From Buxus sempervirens (taxonomy: Eukaryota; Streptophyta; Magnoliopsida; Buxales; Buxaceae), in assembly GCA_947561395.2 (NCBI GenBank), contig OX387188.1, positions 7,114,150-7,178,149 on the forward strand: DNA of 64,000 bases. Direction: 5' to 3'. This document shows, one piece after another, positions 1-64,000 of this stretch. Both the position numbers and the translations under genes were made by a program. The notes under the pieces were generated by a model. It was not told the DNA's origin. It saw only the letters and a program-made list of their open reading frames with translations, and did not search any database. Every line of letters begins with the position of its first letter. Position 1 is the first letter of the stretch.

Positions 1-855
1 AACAATCGGTTGTTAGAGTTTGAATCAAACTCTTATCTTCTCTCCTTCCATCATGAATTAGCTCTCCACGCAAGACAACCCTGGTGTGTTATTTATTTAT
101 TTATTTTTTGTTGTCAAACACGGTAAATGGGAATTCATAGGATGAGAGGTCGGGTCAATGGCCGGTTGGGTTGTTGGTGAGTCCGGTTCATGAACTTCAG
201 CCGGTTTCTTCTTCATTTGTTGGGCTTCATTCTTGGGCTAGCTCACGTGCTTGAGTGTTTGATTGGCAACTTGAGTTCAAGGCCCATGGATCATCATTTG
301 ACTTTAGGCTTTACTTCCAATTTTCTGCATAAAAGAAATAGTAAGTACATAATTTGGGGTTTTGCTTAAGTAAAAAACAGAAATTAATATAACAAAATTC
401 CAATTTATATCAATATCTCAATAAAGAACTCATGCAAACAGTCTTTTAAGTACATTTTCATGTACTTATCACTTCCTATGTTGCTATAAGTCCTCCCCAA
501 AGCATTAGATAGCCCCAAAAACTTCAACATCAAGTGTCCAACCTTCTGCCATGATATTGGCATGGCCCTCGCCCAGAATGTAGGACTCATTCACAAAATA
601 CCATCGATCTCCATGAATTCCACGCTAGTGAAAGTGTTTTTATACCTATGATCACTTAAAATCGATCTTCAAAATGTCGCAATAGATGCAAGATCTCTAC
701 ACCCTTGTCGTTGAAATTCAACAATCAATAAAGAACCTCCTTTCTATATCGTAAACCTCTTCCTCTCTTAGATGGATGAGAAATCACCAAGAACAAGAAA
801 GAACTCAAGTTATTTCTCATCTTCTTATATCTCTTACACTGAGAACTTAATTATA
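1..855. other. Intergenic DNA, no gene recognised
   Basis: Short open frames here have no recognisable domain, no codon-like composition and no splice context. The DNA is moderately AT-rich. I see no RNA gene, no clear transposon end and no promoter that can be tied to a gene. It is the distal upstream flank of the AP-5 beta gene. Confidence 0.6.
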
Positions 856-1570
856 GTGTAGAAGATGGGTAATCCAAGAGACTACCCATATATGCATCAA
901 TTTTAGGTATATAATTAATAGAATAAACAGAAGTCTTTTGATCTTTTAAACTTAAACCTTTTGAGCTTCTTCTTAGTAACTCATGTGGACTTTATTCTAC
1001 ATGTAAAAAAATCATTGCAAATTACATCATTATACTTTATATTCTAATTGACTACTTCACCCCTACAAAACATTTTTATTCAATGTAAAATTAATTAGCA
1101 AGTGATAAATTATTTAATAGTTTTTAGGTAGCATTGTAATTTTAATCAAGAGGGTGTCGAGTATGGACAATCCAAGTGACTATCCATAAATATATCAATT
1201 TTATGTTGAGTATTAATAGATAAGCTAATGCTTTTTGAGCTTCTAAACTTAAACATTTTGAGCTTCTTCTTAATAACTCATGTGGCATTTATTCTTAAGA
1301 TCAAGAGAGTGTAGAACATGGGAAACCTAAGAGATTGTCAATAAATAAATTAGTTTTATGTTAAGCATGAATAGAACAAATTGAAGCCTTTTGAGCTTCT
1401 CATTACTAATTGGTGTGGCCTTATTTAACATGGAAAAGTAATTGAAAATAATGTTAATAAATGAAAAGTGGGGAAAAACTTTATGAATTGCATCATTATC
1501 CTTTATATGTTAATTGACTACTTAATCCTCCCAAAACATTTTTATTTAATAAAAATCCATTAATAAGTGA
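856..1570. repeat. Diverged direct repeats, three copies
   Basis: Three related units begin near 856, 1,154 and 1,309. Each opens with a GTGTAGAA/GTGTCGAG-like start followed by a TGGGTAATCCAAGAGACTA-like stretch, ATCAATTTTA, and later TTTTGAGCTTCT and AACTCATGTGG. A further echo (TTTAATCAAGAG) recurs at about 1,978. The units differ by many substitutions and small indels, so the amplification is old. No terminal repeats or coding capacity are visible, and the family is not recognised. Confidence 0.6.
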
Positions 1571-1579
1571 TAGATTATT

Positions 1580-1941
1580 GGGAAAATTGGTTCTTAGTAA
1601 TAATTTTTCAACATAATTCAGATTCAGTCGATCAAATCGTGGTAATTGGGTTTTAGTGATACTTTTGTAACATAATTGAAAATCGGTGTCATTTTACTAT
1701 TCATTAAAAATTTCTTTCAAAAATGCCTTAAAAAGGACTTGCAAACATCATTTATAACAATATCAGTGAAAAGGTTTTTAAAGTCTTTTGAGGGCATTTT
1801 TAGAAAAAAACCCTTAATGAACAGTAAAATGGTATTGATTCTCAATTGTTTTATAAAAATATCACTAAAAACTAATTATAAAGATTTGATCAACTGAATC
1901 TGAATTAGGTTTATAAAATATCACTAAAAAACAATTTACCC
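1580..1941. mobile_element. MITE with long inverted repeats, Mutator-like
   Basis: The first and last roughly 125 bases are imperfect inverted copies. The left end opens GGGAAAATTGG; the right end read on the other strand opens GGGTAAATTG. Both arms carry a TTCAGATTCAGTCGATCAA-like block (CAGTT on the right) and end in TTAATGA/TTCATTAA. The element is flanked by a perfect 9-bp direct repeat, TAGATTATT (1,571-1,579 and 1,942-1,950). A 9-bp target duplication with long terminal inverted repeats is the mark of Mutator-like elements. There is no transposase, so it is non-autonomous. It lies about 380 bases upstream of the AP-5 beta start codon. Confidence 0.85.
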
Positions 1942-2252
1942 TAGATTATTTAATAAAATTTGGATAGTAATGTAAGTTTAATCAAGAGACTACGGAAAAA
2001 GAACAGACAAAAAAAAAGCAAAAAAAACAAAAGGAGGGTTTTTGCTTTTAAGAGCAGTAAAATAGAATAAGATTTTTAGGTTCAAACCATTAAAAATCGA
2101 TAAAGGCTCAACTGCTCATTAAAAACCCCAAATTCTTACTTGTTGAGAGCGCCAAACGAAAGACTATCCGGATCCAGGTTTGGTAGACGGAAGTGAGGAT
2201 CATCTCGTTCTTTCTCTTGCAGTTCGCAGTGAGGCCCTAGGGTTTCATTAAC

Positions 2253-2303
2253 ATGTCTCAGTTCGATCTCTCTTGGGGAATAAGGGCTCTTCGAGCTTGT
2301 TAG
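2253..2303 (+). promoter_or_regulatory. Upstream ORF in the AP-5 beta leader
   Basis: An ATG at 2,253 opens a 16-codon frame (MSQFDLSWGIRALRAC) that stops with TAG at 2,301-2,303. This is 15 nt before the main start codon at 2,319. If the transcript starts upstream of 2,253, ribosomes would meet this ATG first and would need leaky scanning or reinitiation. The mapped transcription start is unknown, so inclusion in the mRNA is inferred. Confidence 0.45.
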
Positions 2304-2318
2304 GTCTCTTCTTCGAGG

Positions 2319-3773
2319 ATGGAGAAGCCATTAAAGCAGCTCTCGTCGCAGGATTGGGAGACTCTGATCGACGATTTCCAGTTCGGATCCCCTCGTCAAG
2401 AGAGATGGACCTCACTGTACTCAGGCCTTGCCCTTCTCGATCTTGCTCTCCCTTCTCTTCTTAGAAAGGATTTTCCTCTCAAGCTGCAGCTCATTATCTT
2501 CCTCGATGAGTTCTCCGACGTCTTAATCCGAGAATCCGAGGTCGAAGTGGGCTTCGGCAGAATAATTGAAGCTGTCCGTGCTGTAATTCAAGCACCAGTC
2601 GATGGGATTTCCATAACCTATACGCTTAAAGAACAGATGTTGGTTTCCGCAACTTCGATCGCGATTTGTGTCGATTTATTCAGGAATTCGATTCGCCATC
2701 TCGAGAACTTGACTGAATTACTGTTGACGATCGTTAACAGGCCAAACCATGGCTTGGATCGGCAGACAAGAGCTGTTGCCTGTGAGTGCTTGAGGGAGTT
2801 AGAGAAAGCCTGTCCCTGCTTACTTGCTGAGGTCGCGGGACATATATGGAACTTGTGTCAGAGCGAGAGGACTCACGCTTCCCAAAGCTACATTCTGTTA
2901 TTGATGTCTGTAATCCATGATCTCGCACTCTCGAAGACAAATGTTTCGATTTTCACCACTTCGGTTCCGCTGGTGCCGTTTAATGTTCCGCATTCGCTAA
3001 TTGCAGCCTCTGATTTAGCTTCTAGTTCGAATAAGGAATTATCAGTTTCGAATTTGAGGGAGCTTCGGAGAGTTATGGCTTTCTTGCTCGAACGGCCTCA
3101 GATTTTAACCCCATGTGCGATGATCGAATTCATGTCGAAATTGGTGCCTCTTGTCCTTGCTTTGGAGTTGCAGGCTTCGCTTTTGAAGGTGCAGTTCTCT
3201 GGCCTGCTTTATTCATATGATCCTATGCTATGCCATGTTGTTCTGACGCTGTATTCACGTTTCCCAGATGCATTTGATGGCCATGACGATGAGATTGCAC
3301 GGCGACTGATGCTAATCTCGAAGGAGGTCCGGCACCATCTAGTCTTTCGTCTTCTGGGACTGCATTGGCTATTGGGTTTCAGTGGTTTGCCATCAAAAAA
3401 AGAGGCAACAAAAAAGAACTCAATTGTTCAGATGGCTTTGAGCTTTTACCCAACTGTTTTTGATCCACTTGCACTGAAGTCTCTCAAACTAGACATGCTT
3501 GCCTACAGCTCGACCTGTCTTGAAAAATTGAGGCGAGAGAGTGAAGGAGGTACTTCAGGTGAAGAGATGGCTGCTGGAGTTTCTGTTGTGAAGCTCTTTG
3601 AAGATGCTCTGGTCTCTCTTTCAGCATTCAAATGGTTGCCTCCATGGAGCACAGAAACTGCAGTAGCTTTTCATATATTTCATAAGTTCTTGATAGGTGC
3701 CACAACTCATTCTAATGATGATGCTTTGGGCATGGAGATTATCTTGGATTCTACCATCTTTCACACTATACAG
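2319..3773 (+). CDS. AP5B1: AP-5 beta coding exon 1 (codons 1-485)
   Basis: Opens with ATG at 2,319 and stays open to CAG at 3,771-3,773, followed by the donor GTAAAT. The length is 1,455 nt, so intron 1 falls in phase 0 after ...TIFHTIQ. The open frame runs on to 3,830 as intron read-through, but that tail is AT-rich and not protein-like. Confidence 0.85.
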
Positions 3774-6700
3774 GTAAATGAAGCTTCTTATTCTTTTTAT
3801 TTTAATATTTCTTTGAAGAAGATATCTTGACACTAATATGTAACCATAGGCCAAACTGAAGATAAGATATAAGTTTGAGAAATATTTTATGGTTAATACC
3901 ATGTAATGAGTGAAATAAATCATCACCATCATAAGCTAGTTCCCACCAATGTGGGGTTGGTGACATGAATCTTGTAAAGGAAGTTAGAACTTAGTTTTCA
4001 CTAAAACAAGAAAAAGAGAAAAAAAAAGTTCTTCTGTGGATTTGTTTTGCCAAATCTTCTGCCATTGCTTGCAGCTAGGAGATTTTGAAGGTGATACAGA
4101 GAAGGATATTTTTAACATAGAGAAAGATCCCCCCATTAGTTCTATGGCTTCAATTTGTTCATCATTAATGGAGTGGAATATTATGTTTAAAACATAAGGG
4201 ATTCTAAAGATGTGGTGGGCATGAAGAAACATGAGCTGATTATTGGTTTCGATTTAATCATATGAGTTGGATAACTTGGATGTGGATTTAAATTCGAATA
4301 TGGGTCAATTTAGAATCGATCTATATTCGACCATTTGACACAGCCATTGCTTTAAGCTACTAATGCTAGAAATGTGGAGATTTTGTCTTAATATTCTTCA
4401 TTTAAATCGTTCACTTTCTTCCTTAACACTAGGTTATTAGAGGCAAAGGCAGTAAAAGAAATGATAGCCTTATGGACTCGAGAGCTTTCAAGTGCTTTCC
4501 ATGTTTTTAGCACTTGTAGCTTACAACAATGCCTGTGTCAAATGGTGGAATATGGATTGAATTTGAGTTGATCCATGTTTGAATTTAAATCCATATCCAA
4601 TCCATTTGATTAAGTCGAAACTGATTGTTAGTTCCTGTTTCTTTGTTATAAGCATTATTGTCATAGAATGTGTAAAAAAGATGATTATAACAGACAAGCA
4701 AATAGGATCTCAGTAAGGCTTGTATTCAAGTGGTCTGGTTCCTTACTTTTCCTTAAAAGGGAATGAATGAGATGGATCAAGGACTGTGGTAGATAACTTC
4801 ATTTGTTATTCTTAGCAGTGATTACTGCAAGGATTTAAGCCTTGTAGAGGTCTCAGCAAAGTACTTACTAGCTTTTCCTTTTACATGCACTGATGTCCTT
4901 AGTTTTTTTTGATAAGAATCATGAAAGATATATTAAAAACTTAGTGGGAGAGGAAAATATATGACCCATGAGATATGGGAAAAAAGAAGAAAAAGATAGA
5001 ACAAAAAGACAAAAGCATCTAGAAGGGACACTCCCCAAGGAGAATCAAAACAATACAAAATTGCAAGCTAGAATCAACTATTCCGAAAAGGAAACAGTAG
5101 CCCAATCCTGCACAATGTCATATGAGGGGACCGATCTGAACTCTTTTCTAGTACTAACCCAAGTCGCTGCCAAGATAAGGGTGTCTTCTTGAATCGTATG
5201 CCTAGCCACGGTACCTCCATAAAAAATGCACCTATTCCTAGCTCTCCACACCAGCCACATAGTAGCACAACAAGCAGCTTGATACATCAGCTTTCCCTTT
5301 TTCTTGAGGAAAGGGAACCGCCATTGGTAAGAGAACTCAGAGATTGTTTTAGGCTGAACCCAACTCACTTCTAGCAGCCCCAGGAAGTAGGACCAAACAG
5401 CTGAGACCAATTCACAATGTAGAAAGAGATGGTCCACCGACTCCTCCCCTTTGAGGCAAAGTATGTAGGCATTAGGCGAAATAGCTAGTCCCTTCCTTCT
5501 TCTTTGGAGATTATCAAGAGTATTAGTGCCATTCTGAAGAGCGATCCAAAGAAAAATGAGGACTTTGGGTGGGGCAGGAATGTGCCAAATAAAGGATGGA
5601 GGGAAAGAAAGGGGGCCAAAATTACTCCTCGAGCACAAGTGGGAAAAAAAGGAGCATGTAGAAAATAACCCACTGGATGACAAAGACCAGGAGCGTGAGT
5701 TTGGCACAGATGGAGCCAAGGAGACGTGATTTAGTTGATCCAACAGGGAGCCTAGCTCCTCCATTTCTAAAGGGCTTAGCTCACGTCGGAATTGCAAATT
5801 CCAGGACAAACCCGTAGAATCGCAAGAAAGGATATTTGAAACAAGAGGATGGGACAAAGAACGAGCACGAAACAACCTGGGATAGGTAATGGAGAGGCTT
5901 GACACGCCCCACCACCAATCTTCCCAAAAACTTTCGGAGGAACCGGAGTGGATAATATGCTTGACCAAAGGATAAAATTGAGATGCAAGGGCGGAAATCG
6001 CTTTCCAAGGACTACCACACCGAATGCTAGCCTTTGGATTGATATCACGGCCATTTCTATGAGTACCATATTTGCTTATGATGATTTTGTGCCACAACTT
6101 CCCTTTTTCCCCTCCAAATCTCCAGAGCCACTTTGCCAGGAGGGCAGAGTTTCTAAGATATAGATTACCCAAGCCTAAACCCCCCTGATGCTTGAGTAGG
6201 CACACCTTACTCCATCTAACTAAATGATCCTTTTTTGAGTTCTTTCCCTCCCAGAGAAAATCCCTTTGCAGTTTCTCAAGCACTCTTATCACCTTTTTTG
6301 GGGCACGAAAAAGAGACAAATAATACATTGGCAGATTCATAAGAGCTGCCTTAATAAGAGTTACCCTTCCCCCTAAAGAGATGTAATTCCTTTTCCAAGT
6401 GGATAATCTCTTAATCATTTTCTCTACATTTTCTCTACGATAGGATCCCAAAAACTAGCCACATTGGGCCTAACTCCAAGAGGGAGGCCAAGATAGGTAA
6501 ACGGCCATCCTTGTGTCTGACAACCTAACAAGGACGAGCATTCTAAAAGGGTATCTGAATCTACCAGGATTCCTATCATTTTGCTCTTCTCCAGGTTCAC
6601 TTTAAGGCCAGATAGGAACTCAAAACAATGTAGCACGCACTTAGTCCAAAACACCTGGTTTTTAGAAGGCTCTAGAAACAATATGGTATCATCTGCAAAT

Positions 6701-9700
6701 TGTAAATGGGAGACCGGTACTTTCGAGCCTCCAACTTTTAACCCATTGATAATCCCTGCACTTTCCCCCAAAGAGAACAATCGACTCAGGACACCACTCA
6801 CCAAGATAAACAAAAACGGTGACAGAGGATTCCCTTGTCTTAGTCCTCGAGATGCTGGAAGGAAACTCTCCACAGTCCCATTAATTATAAAGGAGAAGGA
6901 AACATTCTGAAGACACCCCTTTATCCATTTGCACCATCTATCTCCAAACCGTTTCCATCTTATCCATTTGCACTGATGTCCTTAGTTAATTGATATAGAA
7001 GGTAGAATGATCAACATAGTGAAAGGTTTTCAAGAGAGAAGATAAACTACATAACTTGTAGTTGTAGAGAACCTTGTAATTCTTTGATAGTTCAAATTGG
7101 GTTATGACATGTATTTACATATATGCTATGTACATGGTTTTTGATGAATTTTAGAATGTAAGTATAAAGCTAAAAAGATTGACATGAAGCATGTACATGT
7201 AGGGGAGCTAAACCACAGATATTTTTATTAGAATACTTCTACCCTTGGAAAGTTAACTTCATTTTGAGAGGTCAATCATTCCTCCTCTGTTATTATGAGA
7301 TCCAGAAGTAGTGATGCTATGTGAGAAGCTCTTGAGAGAAATCCCAAAGAAGTGAATGGGAGCTTTCCAACCCTATTTATTGTCAAGCACAAAAGATTGT
7401 AAAGCTATGAATTTTATCTAGTTTTTAGGAAGAGTAGTGAAAATCACCAAACAAGACGTAACATGATAACTTGGATGAGTCATGCCTTTGTATGAGTAGT
7501 GACACCGTATATCCAAAATGGGGAGTTTTACTATATTACCCATATAAAATTTTGGGGCATCATATCCAAGCGTAGATATTGCATAATATTATCTTTTTGA
7601 CTATGATGATGCATCTCAATAGTGATAAAGTGAGTCCTGTATTTGTAAATCACCCTGTAGGCTAAATGATTTGTGTAATTGATCAATGCACAGGTGATTT
7701 AAATGAATATAGGATTTAATTGTAACATTATAATGATGCACCTGTCATAGTAAAAAAGATGCATTTTATGAATTTTAAGGTACAGTCCTAGTTGTGTGAT
7801 CATGTGACTGTCATACATTATCTTTTGGGCCTTCAATTCCTATAGGCCTATGAAGTAACATTGAGCCCATGTAAACTTTGTCCCAACGAAATAGATCATA
7901 TTGAGAGGAATAAATGTAGACCAAGCACATTAGTTTTGTTATATATATATTTTTTTGATGAGTAAATAATAGCAATATATTAATACTAGAGAATCTAAAT
8001 ACAGATTTGAGTACACAGACAGTGTACCAAAGGATTATAACTCAAACCAGCAAACCCAATCCTAGAAAAGACAAGAATCCTTCCACTTCCCATGGTTAGG
8101 CTAGCCTAGAAAGGATAACCTTTCCATAAAATCCTCATGGTTGATGTCATCCATTGCAATATGAACTACCAACCATCTTTGGATTAGACTTAAGGTTTTT
8201 TTGCTCAAGAATGCCACATTTCTCTCTGTATTTCTGAATATTCTTCTGTTCCTTTCTCCCCGTACCACCCAAGCTATTGCTGCCGGCATGATATTCCAAG
8301 TCATATTCCTTATAGACTTCCCCTTCCTTGCTCCCCAAGACTCCAAGACCCTGCCAAAATTCCCTGGTTGAACCCAAGCAATCCCAAACTTGGCTATGAT
8401 CCCATTCCATATTTTCCATACCTCTTTGCACTGAACAAGTAAGTGGTCAACCGTTTCTTCATCCCCCTTACACATGATACATCTATTTGGTAAGTACCAT
8501 CCCCTACTCTTGAGATGGTTTACCGTTAGTATCTTGTCTAGGGCAGCCGTCCATACGAAGAAAGACACCTGCTTGGTAAAAATTTGGACCATACCATTTC
8601 ATTCCCTTTGAAAGTACCTCCTGTAAGACTCATATATTGAAATGCTGATTTGACTGTGAAGGAACCTGATTTCTCTTTCATCCACTTCCTAACATCATCT
8701 TCCTGGCCCACTTCAATACTATAAATATCCTGCATCAATTCTTCGTATTTGTCTATTTCCCAATCTAGGAGGTTTCTTCTTAACACTATGTTCCACGAGT
8801 TTCCAGCTTCAGTTGAGACCATTAAATCACTTATGAATGCATTCTTCTCCTTGCATATATTGTATACACATGCATACTTATCCTTCAACCTTTCATTGCC
8901 ACACCATAGATCTTCCCAGAAGTGAATCCTCCTTCCATTACCAACCAAAAATCTACATTCTCTCTCCACTGACCCAATTAAATTAGCAATTGGCTTTCAT
9001 AGACTCAATCGGATGGTAGGATTAGGCTGGCGAGGGTACCAGCCCCCACTCAATGAGCCATACTTCAAGTGAATCACCTTTCTCCATAGATTGTCCTTTT
9101 CAATCTCATACCGCCACACCCACTTCTGTAATAGGGCTTTGTTGAAAGAGATTAGAGGTCTTAGGCCAAGACCTCCTTCCTTTTTTGACTTGCATACGGA
9201 TTTCCAATTTACCAGCTGGTATTCGGCCTCAACCCCTGGACCTTCCCATAAGAATTTCCTTTGTATTTGCTCCAAATGCTTTGCTATTGAGGCAGGAATC
9301 TTCAAGATGGACATTTGAAAAGCTGGGATACTTTCCAGAACACTCTTCAACATTGTTAGCTTACCACCTTTGGACAACACCTTACTCTTCCATGAAGATA
9401 GACGCCTTTCCGTTCGTTCTACTATAGGGTTCCAAACCGAAGCTTTCTTGAACCTTGCCCCTAGCGGGATGCTGAGGTATGATGTAGGTAATTTATCTAT
9501 TGAGCAACCCAATAAGTGGCCAAGGGAGGAGATGTTGTTTGCATCACCAATGGCATACATCTCGCTCTTAGCCAAATTTACCTTCAAACTAGAGCATGCT
9601 TGAAAGCTCATAAGAACCCCCTTCAACCATAAAATGCTATGAGGGGATGGATCACAAAAAGACAAAATGTCATCAGCAAAGAGGAGGTGGTTGATAGAAA

Positions 9701-12700
9701 GGGATTCCCCAAAAGTAACTCCCTCCAACACTCCCATTTCCATAGCTCTATCCATCAATCTACTAAACGCTTCCATCATCACCGTAAATAGAAGAGGGGA
9801 CAAGGGATCTCGTTGGCGGAGACCTTTATCGCTGCTGAAAAAACTGGCTGTTGTTCCATTTACCAACATCGAAACCCGCATTGTTGATATACAAAACGCA
9901 ATCCATCTCCTCCATTTTTCCCCGAAGCCCATACATCTTAACATGTAGATAAGGAAGTTCCAATGAACATTATCATAGGCCTTCTGAAGATCAAGCTTAG
10001 TCATAATCTTATTTTTTCCTTCCTTTATGCATGAGTCAATGCATTCGCTAGCTATGAGAACTCCATCCTGCAACTGACGGGCACCCACAAAAGCTCCTTG
10101 AGATTGTGAAATTGGGGACTGAAGTGTCGGCTTTAGTCTATTTGCAAGCGTCTTCGCTATGATCTTGTATACACTAGACACAAGGCTAATCGGCCTGAAT
10201 TCCTTCAATTTGATTGTTCCTTCCTTCTTGGGTACTAGTACCACAAAAGTAGCATTTATGCTTCTCTCAAAACTACCCTTTTCATAAAATTCTAGGAAAG
10301 TAGCCATTAGATCTTCTTTAATGGCTTGCCAGCATGTTTTGAAGAAAGCCAATGTAAAGCCGTCCGGCCCCGGTGCCTTATCTCTATTCAATTGATCGAT
10401 AGCTCCCTTTACCTCCTCTTCCGTGAAACGATATTCCAATTTGTCTCTCTCTTCATCCATAAGCATTGAGAACTCTAACCCATCCACTGTAGGCCTTCTT
10501 TGGTATTCCTCCTTGTATAGATTGGCAAATTAATCTGATATCTTTAGTTTAATGGTATCTTCCCCTTCAAAAGTTTGACCATCTATCTCCACCTTGGATA
10601 GGGAGCTTAATCTACACCTTGCATTTGCTAATCTATGAAAAAATTGTGTTCTTGTCGCCCTCCTTCAGCCATATGGCTCTTGATTTCTGCCTCCAACTTG
10701 TCTCTTGTAGAGCAGCCCATTTTTTAAGGTCTATCTTTAGTTTCTCTCTCAACACCCATCCTTGGTTATTTAGGTTCTCTTTGTCTTCTATTCCATCCAA
10801 CTCCTTAATTTGGTTCAATAGGTGTGACATATGCTCATCCACATTTCCAAAAACCTCCTGATTCCACTTCTTGAGGATTCCTTTCAGCAGCTTTAATTTC
10901 TGACACAACACATAACTAGGTTTACCAACCACCTTCATCTCACCCCACCAATTTTTCACCTTCTTGATGAAATCTGGAACTTGTAGCCACATATTTTCGA
11001 AGCGGAAGGGAGCCGGTCTACTAATCTGATCCTCACATCTAAGAATAATGGGAAATGGTCTGATGTAGGTCTTGATAATGCTTCCGCTATCGACTTAGGT
11101 AACAAATCCTCCCATTCAAGTGACACTAAGAACCTGTCAATCTTAGAAGGAGATCTAGAATTATACCATGTGAATTCTGCACTAGAGGTAGGAACATCTA
11201 TCATTGCATTCCTGTGGATGAACTCCGAAAAACCTTGCATTGCTGATGTCACTTGATTGCAGCCCCTTCTTTCAGATGGGAAGTAGATGATGTTGAAGTA
11301 CCCCCTATACACCACGGATATAAACAACCTCTATGAACTTCCTCCAACTCCTCCCATATCTTTTGTGATACTGAAGCATTGTTTGGACCATAGACACCAC
11401 TAACTAGAATTGGAGATGGAAATCTGGCATCAGTTAGAATGGCTGAAACAGAGAATTGATTAATCCATGATCGATTCAATTTTATAATATTTCCTTTCCA
11501 TGCAATTATAAATTCTTCAGCACTCCCCTTTGATGGCAAGATCACCCACTGTACTTGATTAAAATCCCATATGTCTCTCATCATACTGTTGTCCATCTCT
11601 TCTAATTTTGACTCCTGGAAAATCACTATATCAGGTTTCCAGATTCTTAAAGCTGACTTCACTATGTCCCTTTTATCCCTTGCATTTAATCCTCTAACAT
11701 TCCAAGACAATATATGAATTTTCATAAAGATTCACCGCCCCCCTTCTGCCACCTTTACGACCAATGCTGCTGGGTTCATCTTGCCTGTTGAGTCATTGAT
11801 AGACCAAGATAACTTTTGAAGCTCCTTTGCCACTTTCATATTTGCTTCATTCACCTTTTCTTGGTGAGCCTCAATAGCAGCGAATAGTGCTAGCACCTCC
11901 AATTCGAATCCTTCAAAAGATACCCCAAGGGCCTTGCTCATTTCCATCACCTTACGTAGCAATCTATTGGATTGACTAGCTTCTTCAATAAATGCTTCAG
12001 AAATGCCCTCTTCCTCCTAGATGAATTGCTTCTCCTTCTCGCTATTGTAGCCTCCATTTTGAGATGGATACACCAGTTGTAGGGGGACAATCTTGTCTTC
12101 ACCGCACGCCACCAGGTCCTGCTCACCTCTACTTGCTGAGCTATATAGGGAACCAGTGCATTCGACACCACACGCCAATTGGTCCAGGTCGACTTCTGTC
12201 CCCAACAGGTTCTGGTCGCATGGAGATGCCACCAGAACTTTCTCCTTGTTGACTTCCCCAACGTTGTCAAGCAGAGGTAACGACTTTACCTTTGACGACC
12301 GAGGAGAGGCAATTGCTGCCATCATGCTTCTTCCTTTGGAATTTTTCGAAATTTCCCTTTCATACTCATCATCCCTATCTTCAGTAAATCTCAGATTCGG
12401 CACTCCCCCAATTTCATCATTTGTATCCTCTCCAATCTCTCTACTAGATGATGGACCGACTGATCTTCCCACTCCTTTCTCCTTCAAAGACTGGCTTCCC
12501 AAATCCGAACTCTCAGACTCTAAACGGACTCGAGCTAGGTAGCTTCCTTCCTCCCTGGTTAATCCCTTTGATACCGTAACAGAGATAGGTGATGCAGAAG
12601 AATCTTTGACCTGATGATGCAAGTCACCCTCCTTTGACGTTTCAGAATGAAGAAGGAGCCTCCTCTCTACAGCAGAATAAGGCGATTGAATATTATTCAA

Positions 12701-15700
12701 TTGGTTAGTCGCCCCGATTTCAACCCTTGGGCTAATAGGCCCTCCTGAAGATGGCCTACTCGATTTTAGGCCCAATCTTGGTGATGTTTGAGGTACCTGT
12801 CTCCAAATTTGAGAAGGGCCCGATTGGGCTCTACTTACCACTCCACCTGACCGGGCTCCATAATCCTCACTAGATAGTCAGGCCCCGTTTGCCACTTCAT
12901 TTACGAATTCAAATCTTTCTGCAATGGCCACTGCTCCCTCATTAATGTTCTTGATAACGTCTATGATAGATTGCCTTTGCAGATTACCTTCCAATCTTCT
13001 TTGTTCCCTTTGTGAGTACAGACCGTGGGACTGAGCAACTTGTGCCACATCATTTGCCAACTCATCATCTTCCCCAACTAGGAGATTATTCCACCCACTT
13101 CCCCACTTCCTCTGGGGTTCTAGTGTTATGGTAATTTCTGTTTCAAAGTATTTGAACCATCCCAAATGTGATGGATCTTGGAATTCTTCTAGATAACTTT
13201 TCATTAACCAGCATCGTCACCTTAGACAAGTCATTCTAGAGCATCCTCACGTCCCCGATTTCCACCGCACCTCCGCAAACATCTCCCACTACTCTCAGAG
13301 TAGATAGCGCCAACAAATGTAGAGGAATTCCTTGTACAGTAATCCACTGGCCTACAGAGGAGGACGAACCCACAAATATGCCCCCATTGAGACAATGTAG
13401 GTAGAAACGAATTTTTGAACGCCTACCCATCCAGATTTATTTTTTCTCCAATAATTTCTTGACCTCTTCCTCTGAGCAGGCGAAAAACACTGCTTTCTTC
13501 TTAGATAGCTTAAAAAGGGTACATGGCTTCCCAAGAAAACGCGACAATTCTCCCTGGAACTCCACCCACCTTATCGAAGATTATACTTGGTGAGAAATAA
13601 CTACATATCTCCATTTAGAGTTAGAGGGACAAATCCCAAGGATTGGGACCCAACCCAAATTTTGGGTGCAACAGAAGACACCATTGCTTTTTACGACTTC
13701 AATAATCCCAGGCTCCTTTGGTTCGCTAGGGCAAAACTCGTCGTTGGTGCTCCTCTGCATAACTTCCTCTATCTCCCTGCTTGCATACCTCCAACCTCCA
13801 GGCCTGAGGTCTTTTGGGAATATCAAGTTCCAGTTAGATCTTGAGTTATATGCTGATAGCCGAAGGTAACAGCCCCATTGATTCCTCCTATCCAGAACGA
13901 GTTTCCTCTGTCTCGTTCTAATTACACCCACTACCTCGTAATCTTCTGATAGACCAATCTTTGCGTTAAGGTTTGAGAGAAGCCAGCTCCACTCATCCTA
14001 TTGGAGTGTCAACCATCTTGTTTTCCCTCCAGATTTCTCAGAGATACAAAGAGCCTGGCAGTTTGTACACACGAATCCTTCGAACAAGATAGACTTGCGC
14101 TAGATCTTTATCTCCCACTTTCTCACCAAGGGATTCGCGGCGCTTTTGCTAACTCCATCACGATCTTGACAAAGGTCAAGACTGTTAGCTACCACCTGCC
14201 TATATGACCTCGAAAATCTACCGCCTCCGCCTGGAATGGTCATGGCCCCGGGATCTTCCACGGCTCTCTTGACCGTCCCCTGTTTGACGACCCCGCTGAA
14301 AGCTGAGAACTTTTACCAGATTCGACAAACTCTCCTTCGATTCTTCCGATAGATTAACACTCCTACGCTTCAACGAGCAAGAAACGACGAATGACTACTG
14401 TCGAACAATGACCGCTCCTACCTCCTTCCGACGAACGACTACCGACGAACGACTTCCTACTAGCGTTGAACACTCCTTCCGACGAAACTCCTTCCTCCTT
14501 CAGAAGACGAACGATGAAACACCTTCAGACGACGAATGACTTCCTACGAGCGTCGAACACTCCTTCCGACGAAACTCCTTCCTCCTCCAGACGACGAACA
14601 ACGAAACTCCTTTAGACGACTACCGATGAACGACTTCCTACTAGCGTCGAACACTCCTTCTAACGAAACTCCTTCCTCCTTCAGACGACGAATTGGAGTA
14701 ATCGTTATTGGAGTAACAGGATCAGCCTTATTCAAGCATCTTTAGCAGATCTCTATTTATTCTTCATAATAATATCTCTTTACGTCCTTAACAAATAGAG
14801 CAGCTTTATGGAATTTTCTTTTTAATGGGAAAGAGGAGGTTGAAGTAGGATCATCTTGTTTGGTAGGTATTGTGGAAGGAAAAGATAAAAGAATTACTTA
14901 ATTTGTAGTGCACTAGCATGAAATACAGCTCTCTTAGGCAAACAACCATGGAGATTTAGTATAAAGAGAGATAAACTTTAGCCAATGGATGGTTAGTAGA
15001 TATGGTGAAAATGACAATTTGGGATATAAATCCTCTAGCTAAGGTATATAGCACTAGTCCATACCCTAAAGGATGGGATAGAATTGCCTGTCATAAGCAG
15101 GCTTTGGTTGCTGATATCTTATCTTGGTTCGAGGATGGGCTCTTTGGAACCTTTCTCTTCTCAGAGACCAAAGACCGGTGGATTTGGAGGAGTTAGCCCA
15201 TCTCATCAATACCCTAAAGGATGTGGTTATTACTACAGATTACTCAGATTCTTGCACTTGCTCTCTTGATCTTTCTCGGACTTTCTCTACACATTCTTGA
15301 GTCTCTCATTTTCGTGTTGATAGAGCCCTTGGCCCCACATCCTTTTATCTCCCTCTGGAAATCTTTTGCTCCTCCTAGGGTTAAAATCTTTGTTTGGTAC
15401 ATTGATTTATAAGTTAAACACATGTGATATGCCACAAAAGTGATATCATTGCACACTTGCATTTTATGCTTTAAGCAAGGAGAATATGTGGATCACATAT
15501 TCCTAATTTGCGAGTTCTCACAGCCAGATTTGATGGGATGTCATGGGCAGATGTGCCATCCGTGGTGCTTTCCAAGCAAGATTATTCATATGATGGATCA
15601 ATGGAGGTTTTCCATGCTTGGAAGGAACAGAAATGTACTGTACAGGATGATACCTTATGCTATAAATACAAAATTGGTCTGATCTTATGACCCAAATATA

Positions 15701-18700
15701 TATGTTATTGTCTTTTGTCTACACTTTATTTTTGTCTTTCCTCTTGTTGTTTTTCAGTTTTTATGTTTTATTGGAGGTTGGTAGATCAGATAGTTTATCA
15801 GAAATGTACACCAAGTTAATGAGTAGGAAAAAAATTGCCTTCTTCTTTGCTGCTCATTTGATCACCCGTGGGGGAACCAAGGAAAAACCTCTTGTAAGGT
15901 GCTAATACAAGCAGCCTAAAAGTCCTGAGAAGAATTTAAAACCCAAAAGGATTATTGTTTTCTATAGCTAAAAAGGTTATTTTTACAATGCCCCTGCATG
16001 ATATATTTATGATGAAATAGAATAAAGACCTAACAGCTGACCTACTTAGAAAGAATGAGCATGTATTGATGTAAAAGACAGTGGAACTAAATGTTTCAAA
16101 TGTTCAAGGTAACTCTTTAGTTAAACCTGTTTAAGTTTCTGAATAGACTATTTAGACACTCCTTGTCTGATTCATTAGATACAAAACGGACCCACCTAAC
16201 ATTTAATAAATTGGTATATTATAATTTAATCCTATTCTACCTTTAATTTGTCTCGAAGTGAGCAAAATACCCTTAATCTAGTCCTTGCTTGTGTAGTTTG
16301 TCTTGTTTTGTGTCAAGGCTGTTGGAATCTCAACAAAAGTTCTTGGATCTTTGGAATACTTTTCAATGAATTTGACAATATCATAATCTGTTTTTTGAGG
16401 AGAAAGCTACAACATCTAGACATTATGCTATCCCATTCATCCAGACCACCGTATGCAGTACCTCTGTTTTCCGAGTTCAATATTTGTTTCAATAGTTAAT
16501 TAAATTGGATTTCATCATTCTCCTCAAAATGTGAAGAAGTCCTTGCATGGAATCCATGGCACTTTCTGGAAGTTTTTTTTTCCTTCGGTGTCTATTAGTT
16601 GTGGCTTTACTGATATAACGTAATTTGAAAGTTCATTCACTAACTGAGATTTGCGTCATTCTCCTCAGATTGTGAAGAAGTATACTGGTTCAACTAGTCA
16701 TTATCTTTAGCTCAAACCATGACACTTCCACTGCATGTTTTCTTGAACATGATCTATCATGATACCCTCAGATCATTGAATTGGATGCTTGAAAGTATAA
16801 AACACCTTTAGATCTCATCTTCATTTTCAGAATCCTTATCATTCGTCTTTCACTAGAAATCTCTTTATTGCTCTCGAAAATATTAAGCAATGACATAAGG
16901 TCTTAATAATGATCAAATTTCCATCATGAAAATATTTGTTAAGATTAATGGGGACTCTCACGTCACAATTTTTTACTTCGAATAAGAGTAAGATACTTTC
17001 TTATTTCACATTCCAGGTACTCCATGATGCTTATTTGAGACAATTGAGGATACTCTATGGCCATTTCCAAATATTACATAATTTTGACGACAAACATTTT
17101 TCACTCGATGGAAGAACTTTCTCAGGTACCATTTTGATGTGGGGGGTTTGGGGGGTCTTCCTCTGCTTTCTAGTTGGGATTTCAGAATATTAGTCCTATA
17201 TCTCATCATTGCAAACATCCATCTAATGACACGAACTTCCATGAATGCTCAAATATCATTTATTAGAATATTCACCAAGGATTGGTGGATATTATCAATA
17301 CAGGTTCAAAAGCATATGAGCTTAAGTCAACATTACATCTTATTTGAGGTTGTCCATACGCTTTTGGTTGAAGAAATGGAAAACTCATGTTGTCCATGTC
17401 AACTCCACATAATTTCTCTTGTAGTGTTTGTTCCACAAATTTGAGACATTGCAAACTTTGGACTAAAATTCTATTCTGATCCATGCAAGTGTTGATCAGA
17501 TTCTCTCGCAGAAGAATCTACTTGAAATTTTTTTTCTTGCATGGAAAGTGATTCAAATCTTTCCACTGTACATGATATGAACTTATTAGACAAGGATAAC
17601 CCCTTCATTTATGAATCAGAATGGACACCAATTTTCTGGAATGCATAATATCTTTGTTGGGTGAATAGATCAAAGTGCATAAATCAGGATTAACTTGCTC
17701 TGATGCCAAATTAATGTTAAAGGACGAATCACCTTTTGTTTTGCAGCTGGAAGATAATGGATGATATTACTTTGATAATCACCAAATCTTAGATTCTTTA
17801 GAAGAAAGCCAAGGGATAACCTTCTGAAATGTTTAAATCCAAATAGCTAAAATGTTATGAGAAGAATCGAAAGCGAACAAAGTTGATTCATTGGCCCTTA
17901 TTCCAAATAACTCAAAAAGTTATAAGAGCAAACCAATAGCCAAAAAGTTGATTCATTAGCTCAGAAAAAAGACTTATTCTTTAAAATATGTTTACACAAT
18001 ATAAATATAAATTTATGAAAATAGGCTTAAAATTTGAGTGAAAATTGACTGACTTAGAAACTCTAGCAACAAAAATTTTGTAGGAACTATAACATGTCAA
18101 ATCTAACCATATACTTGGGATAAGTGTTTATAAGCTAATGAATTTCAACAAGAACTTAACCTATATTTTCAAAACAATTGAAATGCCCTTATTCTTGTCA
18201 TTATTTGTGCACCTAGTCTCTATACTCTGTCTTGATACTGATGTTGCGGAAATCTCAGCAAAAGTTGTGAAGTAGTTGTTGTAACAAATGGAATGACTTT
18301 TCCGAATTCATTTAGGGTTTGTTTGATGTGGATTCCTTCAAATAGATGGGCTTTTATACGAAGGACTTTGTGAAAATGGGCATTGAATCGAAGTCAGTGG
18401 CTAAAAATTGTGTTTGGTGAGAAAAGCTATATAAAAGGATGTTATTGTATGTTGTTTTAGGCTTTAGGGATAACATTATCATTTTATAGTAAAAGTTCCA
18501 CTTAAATTTAGAAGTTCTGTTTAAAAGTTCCTAAAGAATTTATAGTAGAGATGAAGGAATACATCATCATTTTAAAAGTTCCGTTTAAATTTAAAATAAG
18601 GCTAACTGCTTCCTGCAGCTTTCGGAAGCAGCTTCCCTACACCTAAGTGTTAAGTCGGAAGACCACGTTCTTAATGGTTTCTGAGTCTGATATTTAGTTA

Positions 18701-21700
18701 GAAGTGGATTGTGTTACTCATCCCAGTGGATTTGGCTTAATGGTTCTTTTTTCTAGTTCATATGTTATTTATTTTTAGCTTTACCAGTGTTTGTTTAGAT
18801 TCCATTATGTGGTTGCTTTCTTTTGATTTCATCATTTGTGGAAGAAACTAAGCAAAAATTTCAATCCTTGAATTCCTCACTTGTCGCCACGTGTGGTATT
18901 TAATTATGACTAATACTTGGAATACGTGATATTTAGCACAGTTTTCCTTGTGTTTGTTCTGTGGGTTGGTACATGTCCAGCATGATAAGAACATGCCAGA
19001 CATCAAGGTGGGATCATATGAATGGATGTTTTGATCTTTATTTGTCTCAAACGTGGATTGTTTGTTATTCATCAATATATATATATAAGATTTTTTGTTG
19101 GGATGCTGATATCTTCTGTGGAGGGATCTGGTGAGGCTTGAAGACTGGGGGGGATGATGCTACTAATCCAAAGCATCCATCTGATAAGCGACTCACTGGC
19201 CAAATGTTAAAAACCCTTATCTTACCGATTATTAGAATGGGATTTTGAACAAATATAATGCTGGATTTGATTTCTTAAAAATGATTTTCAGATGTTTTTT
19301 GTAAGATATTAGGACAGGAAGAATGTATTTTATCACATGGCAGTTCTCAGCTGAAAATTTAAAAACAAAATTGGTGTTATCAACTCATCTACTGTGTAAA
19401 CAAGTTCTTTCAAAAGGAACTTCTGGAGAAAATGGGCATTGGTGGCTCATCTTTCATGTGGTAAAATCATGTCACAGTAGGATACCTTAGCTGGTGTACC
19501 TCACCAGCCTTATATCCACACACGGTATGTCTGTGTGCAGAGATCAGGTACCTTAGATTATTTCCTGTTGGCAGTATTGAATTTTGCAAGGTTTGTTTAT
19601 AATACTCATTTTTGTCTGCTCTTCTGTATTTGAAATCTGAGGATTATCTTGGTAATCATGGCAGAGGTTATTAGTTGACATTGCATTGGAGTATCGGGGA
19701 TTGATTCCTGTCATCGTTTCTTTCATTGATCGATTGCTGGGATGCTGCTCACACTGCTGGTTGGGGGAGCGCTTGCTCCAGACATTCAACGAGAATTTAA
19801 TTCCAAGAATCATTGTAGATTATCAAGCTTCTTATTTCCCGATCTTCAATAGAATTGCTGAGAATGATACGATACCCCCTTCTGGGTTGTTAGAGTTACT
19901 TCTGAGGTTCATTGTTGCTCTAGTTGAGAAGCATGGCCCTGAAACTGGATTGAAGTCATGGCTGCAGGGAAGTAAAGTGCTTGGCATATGCCAAACATTG
20001 CTTATGCACCACCATAGCTCAAGGGTGTTCCTTGGACTCTCCCGCCTTCTGGCATTTACTTGCATGTATTTTCCTGACTTGGAGGTTCGTGATAATGCAA
20101 GGTAATAAAACAAATACAGGTGCTGTGCTTCATATACCAACTGTATTGAGCTAATAGAGTTTTCTGCACCCATTAGTTGATGAACTTGAAGATTAAAGCT
20201 TAGTGTGTCCACATTCCAGAAGTTGGTATAATTTAGATACCTTTATTGCATTCTTAGAGATAGAAACAGCATATGATGGATAATAATATGTAAATAATGT
20301 AGATAAATTTACGAGCAAGAAAAAAAAAGTAATTTTGACTAATATTGTTACTCCTATTTATGCAAATGTTACACTTCGCAGGACCTATCTGAGGATGCTG
20401 ATGTGTATTCCAGGAAAGAAACTCAGGCACATACTGAACCTTGGGGATCAGCTACCTGCCATTTCACCAACTGCACAGTTCAGCTCATTCTTCCATGTTC
20501 AATCTCCTCGATCTTCTCATGACCCAAGAAGATCTAGTAATCTTTCTTCCTATGTTCACCTGGAGAGAACGATTCCATTGCTTGTAAAACAATCATGGGT
20601 CTTATCTATATCTTCTTTGGATATAGGAAGTGATAGAACTAGTTATTTAGTGGGAATCAGAGACAGTGAATCACCTCTAGACATGGAAAGGGAAGTTGAT
20701 GATAATTCTAGTGTCCAGATTGTCTCTGAAATTGAGAGAATTGATCAGGTGCAGGAACCCCTACGTGTGATGGATTCCAAGTTTTCTGAGATTGTAAAGA
20801 TGTTACGGAAGTACTTTTCATGCATCCCTGATTTCCGACACACGCCAGGGCTTAAGATTAGAATACCCTGTAATATGAGATTTGAATCAGGTCCCTTCAA
20901 TCGCATATGGGGAGTTGGTTCATCGAATAATAATTTGGATGGCGTGGATGCACTTCCTGCTATGTATGCAACTCGTCTGACCTTTTCTTCTTCCTCTCCA
21001 TATGGGTCTATTCCATCAGGTCATATACCTTTTCTTCTTGGAGAACCTCCCAAGAATGATGGTGTTTCTCGCAAAATAGATTGCCTTGACATTGTGCCTG
21101 CTGAAAATGGGTCTGTAGGGGTGGACAACTTCAGAGTGGATGTGATGATTGAATTGGAACCTCGGGAGCCAATGCCAGGTCTGGTTGATGTTACAATTGA
21201 AGCGAATGCAGAAAATGGTCAGATCATCTGTGGTCACCTTAATAGCATTACAGTAGGTATTGAAGACATGTTTCTCAAGGCTAGTGTTCCTTCTGACATT
21301 CAGAAAGATGAAGTTCCTGGGTACTACTTAGAGCTGTTTGGTGCCTTATGGGAGGCTTGTGGGAATTCTTCGAATACTGGACGGGAGACATTTCCACTGA
21401 GTGGAGGCAAAGGGGTTGTGGCAATTAGTGGGACCCGGTCAGTTAAGCTGCTGGAAGTTTCTGCAGTCTCTATGGTTCAAGCTGTGGAACGCTACCTCGC
21501 ACTGTATGTTGTAAGTGTGCTTGGTGGGCCACTTATTGATTTGGTAAGAAATGGTGGAGTCATCAAGGACATAGTGTGGAACGATGTTGCACTGGATTCC
21601 CTGAGTGATGCTACTTCGTTGATAACTGATTCTGATAGGGGCCCGCTTCAGATCAAGTATATTGATGATGAAAATAACAGAGAAATCCCTGTTGACATTA

Positions 21701-21870
21701 GTAAGAGAAATATGGGATGTTTTCTTATTCTAATATTTCTCCCACCAAGATTTCATCTCCTTTTTCAGATGGAAGTGAGTGATTATTCAACATTAGTTAG
21801 AATTAGAACTGATCACTGGCCATGCCTAGCTTATATTGATGACTATTTGGAAGCTTTATTTTTGACATGA
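2319..21870 (+). CDS. AP5B1: AP-5 complex subunit beta (three coding exons)
   Basis: Spliced coding gene: exons 2,319-3,773, 19,665-20,101 and 20,382-21,870 join in frame to a predicted 1,126-residue protein. The N-terminal sequence (SSQDWETLIDDFQFG, DFPLKLQLIIFLDEF, RQTRAVACECLRELEKACPC, ERTHASQSYILL) matches my memory of the plant AP-5 beta family (Arabidopsis At3g19870 type), and the length fits. The family forms part of the fifth heterotetrameric adaptor, which acts at late endosomes with the spatacsin/spastizin partners. Residues about 1-630 look like an alpha-solenoid trunk. Residues about 880-1,126 (VDVMIELEPREPMPGLVDVTI onward) look like a beta-rich appendage. The C-terminus ends in a compact WPCLAYIDDYLEALF segment. 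The start at 2,319 is chosen because the family-like sequence begins there. Intron 1 is extraordinarily long (15,891 bp); intron 2 is 280 bp. No disabling change was seen in the exons, so I read it as functional. Confidence 0.85.
3917..3975 (+). repeat. SINE-like fragment
   Basis: The run ATCACCATCATAAGCTAGTT, then CCCACCAATGTGGGGTTGG and TGACATGAATC, resembles the 3' half of the widespread plant Au-type SINE (I recall a GGGGTCGGCTACATGAATC end). A related copy in opposite orientation lies at 24,195-24,275. No tRNA-like head or target duplication was found, so this is a scrap and the family call is from memory. Confidence 0.35.
4905..6968 (-). mobile_element. 5'-truncated L1 LINE in AP-5 beta intron 1
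   Basis: Minus-strand L1-type non-LTR retrotransposon of about 2.06 kb. It is flanked by a perfect 19-bp direct repeat, TGCACTGATGTCCTTAGTT (4,886-4,904 and 6,969-6,987). Its A-tail appears as the T-run at 4,905-4,910 next to the left repeat, as expected for target-primed reverse transcription. Only the 3' part of ORF2 is present, so it was 5'-truncated at insertion. The perfect target repeat and long open frames point to a fairly recent insertion. It is antisense to the host gene. Confidence 0.9.
5078..6873 (-). pseudogene. L1 ORF2 C-terminal part: reverse transcriptase and zf-RVT
   Basis: Two overlapping minus-strand frames together cover the second half of an L1 reverse transcriptase. The upstream frame (6,873-6,424) has GLRQGNPLSPFLFILV and the catalytic FADD motif (HLQFADDTILFLEP). 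The downstream frame (6,451-5,078) has the thumb region (LSTWKRNYISLGGRVTLIKA) and the plant zinc-binding zf-RVT tail (CLKGEESVDHLFLHCE). The frames are separated by an 11-bp tandem duplication (ATTTTCTCTAC twice, 6,417-6,438), which by itself explains the frame change. The endonuclease and ORF1 are absent through truncation. It cannot be autonomous. Confidence 0.85.
6988..7950. other. Intronic DNA between the two L1 elements
   Basis: AT-rich sequence of AP-5 beta intron 1. No open frame, terminal repeat or RNA gene was recognised. The last bases before 7,951 (GTTATATATATA) are the insertion site of the next L1. Confidence 0.5.
8101..8969 (-). pseudogene. L1 ORF2 C-terminus with zf-RVT zinc domain
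   Basis: Two overlapping minus-strand frames (8,969-8,538 and 8,592-8,101). The first carries a WEDLWCG-type segment (RRIHFWEDLWCGNERLKDKY). The second carries the zf-RVT domain with CIMCKGDEETVDHLLVQC. This is the normal order downstream of a plant L1 reverse transcriptase. A frame change separates the two frames and another separates them from the reverse transcriptase upstream. Confidence 0.8.
8997..10487 (-). pseudogene. L1 reverse transcriptase (ORF2 middle)
   Basis: 496-codon minus-strand frame holding most of a plant L1 reverse transcriptase. Visible in order: DKAPGPDGFTLAFFK, FRPISLVSSVYKIIAKTLANR (RT block with RPISL), QGAFVGARQLQDGVLIASE, KLDLQKAYDNVHW (catalytic Asp region), LRQRDPLSPLLF (usually GLRQGDPLSP, so one substitution), and the catalytic box LLFADDILSF. 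The thumb (ERRLSSWKSKVLSKGGKL) follows. It would copy L1 RNA at a nicked target. It is cut off from the endonuclease upstream and the zinc domain downstream. Confidence 0.9.
10633..11725 (-). pseudogene. L1 AP-type endonuclease and linker (ORF2 N-terminus)
   Basis: The frame from 11,725 opens MKIHILSWNVRGLNARDKR and has DIVIFQESK, both endonuclease signatures of the L1 exonuclease/endonuclease/phosphatase fold (metal-binding Asn and Glu visible). VSGVYGPN follows. The next frame (11,327-10,956) has the C-terminal endonuclease core (FTWYNSRSPSKIDRFLVS and SDHFPLFLD, with the catalytic SDH). A third frame (10,992-10,633) is the linker ahead of the reverse transcriptase. At least two frame changes separate the pieces. 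The ORF2 start lies only 6 nt after the ORF1 stop codon. Confidence 0.8.
11732..14243 (-). pseudogene. L1 ORF1 (RNA-binding, DUF4283-like), broken
   Basis: The region between the leader and ORF2 in minus orientation. A plausible start ATG at 14,243 opens MTIPGGGGRFSRSYRQVVAN. Later frames include NLIFPKDLRPGGWRYASRE and WITVQGIPLHLLALSTLRVV followed by GDVCGG, the WI-x-GIPLHLW-like core of the DUF4283 domain in plant LINE ORF1. The C-terminal part is low-complexity and Ser-rich, and ends in a coiled-coil-like stretch (residues decoded by 11,962-11,732). Several frame changes and stops interrupt it. The family role is binding of the element RNA. Confidence 0.65.
14447..14700 (-). repeat. Tandem repeats in the L1 5' leader
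   Basis: Three copies of an 87-94 bp unit. The landmark GACTTCCTAC occurs at 14,451, 14,538 and 14,632, each followed by a GCGTCGAACACTCCTTC-like block and GAAACTCCTTCCTCC. Short CGACGAA motifs recur throughout. It sits where an L1 internal promoter or leader would be, just upstream of ORF1, and is GC-richer than its surroundings. A promoter role is inferred. Confidence 0.6.
15000..15700 (+). pseudogene. Degraded L1 relic, sense strand, zf-RVT end
   Basis: Plus-strand scraps of an older L1 ORF2 C-terminus. LWKSFAPPRVKIFVW (about 15,352-15,400) and CILCFKQGEYVDHIFLICEF (about 15,460-15,519) are the plant zf-RVT zinc domain, and QWRFSMLGRNRNVL follows. The piece from 15,000 (SWFEDGLFGTF, KDRWIWRS) is probably the upstream linker but is less certain. 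Frames change repeatedly. It is more decayed than the two antisense L1s and in the opposite orientation, so it is older. Confidence 0.65.
15701..19664. other. Remaining intron 1 DNA, no gene recognised
   Basis: AT-rich intronic DNA. Open frames near 16.2-17.5 kb are short and unlike any family I know. A lone primer-site-like sequence (minus strand, TTTGGCATCAGAGC, 17,697-17,710) suggests an old LTR element, but I see no LTR border. Nothing else is supported up to the exon 2 acceptor. Confidence 0.5.
19665..20101 (+). CDS. AP5B1: AP-5 beta coding exon 2 (codons 486-631)
   Basis: Acceptor ATGGCAG| then RLLVDIALEYRGLIPVIVSFIDRLLG. It ends DNA-AG|GTAATA at 20,101. The length is 437 nt, leaving two bases of a split Arg codon (AG|G). 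Its helical, Leu-rich sequence continues the trunk solenoid. Confidence 0.85.
20382..21870 (+). CDS. AP5B1: AP-5 beta coding exon 3 (codons 631-1126, stop)
   Basis: Acceptor CTTCGCAG| then G-ACC-TAT, giving RTYLRMLMCIPGKKLRHIL. The frame stays open to TGA at 21,868-21,870. It encodes the end of the trunk, an acidic linker (DMEREVDDNSSVQIVSEIE) and the appendage-like domain. A possible 68-bp intron lies within it (donor GTAAGA at 21,701, acceptor CTCCTTTTTCAG ending 21,768). I keep it as coding because the unspliced C-terminus (KRNMGCFLILIFLPPRFHLL, then WPCLAYIDDYLEALF) is protein-like. Confidence 0.8.
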
Positions 21871-23585
21871 AAGGAATTTCTTTTTGATGAGTATTTCTAT
21901 TCATTGGCTCGGTCTTGTTCAATATTTGTCTATTCCTTGGCTTCATATTGTTCAATCTATTCATCAGCAATGGTAGATACCGATGAAAGGTCATGTCAAC
22001 CTGTTTTGGAATTTTTCTCATTGTCTTTGACTTGGATTCTTGCTCCAGAATAGACAATATATGTATATTTCCTCTGGATGTGTTAAAAAATCTGTACATC
22101 TTGTACCCCATTCATTATTTAGAAAAACAAAATATGCCTTCTCTTTTTCTTTTTTGACTTCTTTTATTTGTTTTCATATTCATAATCGAGAACTGCAATT
22201 TACTAAATCAGAAACTGAATTTTTTAGGGATCTGATGTAACGGTTGTCCTGAATCTTTTTATATCCGAGGTTTTTTATTCATGTGTATGTCTTTGCCCAC
22301 CTTTTATGTTACAAGGTAGATATAAATGAGCTCACCATGCTACATGGTCTTAAAGTTAGGCTCAGGTTTGGGGGAATATGGGAGGTTTCTTTAGAAATTT
22401 GGATGATATGCTTTGCATTTGGATTTCAAAGAGAGTAGAAGACACTGTCTTACTGTTGCACATGAAATAGTCACTTAAAATTTAACATGCAAGTTCTTCC
22501 AATATTCTTGGAACCCTATGGCACTGCTGAACTGTTTCGATGAAGAACTTACTAGACATGTATATTAAGGGACGATTCAGGAACAAATAGGAGAAAAATT
22601 GGATCATTCATATGCTTATGCTTTTTATATGCTGAGAAGTTCATTGATCTCTATTGTATATTCTCCAACTCAAGTAATTTTAGAGCAAGTCTTTTTGTAT
22701 ATTTTCATGCCTGTCATTTGTCTTATTTCTTTGCTGCATTGATTATATATACTTAGTGGTTTCCTCACTTCCCAAGAATTAACTCCTGTTCCTTCTCTAA
22801 CATAAGATTGTCTTATGAGCACCATGATGAAGAGTAAATTGAAGATGGAAAGCAAGTAAATGATATGCATTTCAGTTAATTAAAATGTTTAAAAAGATAT
22901 CTGGACGTAATCTAATTTGTTTTTGTTTATTTATAACAGCAAACTGTATTTTTTTTTGTCTTATTTCACCTAAAGCCAATTTATGTGAAAAGTGATTATT
23001 CATTTGATTTTTATATACTTTGTCTACTGATACATAGAGGAGATTCTAATAGCCTCTAGTAGTCATTCTCCAGTCCTTTATCTCTGTCACACAAACAAGT
23101 TGCAACTGTTTTGTGATGCAGTGTATCTCTATCTAACACATGTGAGATGCATCACCGTCCTTGAGATAACTTCACCTAAATTACATGTATCCATGGTGTC
23201 ATAGGCCATAAAGTGAAATTTTACTCTCATATTTCTATAACTATATATTCTATTAAATTTGTAAGAGGTTTACTGGGAAGGAATTGAAAGCCTTTTTAAG
23301 AGAATAAACTAGGAGTATTATCAACTATCAGATTGGAATAAAAACCTTTCCATTGATGAATGTAATATACGTAAAATATTAATGATGATCAAATGCCCTC
23401 AAAGACCTACAAGAATATAATAAAAAATAATGCATCCAGTAAGATAAAAAAAGGGAAAATAAATAATATCTATCCTTAGAAAATAAAGATGTATTGATCT
23501 TTTTTTTTTGGATACTTTTTTGTAATCCTTTATATACATATATAATGCACTATGGTACTATTTAATAAAAAGAATAAAAACTTTT
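21871..23585. other. 3' flank of AP-5 beta, no further gene
   Basis: AT-rich DNA that must contain the 3' UTR and poly(A) site of the gene, but no single site stands out. There is no convincing open frame, transposon end or RNA gene. Confidence 0.5.
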
Positions 23586-23589
23586 TCTT

Positions 23590-25640
23590 GCAAAAGAACC
23601 TTTAGATCCGGAAATATTTGTTGATTATGGCCAATAAGATCATTTTCCATATGATCCAGGTTCAGAAAACATCTTTACAAATAATGAAGATGTTAAACCC
23701 TCGACTAGTAAACCAACTAGTAGAGATTTTGAGCCAAGTCCTTATTCTAGAAGAGATGATCTGAACAAACAGACCATAGCTCAAAACGGGGCCTACCTTG
23801 ATCTATTGAATATACCATTCAAGGATCAAGAAAAGGTAATAGATGAGTGGGCACAATCCCTGTCCATTCTAATTACCAATTATAAAGGTCTATGGATTAA
23901 AGAAAAGTTCTTAGACTATATTGCTGCAACACTTCAAGAAGATGTTTTGCAGTGGTTAAAACAGTGGGAAAAAACCAAAGGAGGTAAAAAACAAAAACAT
24001 GCTTTACTAAGTTCATTTATAAATTTTTGAAGAAATTTTGAATGAATTTGTAAAAATAATTAAAGAAAATTAATGTGACTATGTAGGAGAACCACTCTTG
24101 CAACAAGATGCAAACTGTGTATTAAGTAAATTAGAATTATGTAATATATGTCAATTTGAAGATTATGTCAAGCTATTCAAAAAAATATTATTTCAGGTTA
24201 AGCCCACCTGCAAATACATGTTGGCTTAAATATCTCACTTTGGTGGGAACTGGCTTATGATGATGATGATGATGGATAATTTAGGATTTAGAATAAATTT
24301 TGTTCTAAGACTTATTTTTGGCAGACATATTGAAGTCAAGGCTAAAAAGCAGGTAAAAAAAAAAACCCCAAATTAGCCAGACAAAATATGGTCAACAATG
24401 TTGTGATAAAATTCTAAAAGAGAATTGGAAAATAGGTTGTAATCTTTTGGAAAAAGAAAAAGCAATTTTCTAAGAAAAGAAAATATATTAGGAAAAGAAA
24501 ATTTTCTAACAATAAGAAATCTCATTGCGGACGTTATATTTGTAATGAAGGTCATATTGCACTTCAATGTCCTAAAAAAGGAAAAAGTGCACAAAAAATG
24601 ATTAAGATGCTTAAAGAACAAGATCTTGAAATTTTATATGGTAAAGAAATTACAGATATAGAAGATATTATCTGTGAATTGTCTTCCGATAATGAATCAA
24701 CAGAAGTGGAACAAGAATATATCTTTATAAATGATGTACAAGAAATTACATTAGAATAAATGAGTACTTTAAGAATAGGAGATGTAATAGAAGAAGAAAT
24801 TTCCTTTATGGATCAACAATTAGAAGAATTGTCAAAAAGACAAGAAATAAAGAAAAATGAAATCTTTAAAATACCAAAATTCAACTTCTTCTCAGCAGAG
24901 TTTTTGAACAATTTAGTGGTAACACAACTGCTAAATTATCCTCTGAAGGGAAAGTGGATATTCCTCTACTTGACAAACAAAAAGTTGTCAGATGAAAACA
25001 GAAATATCTAGAAATCAGATACAATATAGAATTCAAATCAGAATTAATGCCTTATTTAGACAAGGAATTGATACTCCAATATTAATAATGGTCTTAGACA
25101 AAAGATTTAGAGACCCAATAAAAAGCTTTAATTGGAGGAGTTCGATCAAATTTGTAACTAGAATTATTTGGTTTAATGTCAAACCAAATTAGAAGATACA
25201 GTTAGGATTAAGATCAAAACACGTGGAGCCGACATGAAATTGGATTCACATGACTTAGCAATTCAATGGAAATCAAATCCATGAATTAACTAGGTTCACA
25301 AAAACCTCTACTAAAGGTTTAGACAAAACCTTTGTAGAAATATTTGAATCCAGACAATTTGATATAGAGATCCGACCAAGATTGATTAAATGGACTATAG
25401 AAATACCAAAACAATGGTTATTATCGGAATTTACAGAAGATCCTGTAAATGATTAAACTGATGTGGTAGAAATCCAAGCATTAGGAAAAAATTTATATAG
25501 AAAAGATAAAAAACAACCAAGAACAGTTTGGCAATCTAGTCAAAATGATGAATGAAAAAATTTTGCAAGAAAAAGTTTTGGTAATCCTAAAACTAGTCTT
25601 GAAAAAGGAGAAAGTAGTAATGATCCTTAACTGCTTGTAA
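23590..25640 (+). mobile_element. Endogenous caulimovirid-like fossil, broken
   Basis: Fossil of a plant pararetrovirus (Caulimoviridae-like), plus strand, about 2 kb. The left part (about 23,800-24,030) resembles the coat-protein region. A basic Lys/Arg-rich tract followed by a zinc-knuckle run lies near 24,460-24,600, as in caulimovirid coat proteins. A later stretch (about 24,760-25,560) may be movement-protein-like, which is less certain. No protease, reverse transcriptase or RNase H part is present. The fossil is incomplete and has many breaks, so it is old. A SINE-like scrap is inserted in it. The genus cannot be set from this fragment. Confidence 0.55.
24195..24275 (-). repeat. SINE-like fragment inside the caulimovirid fossil
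   Basis: Read on the minus strand, the (ATC)n run followed by ATAAGCCAGTTCCCACCA matches the plus-strand scrap at 3,921-3,948 with about two differences in 28 bases. It interrupts the fossil, so it inserted later. It is too short and lacks the ends needed for a firm family call. Confidence 0.4.
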
Positions 25641-25644
25641 GACA

Positions 25645-26890
25645 TGAGTTTTGTGGTCTGTTATAGTTTTTTTGTTACTGATTTTGATAAAAACATGTCT
25701 TCCTTTTGAATTTGTGATCTTATATGATTCATTCTGTTCATTTAATAGTTTAATGATAGTAATAGCAGATGAATTTGTGAATTAAGATTAAGAAATATTT
25801 TTTTAAAATAAATGCTTAGTTCAATAATAATTGTGTTTACGAAATTGATTTTATTAAAATATTGGAAGTATAGGAGTCTTATGTTATTAGATAGGTTAAG
25901 AATTAAAATTATATATTGAAAAGTCTATAAAATATGTCTTTCGGCTGTAATCCACCTCAAGTCCATAAACAGTGCTAAATATTTGGTGGCAGTTGAAAAA
26001 TATTACCAGTTAAATGGTAGAGAGAACTTTCGTCAACGGTTCTAGCAATGGTCTAGGGTGTTGAAATAAATATATAGTGGCCGATCTTTTGTACTTTTAC
26101 CATCAGTTAGAAACTCTGGTAAGACATGTACTCGTGAATGAAGCCCTTGCTGATAAAATATTTAATATTATTGGCTCTCATGTAATTAGTAGTGATTTGG
26201 TGCTCCATTTTATTGTATAATATATATAGCATATACATCCATAAATAGAGTTAATACAACTAAAATGGATACTAACAAGTCCAAAAGTAAGTTCTCCTTA
26301 TAATAGAGTTGTATAAATGTAAAAACAACAAAACCAAAATTACACTTCATATACTTGGTCTTAAGTCAACTTATTCTGAAGTATCTTCTTTCCTAATGAT
26401 TCTCCATTTCTAGACAGGATATTACACATCTCTTTATTGTTTCAGTACATGTTAGTTGGCATTGCATTATTGTAGCTGATTTGCCTTCTGATTGATGAAA
26501 ATTTTACAGCTTCTGCCATGTAGATCTGTTCTATGATTTGTTAGATATCTTGAGGGAGTATACTGATAGCATTGGTTGGAGAAATTTATAACCTCTCTAT
26601 AGATAGACACATTATAACAAGTTGCGATGAGCAATATATAAAACTCATTCACAACATATATATCTTCCATAACAGTGTTAATCTTTCACAAATTAGAATG
26701 CATGAAAGTATACACTAATTGACATAAATTTTTTTCTATGTGGTGTCTAAATGAATGAGAATCATAAACCCACCCACCAAACAAATCATAAGCACAAATG
26801 TGTACAATATTAAATGTGATCCAATAAATGCTTAATGTACAAAAATCTTTAATATCTATAGATACATAAAAATATTCCTTGTTGCTTAGC
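25645..26890. other. AT-rich intergenic DNA, nothing recognised
   Basis: No open frame of note, no inverted or direct terminal repeat, and no RNA gene was recognised between the caulimovirid fossil and the possible transcript end near 26,900. Confidence 0.5.
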
Positions 26891-26900
26891 AGGAGCACAC

Positions 26901-27320
26901 TTTATTGAAGTGAGAAATATAACACCACACACAAGTCTACAACAGAGCCAACATTTTCGAAGAAAATTTGCAAAGCCATGCATTGAAATGACCTCAGAAA
27001 GCTCCTCCCTCTAGGACTGTGAAAGCTTCATAAATACAAGAACAGGGCCTTCACACAGTTTGATCATGTTGGCCACAAAGAGGAAGCATGTACCACCCAG
27101 TTTTCAAATCTTTTCGAAAGACACAAGACAACAGAGAAAGAACAGCTTTGTCCCACCAGTGAGCAAAACAATGAACACAGCATAAATAAAGAAGCTGTAG
27201 TGAGTATTCAGCAGGAGCCCCAAACCACGAAAGGAGATAAAGAGGATGGCTGTGCATACTGTATTTATATAGAATATTGTTATAAACTATTTTGCTTGGT
27301 ATTAGAAAGTACCATGACAT
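26901..27320 (-). other. Unidentified open stretch with possible poly(A) signal
   Basis: A minus-strand frame at 27,320-27,051 (89 codons, with YLLSWFGAPAEYSLQLLYLC, HCFAHWWDKAVLSLLSC and GWYMLPLCGQHD) is Cys/Trp/Leu-rich and not recognised. About 145 bases downstream on the same strand is an AATAAA hexamer (26,901-26,906), and base composition is more balanced than around it. It could be the last exon of an unknown gene, the 3' UTR of a lost gene, or chance. No upstream exon was found. A role is not proposed. Confidence 0.2.
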
Positions 27321-27518
27321 GAAATTTTCTGCTTAGAACTGCAAACTGTGAAAGCCATTGGAAACTCAGAATTTGTTCTGCCTGGTACTCTAAGCCCAGA
27401 TAAATCTATTTAGAGTTCGATCTCAAATTGGATACCATCATAATCATGAACAGCTTCACAACCATCATTATGTATGAATTTTCTGCTTAGAACTGCAAAC
27501 TAACTGTGAACGCCATTG
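27321..27518. repeat. Pair of 40-bp direct repeats
   Basis: GAAATTTTCTGCTTAGAACT and the bases following it (27,321-27,360) recur at 27,476-27,518 with a 4-base insertion and two substitutions. The copies are 155 bp apart. This is a local duplication of unknown origin. Confidence 0.6.
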
Positions 27519-27979
27519 TATGCATAATGAAGGTCTTTGAAAAATTCGTTTGGATGTAGATTTCTAGGCTGTGGGGCGTCAGAGGTAGAGTGCTTGAATA
27601 TTAAGATCTTGAGCACAGTTTCAAGTCTTCAGATCTTCAAGGTTTGGGTCTTCAGAACAATAGGGCTTCAATTTTTTAGATTTTAGAGATTCTGGTCGTC
27701 AAATCTCTTAGAAATAATCAAACAAACATTAATCCTATGCTAGGTCAATGATAGAATTTGAGTCATCACTATATAATTGGCTGGTCAAAAAGTCACATAG
27801 CAAAAAACAAAAGAATAATAATTATAATAAATAAATGAATATATAAAAGAAAAGAAATTTTTTTGCACTAGACCTGCCCTATTAGTGTCTCTAATGTGTG
27901 ATATCATTGGTGATATAGCTTTGGCAAACAATAAAATCTGTAATGGGAAAAAAAAGGAAGATAAAAGGCGTATTCAGCT

Positions 27980-28085
27980 ATGATGTTACATAATGAAGCA
28001 GCTGCTTAGTGATGGAGTTCGCTTTAAGTTTTGTTTTAAGGACAAGTTGGTTGATCCTTTGACTAAAGGAATTGCTGAAAACTAA
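27980..28085 (+). mobile_element. Ty1/copia RNase H scrap, fossil
   Basis: The stretch near 28,040-28,083 reads as the conserved C-terminal end of copia RNase H (a KDKLVDPLTKG-like run). The preceding bases match the same region less well. No LTR or other copia part is visible nearby. It is a broken, old fragment of a copia element. Confidence 0.55.
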
Positions 28086-28208
28086 GTCATGATACAATAA
28101 AGGCAATTAAGTAATGATACATTAAGGGCTATGGGATTGTAATGGCAATCAAAACTAGGTGAATGAAGATACAAGGAAAATAGGTCCAATGGTAAGAATA
28201 AGTTAGTA

Positions 28209-28681
28209 AGGCATTGTTTGGTGTTCATTTTGGGAACTTCATTCCACAGGGCTTGGAATGAGTTCCAAGGGTTAAAATGAGTTAGACAGCTATTTGATTC
28301 CATTTGGGGGATGATTTTTTCCCAAATGAGTTTTAAAAGATACACTACAATCTAAAATCACCCCAACACCCATTTTTGGATTTTTAAAATGAGCTTTGCA
28401 GAAGTATGGTAGCATACTTGTAATGTCTATAAATTCAGAAGGATATATATGAAACATATTTTTAAAGATTCCTTTTATTACAAGTACAAACTTGTTATTT
28501 TTGAAAATTTCTTTTTAAGTTTAAACAATGGCAAACTTGTAATATTTACAAGTTCTACAAAAATCAATTGTCTTTCACCAAACATCAAACCTAACATTTC
28601 TTCAACTTCTTGCAAACTCATTTGGGAAATGAGTTCCATGGAAACTCATTCTCAATTCGGAATGGAAGTCAAACGAGGCCT
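28209..28681. mobile_element. MITE with hAT-like termini
   Basis: The left end AGGCATTGTTTGGTGTTCAT and the right end (other strand) AGGCCTCGTTTGACTTCCAT are imperfect inverted repeats. Inverted similarity continues through GGAATGAGTT- and CCCAAATGAG-type blocks. A GGC-x-x-GTTTGG start is common in plant hAT MITEs. No transposase is present and the flanking 8-bp repeat is not clear, so the superfamily is tentative. Confidence 0.5.
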
Positions 28682-28689
28682 AAATAGTT

Positions 28690-29560
28690 CAGAAAGCGAT
28701 ATCAACTATATTCTTACAAGTCATACATTACTCCAGGTTGAGTTTAAAGACTACTAACGAATCCACGAATTACATAAACAATATATTTAATTGCTGTTGC
28801 ATAATGTATTCTCCTGTATGAATGTCAAGTAGAGCCACTTTGTTGAGAATAAATATGATTTTTGAAAGCATTCATGAATATCCAAGCAGGAGAAACGCTG
28901 TTGTGGTAGAAGCATGTACCTCATAATATTAGCTTAGTTTAGACTCAAGAGGTCTACTGCAAGGGATTTATTTCAGCTCACCTCTTTAGACCTTCTCTGT
29001 ATATTTGAAGAATTGATTCAAGTCTAGGAGATATGACGCACGTGATGGTCACGTGTTCACATTTTTGACATGTCATCCTCCAAATGCCTGAATATGGAAA
29101 ACTTTGCTCCCTCTGATACACAAGATCCCATTGATTCCAAAAAGCATAGTAAATGTAACCAGAAAACAAAAATATTTTTCCATTGTAATCTTCCTTATTA
29201 AATGTTGATTTTAAAAATGCTCTTAGATTCCACTCCAAACTCATTTGTCTGATTTTATATCAATCTTATCCCTTCACTTATTTGATGCCTCTTTGTAAAC
29301 TAATTTTTTTATTAAAAAGGAACGGGTAGAAAGGGAAGAAGTACCCGTACCACTAATAAAGCCAACACTAACTGGATTTTTTTATACAAACCAACACTAA
29401 ATAAGTATCAAAACGGTCGTTATTTTAATCATATGCTTGACCCATTCGCCGCCGCTTAATACAGAGGCAAGTCTTAAAACCCTATTCTGTTACAATTCGA
29501 GTCAAATGACATCCCACCTTCACCCAAAAAGTATATAAATAAAATAAAATAAACAAAAGA
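28690..29560. other. Intergenic DNA, nothing recognised
   Basis: AT-rich, with no supported coding region or element end. The minus-strand frame around 29.0-29.2 kb has no recognisable domain. Confidence 0.5.
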
Positions 29561-29562
29561 AT

Positions 29563-29911
29563 AAGAGTCACTTTTTGCCGCTATTTATAGAAACAGTACG
29601 GCAAAAAACTTAATTTTAAAAAAGTCACTTTTCAAGAAAAAAACTCAACTTCAAAGTTACTCTACCATAGCTACGTGTGATACGCTCACTTAGGATACAA
29701 GCGCATTGTATGTGGGATACTAACGCATCTTACATGGGACACGAGAGCATCATACGTGCGATCATACTAGCGCATCTTACTTTTTAAATATTTTTTTTGA
29801 AATGTAGTTCAAAATTATTTTTTTAAAGTAACATTTTACTGGAAATAAGATTTTTAATGGATTGTTTTATATAAATACAGGCCAAAAGGTGACCTTATTC
29901 ATAATTTTCTG
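29563..29911. repeat. Diverged MITE-like copy with internal tandem units
   Basis: The right end, read on the other strand, opens GAAAATTATGAATAAGG and continues with TTTATATAAAACAATCCA. This resembles the terminus of the inverted-repeat element at 30,305. The left end has a degraded counterpart (AGTCACTTTTTGCCG). Inside, at about 29,675-29,785, four or five 22-25 bp units repeat around GCGCAT-CTTACATGGGA. It is an older relative of the next element. Confidence 0.4.
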
Positions 29912-30304
29912 CACGAAAGTATAGGGAGTTTCTACACCCAAGGCTTGGTTGCTGCTACCTCCTTCAAATTTATTTAGTTAATTCAATTGGGTTTGAGTCG
30001 CTTGATGCTATAGTAAAAGCCTTGGATGTTGCATAGTCTTATACCTTGTTTTTTTTAGAGTAATGTTGCGTAAGAATACGAGTTCAAGTTCAAACATGAT
30101 TTAATTAGGGGGCTGCACGAGTTATGCACGTAGAAAACGTGGGCCCACTTAGATAAAGAGCCTGAGGTAGTTACAATATGTTTAAAATAGTGGGGGATTG
30201 TTTTATTTGGGAAGGACAATGTTTGAAAAAAAAACAAAGGAGGCAAGAATTTGGAGGTAATATTCCCCCTCTTCTCTTTACATATAACATCCTTAAAATT
30301 TATT

Positions 30305-30723
30305 GGGAAAATTATGAAAAAGTGTTACTTTTTAAAAATATTTATAAAAACAATCCACTAAGATGCTGAATTATAGAAAAGGGCCACTTTTTGTCGATAA
30401 TTATAAAAAGTTTCATCGAAATTAAATTACAGGATCACTTTTAAAACATAATTAAATTATGAGATCACTTTTAAAAAATAATTAAATTACAGGATCACTT
30501 TTAATTTTAAAATAATTAAATTAAATCACGGGATCACTTTTAATTCTAAAATAATTAAGTTTGAGGTCATAACAAGATGACACTATTTTTTAATTATTTT
30601 TTATAAGTGACCCTTTAGGTCAATTATTTTTTAAAAGTGGCTCTTTTTTTTTGCAATTCGGCATGTTAGTGGACTGTTTTTTATAAATATTTTTTAAAAA
30701 TAACCCTTTTTCATAATTTTCCC
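30305..30723. mobile_element. MITE with about 90-bp inverted repeats
   Basis: The left arm opens GGGAAAATTATGAAAAAGTG; the right arm read on the other strand opens GGGAAAATTATGAAAAAGGG. They match for about 90 bases, through AAAACAATCCACTAA and CGAATT/TGAATT blocks. Flanks AATTTATT (30,297-30,304) and AATTTAGT (30,724-30,731) agree in 7 of 8 positions, so an 8-bp target duplication is likely. The middle (30,410-30,560) holds four units of GGATCACTTTTAA separated by AATTAAATTA. There is no coding capacity. It is Mutator-like or hAT-like. Confidence 0.7.
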
Positions 30724-31040
30724 AATTTAGTGAAGAGTTTGAGTCACCTGATATCATGATAAAGGCCATAAAAGCCCTGTCAATTGAGAAAGTAGGTTCA
30801 AGTTAGAACATAATTTTTTTCACAAAACTATGAGAAGTTATTCGTATTGCATATCAACTCCCATGAGGATCTTACTATAGGGATGACAATGGGTTTTGTA
30901 AACTTGAATCTGCCACTTTAAGGGTTTAGCTAATACCAAACTCTAACCCACCACTATCCGGTTGGTAATGAAGTGGGTTGGGGGTTAACCCGTTTTTTTA
31001 TTATAAAAAATACGAAAAAATGTCTCTAAATATAATTTAT

Positions 31041-31318
31041 AGAACACCAATCCTACCAAAAGCTTAAGCTAATAGTAGGGGTGAACTTTATATATTTAAT
31101 TACATTCCTAACACTCTTCCTCATGTGTGGGCTAGACTCAAACCCATTTTAGGGAGGCCCTACATGTAGAATATTTTTTAACGGGTGGAGTGGAGGTTTT
31201 GAACTCAGGATCTCGATGTTAGCATAAGGCTTTGAAACCATAGAGAACATCAATCTTACCAAAAGTTTAAGCTAATGGTAGGGGGTGAATTTTGTATATT
31301 TAATTATATTCCTAACAC
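31041..31318. repeat. Direct repeats of about 75 bp around a 130-bp core
   Basis: CCTACCAAAAGCTTAAGCTA and what follows (31,041-31,115) recur as CTTACCAAAAGTTTAAGCTA at 31,243-31,318, both ending ATATTCCTAACAC-like. The core contains GAACTCAGGATCTCGATGTT. I recall this sequence type as common in plant intergenic DNA, often close to tRNA-derived or LTR-like repeats, but I cannot name the family. Confidence 0.45.
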
Positions 31319-33515
31319 TATCGATAGTAATATATTTATTCATTAAATATATATTTTTATATATAATATTTATTAAAATAATATTTTAAATATATAAAAA
31401 ATATTTAGTAGACTAATGCCAGTTTCGGTTTGGGGTAAAATCTTAACCTGCCCCTAACCCGATTTTGCAATACCAAATCCTAACCATTACGGCAGATTAC
31501 CCATTTAACTTGCCCCATTGCCATCCCTACCTTGCTTTTGACGAGTCTTGCACTAATTATGGTTCTAATATGAAGTGTCTTTTTACACAAAATATTAAAA
31601 ATTAACTAGATCTATTATCCATGCTCCCATTACATATAACCATCTTACTTCAGTAAGACTTACACCAGGTCATGATCCTCTCAATTCAACTCAAAAAATT
31701 TGATCACGTGCCTCTAATTGCATAAGGTCTCGCTAAAAAAACAAATCGATTGAAGTGCATTGAAGAATTTAAAACTGGTAATATAAGACAAAATTAGTAA
31801 TGCTCAAGGAGCTAGAACTTCATCAGTAAATGTTCAATTAGGTAAGTTATGTTCTTTTGGATTTTAGATAATGCCACTTAAAGGGTCCAATTGATTTTTG
31901 GGGCTATGTTTTGGTTGTATTTTTGTTTCGAATACAACCAAAACTAAAGGATCCCAGAATATCACATGCACATGGATTTAGTTTAAGATGAAAAGCGCCA
32001 TTCTAAATATCCAACTTTATCTCATCACTTATTGAGATGGCATAGTCAAGTTCATTCCTTTTAATTGACCACCACCAACTACAAGATGCAGATAACTGGC
32101 TAGCCATCAATTCATTTTTCTTTTTCTTTTTCTCCTTCTCTATCCCTCTCATGAAAACTCTTCTACATTTCCTTATAGTTGGCCCTTTTGCTCCACTTAT
32201 CATCTCTCTCCCCACTACATATTGTTGCCATTTCTTACACAACAACATAAAATACATTATCTCTTACACAACAACATAAAATACATTATCTGCTTCAAAT
32301 CTTTCATTTTGATCTCAAGGCCCCTATCTATAATATTAAATATTGCTTGCATAATAATTGCTGTAACATCCTTTTGCATTTCTTACATATAATTTTCTTG
32401 TACTTTTTTTGCTAGAATTTCAAAACAAATAATGGTAGTTCAAGAAAACTCATATAGATACAACAAATTAACCAAAAAAAAATATGAATCAAGAGTATAT
32501 TGTATCAATTCATAGCTATTGCTTATGTGGAAAGGAGATTTCATTTGAATCAAGAGTATAGTCTTTAGAATGGATTAAAATAGTCTGTTGTTCCTGCTAC
32601 ACAAGACGAGGGATCATCTCACAGAATTGTTTTTCAATAAAAAAAAAAAAAGCGTTTTCACAATTTTCAATGTAAAAAAACCCTAACTGTGAGATGTTGC
32701 ACGTGAAAGAATCTCATTCACGCAGCATCATCTACTGTAGGAGAAAGCAAATAGATGATTTCATCTCTGAATTGGATTGGTGGTTTCTATTCAAATCAAG
32801 AAGTTCTTTTCCGTAGACTATTTTACATTAGGTACAAAAGTTAGAGCCTTAGGGCCACAACCCATCTTTTCCCATTATTGTATTTAAAAGTATACAGATT
32901 GCAATTGAAATATGAATTATCAATTGCATACACCAGCAACCACTAACCTACTCTAATTGTTGTCTGTATGTGAAATAAGTATATGAATGAAGCAAAAAAT
33001 AGTAAAAAGAGATGCAATCAAGTACCCTTTTTTGATTCTTGTTGAGCAACTTTTAAGGATTTACAAAGCCTAATATGCCTAAGTCATCATGGAACCCTAG
33101 ATTCTCAAGGCATTAACAAGTAGTCTATTATTGGACATTTAATAAGAGTGATCAGCTAATCTCTTTCTTGTGCCCTTCTTTTATCTATTTCTAAAGCACA
33201 GACCTAAGGTGTCAGAGTGTAGAGGAGGATTAGAAAAACCCTAGATTCTCAAGGCATTAATAAGTAGATTATTATTGCAGTACAATTTTTTTTTTGGTAG
33301 GGAACCAATTCCACTAGCTACTGTTCTGTTTTGGTGGGGTTACGAAGATGATGAAATAACAATAGAAAGAAGCCTGAATCCTTCAAATGAGCATGTTGTC
33401 TGGCTGGTCTAAGGGGTGAAGATATGTGGATGACAACCTCAAAGGCCAAATTAGTAATTATTTTGCTCTCAGTCCCAAGAAATCAACTTTATGACAATAT
33501 AAATGAAGGAAGCTT
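31319..33515. other. AT-rich intergenic DNA with short repeats
   Basis: No gene is supported. A 40-bp direct repeat (CCCTAGATTCTCAAGGCATT at about 33,100 and 33,238) and a 20-bp tandem (ACACAACAACATAAAATACA near 32,235-32,285) are visible. A weak inverted repeat near 32,685-32,735 resembles the hairpin at 34,088. Confidence 0.5.
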
Positions 33516-33519
33516 GCAG

Positions 33520-33588
33520 AAAGATCAAGAACCGTTTTTTTTTTTTTTACTTATCAAAAAAAAAAAAAAAAAAGATCAAGACCCGTTT
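33520..33588 (-). mobile_element. Minute L1 tail insertion with target repeats
   Basis: AAAGATCAAGAACCGTTT (33,520-33,537) recurs as AAAGATCAAGACCCGTTT (33,571-33,588), 17 of 18 bases. Between them are only a T-run, ACTTATC and an A-run. The TTACTTATC or GATAAGTAA motif beside a homopolymer is the same 3' end seen on the larger L1s here. A second A-run plus a partial repeat (ATATCAAGACCC) follows at 33,591-33,621. I read these as extreme 5'-truncated L1 insertions. Confidence 0.45.
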
Positions 33589-33621
33589 ACAAAAAAAAAA
33601 AAAAAAGAAATATCAAGACCC

Positions 33622-34087
33622 ACTAGTGAAAGGCTGAACAGGTCCTATTTATAAAAATATTTATTGAAAAAAGATAATAATTGAATGATTTTTAACCACT
33701 TAATTTGCATGGATATTTTAATTAATGTTTCTAATAATATTTTATTCTCTTAATTCTTAAAGAATTTAGTGAAACAAAAAAAAATAAAAGAAAAAAAATA
33801 AAAATTTAAACGGCTAATATAGAAAGAAAGAAAAGATATCCTCTATTTTTTTTAAGAAAAAAAGAGAAAAAATAGAAAGTAAACGAAAAGAAGGCGGCCA
33901 AGGGGGACCCACCATTTACTTCCACTAACAACACTATGAGGTGTATGGTGGCTTGAAATCGTCTACTACCATTAATTGCAACTATCATTGTTGCTTCATT
34001 CAGATGTTGACACATGTACGTAACATCCGATGGTTGCAACTTTTTCCTCTTTTAAAAATATTAAAAAAAGTTTTTGATAAAAAAGCC
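33622..34087. other. Intergenic DNA, nothing recognised
   Basis: AT-rich DNA with A-runs and no open frame, repeat border or RNA gene that I can support. Confidence 0.5.
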
Positions 34088-34126
34088 CAACCGTGAGATG
34101 CTATACATGGCAGCATCTCACGGTTG
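34088..34126. repeat. Perfect 15-bp hairpin
   Basis: CAACCGTGAGATGCT (34,088-34,102), a 9-nt loop, then AGCATCTCACGGTTG (34,112-34,126): a perfect 15-bp inverted repeat. A diverged relative (CTGTGAGATGTTG ... CAGCATCATC) lies near 32,688. Either a tiny foldback element or a folded RNA could explain it. No flanking duplication was found. Confidence 0.7.
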
Positions 34127-35149
34127 CTGCATGATTAGCAGCAATAAGTGGCGGTAGACGATATCATTCCGGTTGTGACACATTAGAAGGTTAGCTTCAC
34201 TAGGGCATGAGGCTAGTCCAGAGATCCAGATTGAAAATAAATAATTGAAATTGGCCCCACTGAAACATTCAATCTGATTTGATTGAGTTTGATATTTTGA
34301 GGTAAGGGTCCTACCAATTTCAGACCCTTAACAGTTCCTTCAAGTGGGTCCTATCAAGCTGTAGTGCCCCGAATTTGGATATATCCTTCATGAATAATCT
34401 AAACATGAAGTGCTAGCTCTCTGGCCCAGAGCAACTAATATCCAGACATGAATTCAAAAATAATTTTAAACATAAGAATTTTATCACATTGGAGTACGCT
34501 ATCAAATTCAAATTACATTAATATTCTTCAAATAATTGTAGAAACATGATCAACTAAATCATAACCAAATAATGATAAGTCTGGATAAGAAAATGTCAAC
34601 TAACACTCATCAACTCACTAGACAAAATAATAATCCTTAAATCAAAATAATATCCTGCTGATAATAACTGGAATGAAACCTACTATAACTCATCTACTAA
34701 AAATAAAACTCCTACAACAGACAAGAGTAATCATCCTAATGCTTAGCCCTTGAATGATTTACTCCATTAGTTACGTCCTCTTCAACAAGATCTGAAAACA
34801 AAACATTAAAAACACGGGCTAAGATATAAAAATCCCAGTAAGTAGCAACATGCATGAATAAAATAGTCTCATGTTGCTATCATAAAAATACAATTCATGA
34901 GGTATACAATTTCAACAATAGTCTAACTAATCACAATCCAAAGCAGTAAACATTTAACAAGTATTTACTAAAACAAATCATTAATCTATTCATGAGAATC
35001 AAATCAAATACACGGTGTGACTTCACAGGATTCGTGAAATACAATCACTTTGTAAAGGTAATCCTAGTCCCAATCTCCACCTCGCAGCTTATGTGCAAAG
35101 CCGACTTACTCTGAGTTTCGGACATCGACTTATTGTGTAAGAACCCAAT

Positions 35150-35640
35150 CCCCTCATGGAATAAGTTGGTGAGTACAATCCCGTCAAAGAACAACGCTGC
35201 AACATATCCAATAATAATACCTCACCCTCATGGTGGAAGCCAATCACTGCAGTACATTCCCTCATAGAAGGCCTCTCCATCATGGAGGGAACGTATAAAT
35301 GGAAACTAAGCTTAAGCCAAACAAAGATAGTCATACTTCACTACCTAGCTACAACTATGAATCCATAAAGAGCTAAGCCCGCTAGACACAGTAATCAAAA
35401 CCATATATCAATATAGTTTTATAGTGGTCCTCATGACCAAGCATAGTATTGTAGTGCCTTCATGGCTAAAATTCTGAAATCATGGCCCTCATGGTGAAGT
35501 CAATAATCATAGCCCTCATAGCAAAATCATTCCCTCATGGAGATAAGTTTATAATTACTGCCCTCATGGCAATGATACTCTGTCATGAAGAACAAATAGA
35601 TAATAAATAAAACCACCTCCCTCATGGAGAAAATCAATTT
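35150..35640 (-). repeat. Irregular CCCTCATGG array in the outer LTR
   Basis: The motif CCCTCATGG(A/C) or close variants (CTCATGG, CCTTCATGG) recurs more than ten times at irregular 25-60 bp spacing. It lies within the putative LTR intron, upstream of its acceptor. The other chromovirus LTRs here have a different repeat at the same place. Confidence 0.6.
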
Positions 35641-38600
35641 ACTCAAAACTATCAAAACCCAGGAAATAGGTTCAATCTACCTAAATTTGTAGGAAAGTAT
35701 TTTTGCACAATTCTGGAATTCAAAACTAATTCAAAACATATTTTTACAAGTTTGGAAACCAACGAATTACATAATAATTCAATTCTAAAGTCATTTTCCT
35801 TCTGGGAACCAAAACAAAAGCTATTTCAGTATAATGTAACCAAAATCTTTTATAATTTTTATAAAATTATTTGGGCACTGAAAACAACTCATAAACACCA
35901 AAATCTTATTTGTACATGTATTGGATTTGCCCAAAAATCATTTTATAATCAAATCTAGGTTAATTTCCTAAAAATCAGAAAATCTAAGTTGGGCGCTCAA
36001 CCTCTGTGTCAAGCGGCCTATCAATTTAGTTCACTAACAAGCGCTCAGCCCTGCACTCAACAGCATGTCTAACGGACTTTTAAGTATAATGGGCACTTAA
36101 CCAGGCACTCGAGCGGTGTGTCTAGCGCTTGTGTAAATTCGCTAAGTCTTGATTTTTAACAAAATTTCGAATTTTCTATTTCTTTTCTAAAGCTTGTTTT
36201 CATCATTCAAAGATCAATTCTATCTCATAAAAAATCATTCTCTAAACATAATAAACTAATCAAAACAATACTAAAAAAGTCTTCTCATTAAAATCACACT
36301 TTTCATCCAAAACAACTCAAAACCAGAAATATAAACGAGAAGAATAGATATCCTTTATCATTACTCTAAACCTCAATCAAACTCATCAAAAACATCACAA
36401 TTGTACTTTCCAATCATCCAAAATCCAAAGAACATAATATTGGTTGTCTAAACATTAAACCATGCAAGTTTTTGCCAATGAAAGGTTGCTACTTACATCT
36501 TTCGCAACCCAAACCAAACAAAACCTTCAATCAATGAGTTCTCTTCTCTCTAGCAGCAACAAAACCCCACGAAATCCCTCCCTTTGAACAGATCTGAAAC
36601 TCACGAGGATTCCGGGAAAATTTCACATTAGGTTTCTCCACTTCCAGTCATCCAAAGCAAACCAAAAGAATATTTAGTAAGTTCCCAGATAACAATACCA
36701 TATGTCCAAGTCTAATCCTTTTAGAAGTTCCCAAATAATAGAAACTCCTCAAGGAACCCCAAATCTCATGCATGCACACACCCAACTCTCTCTCCAAATA
36801 TCATTTTTAATTAAAACACAATCCCATGCATGGCTGTAAAATCCCGAAATTTTAATTAATAAATTAAAATTTGATTTTAAAATAAATAAATAATAATTAT
36901 TATTGATAGAAATTTCAGAAAAAGGAGAGTGAAGTTATTTAGGAATTTTCAAGAATTAAAAGGGGAAAATTTATTTTTCATGGTAAGTGTTTATTATTTG
37001 CAAATTTATGATATGGTTATAATTGAAATAACATGAGTTAATCATTGATTTAACGTTGGTGGTGTATGAAAATTTGGTGGAATGGCGTGGTAGCAAAACA
37101 TAAGAGTTTAAAACTTGATTGGGTGGCAACTATAAATGCGAGAGGTTAATTTGTTGGTTCAGTTAGTTGCTGGAGGAGGGAGCTGAGAATCAAATCTAGA
37201 AGCATCTAGAGCTAGGGTTTTGGTGAGAGAAATCTAATTGAGCAATGAAGAAGGAGCAGGTAAATTGATTGCTGATCTAATCTAAGAAGAGGAAGAAGTT
37301 CAGCAGAATTTCACTTGGCTGGATTTGGTGAAAGTTTAAGGAAATTGCTCACATAAGATCTAAATCAAGTACGTATGGTTAGGAATCCAGATTCTAATTT
37401 AATTGAAGTGAATCCAGAGAATTTAATCAGTATAGCTCAGATCTGGACGAAATTCTTTGTGAAATCAGATTTTTGAGTGGTGAAATTTGTCGAGAAAGGA
37501 GAACTTTGGAGTTTTGAGTTTGTAGGGGAATGGATTGAGTGAATCTTAGGTAAGTAGCACCTTTCTAAACTAGTTTTACGCTGGAATTTTCGGATTTGAA
37601 GCAAGTGACTTGAGATCGAATGATTAAACTCAGGTTTTAGTAGTTTTATTTATTTATTTGAAGAGAGATCTAGATCTTATGTTAAATTGTAGTTGGTTTA
37701 ATTAGAAAGCTTCTATTAATGATTTAGAAGATGTTTAGATGATTTTAAAGTGATTAAATTAGGTTTTGGTAGTTCAATTTTCGAAAACCCAGAAATTTCA
37801 CAATTCTGTTCGCGACATGAAATTTTGGCTTAGCGCCTACAATTGAGCTCGAGTGCGATTGTAGGCGTCTAGCCTGTGTTATTTTAAAAATCTCAGAACC
37901 TGAAAGTTGTGAAATATAGTTAGGCCAAGCACCTACAAGGATGCTCGAGCGCTATGCAAGTTGTTCATTTTCCAGATTTGAATCTCTTCAACGCTTGCAA
38001 GGATGCTCAAGCGCCATGTCAAGCGCCCAACACAGAAAACCCTACTTTTGAGAAATTTGAGGTGATTTCAACTATGGATTGGTATTTAATCAAATCCAAC
38101 TTATGTACAAATAAGATTTAGGTATTTAGAAAGTGTTTGCATATGAATTATCTCAAAATTCAATTTAATAAAGGGTTTGGGCACATTCTACTAAACTAGG
38201 TATTTGAGAGACTTTTGGTTCCAAATCATTATAGGATAAGTTTATTTTGATTCCTCCACTTTGTAGACACACCAAAATTGCACGATTTTTATAAACCTTG
38301 AAGGAGAGAAATATTTTATTGGAATTTTCAATTCTTAGCATTGGGTTTGAGATCCTTAACCCATTTGAATCAAAAACCATAAAGGAAAAGGCCCAAATTC
38401 AATCTTTTGCGCAAAGTCAAACAATTTCCGGTTGAATTTTGTAGACCTTTGACCCTAAAAAATGAAATATTTTTTAAGACAAGATTTCAAGATAATTTTT
38501 CCCAGTAATTAGGTTTTTAGCAATGTTATTGCATAAATGATTTTTTTGAGCCTTTAAATCTTGACAAATACTTTGGTATTAACAAGTTGAATCTTTTTAC

Positions 38601-38714
38601 CGGACCTGAAAAACTGGAATTTAGCCTTGAACTGGAAAGTTGACTTTTTATTCACTTGGAATTTGGGTCTGGAACTATTTTTAATGGATTCAAATTGGGG
38701 GGGGGGGGGGGTGT

Positions 38715-41164
38715 TGTGAGACATGAAAAAATCACCGAGATGATTCCCTCTGTCATCACACGGGCTCAACGAAAATGGGAGAGCCGCCACCATTCAATTT
38801 TTGGGTGTGAATGGACACCAAAAATCATCAAAATAAGCAAAAGGGACAAATACTAGAGTAAAAATAACTCTACTTGAAAATAAAATCCAGATATGGGTAA
38901 AGGGATTAGATTATGAACGGGGGAAGGTGTTAGGCACCCCCATTCACCCACACAAGGTGGTTGCCAAGTGTTGTTTATGCTAAAAAATGAGAAAGCTTGC
39001 TAAAATAATCAAAAACCTTGAAAAAGGATTAAACAAATGTCTGATACCTTCACATGAGAAATCCAAATGAATTCCAGATCTTCTTTTATGTCAATATCAC
39101 TTCTGGAATATCACCAATAGATGGAAATCAAAGCAAAAATTGCACAAAACCAAGTTGAGTCAAATCCGGAAAATTCGGTAAAAGATAGAGTCATTTGTCT
39201 TGAAATCATTCAAATCTAGTTTAAATTGAATCAAAGAAAATCCATTTGAAAGATTATGATAAATAGAAGACTCATGCAAATTTTCAATCAATTCCGGTTA
39301 AAATCCTAGGAGTTATTCTCCTTTGAAATCTGCTGCTGGAGATAGTTAAAAGTGACAAGTGGGCAACTTTGGAAATTCATTTAGCAAAATTGGCTCCATA
39401 TAAATCCATGAAATTTGGTGCGGATGAAGTATGTATGGTCATCTTTCAGATGAAACTAGCCTCATACAAAAATTCATCCGGATGTGCCGTGGGTGACCTC
39501 ACGAACAGGCCACGAGGATCACAGATTAACCCAGAAAAGTGCTGTTGAACAGTTCTGAGTAAATCTGTTACCCACGACACAAATGGAGTCAAAAAATTAT
39601 GAAACCAACTGGATTTAAAATTAAACTTCCAAAGGAAAGCACAGGAACAAAAATCACTCAAATCGGACTTAAACGAACACATGGCGCTCAGTAGAAGTGA
39701 CAGGTTCCGCAATCTGGCCTGAACTGACCTATCATCTTCGGTGTCAAAAATCCACTTCATAAAAATTGATGAAATTTTGTAGGCATAAACTAGATAGACT
39801 CACCTTTCCCATGGCTCTAAAATCACTCCAAAATTCATCCGGACGATGAAGTTACGAGTGTCCGAAGTTGGGGTACAGCTGCTGTCCCGTTTTGCCACTT
39901 TTAAGTAAAATCAATTCAAAACAGTGATTGGGTGTGTGTAATCCGTGCAATATGAATCAAAACCACTTTGAAGAACCTCTAGGAAGAAAGAGGGTACAAG
40001 TTTGGCTCACCATTCTCTCCGATTGGAAAGAATATGCCAAAAACCCCAAAAGTGAGCAAAAATGCCCAAAACCGAGAGGTTAGACCTAGAGGTCTTCAAT
40101 ACTCAAAAGAACTTGCTTGAAATCATTTTGAAAATCATTAAGATACATCTCAGAATTGCTTGGGGCTATTTATTCCAGATTTATCACAATGAATGCAATA
40201 GATCCAAAATACAAGCCAAATCCGACAAAACAAGTGCAATATGTGTGTATGCGTAAAATCATATCTTCAACAACGTAACAACATATAGCATGCATTCATA
40301 TCAATCAAATGGGGTTCTAAAACAACCTAGGGTTCTGTTCCATTCTCGTTTCCCTTAGTTCTCTCTCCCTATTTAACGGTTCTTCGAGATAATCTTGGGG
40401 TACTTTGAATATGAAACGGTTTTCATAGAATCAAAAGGCTTTTCAAAAGGTTTTAACACTAAGGATCAATCTTTAGTCTCGTTTCCCCTAGATCCCGCCT
40501 TCACGTTTTACTGTTAGGGGGAGTCTTGAGGTACTTTGAGTAGAGGAAGGGTTTGCATACACACAGAATAGGCCTTATTCTACAGAAAGGTAGAAGAAAA
40601 GAACTAAACCTAGAATGTAAGACAGAAAAATAAAGAAGGTTTTAGGCTTACCTGGGTTCTGGAAGCAGTGCGGCAGCGGTTCCCTTTTTCACTCGGAGCT
40701 CTTCAATCTCCAACTTATTGGCCATTTGCTTGAGGATGAGCCTCCTATTTATAGGCAAAGGCTAGGGTTAGGGTTTGCATGATGGTAGACACAAAATGAT
40801 GTCTAGAGTCCACCAACCTTAACCCTAAGGCTATTTCTGAGATTTCCACTCCTTTAATGAAGGATATGATGGTAAAAAGTGAAAACTCTCGGAAAACCCT
40901 AATTTTGAGCAAAAAGATTGTATCCGACATATCAGGTCGGATACAAGGGCACATATACGTATCCGACATATGTCGTCAGATACATTAATGCCTGCTTGTA
41001 TCCGACAACTTCTGTTGGATATGAAAGGATATGCTTGTATCCGACCTGAGTTGTCGGATACAAGAAAAAATGCTTATTTTTCAAATTTTGTGCTGGTTTT
41101 AAAGGAAAGAATGATTTTTGCCAATTGTTCATTATTTTTCCAGTGCAATTTTGGGGTGTCTACA
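38715..41164 (-). mobile_element. Solo LTR, Tat type, TSD GGTGT
   Basis: On the minus strand it starts TGTAGACACCCCAAAATTGC at 41,164 and ends CATGTCTCACA at 38,715 (2,450 bp). It is flanked by GGTGT at 38,710-38,714 and 41,165-41,169. It is a relative of the LTR it sits in, in opposite orientation. It has a TATA box on the minus strand (40,746-40,753), an upstream array of perfect TATCCGAC hairpins (40,918-41,064) and a primer-site-like TGGCGGCTCTC near its end. Confidence 0.85.
40918..41064. repeat. Array of TATCCGAC hairpins (LTR U3)
   Basis: Four units of a short inverted repeat. The first is TTGTATCCGAC, 7-nt loop, GTCGGATACAA (40,918-40,946; 11-bp perfect stem). The last is CTTGTATCCGAC, 7-nt loop, GTCGGATACAAG (41,034-41,064; 12-bp perfect stem). 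The middle two are partly eroded. They lie upstream of the LTR TATA box, so enhancer-like protein binding is possible. Confidence 0.8.
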
Positions 41165-41172
41165 GGTGTTTG

Positions 41173-41254
41173 CTTATTTACATGTAATATCTTAAGTAAA
41201 TGCAGATTAAAAAATACGAGGACATTTACTTAAATGATATTACATGTAAATAAG
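41173..41254. repeat. Near-perfect 30-bp palindrome in LTR
   Basis: CTTATTTACATGTAATAT... (41,173-41,202) is the reverse complement of 41,223-41,254 except for a 2-nt bulge, with a 20-nt loop. A decayed copy is at 59,060-59,138 with the same upstream context, so it belongs to this LTR family and is not a separate insertion. Confidence 0.75.
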
Positions 41255-41299
41255 TAGTGCCATGTAAGGGTCAGTGCTATGTAAAAGCTGTGCAGAGAG

Positions 41300-41515
41300 T
41301 CATTTTTGCCCTGAACCAAAATTAAAGTTCGGATAAAAGCATTTTTCTTTGTATCCAAAATTATAGTTCAGATAAAAGCATTTTTCTTTGGATACAAGCC
41401 TTTTTCTTTGTATCCGAAATTATATTTCGGATAAAAGCATTTTTCTTTGTATCCGAAATTATATTTCGGATACAAGCCTTTTTCTTTGTATCCGACCTGA
41501 GTTGTCGGATACAAG
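41300..41515. repeat. Array of TATCCGA(A/C) hairpins (LTR U3)
   Basis: Four or five units alternate with an AAGCATTTTTCTTT-like spacer. TATCCGAAAT, 3-nt loop, ATTTCGGATA (41,411-41,433) occurs twice. The final unit is TTGTATCCGAC, loop, GTCGGATACAA (41,486-41,514). The loop and stem sequences differ from the nested relative while pairing is kept. Confidence 0.75.
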
Positions 41516-43108
41516 TGTTTTGCTCCAAATTGGAAAATCCTGAGAGTTTTCACGTTTTTACTATTTTACCTCTGTTTGAGAAGTGGGGATTCCCAAATCT
41601 AACCTTCGAAATTAACCATATTATTCAAAGTCCATACTTAATTTAGGGTTAAGTTGGAGGGTTCTAGACACATTTTTGTGTCTACCATTAGGGCTCAATT
41701 CCCTTGAGTTTGCCCTAATTCTTGTCTATAAATAGAGGGCCTCCCCTCAAGCAAAATGCCAGAAAGTGGAGATTGAAGAGCTCCAAGTGAAAAAGGGAAC
41801 CCCTTCCTCTCTGCTTTTAGACATCCAGGTAAACCTTTAACCCTTTTCTTTTCTAGTTTTAATTTCTAGGATTATTCTGTCTTCTACTTTCTTCTGTAGA
41901 ATAAGGCCTATGTGTGTGGTTGTTACCCAAACCTACTTCCAAGTACCTCAAGACTACTCTCTAGCTGTAGGGCAGACCCCCATATGTTATAATCTTAGAA
42001 ATGTGTGGTCTTAATATTTTGTTTAGGTTGTATGATTGATTATTGATGAAATATGGAAGAATACCATGGATCTACGCTGTTCACAGCATTAGATCTCATT
42101 TTCCTCATATATTTTGATTTTTCACATTGTTTTCTCCCTTTTTTTTTATGTTTTTTGATGTTTTTTAGTCATTTGGGCTAAGATCTTGGATCCGCCATTG
42201 TCCATATGGTAGATTTGGGATCAGAAGCCTTCCAATAATCTCTAGGGTTTCATGAGGTGGTTTTGGAGTCATTTTTGGTTTTTGAGAGAAGATCCTACGG
42301 TCTAAGCTCTCCCCTTTTGATGTTTTTTCATCAACGTAGGTATATTTGGTTTATATTTTTTATTTAATAAGAAATATGGGCTAGATCTATGTCCTGGATT
42401 GTTCAGATTCAGTTCTGCAATATTTTGTAAAAATAATAATTTTTTTTATTCCTAGATTTCAAAGATTTTATTTAAAGCCAGTTTTTTTGAAGTTTTTATT
42501 TTAGATTTGTTTTCTTTTGATTTCAGTCAGTCATGAAGCCCAAGAAATGACTTTTGTTTTCATAAGAAGGATCCAGAATTAATTGGATCATTCACATGGA
42601 AAAAAGCCATACATTCCTTGTTTCCTTTTACTTTTGTTTTGATTTTTATTAGCAAGCATTTTTATAGTATGAACAACACTAGGCAACCACCTTGTGTGGA
42701 TGAATAGGGATGTCTAACACCTTCCCCTATTTATAATCTAATCCCCTTACCCATCTATGGATTTTTATTTTAAAATAGAGTTATTTTTACTCTAGTTTTG
42801 CCTTTTTTATTTTATTTGATGATTTTGGTGTCCATTCACACCTAAAATTGAATGGTGGCGATTCCTCCCTTTTATGAATTCCGTGTGATGATAGGAAGTC
42901 ACTAGATTGATTTTCCATGTCTCACACACTTGGAACATCTTTCTGAGACCTTTCCTAAGGTGTTTCCAAATGCCAATTATAAATATGAGCTTATACCAAA
43001 TATTTAGCCACCTATTCTACCAAATTGGCTTATTTTATGGTTAAAAGTGGATTTTATGATTTCACACAAACTTATAATGATTCTAAAGATTTTTACTGAT
43101 GTGATCCT

Positions 43109-46100
43109 TGTAAGCACCTTATTTTTGCACCCCTGGAATTGCTGAAAATGAAAACCCTAGCAGAAAGTCAAACCCCAAGGGGACAAAAAGTTGACTTTTT
43201 GATTAAGTGATATTTGGCCACCTTGCTTTATATCATTGGATAGAGAATCTCGACACGATTCCAATGCAACTGAGTTTGCAGGAATCGGAGTCCGGATAAA
43301 GGTTCGGCGGGCAGTCAAACTTAAGGGAGAGCCGAAAGTTGACTTTTCCTCGAATTCCGTGCCAAGTGCTTAGCCACATATCATTGGATAGAGAATCTCG
43401 ACACGGTTCCAACGCAACTGAGTTTGCGGGAATCGGGGTCCGGATGAAGGTTCTGCGGGCGGTCAAACTTACGCGGAGCCAAAAGTTGACTTTCTGCTAA
43501 AATCCGATCCGGAGGCCTACCCCTAGGTCATGGGATGGAGGGCTCCGATACGATTCTAATGAAACTAAGTTTGCCCAGATCGGAGCCCGGATGAAGAAAA
43601 TATGAGCTGGCGAAGTTCCCGAGCAGCAAAACCGGCGAACTGCGCACGTGGCAAAAAGCTGCACACGTGGTGAGTTGCGCAGAAAAATATCTCGGGGATC
43701 AAATCCATAAATATCCAAACATTCAAAATATCCCAGGGACCAATCTGAAAGTATTTGAAAATATCTGAATAAAATAATATTAAACCTAAATATCCCAGGG
43801 ACCATATCCTAATTTTCAGATTTTAAAAACAAACGAGCGGCGGCATTTATTATTTTGAAATGATTCGGTCGCTCGCGCGAACGTGGCAGGGGGTATGCGC
43901 TCACCTTGAGCTAGGCGCCAAGGTGAGCGGCACCCCATTTCCCTTGCCTATATAAGCCGCGCAGGGTTTCATTTCCGGGGGTTGGAAAATTTTGGTGAGG
44001 TTGGCTGATTTCGGGTTTGGAGAAGTTTTGGTGGGAGAGTTCCGGTTGGGCATTTTCTGGGTTCGGGATTTTGAAGAAAAGACCAGACACACTCCTTCCC
44101 TCCCTTCCTCTTCCTCCTCATCAAACCCGAAGAGGATTTTGTTGTTGGTGCTCCGGCAGCTGCTCGTTGGCTCCAAGGAACCCTCCGGCCTACTCTACAG
44201 AGACCTAGAACCAAGGTGAGCTCTCCGTTTTCTTTTGTTAAATGTATACAAATCAAGCTTCCCGTTCATCTGTAATATCTGGTTTGTCATTGCTTGCCTG
44301 ATTCGAAGGGGGAGCCTGTTCCCCCATGAATTCTTCATCTCGTGTACCCCATTATAAACCCCCTTGTCCCTTCACTGTTAATTTGTGGATGTGTGATTTT
44401 GTGGTTCGGTTTGCGATATGTTAGATTAGGTTAATTTCAATACAAGTTTAAGTGCCTTCTGGGGAGTGGTCGAAGCCCGGGGAAGTGTTCTGTGCATGAT
44501 ATTCGTGAAATATTTCGAATGCATGGTTGCATTGTAAGTTTTCTGGGTTTTAAAAAAACTTGAAATAAAATGTAGTTAGATTAAATCCAAAATTAGTTGG
44601 GAGGTGTTCTGAGCATGTTAGGAGGCTAGTGGAACAGTTACAGACCGAAAAAAATCGGCCAGAGAGGGAGATCTCAAAAAAACAGAGAGTTGAAAATTGC
44701 AGGGACCTGCCGCCCATCTGGCGCCCACCTGGCGCTCACCTAGGAGGTGGGCGCCCCTTTCATGTCACTTCCCGCCGAGCTGGCGCCCACCTGGCGCTCA
44801 GCTCGCGCCCACCAAAAAACAGGCGAAATTCTGGCGCCCATCTCGCGCTCACCTCCCGCCCAGCTCGCGCTCACCTGGTATCGGGTGAGCGCCAGGTAAA
44901 AATTTCGCCCGGATTCTGGCGCCCATCTGGCGCCCACCTGGCGCTCACCTCAGGAGGTGAGCGCCAGGTCCAAAACAGGCCGAATTGCTATTTTTTTTTG
45001 AAAATTCCAAAAATACCCTTTACCATACCGCGGGGGGCTTCGCCCCGCACCCCCACCCCTTTGTTCGCTACGCATCCAACTCGTACCTTGGTACGGGGAG
45101 GTACCCCACCCCGTGGGCTCCACTTCGCTTCGCCCACAGGGCCCCCGGGTACCTCCCCTTGGACCCAGCACAATGAGCCAATTTTTTCTTGATAGGGTGT
45201 CAATTTTGTGTATTTTCTTATGTGATTATTGCTGAATGTGGGTTTTATTTCCAAACCGAACCGGATGAACCAATAGGGTTCCCGGGTCACCCCGAAACCC
45301 AACATGGGCCATGGACCAACCCGGTCCAAATTGATTTCCGGTGGGCCTTCCAACGGGGCCCACCAAGCCCGACCAACCCATTCATGCTTAAATAAGATAA
45401 TAAAAGATTTGAGTGGGCCAGACCACTTGAGGCCCACCCAAGCCCTAATTGGGCCATGCATGATTAAAGTAAGATATGGTTTGGCCGAGACCACGGGTAG
45501 GGCCTATCGGGCCCACTAAGCCCATGAACCCGACCAACTTAGGGTTTCCAAACCCTAATTCAGGAAACCTTGGGCTTTCAAGCCCAAGCCCAGGTAAAGG
45601 GCCCCAAGCCCAATGCTTGGCCCATTTTGACACAGATAAGAAAGATAAAATCAAAATCACTTGGCAACCAATTGTGGGGCCCACTCAAGGGCCCACAAAG
45701 CAATCACGGCCCACTTTTGGCATGAAATCCACTTAACTAATCCAACTTGAACTCTAAAATAAAATCAATTCAAAGTAAGCCAAAATCCAAAGGGCCACGC
45801 TTGGCCCACCAAGGAACATGCGGGCCACATTTGGCCCACTAAGGGATACCGTGGGCCTTCCAACGGGGCCCACCCCACCAGGCCCAGATCATCTTAATTA
45901 AAAAGATAAAATCAAGTAAAGGGACCCACACCACTTTGGCGGTCCCGCCAGACTTAATCAAAATTGCATGCTGGAATAGGAATCGGGTGAGTGAGAGACC
46001 AAAGTTGACTCAAACCAGGGAAACCTATGGGACCCGTCACTTGACGGGGTGGACTGGGGTGTCTACGGACTTCCCCAGACCGCAACCGAGCCCCTACTTA

Positions 46101-46255
46101 GAATCTCCAAGCCGCAGACCAAAAGTCTTAGAAGAAGAACTTAGGCACCCAGGTGTCTGCCTGCACCCCATCAGGCAGTGGCGACTCCAAACAAAACCCG
46201 AGGCACTCATCGTTACGCGTGCGCCTCGTCGTGCGACCGAAATCGGGTGCGCACA
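43109..46255 (+). mobile_element. Solo LTR, Tat type, TSD ATCCT, GC-rich
   Basis: Starts TGTAAGCACCTTATTTTTGC and ends AAATCGGGTGCGCACA. It is flanked by ATCCT at 43,104-43,108 and 46,256-46,260. Length 3,147 bp. TATA box TATATAAG (43,949-43,956). It contains a dense GCGC array (44,700-44,970), a GGGCCC/GGCCCA-rich stretch (45,300-45,930), a CTGCCTG-CAGGCAG hairpin and a primer-site-like TGGCGACTCC about 70 bases before its end. It is the same family as the LTR at 55,282-57,819. There is no true coding region; the long open frames here are GC-rich artefacts. Confidence 0.85.
44700..44970 (+). repeat. GGCGCCCACCTGGCGCTCAC-type array
   Basis: About a dozen imperfect repeats of GGCGCYCACCTGGCGCTCA-like sequence, alternating CTGGCGCCCA and CTCGCGCTCA. 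GCGC patches of the same style occur in the chromovirus-type LTRs of this window. Confidence 0.75.
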
Positions 46256-47818
46256 ATCCTCATACTTATTCATGTTTTAAGTATATAACCCTTGAGAATA
46301 ACATTCTGGTGAGATTTAAGAAAATAGTGATTTTGGTCTCCATTTTGTATTGCTTTGGTTCGATTTAGTTTTGATTAGAAAACTTGAATTGTTTTCAACT
46401 ATTATGAACTATTTCCGGAGATTTGAGATTTATATGATATCTAAGATGGAATTTGATTTCTGGTTTTGTTTTTCCTCCATGTACTTGGAGAGATGGATTG
46501 AGATGCCCATGTACTTGGGTAGATGCTGTACCTCTGGGTACTCGGGGGTGCCCCATGTACTTGGGATGTTGATACCTTTGTGTACTCAGAGATGCTCCGT
46601 GTACTCGGATGAGATGATTGAAATTGAGATGAGTTGTGCTTGCTAGACATCATACTTGGTTCTGTGTTTTTAGAGTCTAGTGGACATAGCTCGATATGGG
46701 TCCATTTAGGAGTTAGATAGTGGAATGGATTGCACTTTGCTAGTTGTAATTCTTTGTTCACACACGCGTTTCCATCGTGTACTTGATAAGGTCTTCTCTA
46801 TACTGGTGGGCTGCGTGTAAAACCCCGAATTTTCAGTAAATAAATAAATAAAAATTTAATATGAATATTTGGAGTGTCAAGGAATTTGTCAATATAAATT
46901 GGGGATTTAATATAAAGGAATGATTTGGGGTACTTATAATTCGTTCGGGATGTATAACGGACTAATAATGACAAAGAGAATAAACTTGGAAATTTCGGAA
47001 GAAATTGAATGGGTAGATGTGAAAATATTAAGAGAAGGGTATTTTGGTCAATTCACATTAATTATCGGTAAATAATTAAATACATTAATTAAAATTGTTA
47101 TTAGACTTGAGAAATAATAATAGATTTAAGTTGGGGTTTAGATTGTTTATTAACAATGATATTTAAAGCTTAGTAATTGGAATAATGGCATATTGGTAAT
47201 TATGTTTGATTTGAAGCCTGAAGTCTAGGAGATGAGAATATTATTAAAGGATATTAATTATAATTATAGACGATCACACGGATAGAGAAGATCCAAAGTT
47301 TGGCGCAGATCTGACCGATGGATGTTGAGATATCGAGGTGAGGGTGGATTAAAGGTCCTTATTAAATTTGATTGGTGGATAAGTAACGAACCTGACAGTA
47401 GTGCGATACGTGGGATCAGAGGAGAATAAAATAGGGTTTTTATATTTATTTGGGGTTGTTCGTAAGTGTAACGCCCCGGATCCGTGTTGTTCAATAAAGA
47501 TATAACACGTCTCACGGAGGTTAGGCAAGGATCGATAATTAAATATGATCGCTGGATAATCATCTAACTATAACCTGTCAGGGTGCACAATTTGATTCAT
47601 CCAAGAAATGTAACGTTTAGACTTAACTAGAAACATATGGTTCAACCCCCAAATAGATTTTAATACACCTCAATTATTCAAAGTACTCAAATTCGGAACA
47701 AGATAACCTACAAGTCTAAGGAAGGTAATAGTAATCTTCCTCCCTATAAGCCTCAGCAGGATCTACCCCAGTAGTCGCCTCACCACGAGTATCTGAAAAT
47801 CACAACAAAACAACATAG

Positions 47819-47836
47819 TGAGATACGAATATCTCA
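47819..47836 (-). promoter_or_regulatory. LTR hairpin TGAGATA-TTCG-TATCTCA
   Basis: Minus-strand 7-bp perfect stem with a TTCG loop. The CAG acceptor-like site follows 26 nt downstream. It is conserved in position in five other LTRs of the window. Confidence 0.7.
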
Positions 47837-48054
47837 GCGAGTAGCACATGCATGCAGAAATAGTTAATCACAGTTCAAAGCTATGCATCGATAAACGTTC
47901 CGTACGATTAAACAACTCATATCAGAATCAAGTTCAAACCAAAACCCATCTCATAGGTCAAATCACATCTCAGTTAAGTACGACAACACATCGATCGGTC
48001 AATGTCATGACTATCGTTTAGTTGATAAATTAAACATGCCAAGTAGACACTCCA

Positions 48055-48205
48055 CACCTCCATGTACACAGTTCCGGCCTACTCAGGGTTTCGGAAACTC
48101 TGAAATGACGGCCTACTCAGGGTTTCTTCATCCAATGCAGGCCTACTCCCCGGGTTTCTGCATTGACAACCAGGCCTACTCAGGGTTTCTGGCTGCTCTA
48201 CACCG
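48055..48205 (-). repeat. GGCCTACTCAGGGTTTC array
   Basis: Four imperfect units (GGCCTACTC-AGGGTTTC) spaced about 40 bp apart on the plus strand as written. The same array appears in the opposite orientation at 58,030-58,150 in the related LTR. Confidence 0.75.
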
Positions 48206-51045
48206 GTCGTGGCAACACACAAGGCCATGCAATTCCAACAATCAACAAATAACATTACATTACTAAGCTTAGACTTTGGATCCAGGACAAGCTAGACCAA
48301 AACAGTAAAACATCGTATAATCTCAATTTCACATTTAAAGTAAAAACCATTCATTCTACATCATGTATATCTCATCATAGTTCATCACCTGTCCCTCTGG
48401 ACCAAACAGTATCTCAATACTTTCAGTATTTCTCATTTCCACAAAACCATGCCATTTGAATACAAACACAGTTATTTATAACAAGACAATACATATCAGC
48501 ATTTCCCAAAACAAATGAAACCAGAAGTCAATCATTTCTCAATTAGAACAGTGTATAAGTTCGAGGAGAAAACTACTAAGAACTCCTAGAGTTTTGGTAT
48601 CCAGCACAATCATATATAAAATAACCCACACTCATCTTGGAAACTTTTAAGAATTTGCCACTAGAATTCTCCTAGGAATTAAATAAGAAATGCAGGTTCC
48701 TAGGTTACCAACAAGTGATTGGTGAAGTGATATAAACCCCAAGACATCAAAATCCCCCTTGGTTCAGTCGGAAATCAAATTTGGTAAGTTAAATTGGGTA
48801 TGCGCTCACTTCCTGAAGTGAGCGCCAATCGGCGGATAGAAAATAGGTGGAAAAGGACCATGTGCTCACTCGACGCTAAGTGAGCGCGAGCTGAACGGGA
48901 GAAAGGCGCGAGAAGAGCGCGGGCTAGGCGCGAGAAAAGCGCATCGGTTTCAAGTAGGTGCGAGCTGAGCGCCAGGTAGGCGCGAGCTCGGCGCCAGATC
49001 GAATTTCCTAGGTGCCTACTTCCCGAAGTGGGCGCAAGTGGGCGCCAAGTGGGCGGATACCCACTGCGAATTTCGAGTCTCTGTTATTTCGAGATCTCCA
49101 ACTCAGGCTGGTTTCTTTAGGTCTATTATTGCTCCATTACACTCCTAATGCTCCCAGAAGACTTCCCAACCCATTTTGGATTTAATCTAAACATCTTTAA
49201 TTTCACATTAATTTTCAATCTTTGTTCGTAACTCGCGGTATTCCAGAAAAACACAGAACTCATAATACGACCATGCATTTCAGAATACATTACGAATAAA
49301 CTAAAACCTCGGTTTTAAAACAGTGCTACTCACCAGTATGCGCTTAATCCCAGGACAACAGCTTCTTCCCCAACCGGCCGATCGCGATTTCCGGAAACGA
49401 CTGTAGCTGATATCCCCTGTTCGCGAGAATAAATAACCGACTGAAACTCTATCTCCGACTCGAACTATCCGATCGCAGCTACTTGCACCTTTTGTTCTTC
49501 TCAGCAAAACCCTAATCGCCACACCAGAGCCGCGAATCGCCAAGTCGCCCAACTTCTTCAGGAAACAAAAGTATTGCCAAAAGTATTCATACGAGTATTC
49601 TATAAACCCAAACCCTACTTTCCCTTTTTGTATATTTACCTTGCGATACATATGCTGCCCGATCAATCTTTAACTCCTTGATCCTATGCGCGCTCGCCCA
49701 CTGGAAACTCTACATGTTCCGCATTCACTTACGTTAATAAGCACACAACTATACTTTAATAATAATAATAATAATAATATAATTTTTCAGAAAAACGGCT
49801 ATATAACGCCTGTACATACGAGTATGGGCTAAGCCTTCAAACCACAAAAATCACCTGATAAACACAGTTTATATATCAAAAATAAATAAATAAATAATAA
49901 AACTCACCAAAAATCAGGGTCTTACAGTAAGGGAGTTTTAGTTTTTGGGTTTTGGCGGCTGAAGAGAGAAAAACGAACAAAAGAGAGAGAGAGATCGAGA
50001 GGAGAAGAAGAAGAAGGAGGGAGAGAACGTATCTCTGGTTTCTCATCATTCCTGGAGTGTCTCTTGCCTGTGAAGCGGAGAGGAAGTCGCTGGTTGGAAG
50101 AAGAAAGGATCTTGAGCAAACAGAGGTAGGTAGCACCATTTACTCGTTCATTTTGGTTTCCTGCGGTTTATTCGATTCGAGTTGCATGATCTTTTATGTT
50201 GTAAATATACGAATATTGTCTGATATTAATTTTATATGAATGTTAGAAGCGATTAGAACACAAAAATATGATTTTTAGAAACTCCGTTCGTCGTTTTGGT
50301 TAAAGCGCCGACCGTGCCTGCACTTGGCGCTCCTCAGCGCTATTCGGCGCTAGTTGAAATATTTAGAGCGCCCATGATCGCCAACTAACAGTCGCTCGGC
50401 GCTCGCTTTATTTAAAACGAAACGCGTAATCGCCGATGAGCGCCGCCCTACTCAGCGATCGTAGGCGATCAATCTAAAACACAAAATTAACGCTTGTAAT
50501 GATTACAAGCCTAAACTCCAAATATTTCTATATACTCTAATGAATTAAAACCCAAACTTAAATATTTCCATCTTAATTTATTGAATTAAACTAAACCCTA
50601 AATACTTTCATATGCCTTTTTGACCCTCACCAAACTTTAAATAACTTGAAAAACTTAACCTAAACCTAATTAGATTGTATACGTAATCTACTCTTCTACT
50701 AAATCTAAAGTGTAATAACTTTTGATAAATTAACCAAATCTTAATTAAGTCTTAATGCTTTGAAACGACCCAAATATATATTATTAAACAATTAAAATTT
50801 TATATTAATGTAATTTATACATTATTATAACCGCACTCTAGCGTACATGATATGCGTCCAATTTCTGGTGTAATTAAATGTTTGTTTAACACTAAATCAG
50901 GATGTCACGCTAAACTTATTTAAATGTACTGAACAAAATATTATAATTAATAACTGAGAAACTGTTTAGAACCAGACTTTGAATTATCAACTAAACATGA
51001 ACCTAATATGCTATAAATAATAATGGAATTGAGAATTATTTGTGC

Positions 51046-51420
51046 ATTGGCTTGGTGGCCAGTTTTATTGATAACCTGCTTGGTGGCAGAGATGTATTGT
51101 ATATTACTTGCTTGGTGGCAGAGATTATAACCTGCTTGGTGGCAGAGATAACCCGCTTGGTGGCGGAGACCCTAACCCGCTTGGTGGCAGAGACCCTAAC
51201 CTGCTTGGTGGCAGAGATTACCCGCTTGGTGGCGGAGACCCTAACCCGTTTGGTGACGGAGACCCAACCTGCTTGGTGGCAGAGATAACTCGTTTGGTGA
51301 CGGAGACCCAACCTGCTTGGTGGCAGAGATAACCCGTTAGGTGGCGGAGACCTTAACCCGCTTGGTGGCGGAGACCCAACCCGCTTTGTGGCGGAGATAC
51401 CCGCTTGGTGGCGGAGACAT
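51046..51420 (+). repeat. CTTGGTGGCAGAGA tandem array, about 16 units
   Basis: About sixteen units of CTTGGTGGC(A/G)GAGA plus a variable TAACCCG/CCTAACCCG spacer, period about 20-24 bp. A looser TCCTGCGGGAGAGA series follows to about 51,740. The array lies within the putative LTR intron. Confidence 0.85.
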
Positions 51421-52161
51421 TACTTCCTGCGGGAGAGATTTATTACCTCATGTGGGGCAGATGTTTTTCTGATGGATTGCATCCTACAGGAGAGATACCT
51501 CATGTGGAGGAGATGTGATTATGCGTGATTGCATCCCACATGGAGGATGGGTGTGTGAGTTACCACTGAAAGGTGAGGAAGTTATCTCCTACAGTAGAGG
51601 TAGATGCTAAGTGTTCACATCCTGCGGTAGAGTTATGCTGTCTCCTGCAGGGGGTACTTGTAGTCTTAGAGATGTGCATTCTCCTGCGGAGCTTGTGTGG
51701 ATACTACGTGTTTGCGTTCTATGGTAGAGATAGGCTACTACCTGAAGGTTGGCTTTTATTACTGATATGGATTACTGATATGGATTCTCAGGTTGATGGA
51801 TTTTTTATTTAAAAAGGAAATATTGAAATGTCATAACTGAATAGAATTGCTATGAGTTAATGAGAACTGTTAAAATGGAATATTATGGAATCATGAATAA
51901 AATGTGGAACTGCTCTTAAGAAGACACTAAAAAAAATAAACCAGGAACCATGGGAATGTGAAATATAATACATTGTCCTTTAAATTGAACGGAAATGCAC
52001 AGGATTAACTTCTTTTATTTCGGGCACTGAGTAAATGTTTGTTTTATATTGAGATTATTCGTTTATCTTATTGACCGTAATTAGTCGTCTATTTTACCGA
52101 GCATGAAACCACTGTTATTTTCTATATGTATAAATTGTTTCCTCATGCATGTGTTACCTAT

Positions 52162-52179
52162 TGAGATATTCGTATCTCA
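52162..52179 (+). promoter_or_regulatory. LTR hairpin TGAGATA-TTCG-TATCTCA
   Basis: Perfect 7-bp stem closed by a TTCG loop. It is followed 26 nt downstream by a polypyrimidine tract and the CAG acceptor ending 52,205. Confidence 0.7.
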
Positions 52180-52940
52180 CCCCTACTTTATATTCTATTT
52201 TTCAGGTCATCTTGGAGAGGACGCCACGGGTTAGACAGATAATGGGTTGAAGCCTAGAAATTCCATATGAAAAGAGTAGGATGATTTTATATAGTTGTAT
52301 TTATTTTATTGGAATCATAATAGATGATTTGGTAGGATATTAAGAGTTAGTTAATTTGTAGTTGCCTTCATTTGAGTAATTGATGTAATAGGGAGATTCA
52401 GTTTATAATAAATGATTTAAGCTTCCTAGCACTCTGATAAATCTTAGTTCTTTATTTCCTTATATTTGAACTGATTGTAATGTACCACAAGTTAATGCCT
52501 TGATCCAAGTCAAAATGAGAAAAAAAAATGACCCGGATTCGGGGCGTTACACTGCGGCTTTCTCTCATTTTATCGTGTACTTGGACTATGACTGGATAGT
52601 ACATGCCAACCCTTCGTTGTACTGGTTGGGTTCTCCCATAATAAGAGGATGATCGTGTATTTGGCTTCACACATAAGCCAGGAGGTGGCATAGTAGACAT
52701 TGATATTATCCTAGCTAAAGGCAGTCTTATTTCATGAGTCCTATTGTGACTTATTGATTTCTGATTCGAAACTACAGATTTGATTGACATGCTGGATTAC
52801 TCGGGTTTATCTCATATTGATTGATGGATTGTTATTGGATTATTTGGATCATCCGTGTTATCATCACTGTTATATGTTTTATAACTGATTCATGTTTTAA
52901 AGCTAAATGAAATGTATTTGAGCATTCATGTGCTACTTGT

Positions 52941-52958
52941 TGGGATATTCATATCTCA
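52941..52958 (+). promoter_or_regulatory. LTR hairpin TGGGATA-TTCA-TATCTCA
   Basis: Same position as the hairpins in the other LTRs. One G-T wobble keeps the 7-bp stem. The acceptor CAG ends 22 nt downstream at 52,980 after a long T-run. Confidence 0.65.
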
Positions 52959-53433
52959 TTCGATTTTTTTTTGTTTTCAGATCTTGGAGAGGACGATACT
53001 GAAGGGTAGATGCTTGGATCATGTGAGTCAGATTTGAGTTATAGTATTTTATAATCGAGTTTGGGAATATAGTTGACTTTGATTATTTGTTTTATTGTTT
53101 ATTCATGTTTTCCTTCACTCTGATATATAGATCCTGTAGATTAGTTAACTCTTCGAAGATGAGTTACAGTTTTACTACATAACTTGGATCCGGGGTTTTA
53201 CAATGGCACTCCATCATGCTCCATGCATTCAACCAATAGAATTAAGGATAAGTACTAAATCTAAGTCACATTATAACTCAAGATCTAGCCGTTGGATCAA
53301 CTTCAAATTCTGGTTCCACACACCCTCCACATGATCACCTAATTAAATTAAATCTTTGATTAGCAAACTAATATCCATAAATCACAGATTTAAATTAATT
53401 AGTTAATTATTTTGAAAAATTCAGGGTGTTACA

Positions 53434-53590
53434 TCCTACCCTCTTACAAAATAAATTTCGTCCTCGAAATTTACTTTGTAATTTTGGAAATAATTCTAGC
53501 TACTTCTTCTTCATCTCAGATTCATTTTCCCAAGTTGCCTCTTCAGCAGAATGATGTTGCCACAACCAAAGGAATCACCTTAGTGTGTTT
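53434..53590 (-). mobile_element. Chromodomain end of a chromovirus, fossil
   Basis: Minus-strand internal sequence abutting the LTR that starts at 53,433. An EATWE motif run (AEEATWENESEMK) is the hallmark of the chromodomain at the end of the chromovirus integrase. It is followed by the AATTTCGAGGACGAAATTT stretch and a purine-rich tract that precede the 3' LTR in Tekay-type elements. Only this end remains, and it is broken. Confidence 0.65.
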
Positions 53591-53599
53591 TTTTTTCCA

Positions 53600-55260
53600 G
53601 TTTGTCTGATGGCCATCGGCAAAGATCAGACTTGTCTTTGAATTTTTTCCAATTCATCATTTTGGGCTATTTCACAGCCAATTGATCTCAAAATTTTTGA
53701 AACTTGGTTTAAGCACATGGGATTGAAATCATTTTTTGCCCTAAGGCAAGATTGATGAACGCTCAGAAGCGATTCAGATTTTTGAATTTTTTTTCTTCTT
53801 TTAGGAATGAGTTGATCAAGCATGTTTATGCAGATGATCTGTAAGTGTGTGCACTTGATGCATGAAAAATGCGTACACAAAATTAAAGCAAAGATTAAAT
53901 GATATTACCCATCTGCACAATTAAAAAGTGTGTGCATAATTCTAAAAAGGTTGGTGCCCTTTTGAGGCACGACTCCTGGACATACTTGTGTATGGAAGCA
54001 CATCTGAGTCTAAATCAGCCTTCTTTCATTTTTTCTTTCATCTGCCTTTGCTTTCAGGTGTCAGACCAAAAGAATTGACAATTTGCCAGCAAGGGCGAAA
54101 ATTACATGATATTCAAAATCTGAAAAATTTCATCCTAAGGGCTTTTGGGAACCCAAAAGAAGGGTACAAATTTGCTTCAAGGCAGGTAGGCTGGATTCCT
54201 AGATCTAGGGTCTTATGCCCCTGTTCTGATCTGGCCTATTTCTGCCTGATTTTCTAATCTGGCTGGCTTTCATTTGCTCAAAAGGCCGACCTGGATTCAA
54301 AGTGCTCCCGACGGACTCAATGGGTCAAGGCCTACGGCTTACGGGACTCAATGCTTGGATCTGGGGTGGCTCCCTTGATCAGAATTTAGTTGGCTTCCTA
54401 AATTAGGGCTAAGGCAGCCCATGATCTAGGGTTTACTCAATTTGATGTAAAAGAATGGGGGTACTTGCCCTTGATGGACTCTTGGATTTTAAATTGCTTT
54501 TATTTTCCAATATTCACATTCATATCCATATCCATACTGTATTCACAAAGCTGCGGTTTATCAGAAACAATAGGTGGGGAAAGGGTACCCAACCCGAGAC
54601 ATTTGCCTACAAGGGTCTGGGCCAAGTACTAGACCCTCGCCTACCACAGCATGAAGCCAGTGGCGCTAAGGAATCCAGAAACCTGGGGAGATGGGTTTAC
54701 CCTACTTTCCCAAGCAAGCCACGGGAGTGTTGGTCTAATACCATCCCAAAAGTAAGTTTATCGAAATAGAAGGGTGGCTTCTAAGGAGGTCTAAGTTTTG
54801 GTAAGTAGGAGCAGCATTTCATTTCATCATAGCATTCAAATCGGATCATCCACGCAGACTTCCTCGTGCGTGTCACCCCACACAGTTTAATACAGAAAAG
54901 GAAATCATCCACGGTGTGGTGGAGTGCTTATGTGTGCAGTTGGGCAAAGTGCTGTGTCTATTTGGGTGAGTTTTGGACATTTGATTGTTAAAAGGGTTCC
55001 TTGTTATCTCTTTATAGTGAAATGCAGAATTGGCACGCAATACGATGTCCGGGAGAGTCCCCAGGTAAGTGGAGGGTCACGGGGAACCACTTAAATTCCA
55101 CTTTCCTTAGGCAATTATCTCGTCCTTTTGATAGGACTCCCCAGATCATGCAATTACGCGTATTCCGCATCTCACTAAGGTAAGATAATAGGTAATACCT
55201 AAACCGATCTATATCCATCTAAGTTGACTCTTTGAACCAGGGTCCAATTGGGTTGAGGGG
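53600..55260 (-). mobile_element. 5' internal leader of a Tat-type element, fossil
   Basis: Sequence downstream (on the minus strand) of the Tat-type primer site at 55,261-55,278. No gag or pol domain is recognisable; the short frames look random. The left border with the chromodomain remnant is not sharp and lies near 53,590. Confidence 0.4.
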
Positions 55261-55278
55261 TCTCCAGCGGAGTCGCCA
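55261..55278 (-). promoter_or_regulatory. Tat-type primer binding site
   Basis: On the minus strand TGGCGACTCCGCTGGAGA, three bases after the LTR end (55,282). The TGG start and match to the Tat/Ogre-type primer sequence I recall (TGGCGACTC...) support reverse-transcription priming by a tRNA. The exact tRNA is not proven here. Confidence 0.7.
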
Positions 55279-56093
55279 AGCTGTGCGCACCCGATTTCGG
55301 CCGCATGCGAGGTGCACGAAGAAGTGATGCTCGCCTTGGGACTATTTGGAGTCGCCACTGCCTGAGAGGTGCAGGCAGACACAAAGGGGCACCTATTCGG
55401 GCCTAATTATTCTGGTCTACGGCTTTTTAGAGATCTGAGCAAGTTCTCGGTTACGTCTAGAGAAGTCTGAAGACACCCTAGCCCGCCCCATCGATTGACG
55501 GGTTCCATGGGTCTCCTTGGTTCGAGTTAACTTAGTTCTCACCCAACTCCTAAGCTAGCATGCACATTTATTTGGTCTGGTGGGGACCATTGAGGGTGTA
55601 AGTCCCCTTTTTATTTGATTTTATCTTTTTATCTGTTAATGAAGTGGGTTTGGTATGGGCCCTGTTGGAAGGCCCAGTGGAATCCATGTTGGGCTTAAGT
55701 CAAGCCCAAGGCCCAATTTGGGTTATTGGGTAACCCTTATTGGATTTTGGCTATTTGGTTTAAAGGTTCAATTATACTCACACAATTTAGTGGGTTTAAG
55801 TTTTTAAGGCTTATCGGGCTTGGATTGGGCCCAAGAACAATTAACCAAGTGGCCTTTTGCCCATTTATTGAAATGGGCCTTGATTGGGCCAGACGGGATG
55901 TGGGCCCCATTGGAGGGCCCACGAAGCCTTGGTGGGGCCACTTAGGTGCACAGTCTCAAAATGGGCTTGGAAAAGTCCAAAAAGCCCAATGGGTCAAGTC
56001 TTATAAAAATGGGTCGGATTGGGTCCAATCGGGTTTAAAAAAATGATTTTTAAGTTATTATTTAATTTGCTCGTATTTATTATGCGGACTGGG

Positions 56094-56120
56094 CTGAACC
56101 GTAAATGTAATACGGTTCAG
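56094..56120. repeat. Perfect 10-bp hairpin in Tat-type LTR
   Basis: CTGAACCGTA, 7-nt loop, TACGGTTCAG. It belongs to a series of CGTATTTGAAT-like inverted units in this LTR. Confidence 0.7.
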
Positions 56121-57009
56121 GCCTGCCCACATATTAAATACGGGCAAGCCTGAACCATACTTCAAATACGATTTTCGCCTGAATTTCCAGAAAACGCCGC
56201 GATAGCCTCAGAATCCGAGTCGCCGACTCCTTTTTACCTTCCACCGATTTCAGTTGGTGATTTCACCAGCTTCCACGGTGATGGAATCGCCTTTCTCTTA
56301 GTTAGAAAGTCTTCCTTTTGTGTATCTCGCCAAAAGGAAAGATCTTATCATATGCCTAGACAGCCCAAAAACCTGCATGAATGGGAAATCGAGAAGGGAG
56401 AGAGGGGAAGGATTACGAGGTACATTAAGAACCAAAGAGGACAGGACCCCTCTTTACAAATATAAACAAATTAACATAAGAAAAGTTAGTTCAAAACAGT
56501 TTATTGGAACTCTCTCTTCCTTTGTTGTTTCGCGTGGGGGAACTCCCCTCCCGGGGAGTCCCGTTTATATGCACCAAGTAAACAGATTAGATAAAAAGAG
56601 TAAAATAAATAACAGCTTTAAAATGTCAAAATGATTACTTATTCAGGGAACTTTGAGGGCAATGTAATACAAAGCTAATTAAAAGCTTACCGTGCTATTA
56701 TTATCTTGTTCTGAGGTGTTGAGATTCTCCGGATGATTTTGGCAGCGCTTCCGCGCTTCCGTTGATTCCCCAAAATGGGCTTGAAAAGGACCTCCCCTCT
56801 TTGGGTTGAAAGGGATTGAAGGTGAGGAGGGAAGGTGTAGTCTAGGGGTATTTTGGGAATATTTTTGGGCTAGTGGGGTTTTGGCAAAGCTTGGGTAGGG
56901 GTTGGTCATGGAAAAGGCAGAGAAAGAGAGGGGAGAGGCTAAGGGGGACCAGCTTACACAAATGGGGGGGGGGGGGGGGGGGGGGCTTGCCCCCTATTTA
57001 TAGGCTTTT

Positions 57010-57245
57010 TTTCGTCCCTGTATTTGAAGTGCGGGCATGCCTTGCCTGTACTTCAAATGCGGGAATTCGTTGCCTGTACTTCAAATGCGGGCGAAATAAA
57101 CACGTTTTAAAATCTCGTGAATCCGCCAGCTGTCGCCGTACGGGACGTGTGTCCTGCTTCTAAAAGGCTTGCCCGTATTTGAATTACGAGCAAGCCGTAT
57201 TTGAATTACGGGCATGCCTCGCTTGCACTTCAAATACGGGTGCAC
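57010..57245 (-). repeat. CCCGTATTTGAA-type repeat array (LTR U3)
   Basis: At least six copies of CTTCAAATGCGGG/CGTATTTGAATTACGGG-like sequence, some of them self-complementary. They lie upstream of the minus-strand TATA box, like the TATCCGAC arrays in the other Tat-type LTRs. Confidence 0.65.
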
Positions 57246-57819
57246 ACGTTTTTTAAATGCTGGATTTGAAACACTTTATTAAATTTGATTTTTAATAAAG
57301 ATTTTATCCGATTTTTTGATTATTATATTATGAAAACGAGATTTTTTATTAAAATATTATTAAAAATAAATATATTTCTATTAAATGATTATTTTATTTA
57401 TTTTATTCATTTATTCTGCTTTTTTGCTGCTGTTTTGCCATATGGACAGCTTTCCTTGAAACTTCAACTGCCCATAACTTTTTCGTCCGATGTCCGATTT
57501 CAGTAAATTTGGTATCGTTGGAATCAGCTCGGAACGCTCTATCAACTGGGATCAAATTGGGTAGTTGAATTGGGGTCAAGCAAAAAGTCAACTTTTGCTC
57601 CCCCAAAAGTTGACCGACTCATAACTTCCTCATCCGGACTCTGATTCTAGCAAACTCAATTGCATTGGAACCATGTCGAAATGCTCTTTTAAATGAGAGG
57701 AAGTTTGATGGCCAATTATCTTTGGATTAAAAAGTCAATTTTCAGGCCCCTCAGGATTTGACTTTTTAATTAATTTTTATTTTCTGCAATTTTCGGGGTG
57801 CAAAAATCAGGTTCTAACA

Positions 57820-58757
57820 GTTGGAATGACTTGTGATGAGTGTATTGGGATATACATGATGGTGATCAGTGTTGGTTTATTATTTTGCAAGTGTTGGGTT
57901 TTATGAAATTGTTATTTTGGTTTTGGTTTTGCTTCCCTTGGATCCATATTTAAGCTTAGTAATGTGATGGTATTGTTTGTTGGTGTAATTGCATGGCCTT
58001 GTGTGTTGCCACGATCGGTGTAGAGCAGCCAGAAACCTTGAGTAGGCTTGGTTGTCAATGCCAAAACCTAGGGAGTAGGCCGGCATTGGATGACGAAACC
58101 CTGAGTAGGCTGTCATTTCAGAGTTCCGAAATCCTGAGTAGGTCGGAACTGTGTACATGGAGGTGTGGAGGTCTACTTGGCATGTTAATTAACCAATTTA
58201 AACAATAGGCATGACATTGACCATTCAATGTGTTATCGGTATTGTTATTAAGTTGAATTGGAAATATTATTGTTTTTAGATTTTAAATTTCAGAATTGTC
58301 TTGGTTGGTTTAATCGTGCTGGCTATTTATCGATGTATATTTATAACTGGTGTAAACTATTTCTGCATGCATATGTTACTCCTTGAGATATTCGTATCTC
58401 ACCCGTTGTTTTTGTTTTGTTTTCAGATACTCGTGGTGAGGCGACTACTGGGGTAGATCCAACAGATACTTATAGAGAGGAGGATTATTATTACATTCCC
58501 TAGACTAGTAGGTTTTTATTTTTAGACTGGAACTTGACTCTCTTTTGATTTGGAATTGTAATAAGGTAGTTTGATGTTGAATCGTTTGAATTTTAATTAA
58601 AGATTATTATTGGACTTCTCAGTAAAATTTTGGATGTGCACTCTGATATGGTAATTTGGTGATTGTCCAGTGATCACATTTATTTTTGGGATCCTTACCT
58701 AACACTATGTGAGACTTGTTATATCTTTAATGAACAACACGGATCCGGGGTGTTACA
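57820..58757 (+). mobile_element. 3' part of a chromovirus-type LTR, fossil
   Basis: Plus-strand LTR end (...GGATCCGGGGTGTTACA at 58,757), same family as the solo LTR at 47,467-49,926. It includes the CCTGAGTAGGC repeats (58,030-58,150), the hairpin TGAGATA-TTCG-TATCTCA (58,384-58,401) and the acceptor (CAG ending 58,426). Its start is not seen; the Tat-type LTR borders it on the left. A primer site follows it. Confidence 0.75.
58384..58401 (+). promoter_or_regulatory. LTR hairpin TGAGATA-TTCG-TATCTCA
   Basis: Same hairpin as in the other chromovirus-type LTRs. The T-rich acceptor (GTTTTGTTTTCAG) ends 25 nt downstream at 58,426. Confidence 0.7.
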
Positions 58758-58761
58758 GAGA

Positions 58762-58773
58762 TGGTATTAGAGC
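58762..58773 (+). promoter_or_regulatory. Primer binding site, initiator-Met tRNA
   Basis: TGGTATTAGAGC, one mismatch from the plant consensus TGGTATCAGAGC, four bases after the LTR end. It fixes the orientation of this LTR as plus strand with internal DNA to the right. Confidence 0.75.
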
Positions 58774-58924
58774 ACGTCAGAGTATAAAAGGAAACATGAC
58801 ATAGGAATAGGAAATTTGATAGGCAAATATGCAAGGAGTTTCGGGCTCAAATTTTGGTTATAGTCTATTGAAGGGTAAACACATCTCCTAGAATTTTATG
58901 GGCTTCTGAATTACTCATCTGGGT

Positions 58925-59440
58925 ATCAAACCCAAAACAGGGTTTTTGATAAAAATCGGGAAAACTGGAAATTTAGACATGAATTGAAAAGTTGACTTTT
59001 TATTGACTGGGAATTGGACCTTGGAAGTATTTTTATTGGTTCCAAATGAGGGGTAAAACCTTATTTACATGTAAAGAATTAAGTAAATGGAGCAATAAAT
59101 ACACATGACATTTACTTAAATGTCTTTCATGTAATAAGGGTGCTGCTTTCAACAATTAAAACTCATTTGATCCATCTACACCTAGGTTTATACAAATACA
59201 TAAACTAATAAGCATCTTGAAATTTCAATAACCCTAAGTTAGTTCCCATAGGTTAGCTTTTATGAGGTAAAACCATCAAATTTTGGATATATACAAATTG
59301 CCGCACTTAATACGAAAATTGGGTGGGTGCGCTGACCTCGGGACAGTTGGTGCGAGGTAGGCGCCAGGTCGGCGCATCCAATTGTTCCTATCCACTGAGC
59401 TCAAGCCCCTTGGCGCCAGGTCGGCGCCAGGTATTGGTAG
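58925..59440 (+). mobile_element. Tat-type LTR fragment, fossil
   Basis: Related to 38,560-38,710 and 41,165-41,260 of the CACTT-flanked LTR: GAAAAGTTGACTTTTTATT, then GGTTCCAAATGAGGGG, then the decayed palindrome (59,060-59,138). A GGCGCCAGGTCGGCGC patch lies at 59,330-59,430. Borders are not defined. Confidence 0.5.
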
Positions 59441-59455
59441 CTAAATGCCTTATTA

Positions 59456-59710
59456 TTGTAATAAGGTAGTTTGATGTTGAATCGTTTGAATTTTAATTAA
59501 AGATTATTATTGGACTTCTTAGTAAAATTTTGGATGTGCACTCTGATATGATAATTTGGTGATTGTCCAGTGATCACATTTATTTTTGGGATCTTTACCT
59601 AACACTCTGTGAGACGTGTTATATCTTTAATGAACAACATGGATCCGGAGCGTTACAGAGATGGTATCAGAGATGGTATCATAACTTGAAGGATTATGAT
59701 TTCACTCTTC
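59456..59710 (+). mobile_element. Second chromovirus LTR end with primer site, fossil
   Basis: 59,456-59,657 repeats 58,556-58,757 at an offset of exactly 900 bp, with about eight differences in 200 bases. It is followed by TGGTATCAGAG (59,662-59,672). A few codons resembling the chromovirus RNase H region (LKDYDFTLHY) follow. The internal region is drastically reduced and the element is broken. Confidence 0.7.
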
Positions 59711-60034
59711 ATTATCGCGGCATTCACAAGTGTGTCACTAAATTAAGCAAATTGTGGCGTTCATATGTGTGTCGCTAAAAAAAAAAAATAGCGGCATTCA
59801 TATGGGTGTCGTTATACTACATTTACAGTGGCAAACATAGCGACACTCATAGAATGTCGCAAATGTTTAGCTTTGTCGATGAGCTCAAAGAACGTCGGTA
59901 AATTATTTGCGACACGACCTTTAGCAATAAAAGTAAGTTCACCGCAATGTTCGTCGCGAATAGCTATAGCGACATTCATTTTAGATTTTGCGGCATTCTT
60001 ATGAACCCCGCAAAAAATCTAATTTTTTTTAGTG
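59711..60034. mobile_element. CACTA-like terminal fragment
   Basis: Ends TAATTTTTTTTAGTG (60,020-60,034), that is, CACTAAAAAAAATTA on the other strand, a CACTA-type terminus. The interior is rich in short GCGACATTCAT/GCGGCATTCATATG units in both orientations, like subterminal repeats of CACTA transposons. A left CACTA (59,735) is possible, but no 3-bp target repeat matches. There is no transposase. Confidence 0.4.
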
Positions 60035-60299
60035 CAAAGAGTGAAGAAGAGAGATATTTTTCCCGCATAGTGTAAAACCCTGTCCCGGATTATACCTTAA
60101 TTATCTAAAGTAGAATTATTAGACTAATTAAGTACTTATATTATGAAGATGGGGTAAATATGGATTATACCTAAAGATTTAGGGGAATCAATTGAAGTTA
60201 TTAAGGGAAGCTAAGTTAGTGTTATGTTTTAATTACAATTGGCTAAGGTATCTTTCAATTAGATCTAGTGAATTGGAAATCAAATTCTGAAAAATTAGA

Positions 60300-60894
60300 G
60301 TAAGTGTACCACAAAGTATCACCCAAGTATACTTAAAGTACCTTCCAAGTGTACCCAAATTTCCATCTAAGTGTACCCAAGGTACCTCTCACATGTACCT
60401 CAAGTAACTCCTAAGAGTACCTAAAGAACCTCCTAAGAGTACCCAAGGTACCTTTCAAATGTACCTAAAGTATCCCCTAAGAACACCAAAAGTAACTCTC
60501 AAGTATACCCAAGGTACCCTTCCAAATACCACTAATGTACCTCTTGTGTTATCCAAGATACCATCCAAGTATACCTAAAGTACACCAAAGTATTACCCAA
60601 GGTACCACTCAAGTATGCCAAGGGTACACCTATGCGTTACTTAAAGTACCCCAATGTATTACCCAAAGTACACCCATATATTACCTAAGGTAACCCATGT
60701 ATTTGCCCAAGGTACCCCCCTGATTTACCTAAAGGTACCCCTTTGTGTTACCTAAGGTACCCCCTTATATTACCTAGGTACCTTACTCATATTGCCTAAG
60801 GTATCCCACTATTTTGCCTAAGGTGCCCCACTGTTTTACCCAAGGTACCCCATTTGTATTCCCCAAGGTACTCCACTTATATACCTAAAGTACT
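60300..60894 (+). repeat. AAGGTACCCC / AGTGTACCC tandem array
   Basis: More than twenty imperfect units, spaced about 20-28 bp, around GGTACC or AGTACC with CCTAAG/CCCAAG. They grade from AAGTGTACCC on the left to AAGGTACCCCAC on the right. The same units continue at 63,860-64,000 beyond the nested LTR. Confidence 0.85.
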
Positions 60895-63854
60895 TGTAAA
60901 ACCCCGAATTTCCACTTAATAAATAAATAAATAATAAATAAAAGAAAAATGAGTTAAGTAAAGATTTAGGGTAAGTAATTCAAATAGGTCATAAATTGTA
61001 AATAAAGAAAGAATTTTTAATGAAATTAACCTAAAAGAGTAAAAGGGTATTTTGGTAATTTTCAGAAAAAGGTAATTAGTAAATAGATCATCAAATAATA
61101 ATTAGAATTAAAAAATAGAAGAAAACAAATTATTTTGACAAGTTAGAAATTAATAAAAGCCTAAAAGTGGGAAAAAGGGTAATTAGGAGATTTCACGTCT
61201 TAATTTGGAAAAAATAAGGTTTTAGGCGATAATAATGTTTAATTAAATATTTTGCACGAAAATAGGTTATAAATAGGAGTTTAGATAATAAGAAACTTAA
61301 TTAGTATTGTTTAAGTAGAAAAATAGAAGGTGGAGAAAAAGTAGGAATTAAATTAGAAGGATTAGACTTTAACTAGACCATGGTTGGGTTAGCCCAAATT
61401 AAATTAGCCAATTAGGGTTGGTTTAGGATTTCTAAAGCCTAATATAAATAGGAAACTAAGGTTAGAAAAGAGGAAAATTTCGTGGGTTATTGTTGAGAAA
61501 AAAGAGGGAGAGAAAGGAAGAAGGTGGCTAATGGAGGTGTTTGACCAGCCATCATCAAACCATAATCGCGGAAGATCTGTACGGTGGATCGCCTTCAAAT
61601 TTGGAGGTTTTGGTCTTCACTGATGGAACTACATTGTGTACGGTGGAGATTTGAATTGGGAGAGTCTAGCTTGGTGCGTTTGGGAGCAAAAGTAAGGTTT
61701 AGAATTAGAAGTTTCAATGGAAGAAGGATTTAGCATATAAAGCAAGTAGTAACCTTGGAAAACGTGAGGAATTGCATGATTTGGTTTCCTATGATTTCAT
61801 ATTGTTTGAATGGATTAGTCGGACCTGTATTTACATGGAATCAAAGTGCTTATAGTTTAATGATTTGTGTTCTTGTTGTATTTGTCAAAAATAAAGAAGA
61901 AGCTTAGCTTGATTATGTAAATTAATATAGGAGGGTATTTAATTTATAAAAATTACTCTAGAAGGTTCTAGGTATGTTTCAGAAGGTTTGTAGATTAATT
62001 TAGACTAAGAAAACATATGGCAAAGGCCTAAAAATCCGAACTTTAAAAATCTGAAAAATTCTGTTTAATTTTGCACGAGCGCCTAGGATCGCCTAGCCCT
62101 GTAGAGGTCGGCGCTCTATGTAAAATTTGCAGATTTTGGGGATTTTGTAATTTGAATAAATATCCAATAATTTTTATGATTAGTTAAGCATGTTAGCATC
62201 TTTATAAGGACCTAAATAAGGTATAAAAATTATAAAAATTAAATGGGAAAGATTATTCAATAAATTGAAGGTTTCAGTGAAAGGTTTGTTTATAAAAGAG
62301 TCAAAGGGTATGGATATTGCTAGAAATAATATTACGGATACTTATGGCTTATAAACATCTTCTAAACTTTATTTTAGGCCTGTAGAACATGTTGGAGAAA
62401 TAAAATACAGAAAATTCAAATAGAAACTAGCTTAGGTGTTAAGGTAGGAAATTTGGATTCTAATAAAAGGGATTAATAAAGAAAACTCTAAGTAAAATTG
62501 GATTTACTTTATTTTGAGCTTTAAATAGGAATATTGGCTACTGGAATTGCATAAACTCAGATTTTATCGGATTTATGATACTTGAGTTTTATTTTGAATA
62601 TAATTGGAAGAATTGCATATGTTATTCTGAAAAAACCTATAATTGGATTTGTTATGATTGAATCATGATTTTCATATAGAATGGAATACTTGGGTATGGT
62701 TTGGTAAGTGGTATGATGTTGTTCACTTTACTTTTACGGTTGGGTGATACGGCTTCTGTGGTTGAGTTGATATTAACTTTTACTGCAGAGATGGGTAATC
62801 CTCTGTGTAGAGATGTGTAATCCTTTACGGGTAAAAGTGTGTATGCCTCCTACATTAGCGTGTCCTCTCGTATGTGGTTTTATCGTGGTTTGTGTCAGTG
62901 GGCTTAGCTGTATATGGATCCATAGTTTTGGCTGGTTAGCTAAGTGGTATTTAGTTTGGGTTGAGTTACTCCTATATGCGAGCACGCTTCCCTTGCAAGT
63001 TAGTTTGCTCTGGGAAGGTCCTATGTCTGGAGGGACACCCCAATGAGCCGTTGGTGATTCCCTGTACATGTGGATAAGCGACCACACTCCATGTATTGAT
63101 TCTGGTGCTGCATGCTGGTGGTACATCCAACTCTGCGGGGTTTGTGTGCAATAAGTCGGTGACTACGGCTCTTGCCTAAGCTGCGCTGCATGGGGTTTGA
63201 GTATCATTAAGTAGCACTGCCCCTAAGCTGCACGGTGGAATAGCATTTAGTTGAGTGTCATCTCAAATACTTATCATCTTTGTGAGTCCTGCAATTGCAC
63301 GTGTTTTATCGCTTTTGTCAGTTTTACCTCGTTAACATCAAATTACTGGTATTTATACATGATCATCGGTTTTATTGCTTTATTTGTAATTGCCATGGAT
63401 AACTTGGATTTCTTGTCTTATCGTTGATTAATCGCATACCTCATGACTATTTGCTTACATTGGACTGTTTCTAATTGCATGCACCTGCTACTTGCTGAGA
63501 TGTAAATCTCACTCCGTTTTCCCCTATTTTTCAGGTTGCTTGGAGAGATCTCGAAGATGGGGTTTTAATTTGATGGGTAGAATTGTAATTGGTACTAATG
63601 TCATATGTTGATTAAATAAACCTTATTGTAAACTGAATGGATATTATTGAATTTTGAATTGTTTTTATTGGCCACCGTAACTCTAATATATTTAATTAAA
63701 GTTTTAAAATTATTGTGAATCTTGGTTTGTATCTGACCCCAGCTTCGTGGTAACACCTCGAGTTTGGTTGTTGAACCGGACTTGGGTTGTTACAGTAGCG
63801 AACCGGGATCGGGTTGGGTGCTGCTTTGCATTGACCCGGGTTCGGGGCGTTACA
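60895..63854 (+). mobile_element. Solo LTR (chromovirus type), TSD GTACT
   Basis: Starts TGTAAAACCCCGAATTTCC and ends GGTTCGGGGCGTTACA (2,960 bp). It is flanked by GTACT at 60,890-60,894 and 63,855-63,859, within the GGTACC array. TATA box TATAAATA (61,443-61,450). Donor-like GCAAGTAGTAACC (61,742), GCGC patch (62,078-62,118), weak repeats (62,780-63,240), hairpin TGAGAT-GTAA-ATCTCA (63,496-63,511), acceptor (CAG ending 63,534). Confidence 0.85.
63496..63511 (+). promoter_or_regulatory. LTR hairpin TGAGAT-GTAA-ATCTCA
   Basis: Perfect 6-bp stem with a GTAA (GNRA-class) loop, in the position where the other LTRs have a TTCG loop. The acceptor CCCCTATTTTTCAG ends 23 nt downstream. Confidence 0.7.
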
Positions 63855-64000
63855 GTACTCACTTGAGTTGCCCAAGGTACCCAACCTTTATTCCTTAAGG
63901 TACCCCACTTGTGTTACCTAAAGGTAGCCCCTTGAATTGCCTATGGTACCCCATTTGAATGCTTAAGGTACCCCCTTGTTTCACTTAAGGTACACTCCTT

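Follow-up and report, generated by a model that had tools for sequence, protein, structure and literature searches.

LTR elements have to split one transcript between message and genome; how they do so is still open, and the BARE authors treat it as a major question (PMC3735527). The 64,000-nt stretch of Buxus sempervirens DNA analysed here (the window) raises this question for the leader, where the answer may lie. The window contains five solo, nested LTRs with the ends TGTAA/TGTAG...TTACA. Self-BLAST of the window showed no LTR pair inside it and no match of at least 120 nt among the five LTRs, and therefore the statement of the first-pass annotation that most of the remaining LTR sequence does not align holds. 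Target-site duplications of 5 bp were found at the ends of four of the five LTRs, and none was seen in the flanks of the LTR at 34,360-53,433. What all five have in common is a colinear set of parts resembling the two ends of an intron.

For LTR 1 (minus strand), the printed ends and self-BLAST place the 3' part at 34,360-36,834 and the remainder at 53,203-53,433, past nested insertions. Its donor arm GTAAGTAGCAAC (36,485-36,496) forms 12 of 12 Watson-Crick pairs with the partner arm GTTGCTACTTAC (34,838-34,849), which is followed by a hairpin (34,820-34,837) and a pyrimidine-rich tract with the acceptor CAG (34,792-34,819, final G at 34,792). LTR 2 (plus strand, 36,835-53,202, duplication ATGGC) is split by later insertions including LTR 3 and comprises the donor arm GTAAGTAGCAC (37,550-37,560), the partner arm GTGCTACTTGT (52,930-52,940), a hairpin (52,941-52,958) and the pyrimidine tract with acceptor (52,959-52,980). 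In LTR 3 (plus strand, 46,816-52,551, duplication CTGCG), which is itself split by LTR 4, the donor arm GTAGGTAGCAC (50,126-50,136) is followed by the partner arm GTGTTACCTAT (52,151-52,161), a hairpin with a TTCG loop (52,162-52,179) and the tract with acceptor (52,180-52,205). The same holds true for LTR 4 (minus strand, 47,467-49,926, duplication GTAAG), with the donor arm GTGAGTAGCAC (49,323-49,333), a GGCGCC-rich patch (48,954-49,055), the partner arm GTGCTACTCGC (47,837-47,847), a hairpin, again with a TTCG loop (47,819-47,836), and the tract with acceptor (47,793-47,818). LTR 5 (plus strand, 60,895-63,854, duplication GTACT) carries a GC-type donor in the arm GCAAGTAGTAA (61,742-61,752), the partner arm CTGCTACTTGC (63,485-63,495), a hairpin with a GTAA (GNRA-type) loop (63,496-63,511) and the tract with acceptor (63,512-63,534).

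The donor- and acceptor-like sites of the first-pass annotation were re-located exactly, base by base, at ten of ten positions. A lineage-specific tandem array, which had been described for each LTR, was recovered within the intron of LTR 3 (51,050-51,545, Tandem Repeats Finder); LTR 4 contains only short GC-rich repeats, and the arrays detected by the same program at LTR 5 (60,301-60,893 and 63,860-63,993) flank this LTR and lie outside it. A sixth acceptor-side module consisting of partner, hairpin, pyrimidine tract and CAG had been overlooked (58,373-58,426, plus strand); a donor for it was sought between 55,000 and 58,300 and not found.

In the Buxus sempervirens assembly, the one genome to which all counts and the co-variation refer, the donor pattern GTAAGTAGCACC occurs in 904 copies compared to 14 for the reversed control. 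The acceptor-side pattern TACTYRYTGRGATATTYNTATCTC occurs in 3,869 copies, its TACC variant in 2,348 and its GNRA-loop variant in 918, each compared to 0 for the control. Since these counts lie far above those of the controls, chance is excluded for the donor and acceptor-side motifs. For the module of LTR 1, the copy in the window was the sole match of the genome search. The order of the module is constant: the partner arm abuts the tetraloop hairpin, whose loop switches from TTCG to GTAA between variants while the stem is kept, and the pyrimidine tract and CAG follow. A pyrimidine-rich tract ending in YAG lies 22-31 nt past the hairpin in 51 of the 56 modules listed; the other five showed no YYYAG within the scanned interval. 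The GCGC-rich patch noted before is real and positioned: in the bins between +200 and +500 relative to the donor, GGCGC/GCGCC reaches a density of 0.81-1.65 per 100 nt, which falls to 0.27 in the adjoining downstream bin and does not exceed 0.20 in any of the remaining bins between -400 and +1,800.

The bases around the donor point to a spliceosomal GT-AG or GC-AG intron. An A at -2, a position that was not part of the search, was found in 29 of 31 donors, and AG precedes the donor in 18 of 31 compared to a background of 12%. In the GC-donor lineage, all six fetched copies read AG|GCAAGT. The 5' splice site, including the exon bases, as well as the pyrimidine tract and the YAG acceptor accordingly match the spliceosomal consensus. 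A group II or other self-splicing intron presumably would not show these ends.

The distribution of ATG changes at the same borders. Compared to shuffled sequence, ATG is depleted in the predicted exon 1 (26 vs 70.0 at -150 to -1), not in the first 150 nt of the intron (109 vs 99.8), and depleted again in the first 100 nt of exon 2 (28 vs 54.5), while the following 100 nt are at the shuffled level (70 vs 68.2). The interval from -400 to -250 was likewise below the shuffle (63 vs 87.6). The G+C content changes at the donor from 44% to 33% and at the acceptor from 42% to 32%. In the young copy L063, no ATG is present in exon 1 (172 nt), 37 are present in intron 1, none in the first 98 nt of exon 2 and then 14 before the gag ATG; in copy L017, the corresponding numbers are 0 (final 200 nt of exon 1), 41, 0 (124 nt of exon 2) and 14. 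Exceptions are LTRs 1, 2 and 5, with an ATG at most 150 nt before the donor, and L108, in which exon 2 has an ATG at +25. A TATA box 270-420 nt before the donor had been proposed. TATAWA was found in 23 of 32 donor contexts, scanned up to 700 nt upstream or less where less was available, and since the distances are widely scattered (202 nt in L063), the distance rule is a loose one. Altogether, the earlier proposal of a 1.5-2 kb leader intron within the LTR is the best reading, judged by the splice-site rules, the GC donors and the shifts in ATG and G+C; across loci the predicted intron spans about 1.3-3.0 kb.

Across a distance of 1.3-3.0 kb, the donor is complementary to sequence next to the acceptor, and from subfamily to subfamily a change in one arm goes with a change in the other, a feature absent from the first-pass annotation. 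Intron nucleotides +1 to about +11 pair with the partner directly 5' of the tetraloop hairpin. The pairing was tested for the 40 of 57 loci with a motif-defined donor; in the other 17 no donor was found by motif (16 if L030 is set aside, whose donor was lost at the locus edge and is visible otherwise). The observed pairing score was 400 compared to 363.8 (sd 4.4) with permuted partners, and none of 5,000 permutations was as high. Among 32 distinct pairs, Watson-Crick pairs exceeded expectation at donor position 3 (28 vs 16.5), 4 (30 vs 22.1), 8 (23 vs 15.8) and 11 (23 vs 14.5), with 1, 0, 2 and 0 of 2,000 permutations as high, respectively; co-variation at positions 2 and 12 was not significant. 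The donor motif fixes or restricts most positions and the locus-fetching patterns restrict the partner bases, so the invariance at positions 1, 5, 6, 7, 9 and 10 is uninformative, and the excess of G.U over A.C (38 vs 5 among 352 cells) is partly forced.

When each of the 17 clusters formed at 85% identity was represented by one randomly drawn member, the mean z was 5.4 and the lowest 4.4, while single linkage at 75% leaves four clusters only and is a weak test, with a mean z of 2.3 and as many as 130 of 500 permutations reaching the observed value. The duplex energy was -14.8 kcal/mol with the own partner compared to -11.4 kcal/mol with a swapped one. Unguided folds of the whole intron predicted the helix at high probability in five of ten copies (about 1.0 in L063) and did not predict it in the other five; the probability of the hairpin was below 0.15 in four of ten. 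The predicted 5' splice site is thus base-paired with co-variation, as in a masked donor of the HIV type.

Instead of masking the donor, the helix could aid splicing as an RNA bridge that links the two ends of an intron which is long and filled with repeats, all else being unchanged. In all retrieved loci, the partner lies just upstream of hairpin and acceptor, and the ends stay paired although the intron length varies, both of which a bridge would explain. Furthermore, conserved long-range pairings between intron segments close to splice sites, with a link to splicing, have been compiled for human genes (PMC8052449), although these are host genes and not a mobile element, and the accessible part of that source does not describe them as an acceptor-tied mask. 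Since the helix covers +1 to +11, and therefore the U1 site itself, whereas a bridge would not need the GU, and since it is stronger on average than the U1 duplex (-14.8 vs -10.0 kcal/mol), we consider the bridge rather unlikely. A structure of the genomic RNA, such as a packaging, dimer or translation-start signal, with little splicing and a secondary likeness to splice sites, would account for the G.U-tolerant co-variation, for the palindromic GGCGCC patch within the same interval and for the failure to find spliced LTR copies. It would explain neither the A at -2, which is kept outside the helix, nor the occurrence of GC donors solely as a splice-legal change with a preceding AG, nor an ATG depletion that ends at the donor and restarts at the acceptor, and it is judged improbable.

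Two further readings dispense with RNA pairing. The occurrence of one word in two inverted copies at the module edges would also fit inverted repeats at the DNA level, for example two sites for one protein or remnants of terminal inverted repeats. This is highly improbable, as wobble pairs outnumber A.C mismatches (in part by the design of the search), the hairpin stem is retained while its loop changes, the second copy is set in from the 3' end by about 50 nt and the splice signals are strand-specific. Shared descent alone, with both arms being ancient LTR sequence whose matching changes mark the lineages, draws on the weakness of the test with four clusters. Against it, four different donor positions show compensated changes that involve several pair types, while the flanks average 0.2 bits, which leaves this reading hardly credible.

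By its gene order, the element is a diverse Ty3/gypsy LTR retrotransposon. Pfam domains occur in the order RVP_2, RVT_1, RT_RNaseH and Integrase_H2C2 in L069, corresponding to PR-RT-RNaseH-INT, and in the order RVT_1, RNaseH and H2C2 in L070. The LTR pair L088/L089 is 99.3% identical over 2,288 columns, and a primer-binding site is indicated by TGGTATCAGAGC after ...GCGTTACAGAGA. The signal for gag is weak, with PF03732 at E 0.00099, under its cut-off, in L072 and no match in the Pfam search of L071. While the gene order agrees with the earlier label "chromovirus-type", Pfam reported no chromodomain at E 0.001, and instead SH3_Tf2-1, Integrase_H2C2 and rve. Tail and LTR ends are, we assume, Tekay-like. 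Among four extra full-length candidates, two had neither module nor primer-binding site on either strand, one had the module without the primer-binding site and one (L118) was useful.

In several lineages, the first 75-90 nt past the acceptor read as an acidic tail in phase 1, e.g. TRGEATTGVDPAEAYREEDYYYLP followed by a stop. For a coding exon 2, no start is known, since exon 1 has no shared open frame in phase 1. Pol running into the LTR and then being spliced to exon 2 was rejected for L089, in which the frame stops about 20-25 nt inside the LTR.

A second intron, which is likewise new compared to the first-pass annotation, probably follows and reaches from the LTR over the primer-binding site almost up to the gag ATG. 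A branch-point-like motif, a pyrimidine tract and an acceptor-like CAG lie 0-6 nt before the gag ATG in three lineages, and the site of one lineage occurs in 77 genome copies compared to 0 for the control. Candidate donors for intron 2 are weak and vary between lineages, and none was found in L108; five of the 12 fetched full-length candidates showed no gag start. If both introns were spliced, the gag ATG would be the first AUG, while in the unspliced transcript 51 and 55 AUGs precede it in the two copies examined. A search for spliced LTR junctions in two lineages gave 0 convincing cases compared to 1,125 and 1,715 intact acceptors (2,840 in total), which fits the earlier suggestion that unspliced RNA is the template. 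The absence of spliced LTR copies is compatible with no splicing, too.

We therefore favor, as a rather likely reading of these sequences, a Ty3/gypsy leader with an LTR-internal intron 1 (GT-AG or GC-AG, about 1.5-3 kb), a probable intron 2 and a masked donor, which would sort the transcripts into mRNA and genome. The stretch to which U1 snRNA has to bind lies within the helix. As long as the helix is held, the RNA would stay unspliced and serve as genome, with primer-binding site and GGCGCC patch retained; the GGCGCC palindromes, retained in unspliced RNA only, could be a dimer or packaging signal. Once the helix opens, both introns would be removed and the gag ATG would become the first AUG of a short leader. 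Splicing itself, repression rather than help by the helix, and the roles of the two RNA pools are inferred from the sequence. Whether this amounts to a long-range switch, with a leader donor that is kept masked by the partner next to its own acceptor and is coupled to an intron 2 removing the primer-binding site, so that spliced RNA would be readable and not reverse transcribed and unspliced RNA copyable and hardly readable, appears evenly balanced.

Leader introns that enhance plant gene expression lie in the 5' UTR close to the promoter. They resemble intron 1 in this position and differ from it in that they are not in an LTR and have no donor mask. Among plant LTR elements, Ogre and EVADE are described in a review as notable exceptions to a general lack of introns, with functional introns (PMC12786077), which lie between or within coding regions. 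In BARE1 (Ty1/copia, barley), splicing takes out 104 nt directly downstream of the gag coding sequence, whereby Gag alone is made (PMC3735527). Such a placement was not found here, since intron 1 is contained in the LTR, upstream of the primer-binding site, and the second intron of this leader would remove that site. BARE1 is similar in its separate translation and replication RNA pools, its splicing and its U-rich intron with a G+C contrast, pools and splicing being conditional for the Buxus LTRs. In HIV-1, the SD hairpin conceals the leader 5' splice site (11 nt) from U1 and keeps enough RNA unspliced (PMC4974535). The likeness is an RNA structure over a leader 5' splice site; in the retrovirus leader of HIV-1 this structure is a local hairpin, whereas the Buxus helix has its partner 1.3-3.0 kb off, beside the acceptor, in a plant-type element with the intron inside the LTR. 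No description of an intron inside a plant LTR was found in the openly accessible literature, searched partly with narrow terms.

If the proposed mechanism is true, one transcript would be usable either as a protein message or as a mobile copy. Host genes could acquire promoters together with introns from solo LTRs whose leader introns work. Furthermore, these LTRs would represent a natural, often repeated experiment in which the pairing of a 5' splice site is kept while its sequence drifts.

All ten donor- and acceptor-like sites that the first-pass annotation had placed in five LTRs of the window were found at their places. According to a self-BLAST of the window, these LTRs (LTR 1 to LTR 5) are solo and nested; their termini read TGTAA/TGTAG...TTACA, and target-site duplications are clear for four of them. 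A feature absent from that annotation is that the reverse complement of the donor, here called the partner, adjoins the acceptor. It is directly abutted by a hairpin (TGRGATA-TTCG-TATCTCA or TGAGAT-GTAA-ATCTCA), and the 22-31 nt from hairpin to YAG contain a pyrimidine-rich tract; the A ending the hairpin, within CUCAY, is a possible branch point. Intron 1, the predicted intron between both sites, is T-rich 3' of the donor and carries a GGCGCC patch at +200 to +500. A sixth acceptor-side module, in an LTR fragment related to LTR 4, lies at window 58,373-58,426 (+); a donor search between 55,000 and 58,300 gave no recognisable one. LTR 5 seems to be inserted into a 22/44-bp array with many GGTACC palindromes, which is found on both of its sides (window 60301-60893 and 63860-63993).

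In the genome (676.5 Mb), the donor pattern GTAAGTAGCACC showed 904 copies compared to 14 for the reversed control, while the acceptor-side pattern showed 3,869, its TACC form 2,348 and the form with a GNRA-type loop 918 copies, each with a control of 0. These numbers are complete genome totals, whereas places refer to the first 100 matches listed per pattern. Both donor and acceptor-side patterns exceed chance. Three module copies (L017, L018, L019; C1 8.88, 8.94, 9.00 Mb) with identical leader sequence in the stretch listed are spaced by 61,027-61,028 bp, which suggests a 61-kb tandem segmental duplication.

Changes in the donor are accompanied by changes in the partner. Donor GTGAGTAGCAC faces partner GTGCTACTCGC, as does donor GCGAGTAGCAC in copy L030; further pairs are GCAAGTAGCAC with GTGCTACTTGC (L038), GTGAGTAGCAT with ATGCTACTCAC (L045), GTAAGTATCAT with TTTGATACTTGC (L044, L086), GTAGGTGACAC with GTGTTACCTAC (L063, L068, L067) and GTAAGTAGCAAC with GTTGCTACTTAC (LTR 1). 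In LTR 3, donor GTAGGTAGCAC and partner GTGTTACCTAT resemble a G.U intermediate that links the TACT type and the TACC type. Using a donor motif independent of the partner, 40 of 57 loci gave a donor and 17 none. The pairing score of these 40 loci was 400 compared to 363.8 after permutation (sd 4.4, maximum 383.5; 5,000 permutations). The signal sits at donor positions 3, 4, 8 and 11; positions 2 and 12 stayed below significance in the permutation test, and positions 1, 5, 6, 7, 9 and 10 are (near-)invariant, mostly imposed by the search. Shared descent was curbed by drawing one random copy per identity cluster, resulting in a mean z of 6.5 at 90% (24 clusters) and of 5.4 at 85% (17 clusters, lowest 4.4), while 75% left only 4 clusters and was not decisive (mean z 2.3). 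Altogether, we judge it very likely that donor and partner co-vary. The duplex energy of the donor was -14.8 kcal/mol with its own partner, -11.4 with a swapped partner and -10.0 with U1. When whole introns were folded unguided, five of ten selected copies (L063, L065, L045, L048, L053) formed the helix at high probability, and L064, L060, L058, L059 and L040 did not; the partners of the former four of these, not that of L040, had been picked for rare or changed bases.

Position -2 of the donor, outside helix and search motif, is A in 29/31, and AG precedes the donor in 18/31 compared to 12% background (binomial 1.5e-9, with rows related to each other); the donor flanks hold a mean of 0.20 bits. 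In the GNRA-loop lineage, 6/6 fetched copies read AG|GCAAGT, and their helix has C-G at position 2. Compared to dinucleotide shuffles, ATG amounted to 63 vs 87.6 at -400..-250 and 26 vs 70.0 in exon 1 (-150..-1), to 109 vs 99.8 (+1..+150), 72 vs 82.3 (+151..+300) and 435 vs 454.4 (final 300 nt 5' of the partner) in intron 1, and to 28 vs 54.5 (+1..+100), 70 vs 68.2 (+101..+200) and 48 vs 58.0 (+201..+300) in exon 2, with G+C shifting together with this pattern along the leader. We judge it likely that intron 1 is spliced. Junction-type patterns for two lineages, which match only if the start of exon 2 is exact, gave one match each, resembling altered pyrimidine tracts (ATTTAG, ATTCAG), and no GAG-type junction was found in the genome pattern search; intact acceptors for comparison numbered 1,125 and 1,715. 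This outcome fits unspliced templates, and it fits an absence of splicing as well. In L012, L010, L038, L031, L045 and L088, the first 75-90 nt past the acceptor form an acidic, tyrosine-rich frame tail to a stop (e.g. ...EEDYYYLP*), which is common to lineages of diverged DNA; a shared open frame in that phase was looked for in exon 1 and not found.

By their internal sequence, two copies are Ty3/gypsy, and a PBS-like TGGTATCAGAGC comes after ...GCGTTACAGAGA. The LTRs of copy L088/L089 are 99.3% identical, start with TGTAAAACCCCG and carry a TATA at position 235 and the donor at about 435 by offset; the acceptor reads TTTAG in the 5' LTR and TTTCAG in the 3' LTR. Among twelve fetched full-length candidates, the gag start was seen in seven and not found in L105, L106, L107, L113 and L114. 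L113 (C1 38.62 Mb, GNRA-loop lineage), in which the PBS is present, is perhaps a non-autonomous element. The TACC type (L103, L104, L108, also L071) shows TTCTAAC...TTTTGCAG immediately 5' of the gag ATG, and one pattern for this acceptor-like site gave 77 genome copies (control 0). The TACTCGC type (L109, L111, L112, also L072 and L017; L110 assigned by its peptide) shows TTCTTAACTAAT...GTGCTTACAG 6 nt before the ATG, and a third lineage (L118) TATCTAAC...GCATTCCAG 5 nt before it.

In L063, no ATG occurs in the 172 nt of exon 1 counted from TATA+30, 37 occur in intron 1 (1,456 nt), and exon 2 comprises none in its first 98 nt; another 14 precede the gag ATG, and a candidate second donor (TGAG|GTGGAT) lies at +91. 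L017 lacks ATG over the final 200 nt of exon 1; its intron 1 (1,562 nt) holds 41, and its first exon 2 ATG is at +125, with candidate second donors at +27 and +82. This first ATG lies at +99 in L103 and L104 and at +124 to +129 in L109, L111 and L112, L108 being an exception (+25); in L118 it (+41) is interrupted by a candidate donor TCAT|GTGAGT at +43. Exon 1 has no ATG 3' of -142 in the L118 copy (L119; TATA at -154), and none in 281 nt in L120. The old copies LTR 1, LTR 2 and LTR 5 are less clean, with one ATG each within 150 nt before the donor. Altogether, a second intron, reaching from the LTR across the PBS to the gag ATG, appears fairly probable.

Apart from the LTRs, exon-like ORFs at window 2304-3827 (+) and 20287-21867 (+) match the middle and C-terminal domains of AP5B1, an AP-5 complex subunit. 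Between them, reverse-transcriptase-like ORFs lie on the minus strand (5081-6454, zf-RVT; 9000-10529, RVT_1), as if a non-LTR element were situated within an intron of the AP5B1-like gene.

Plant LTR elements are mostly intron-less, with Ogre and EVADE as the exceptions named in a review (PMC12786077). A sunflower long-read study describes spliced copies of other elements and an expressed set without a Tekay member (PMC7730604), so RNA of such elements may be scarce. The helix probably acts as a mask and not as a bridge. A masked 5' splice site has been described in the HIV-1 leader (PMC4974535). In the proposed mechanism, the helix would conceal the donor: closed leaders would retain both introns together with the primer-binding site and serve as genome, while opened leaders would be spliced, resulting in a short AUG-free leader for gag.
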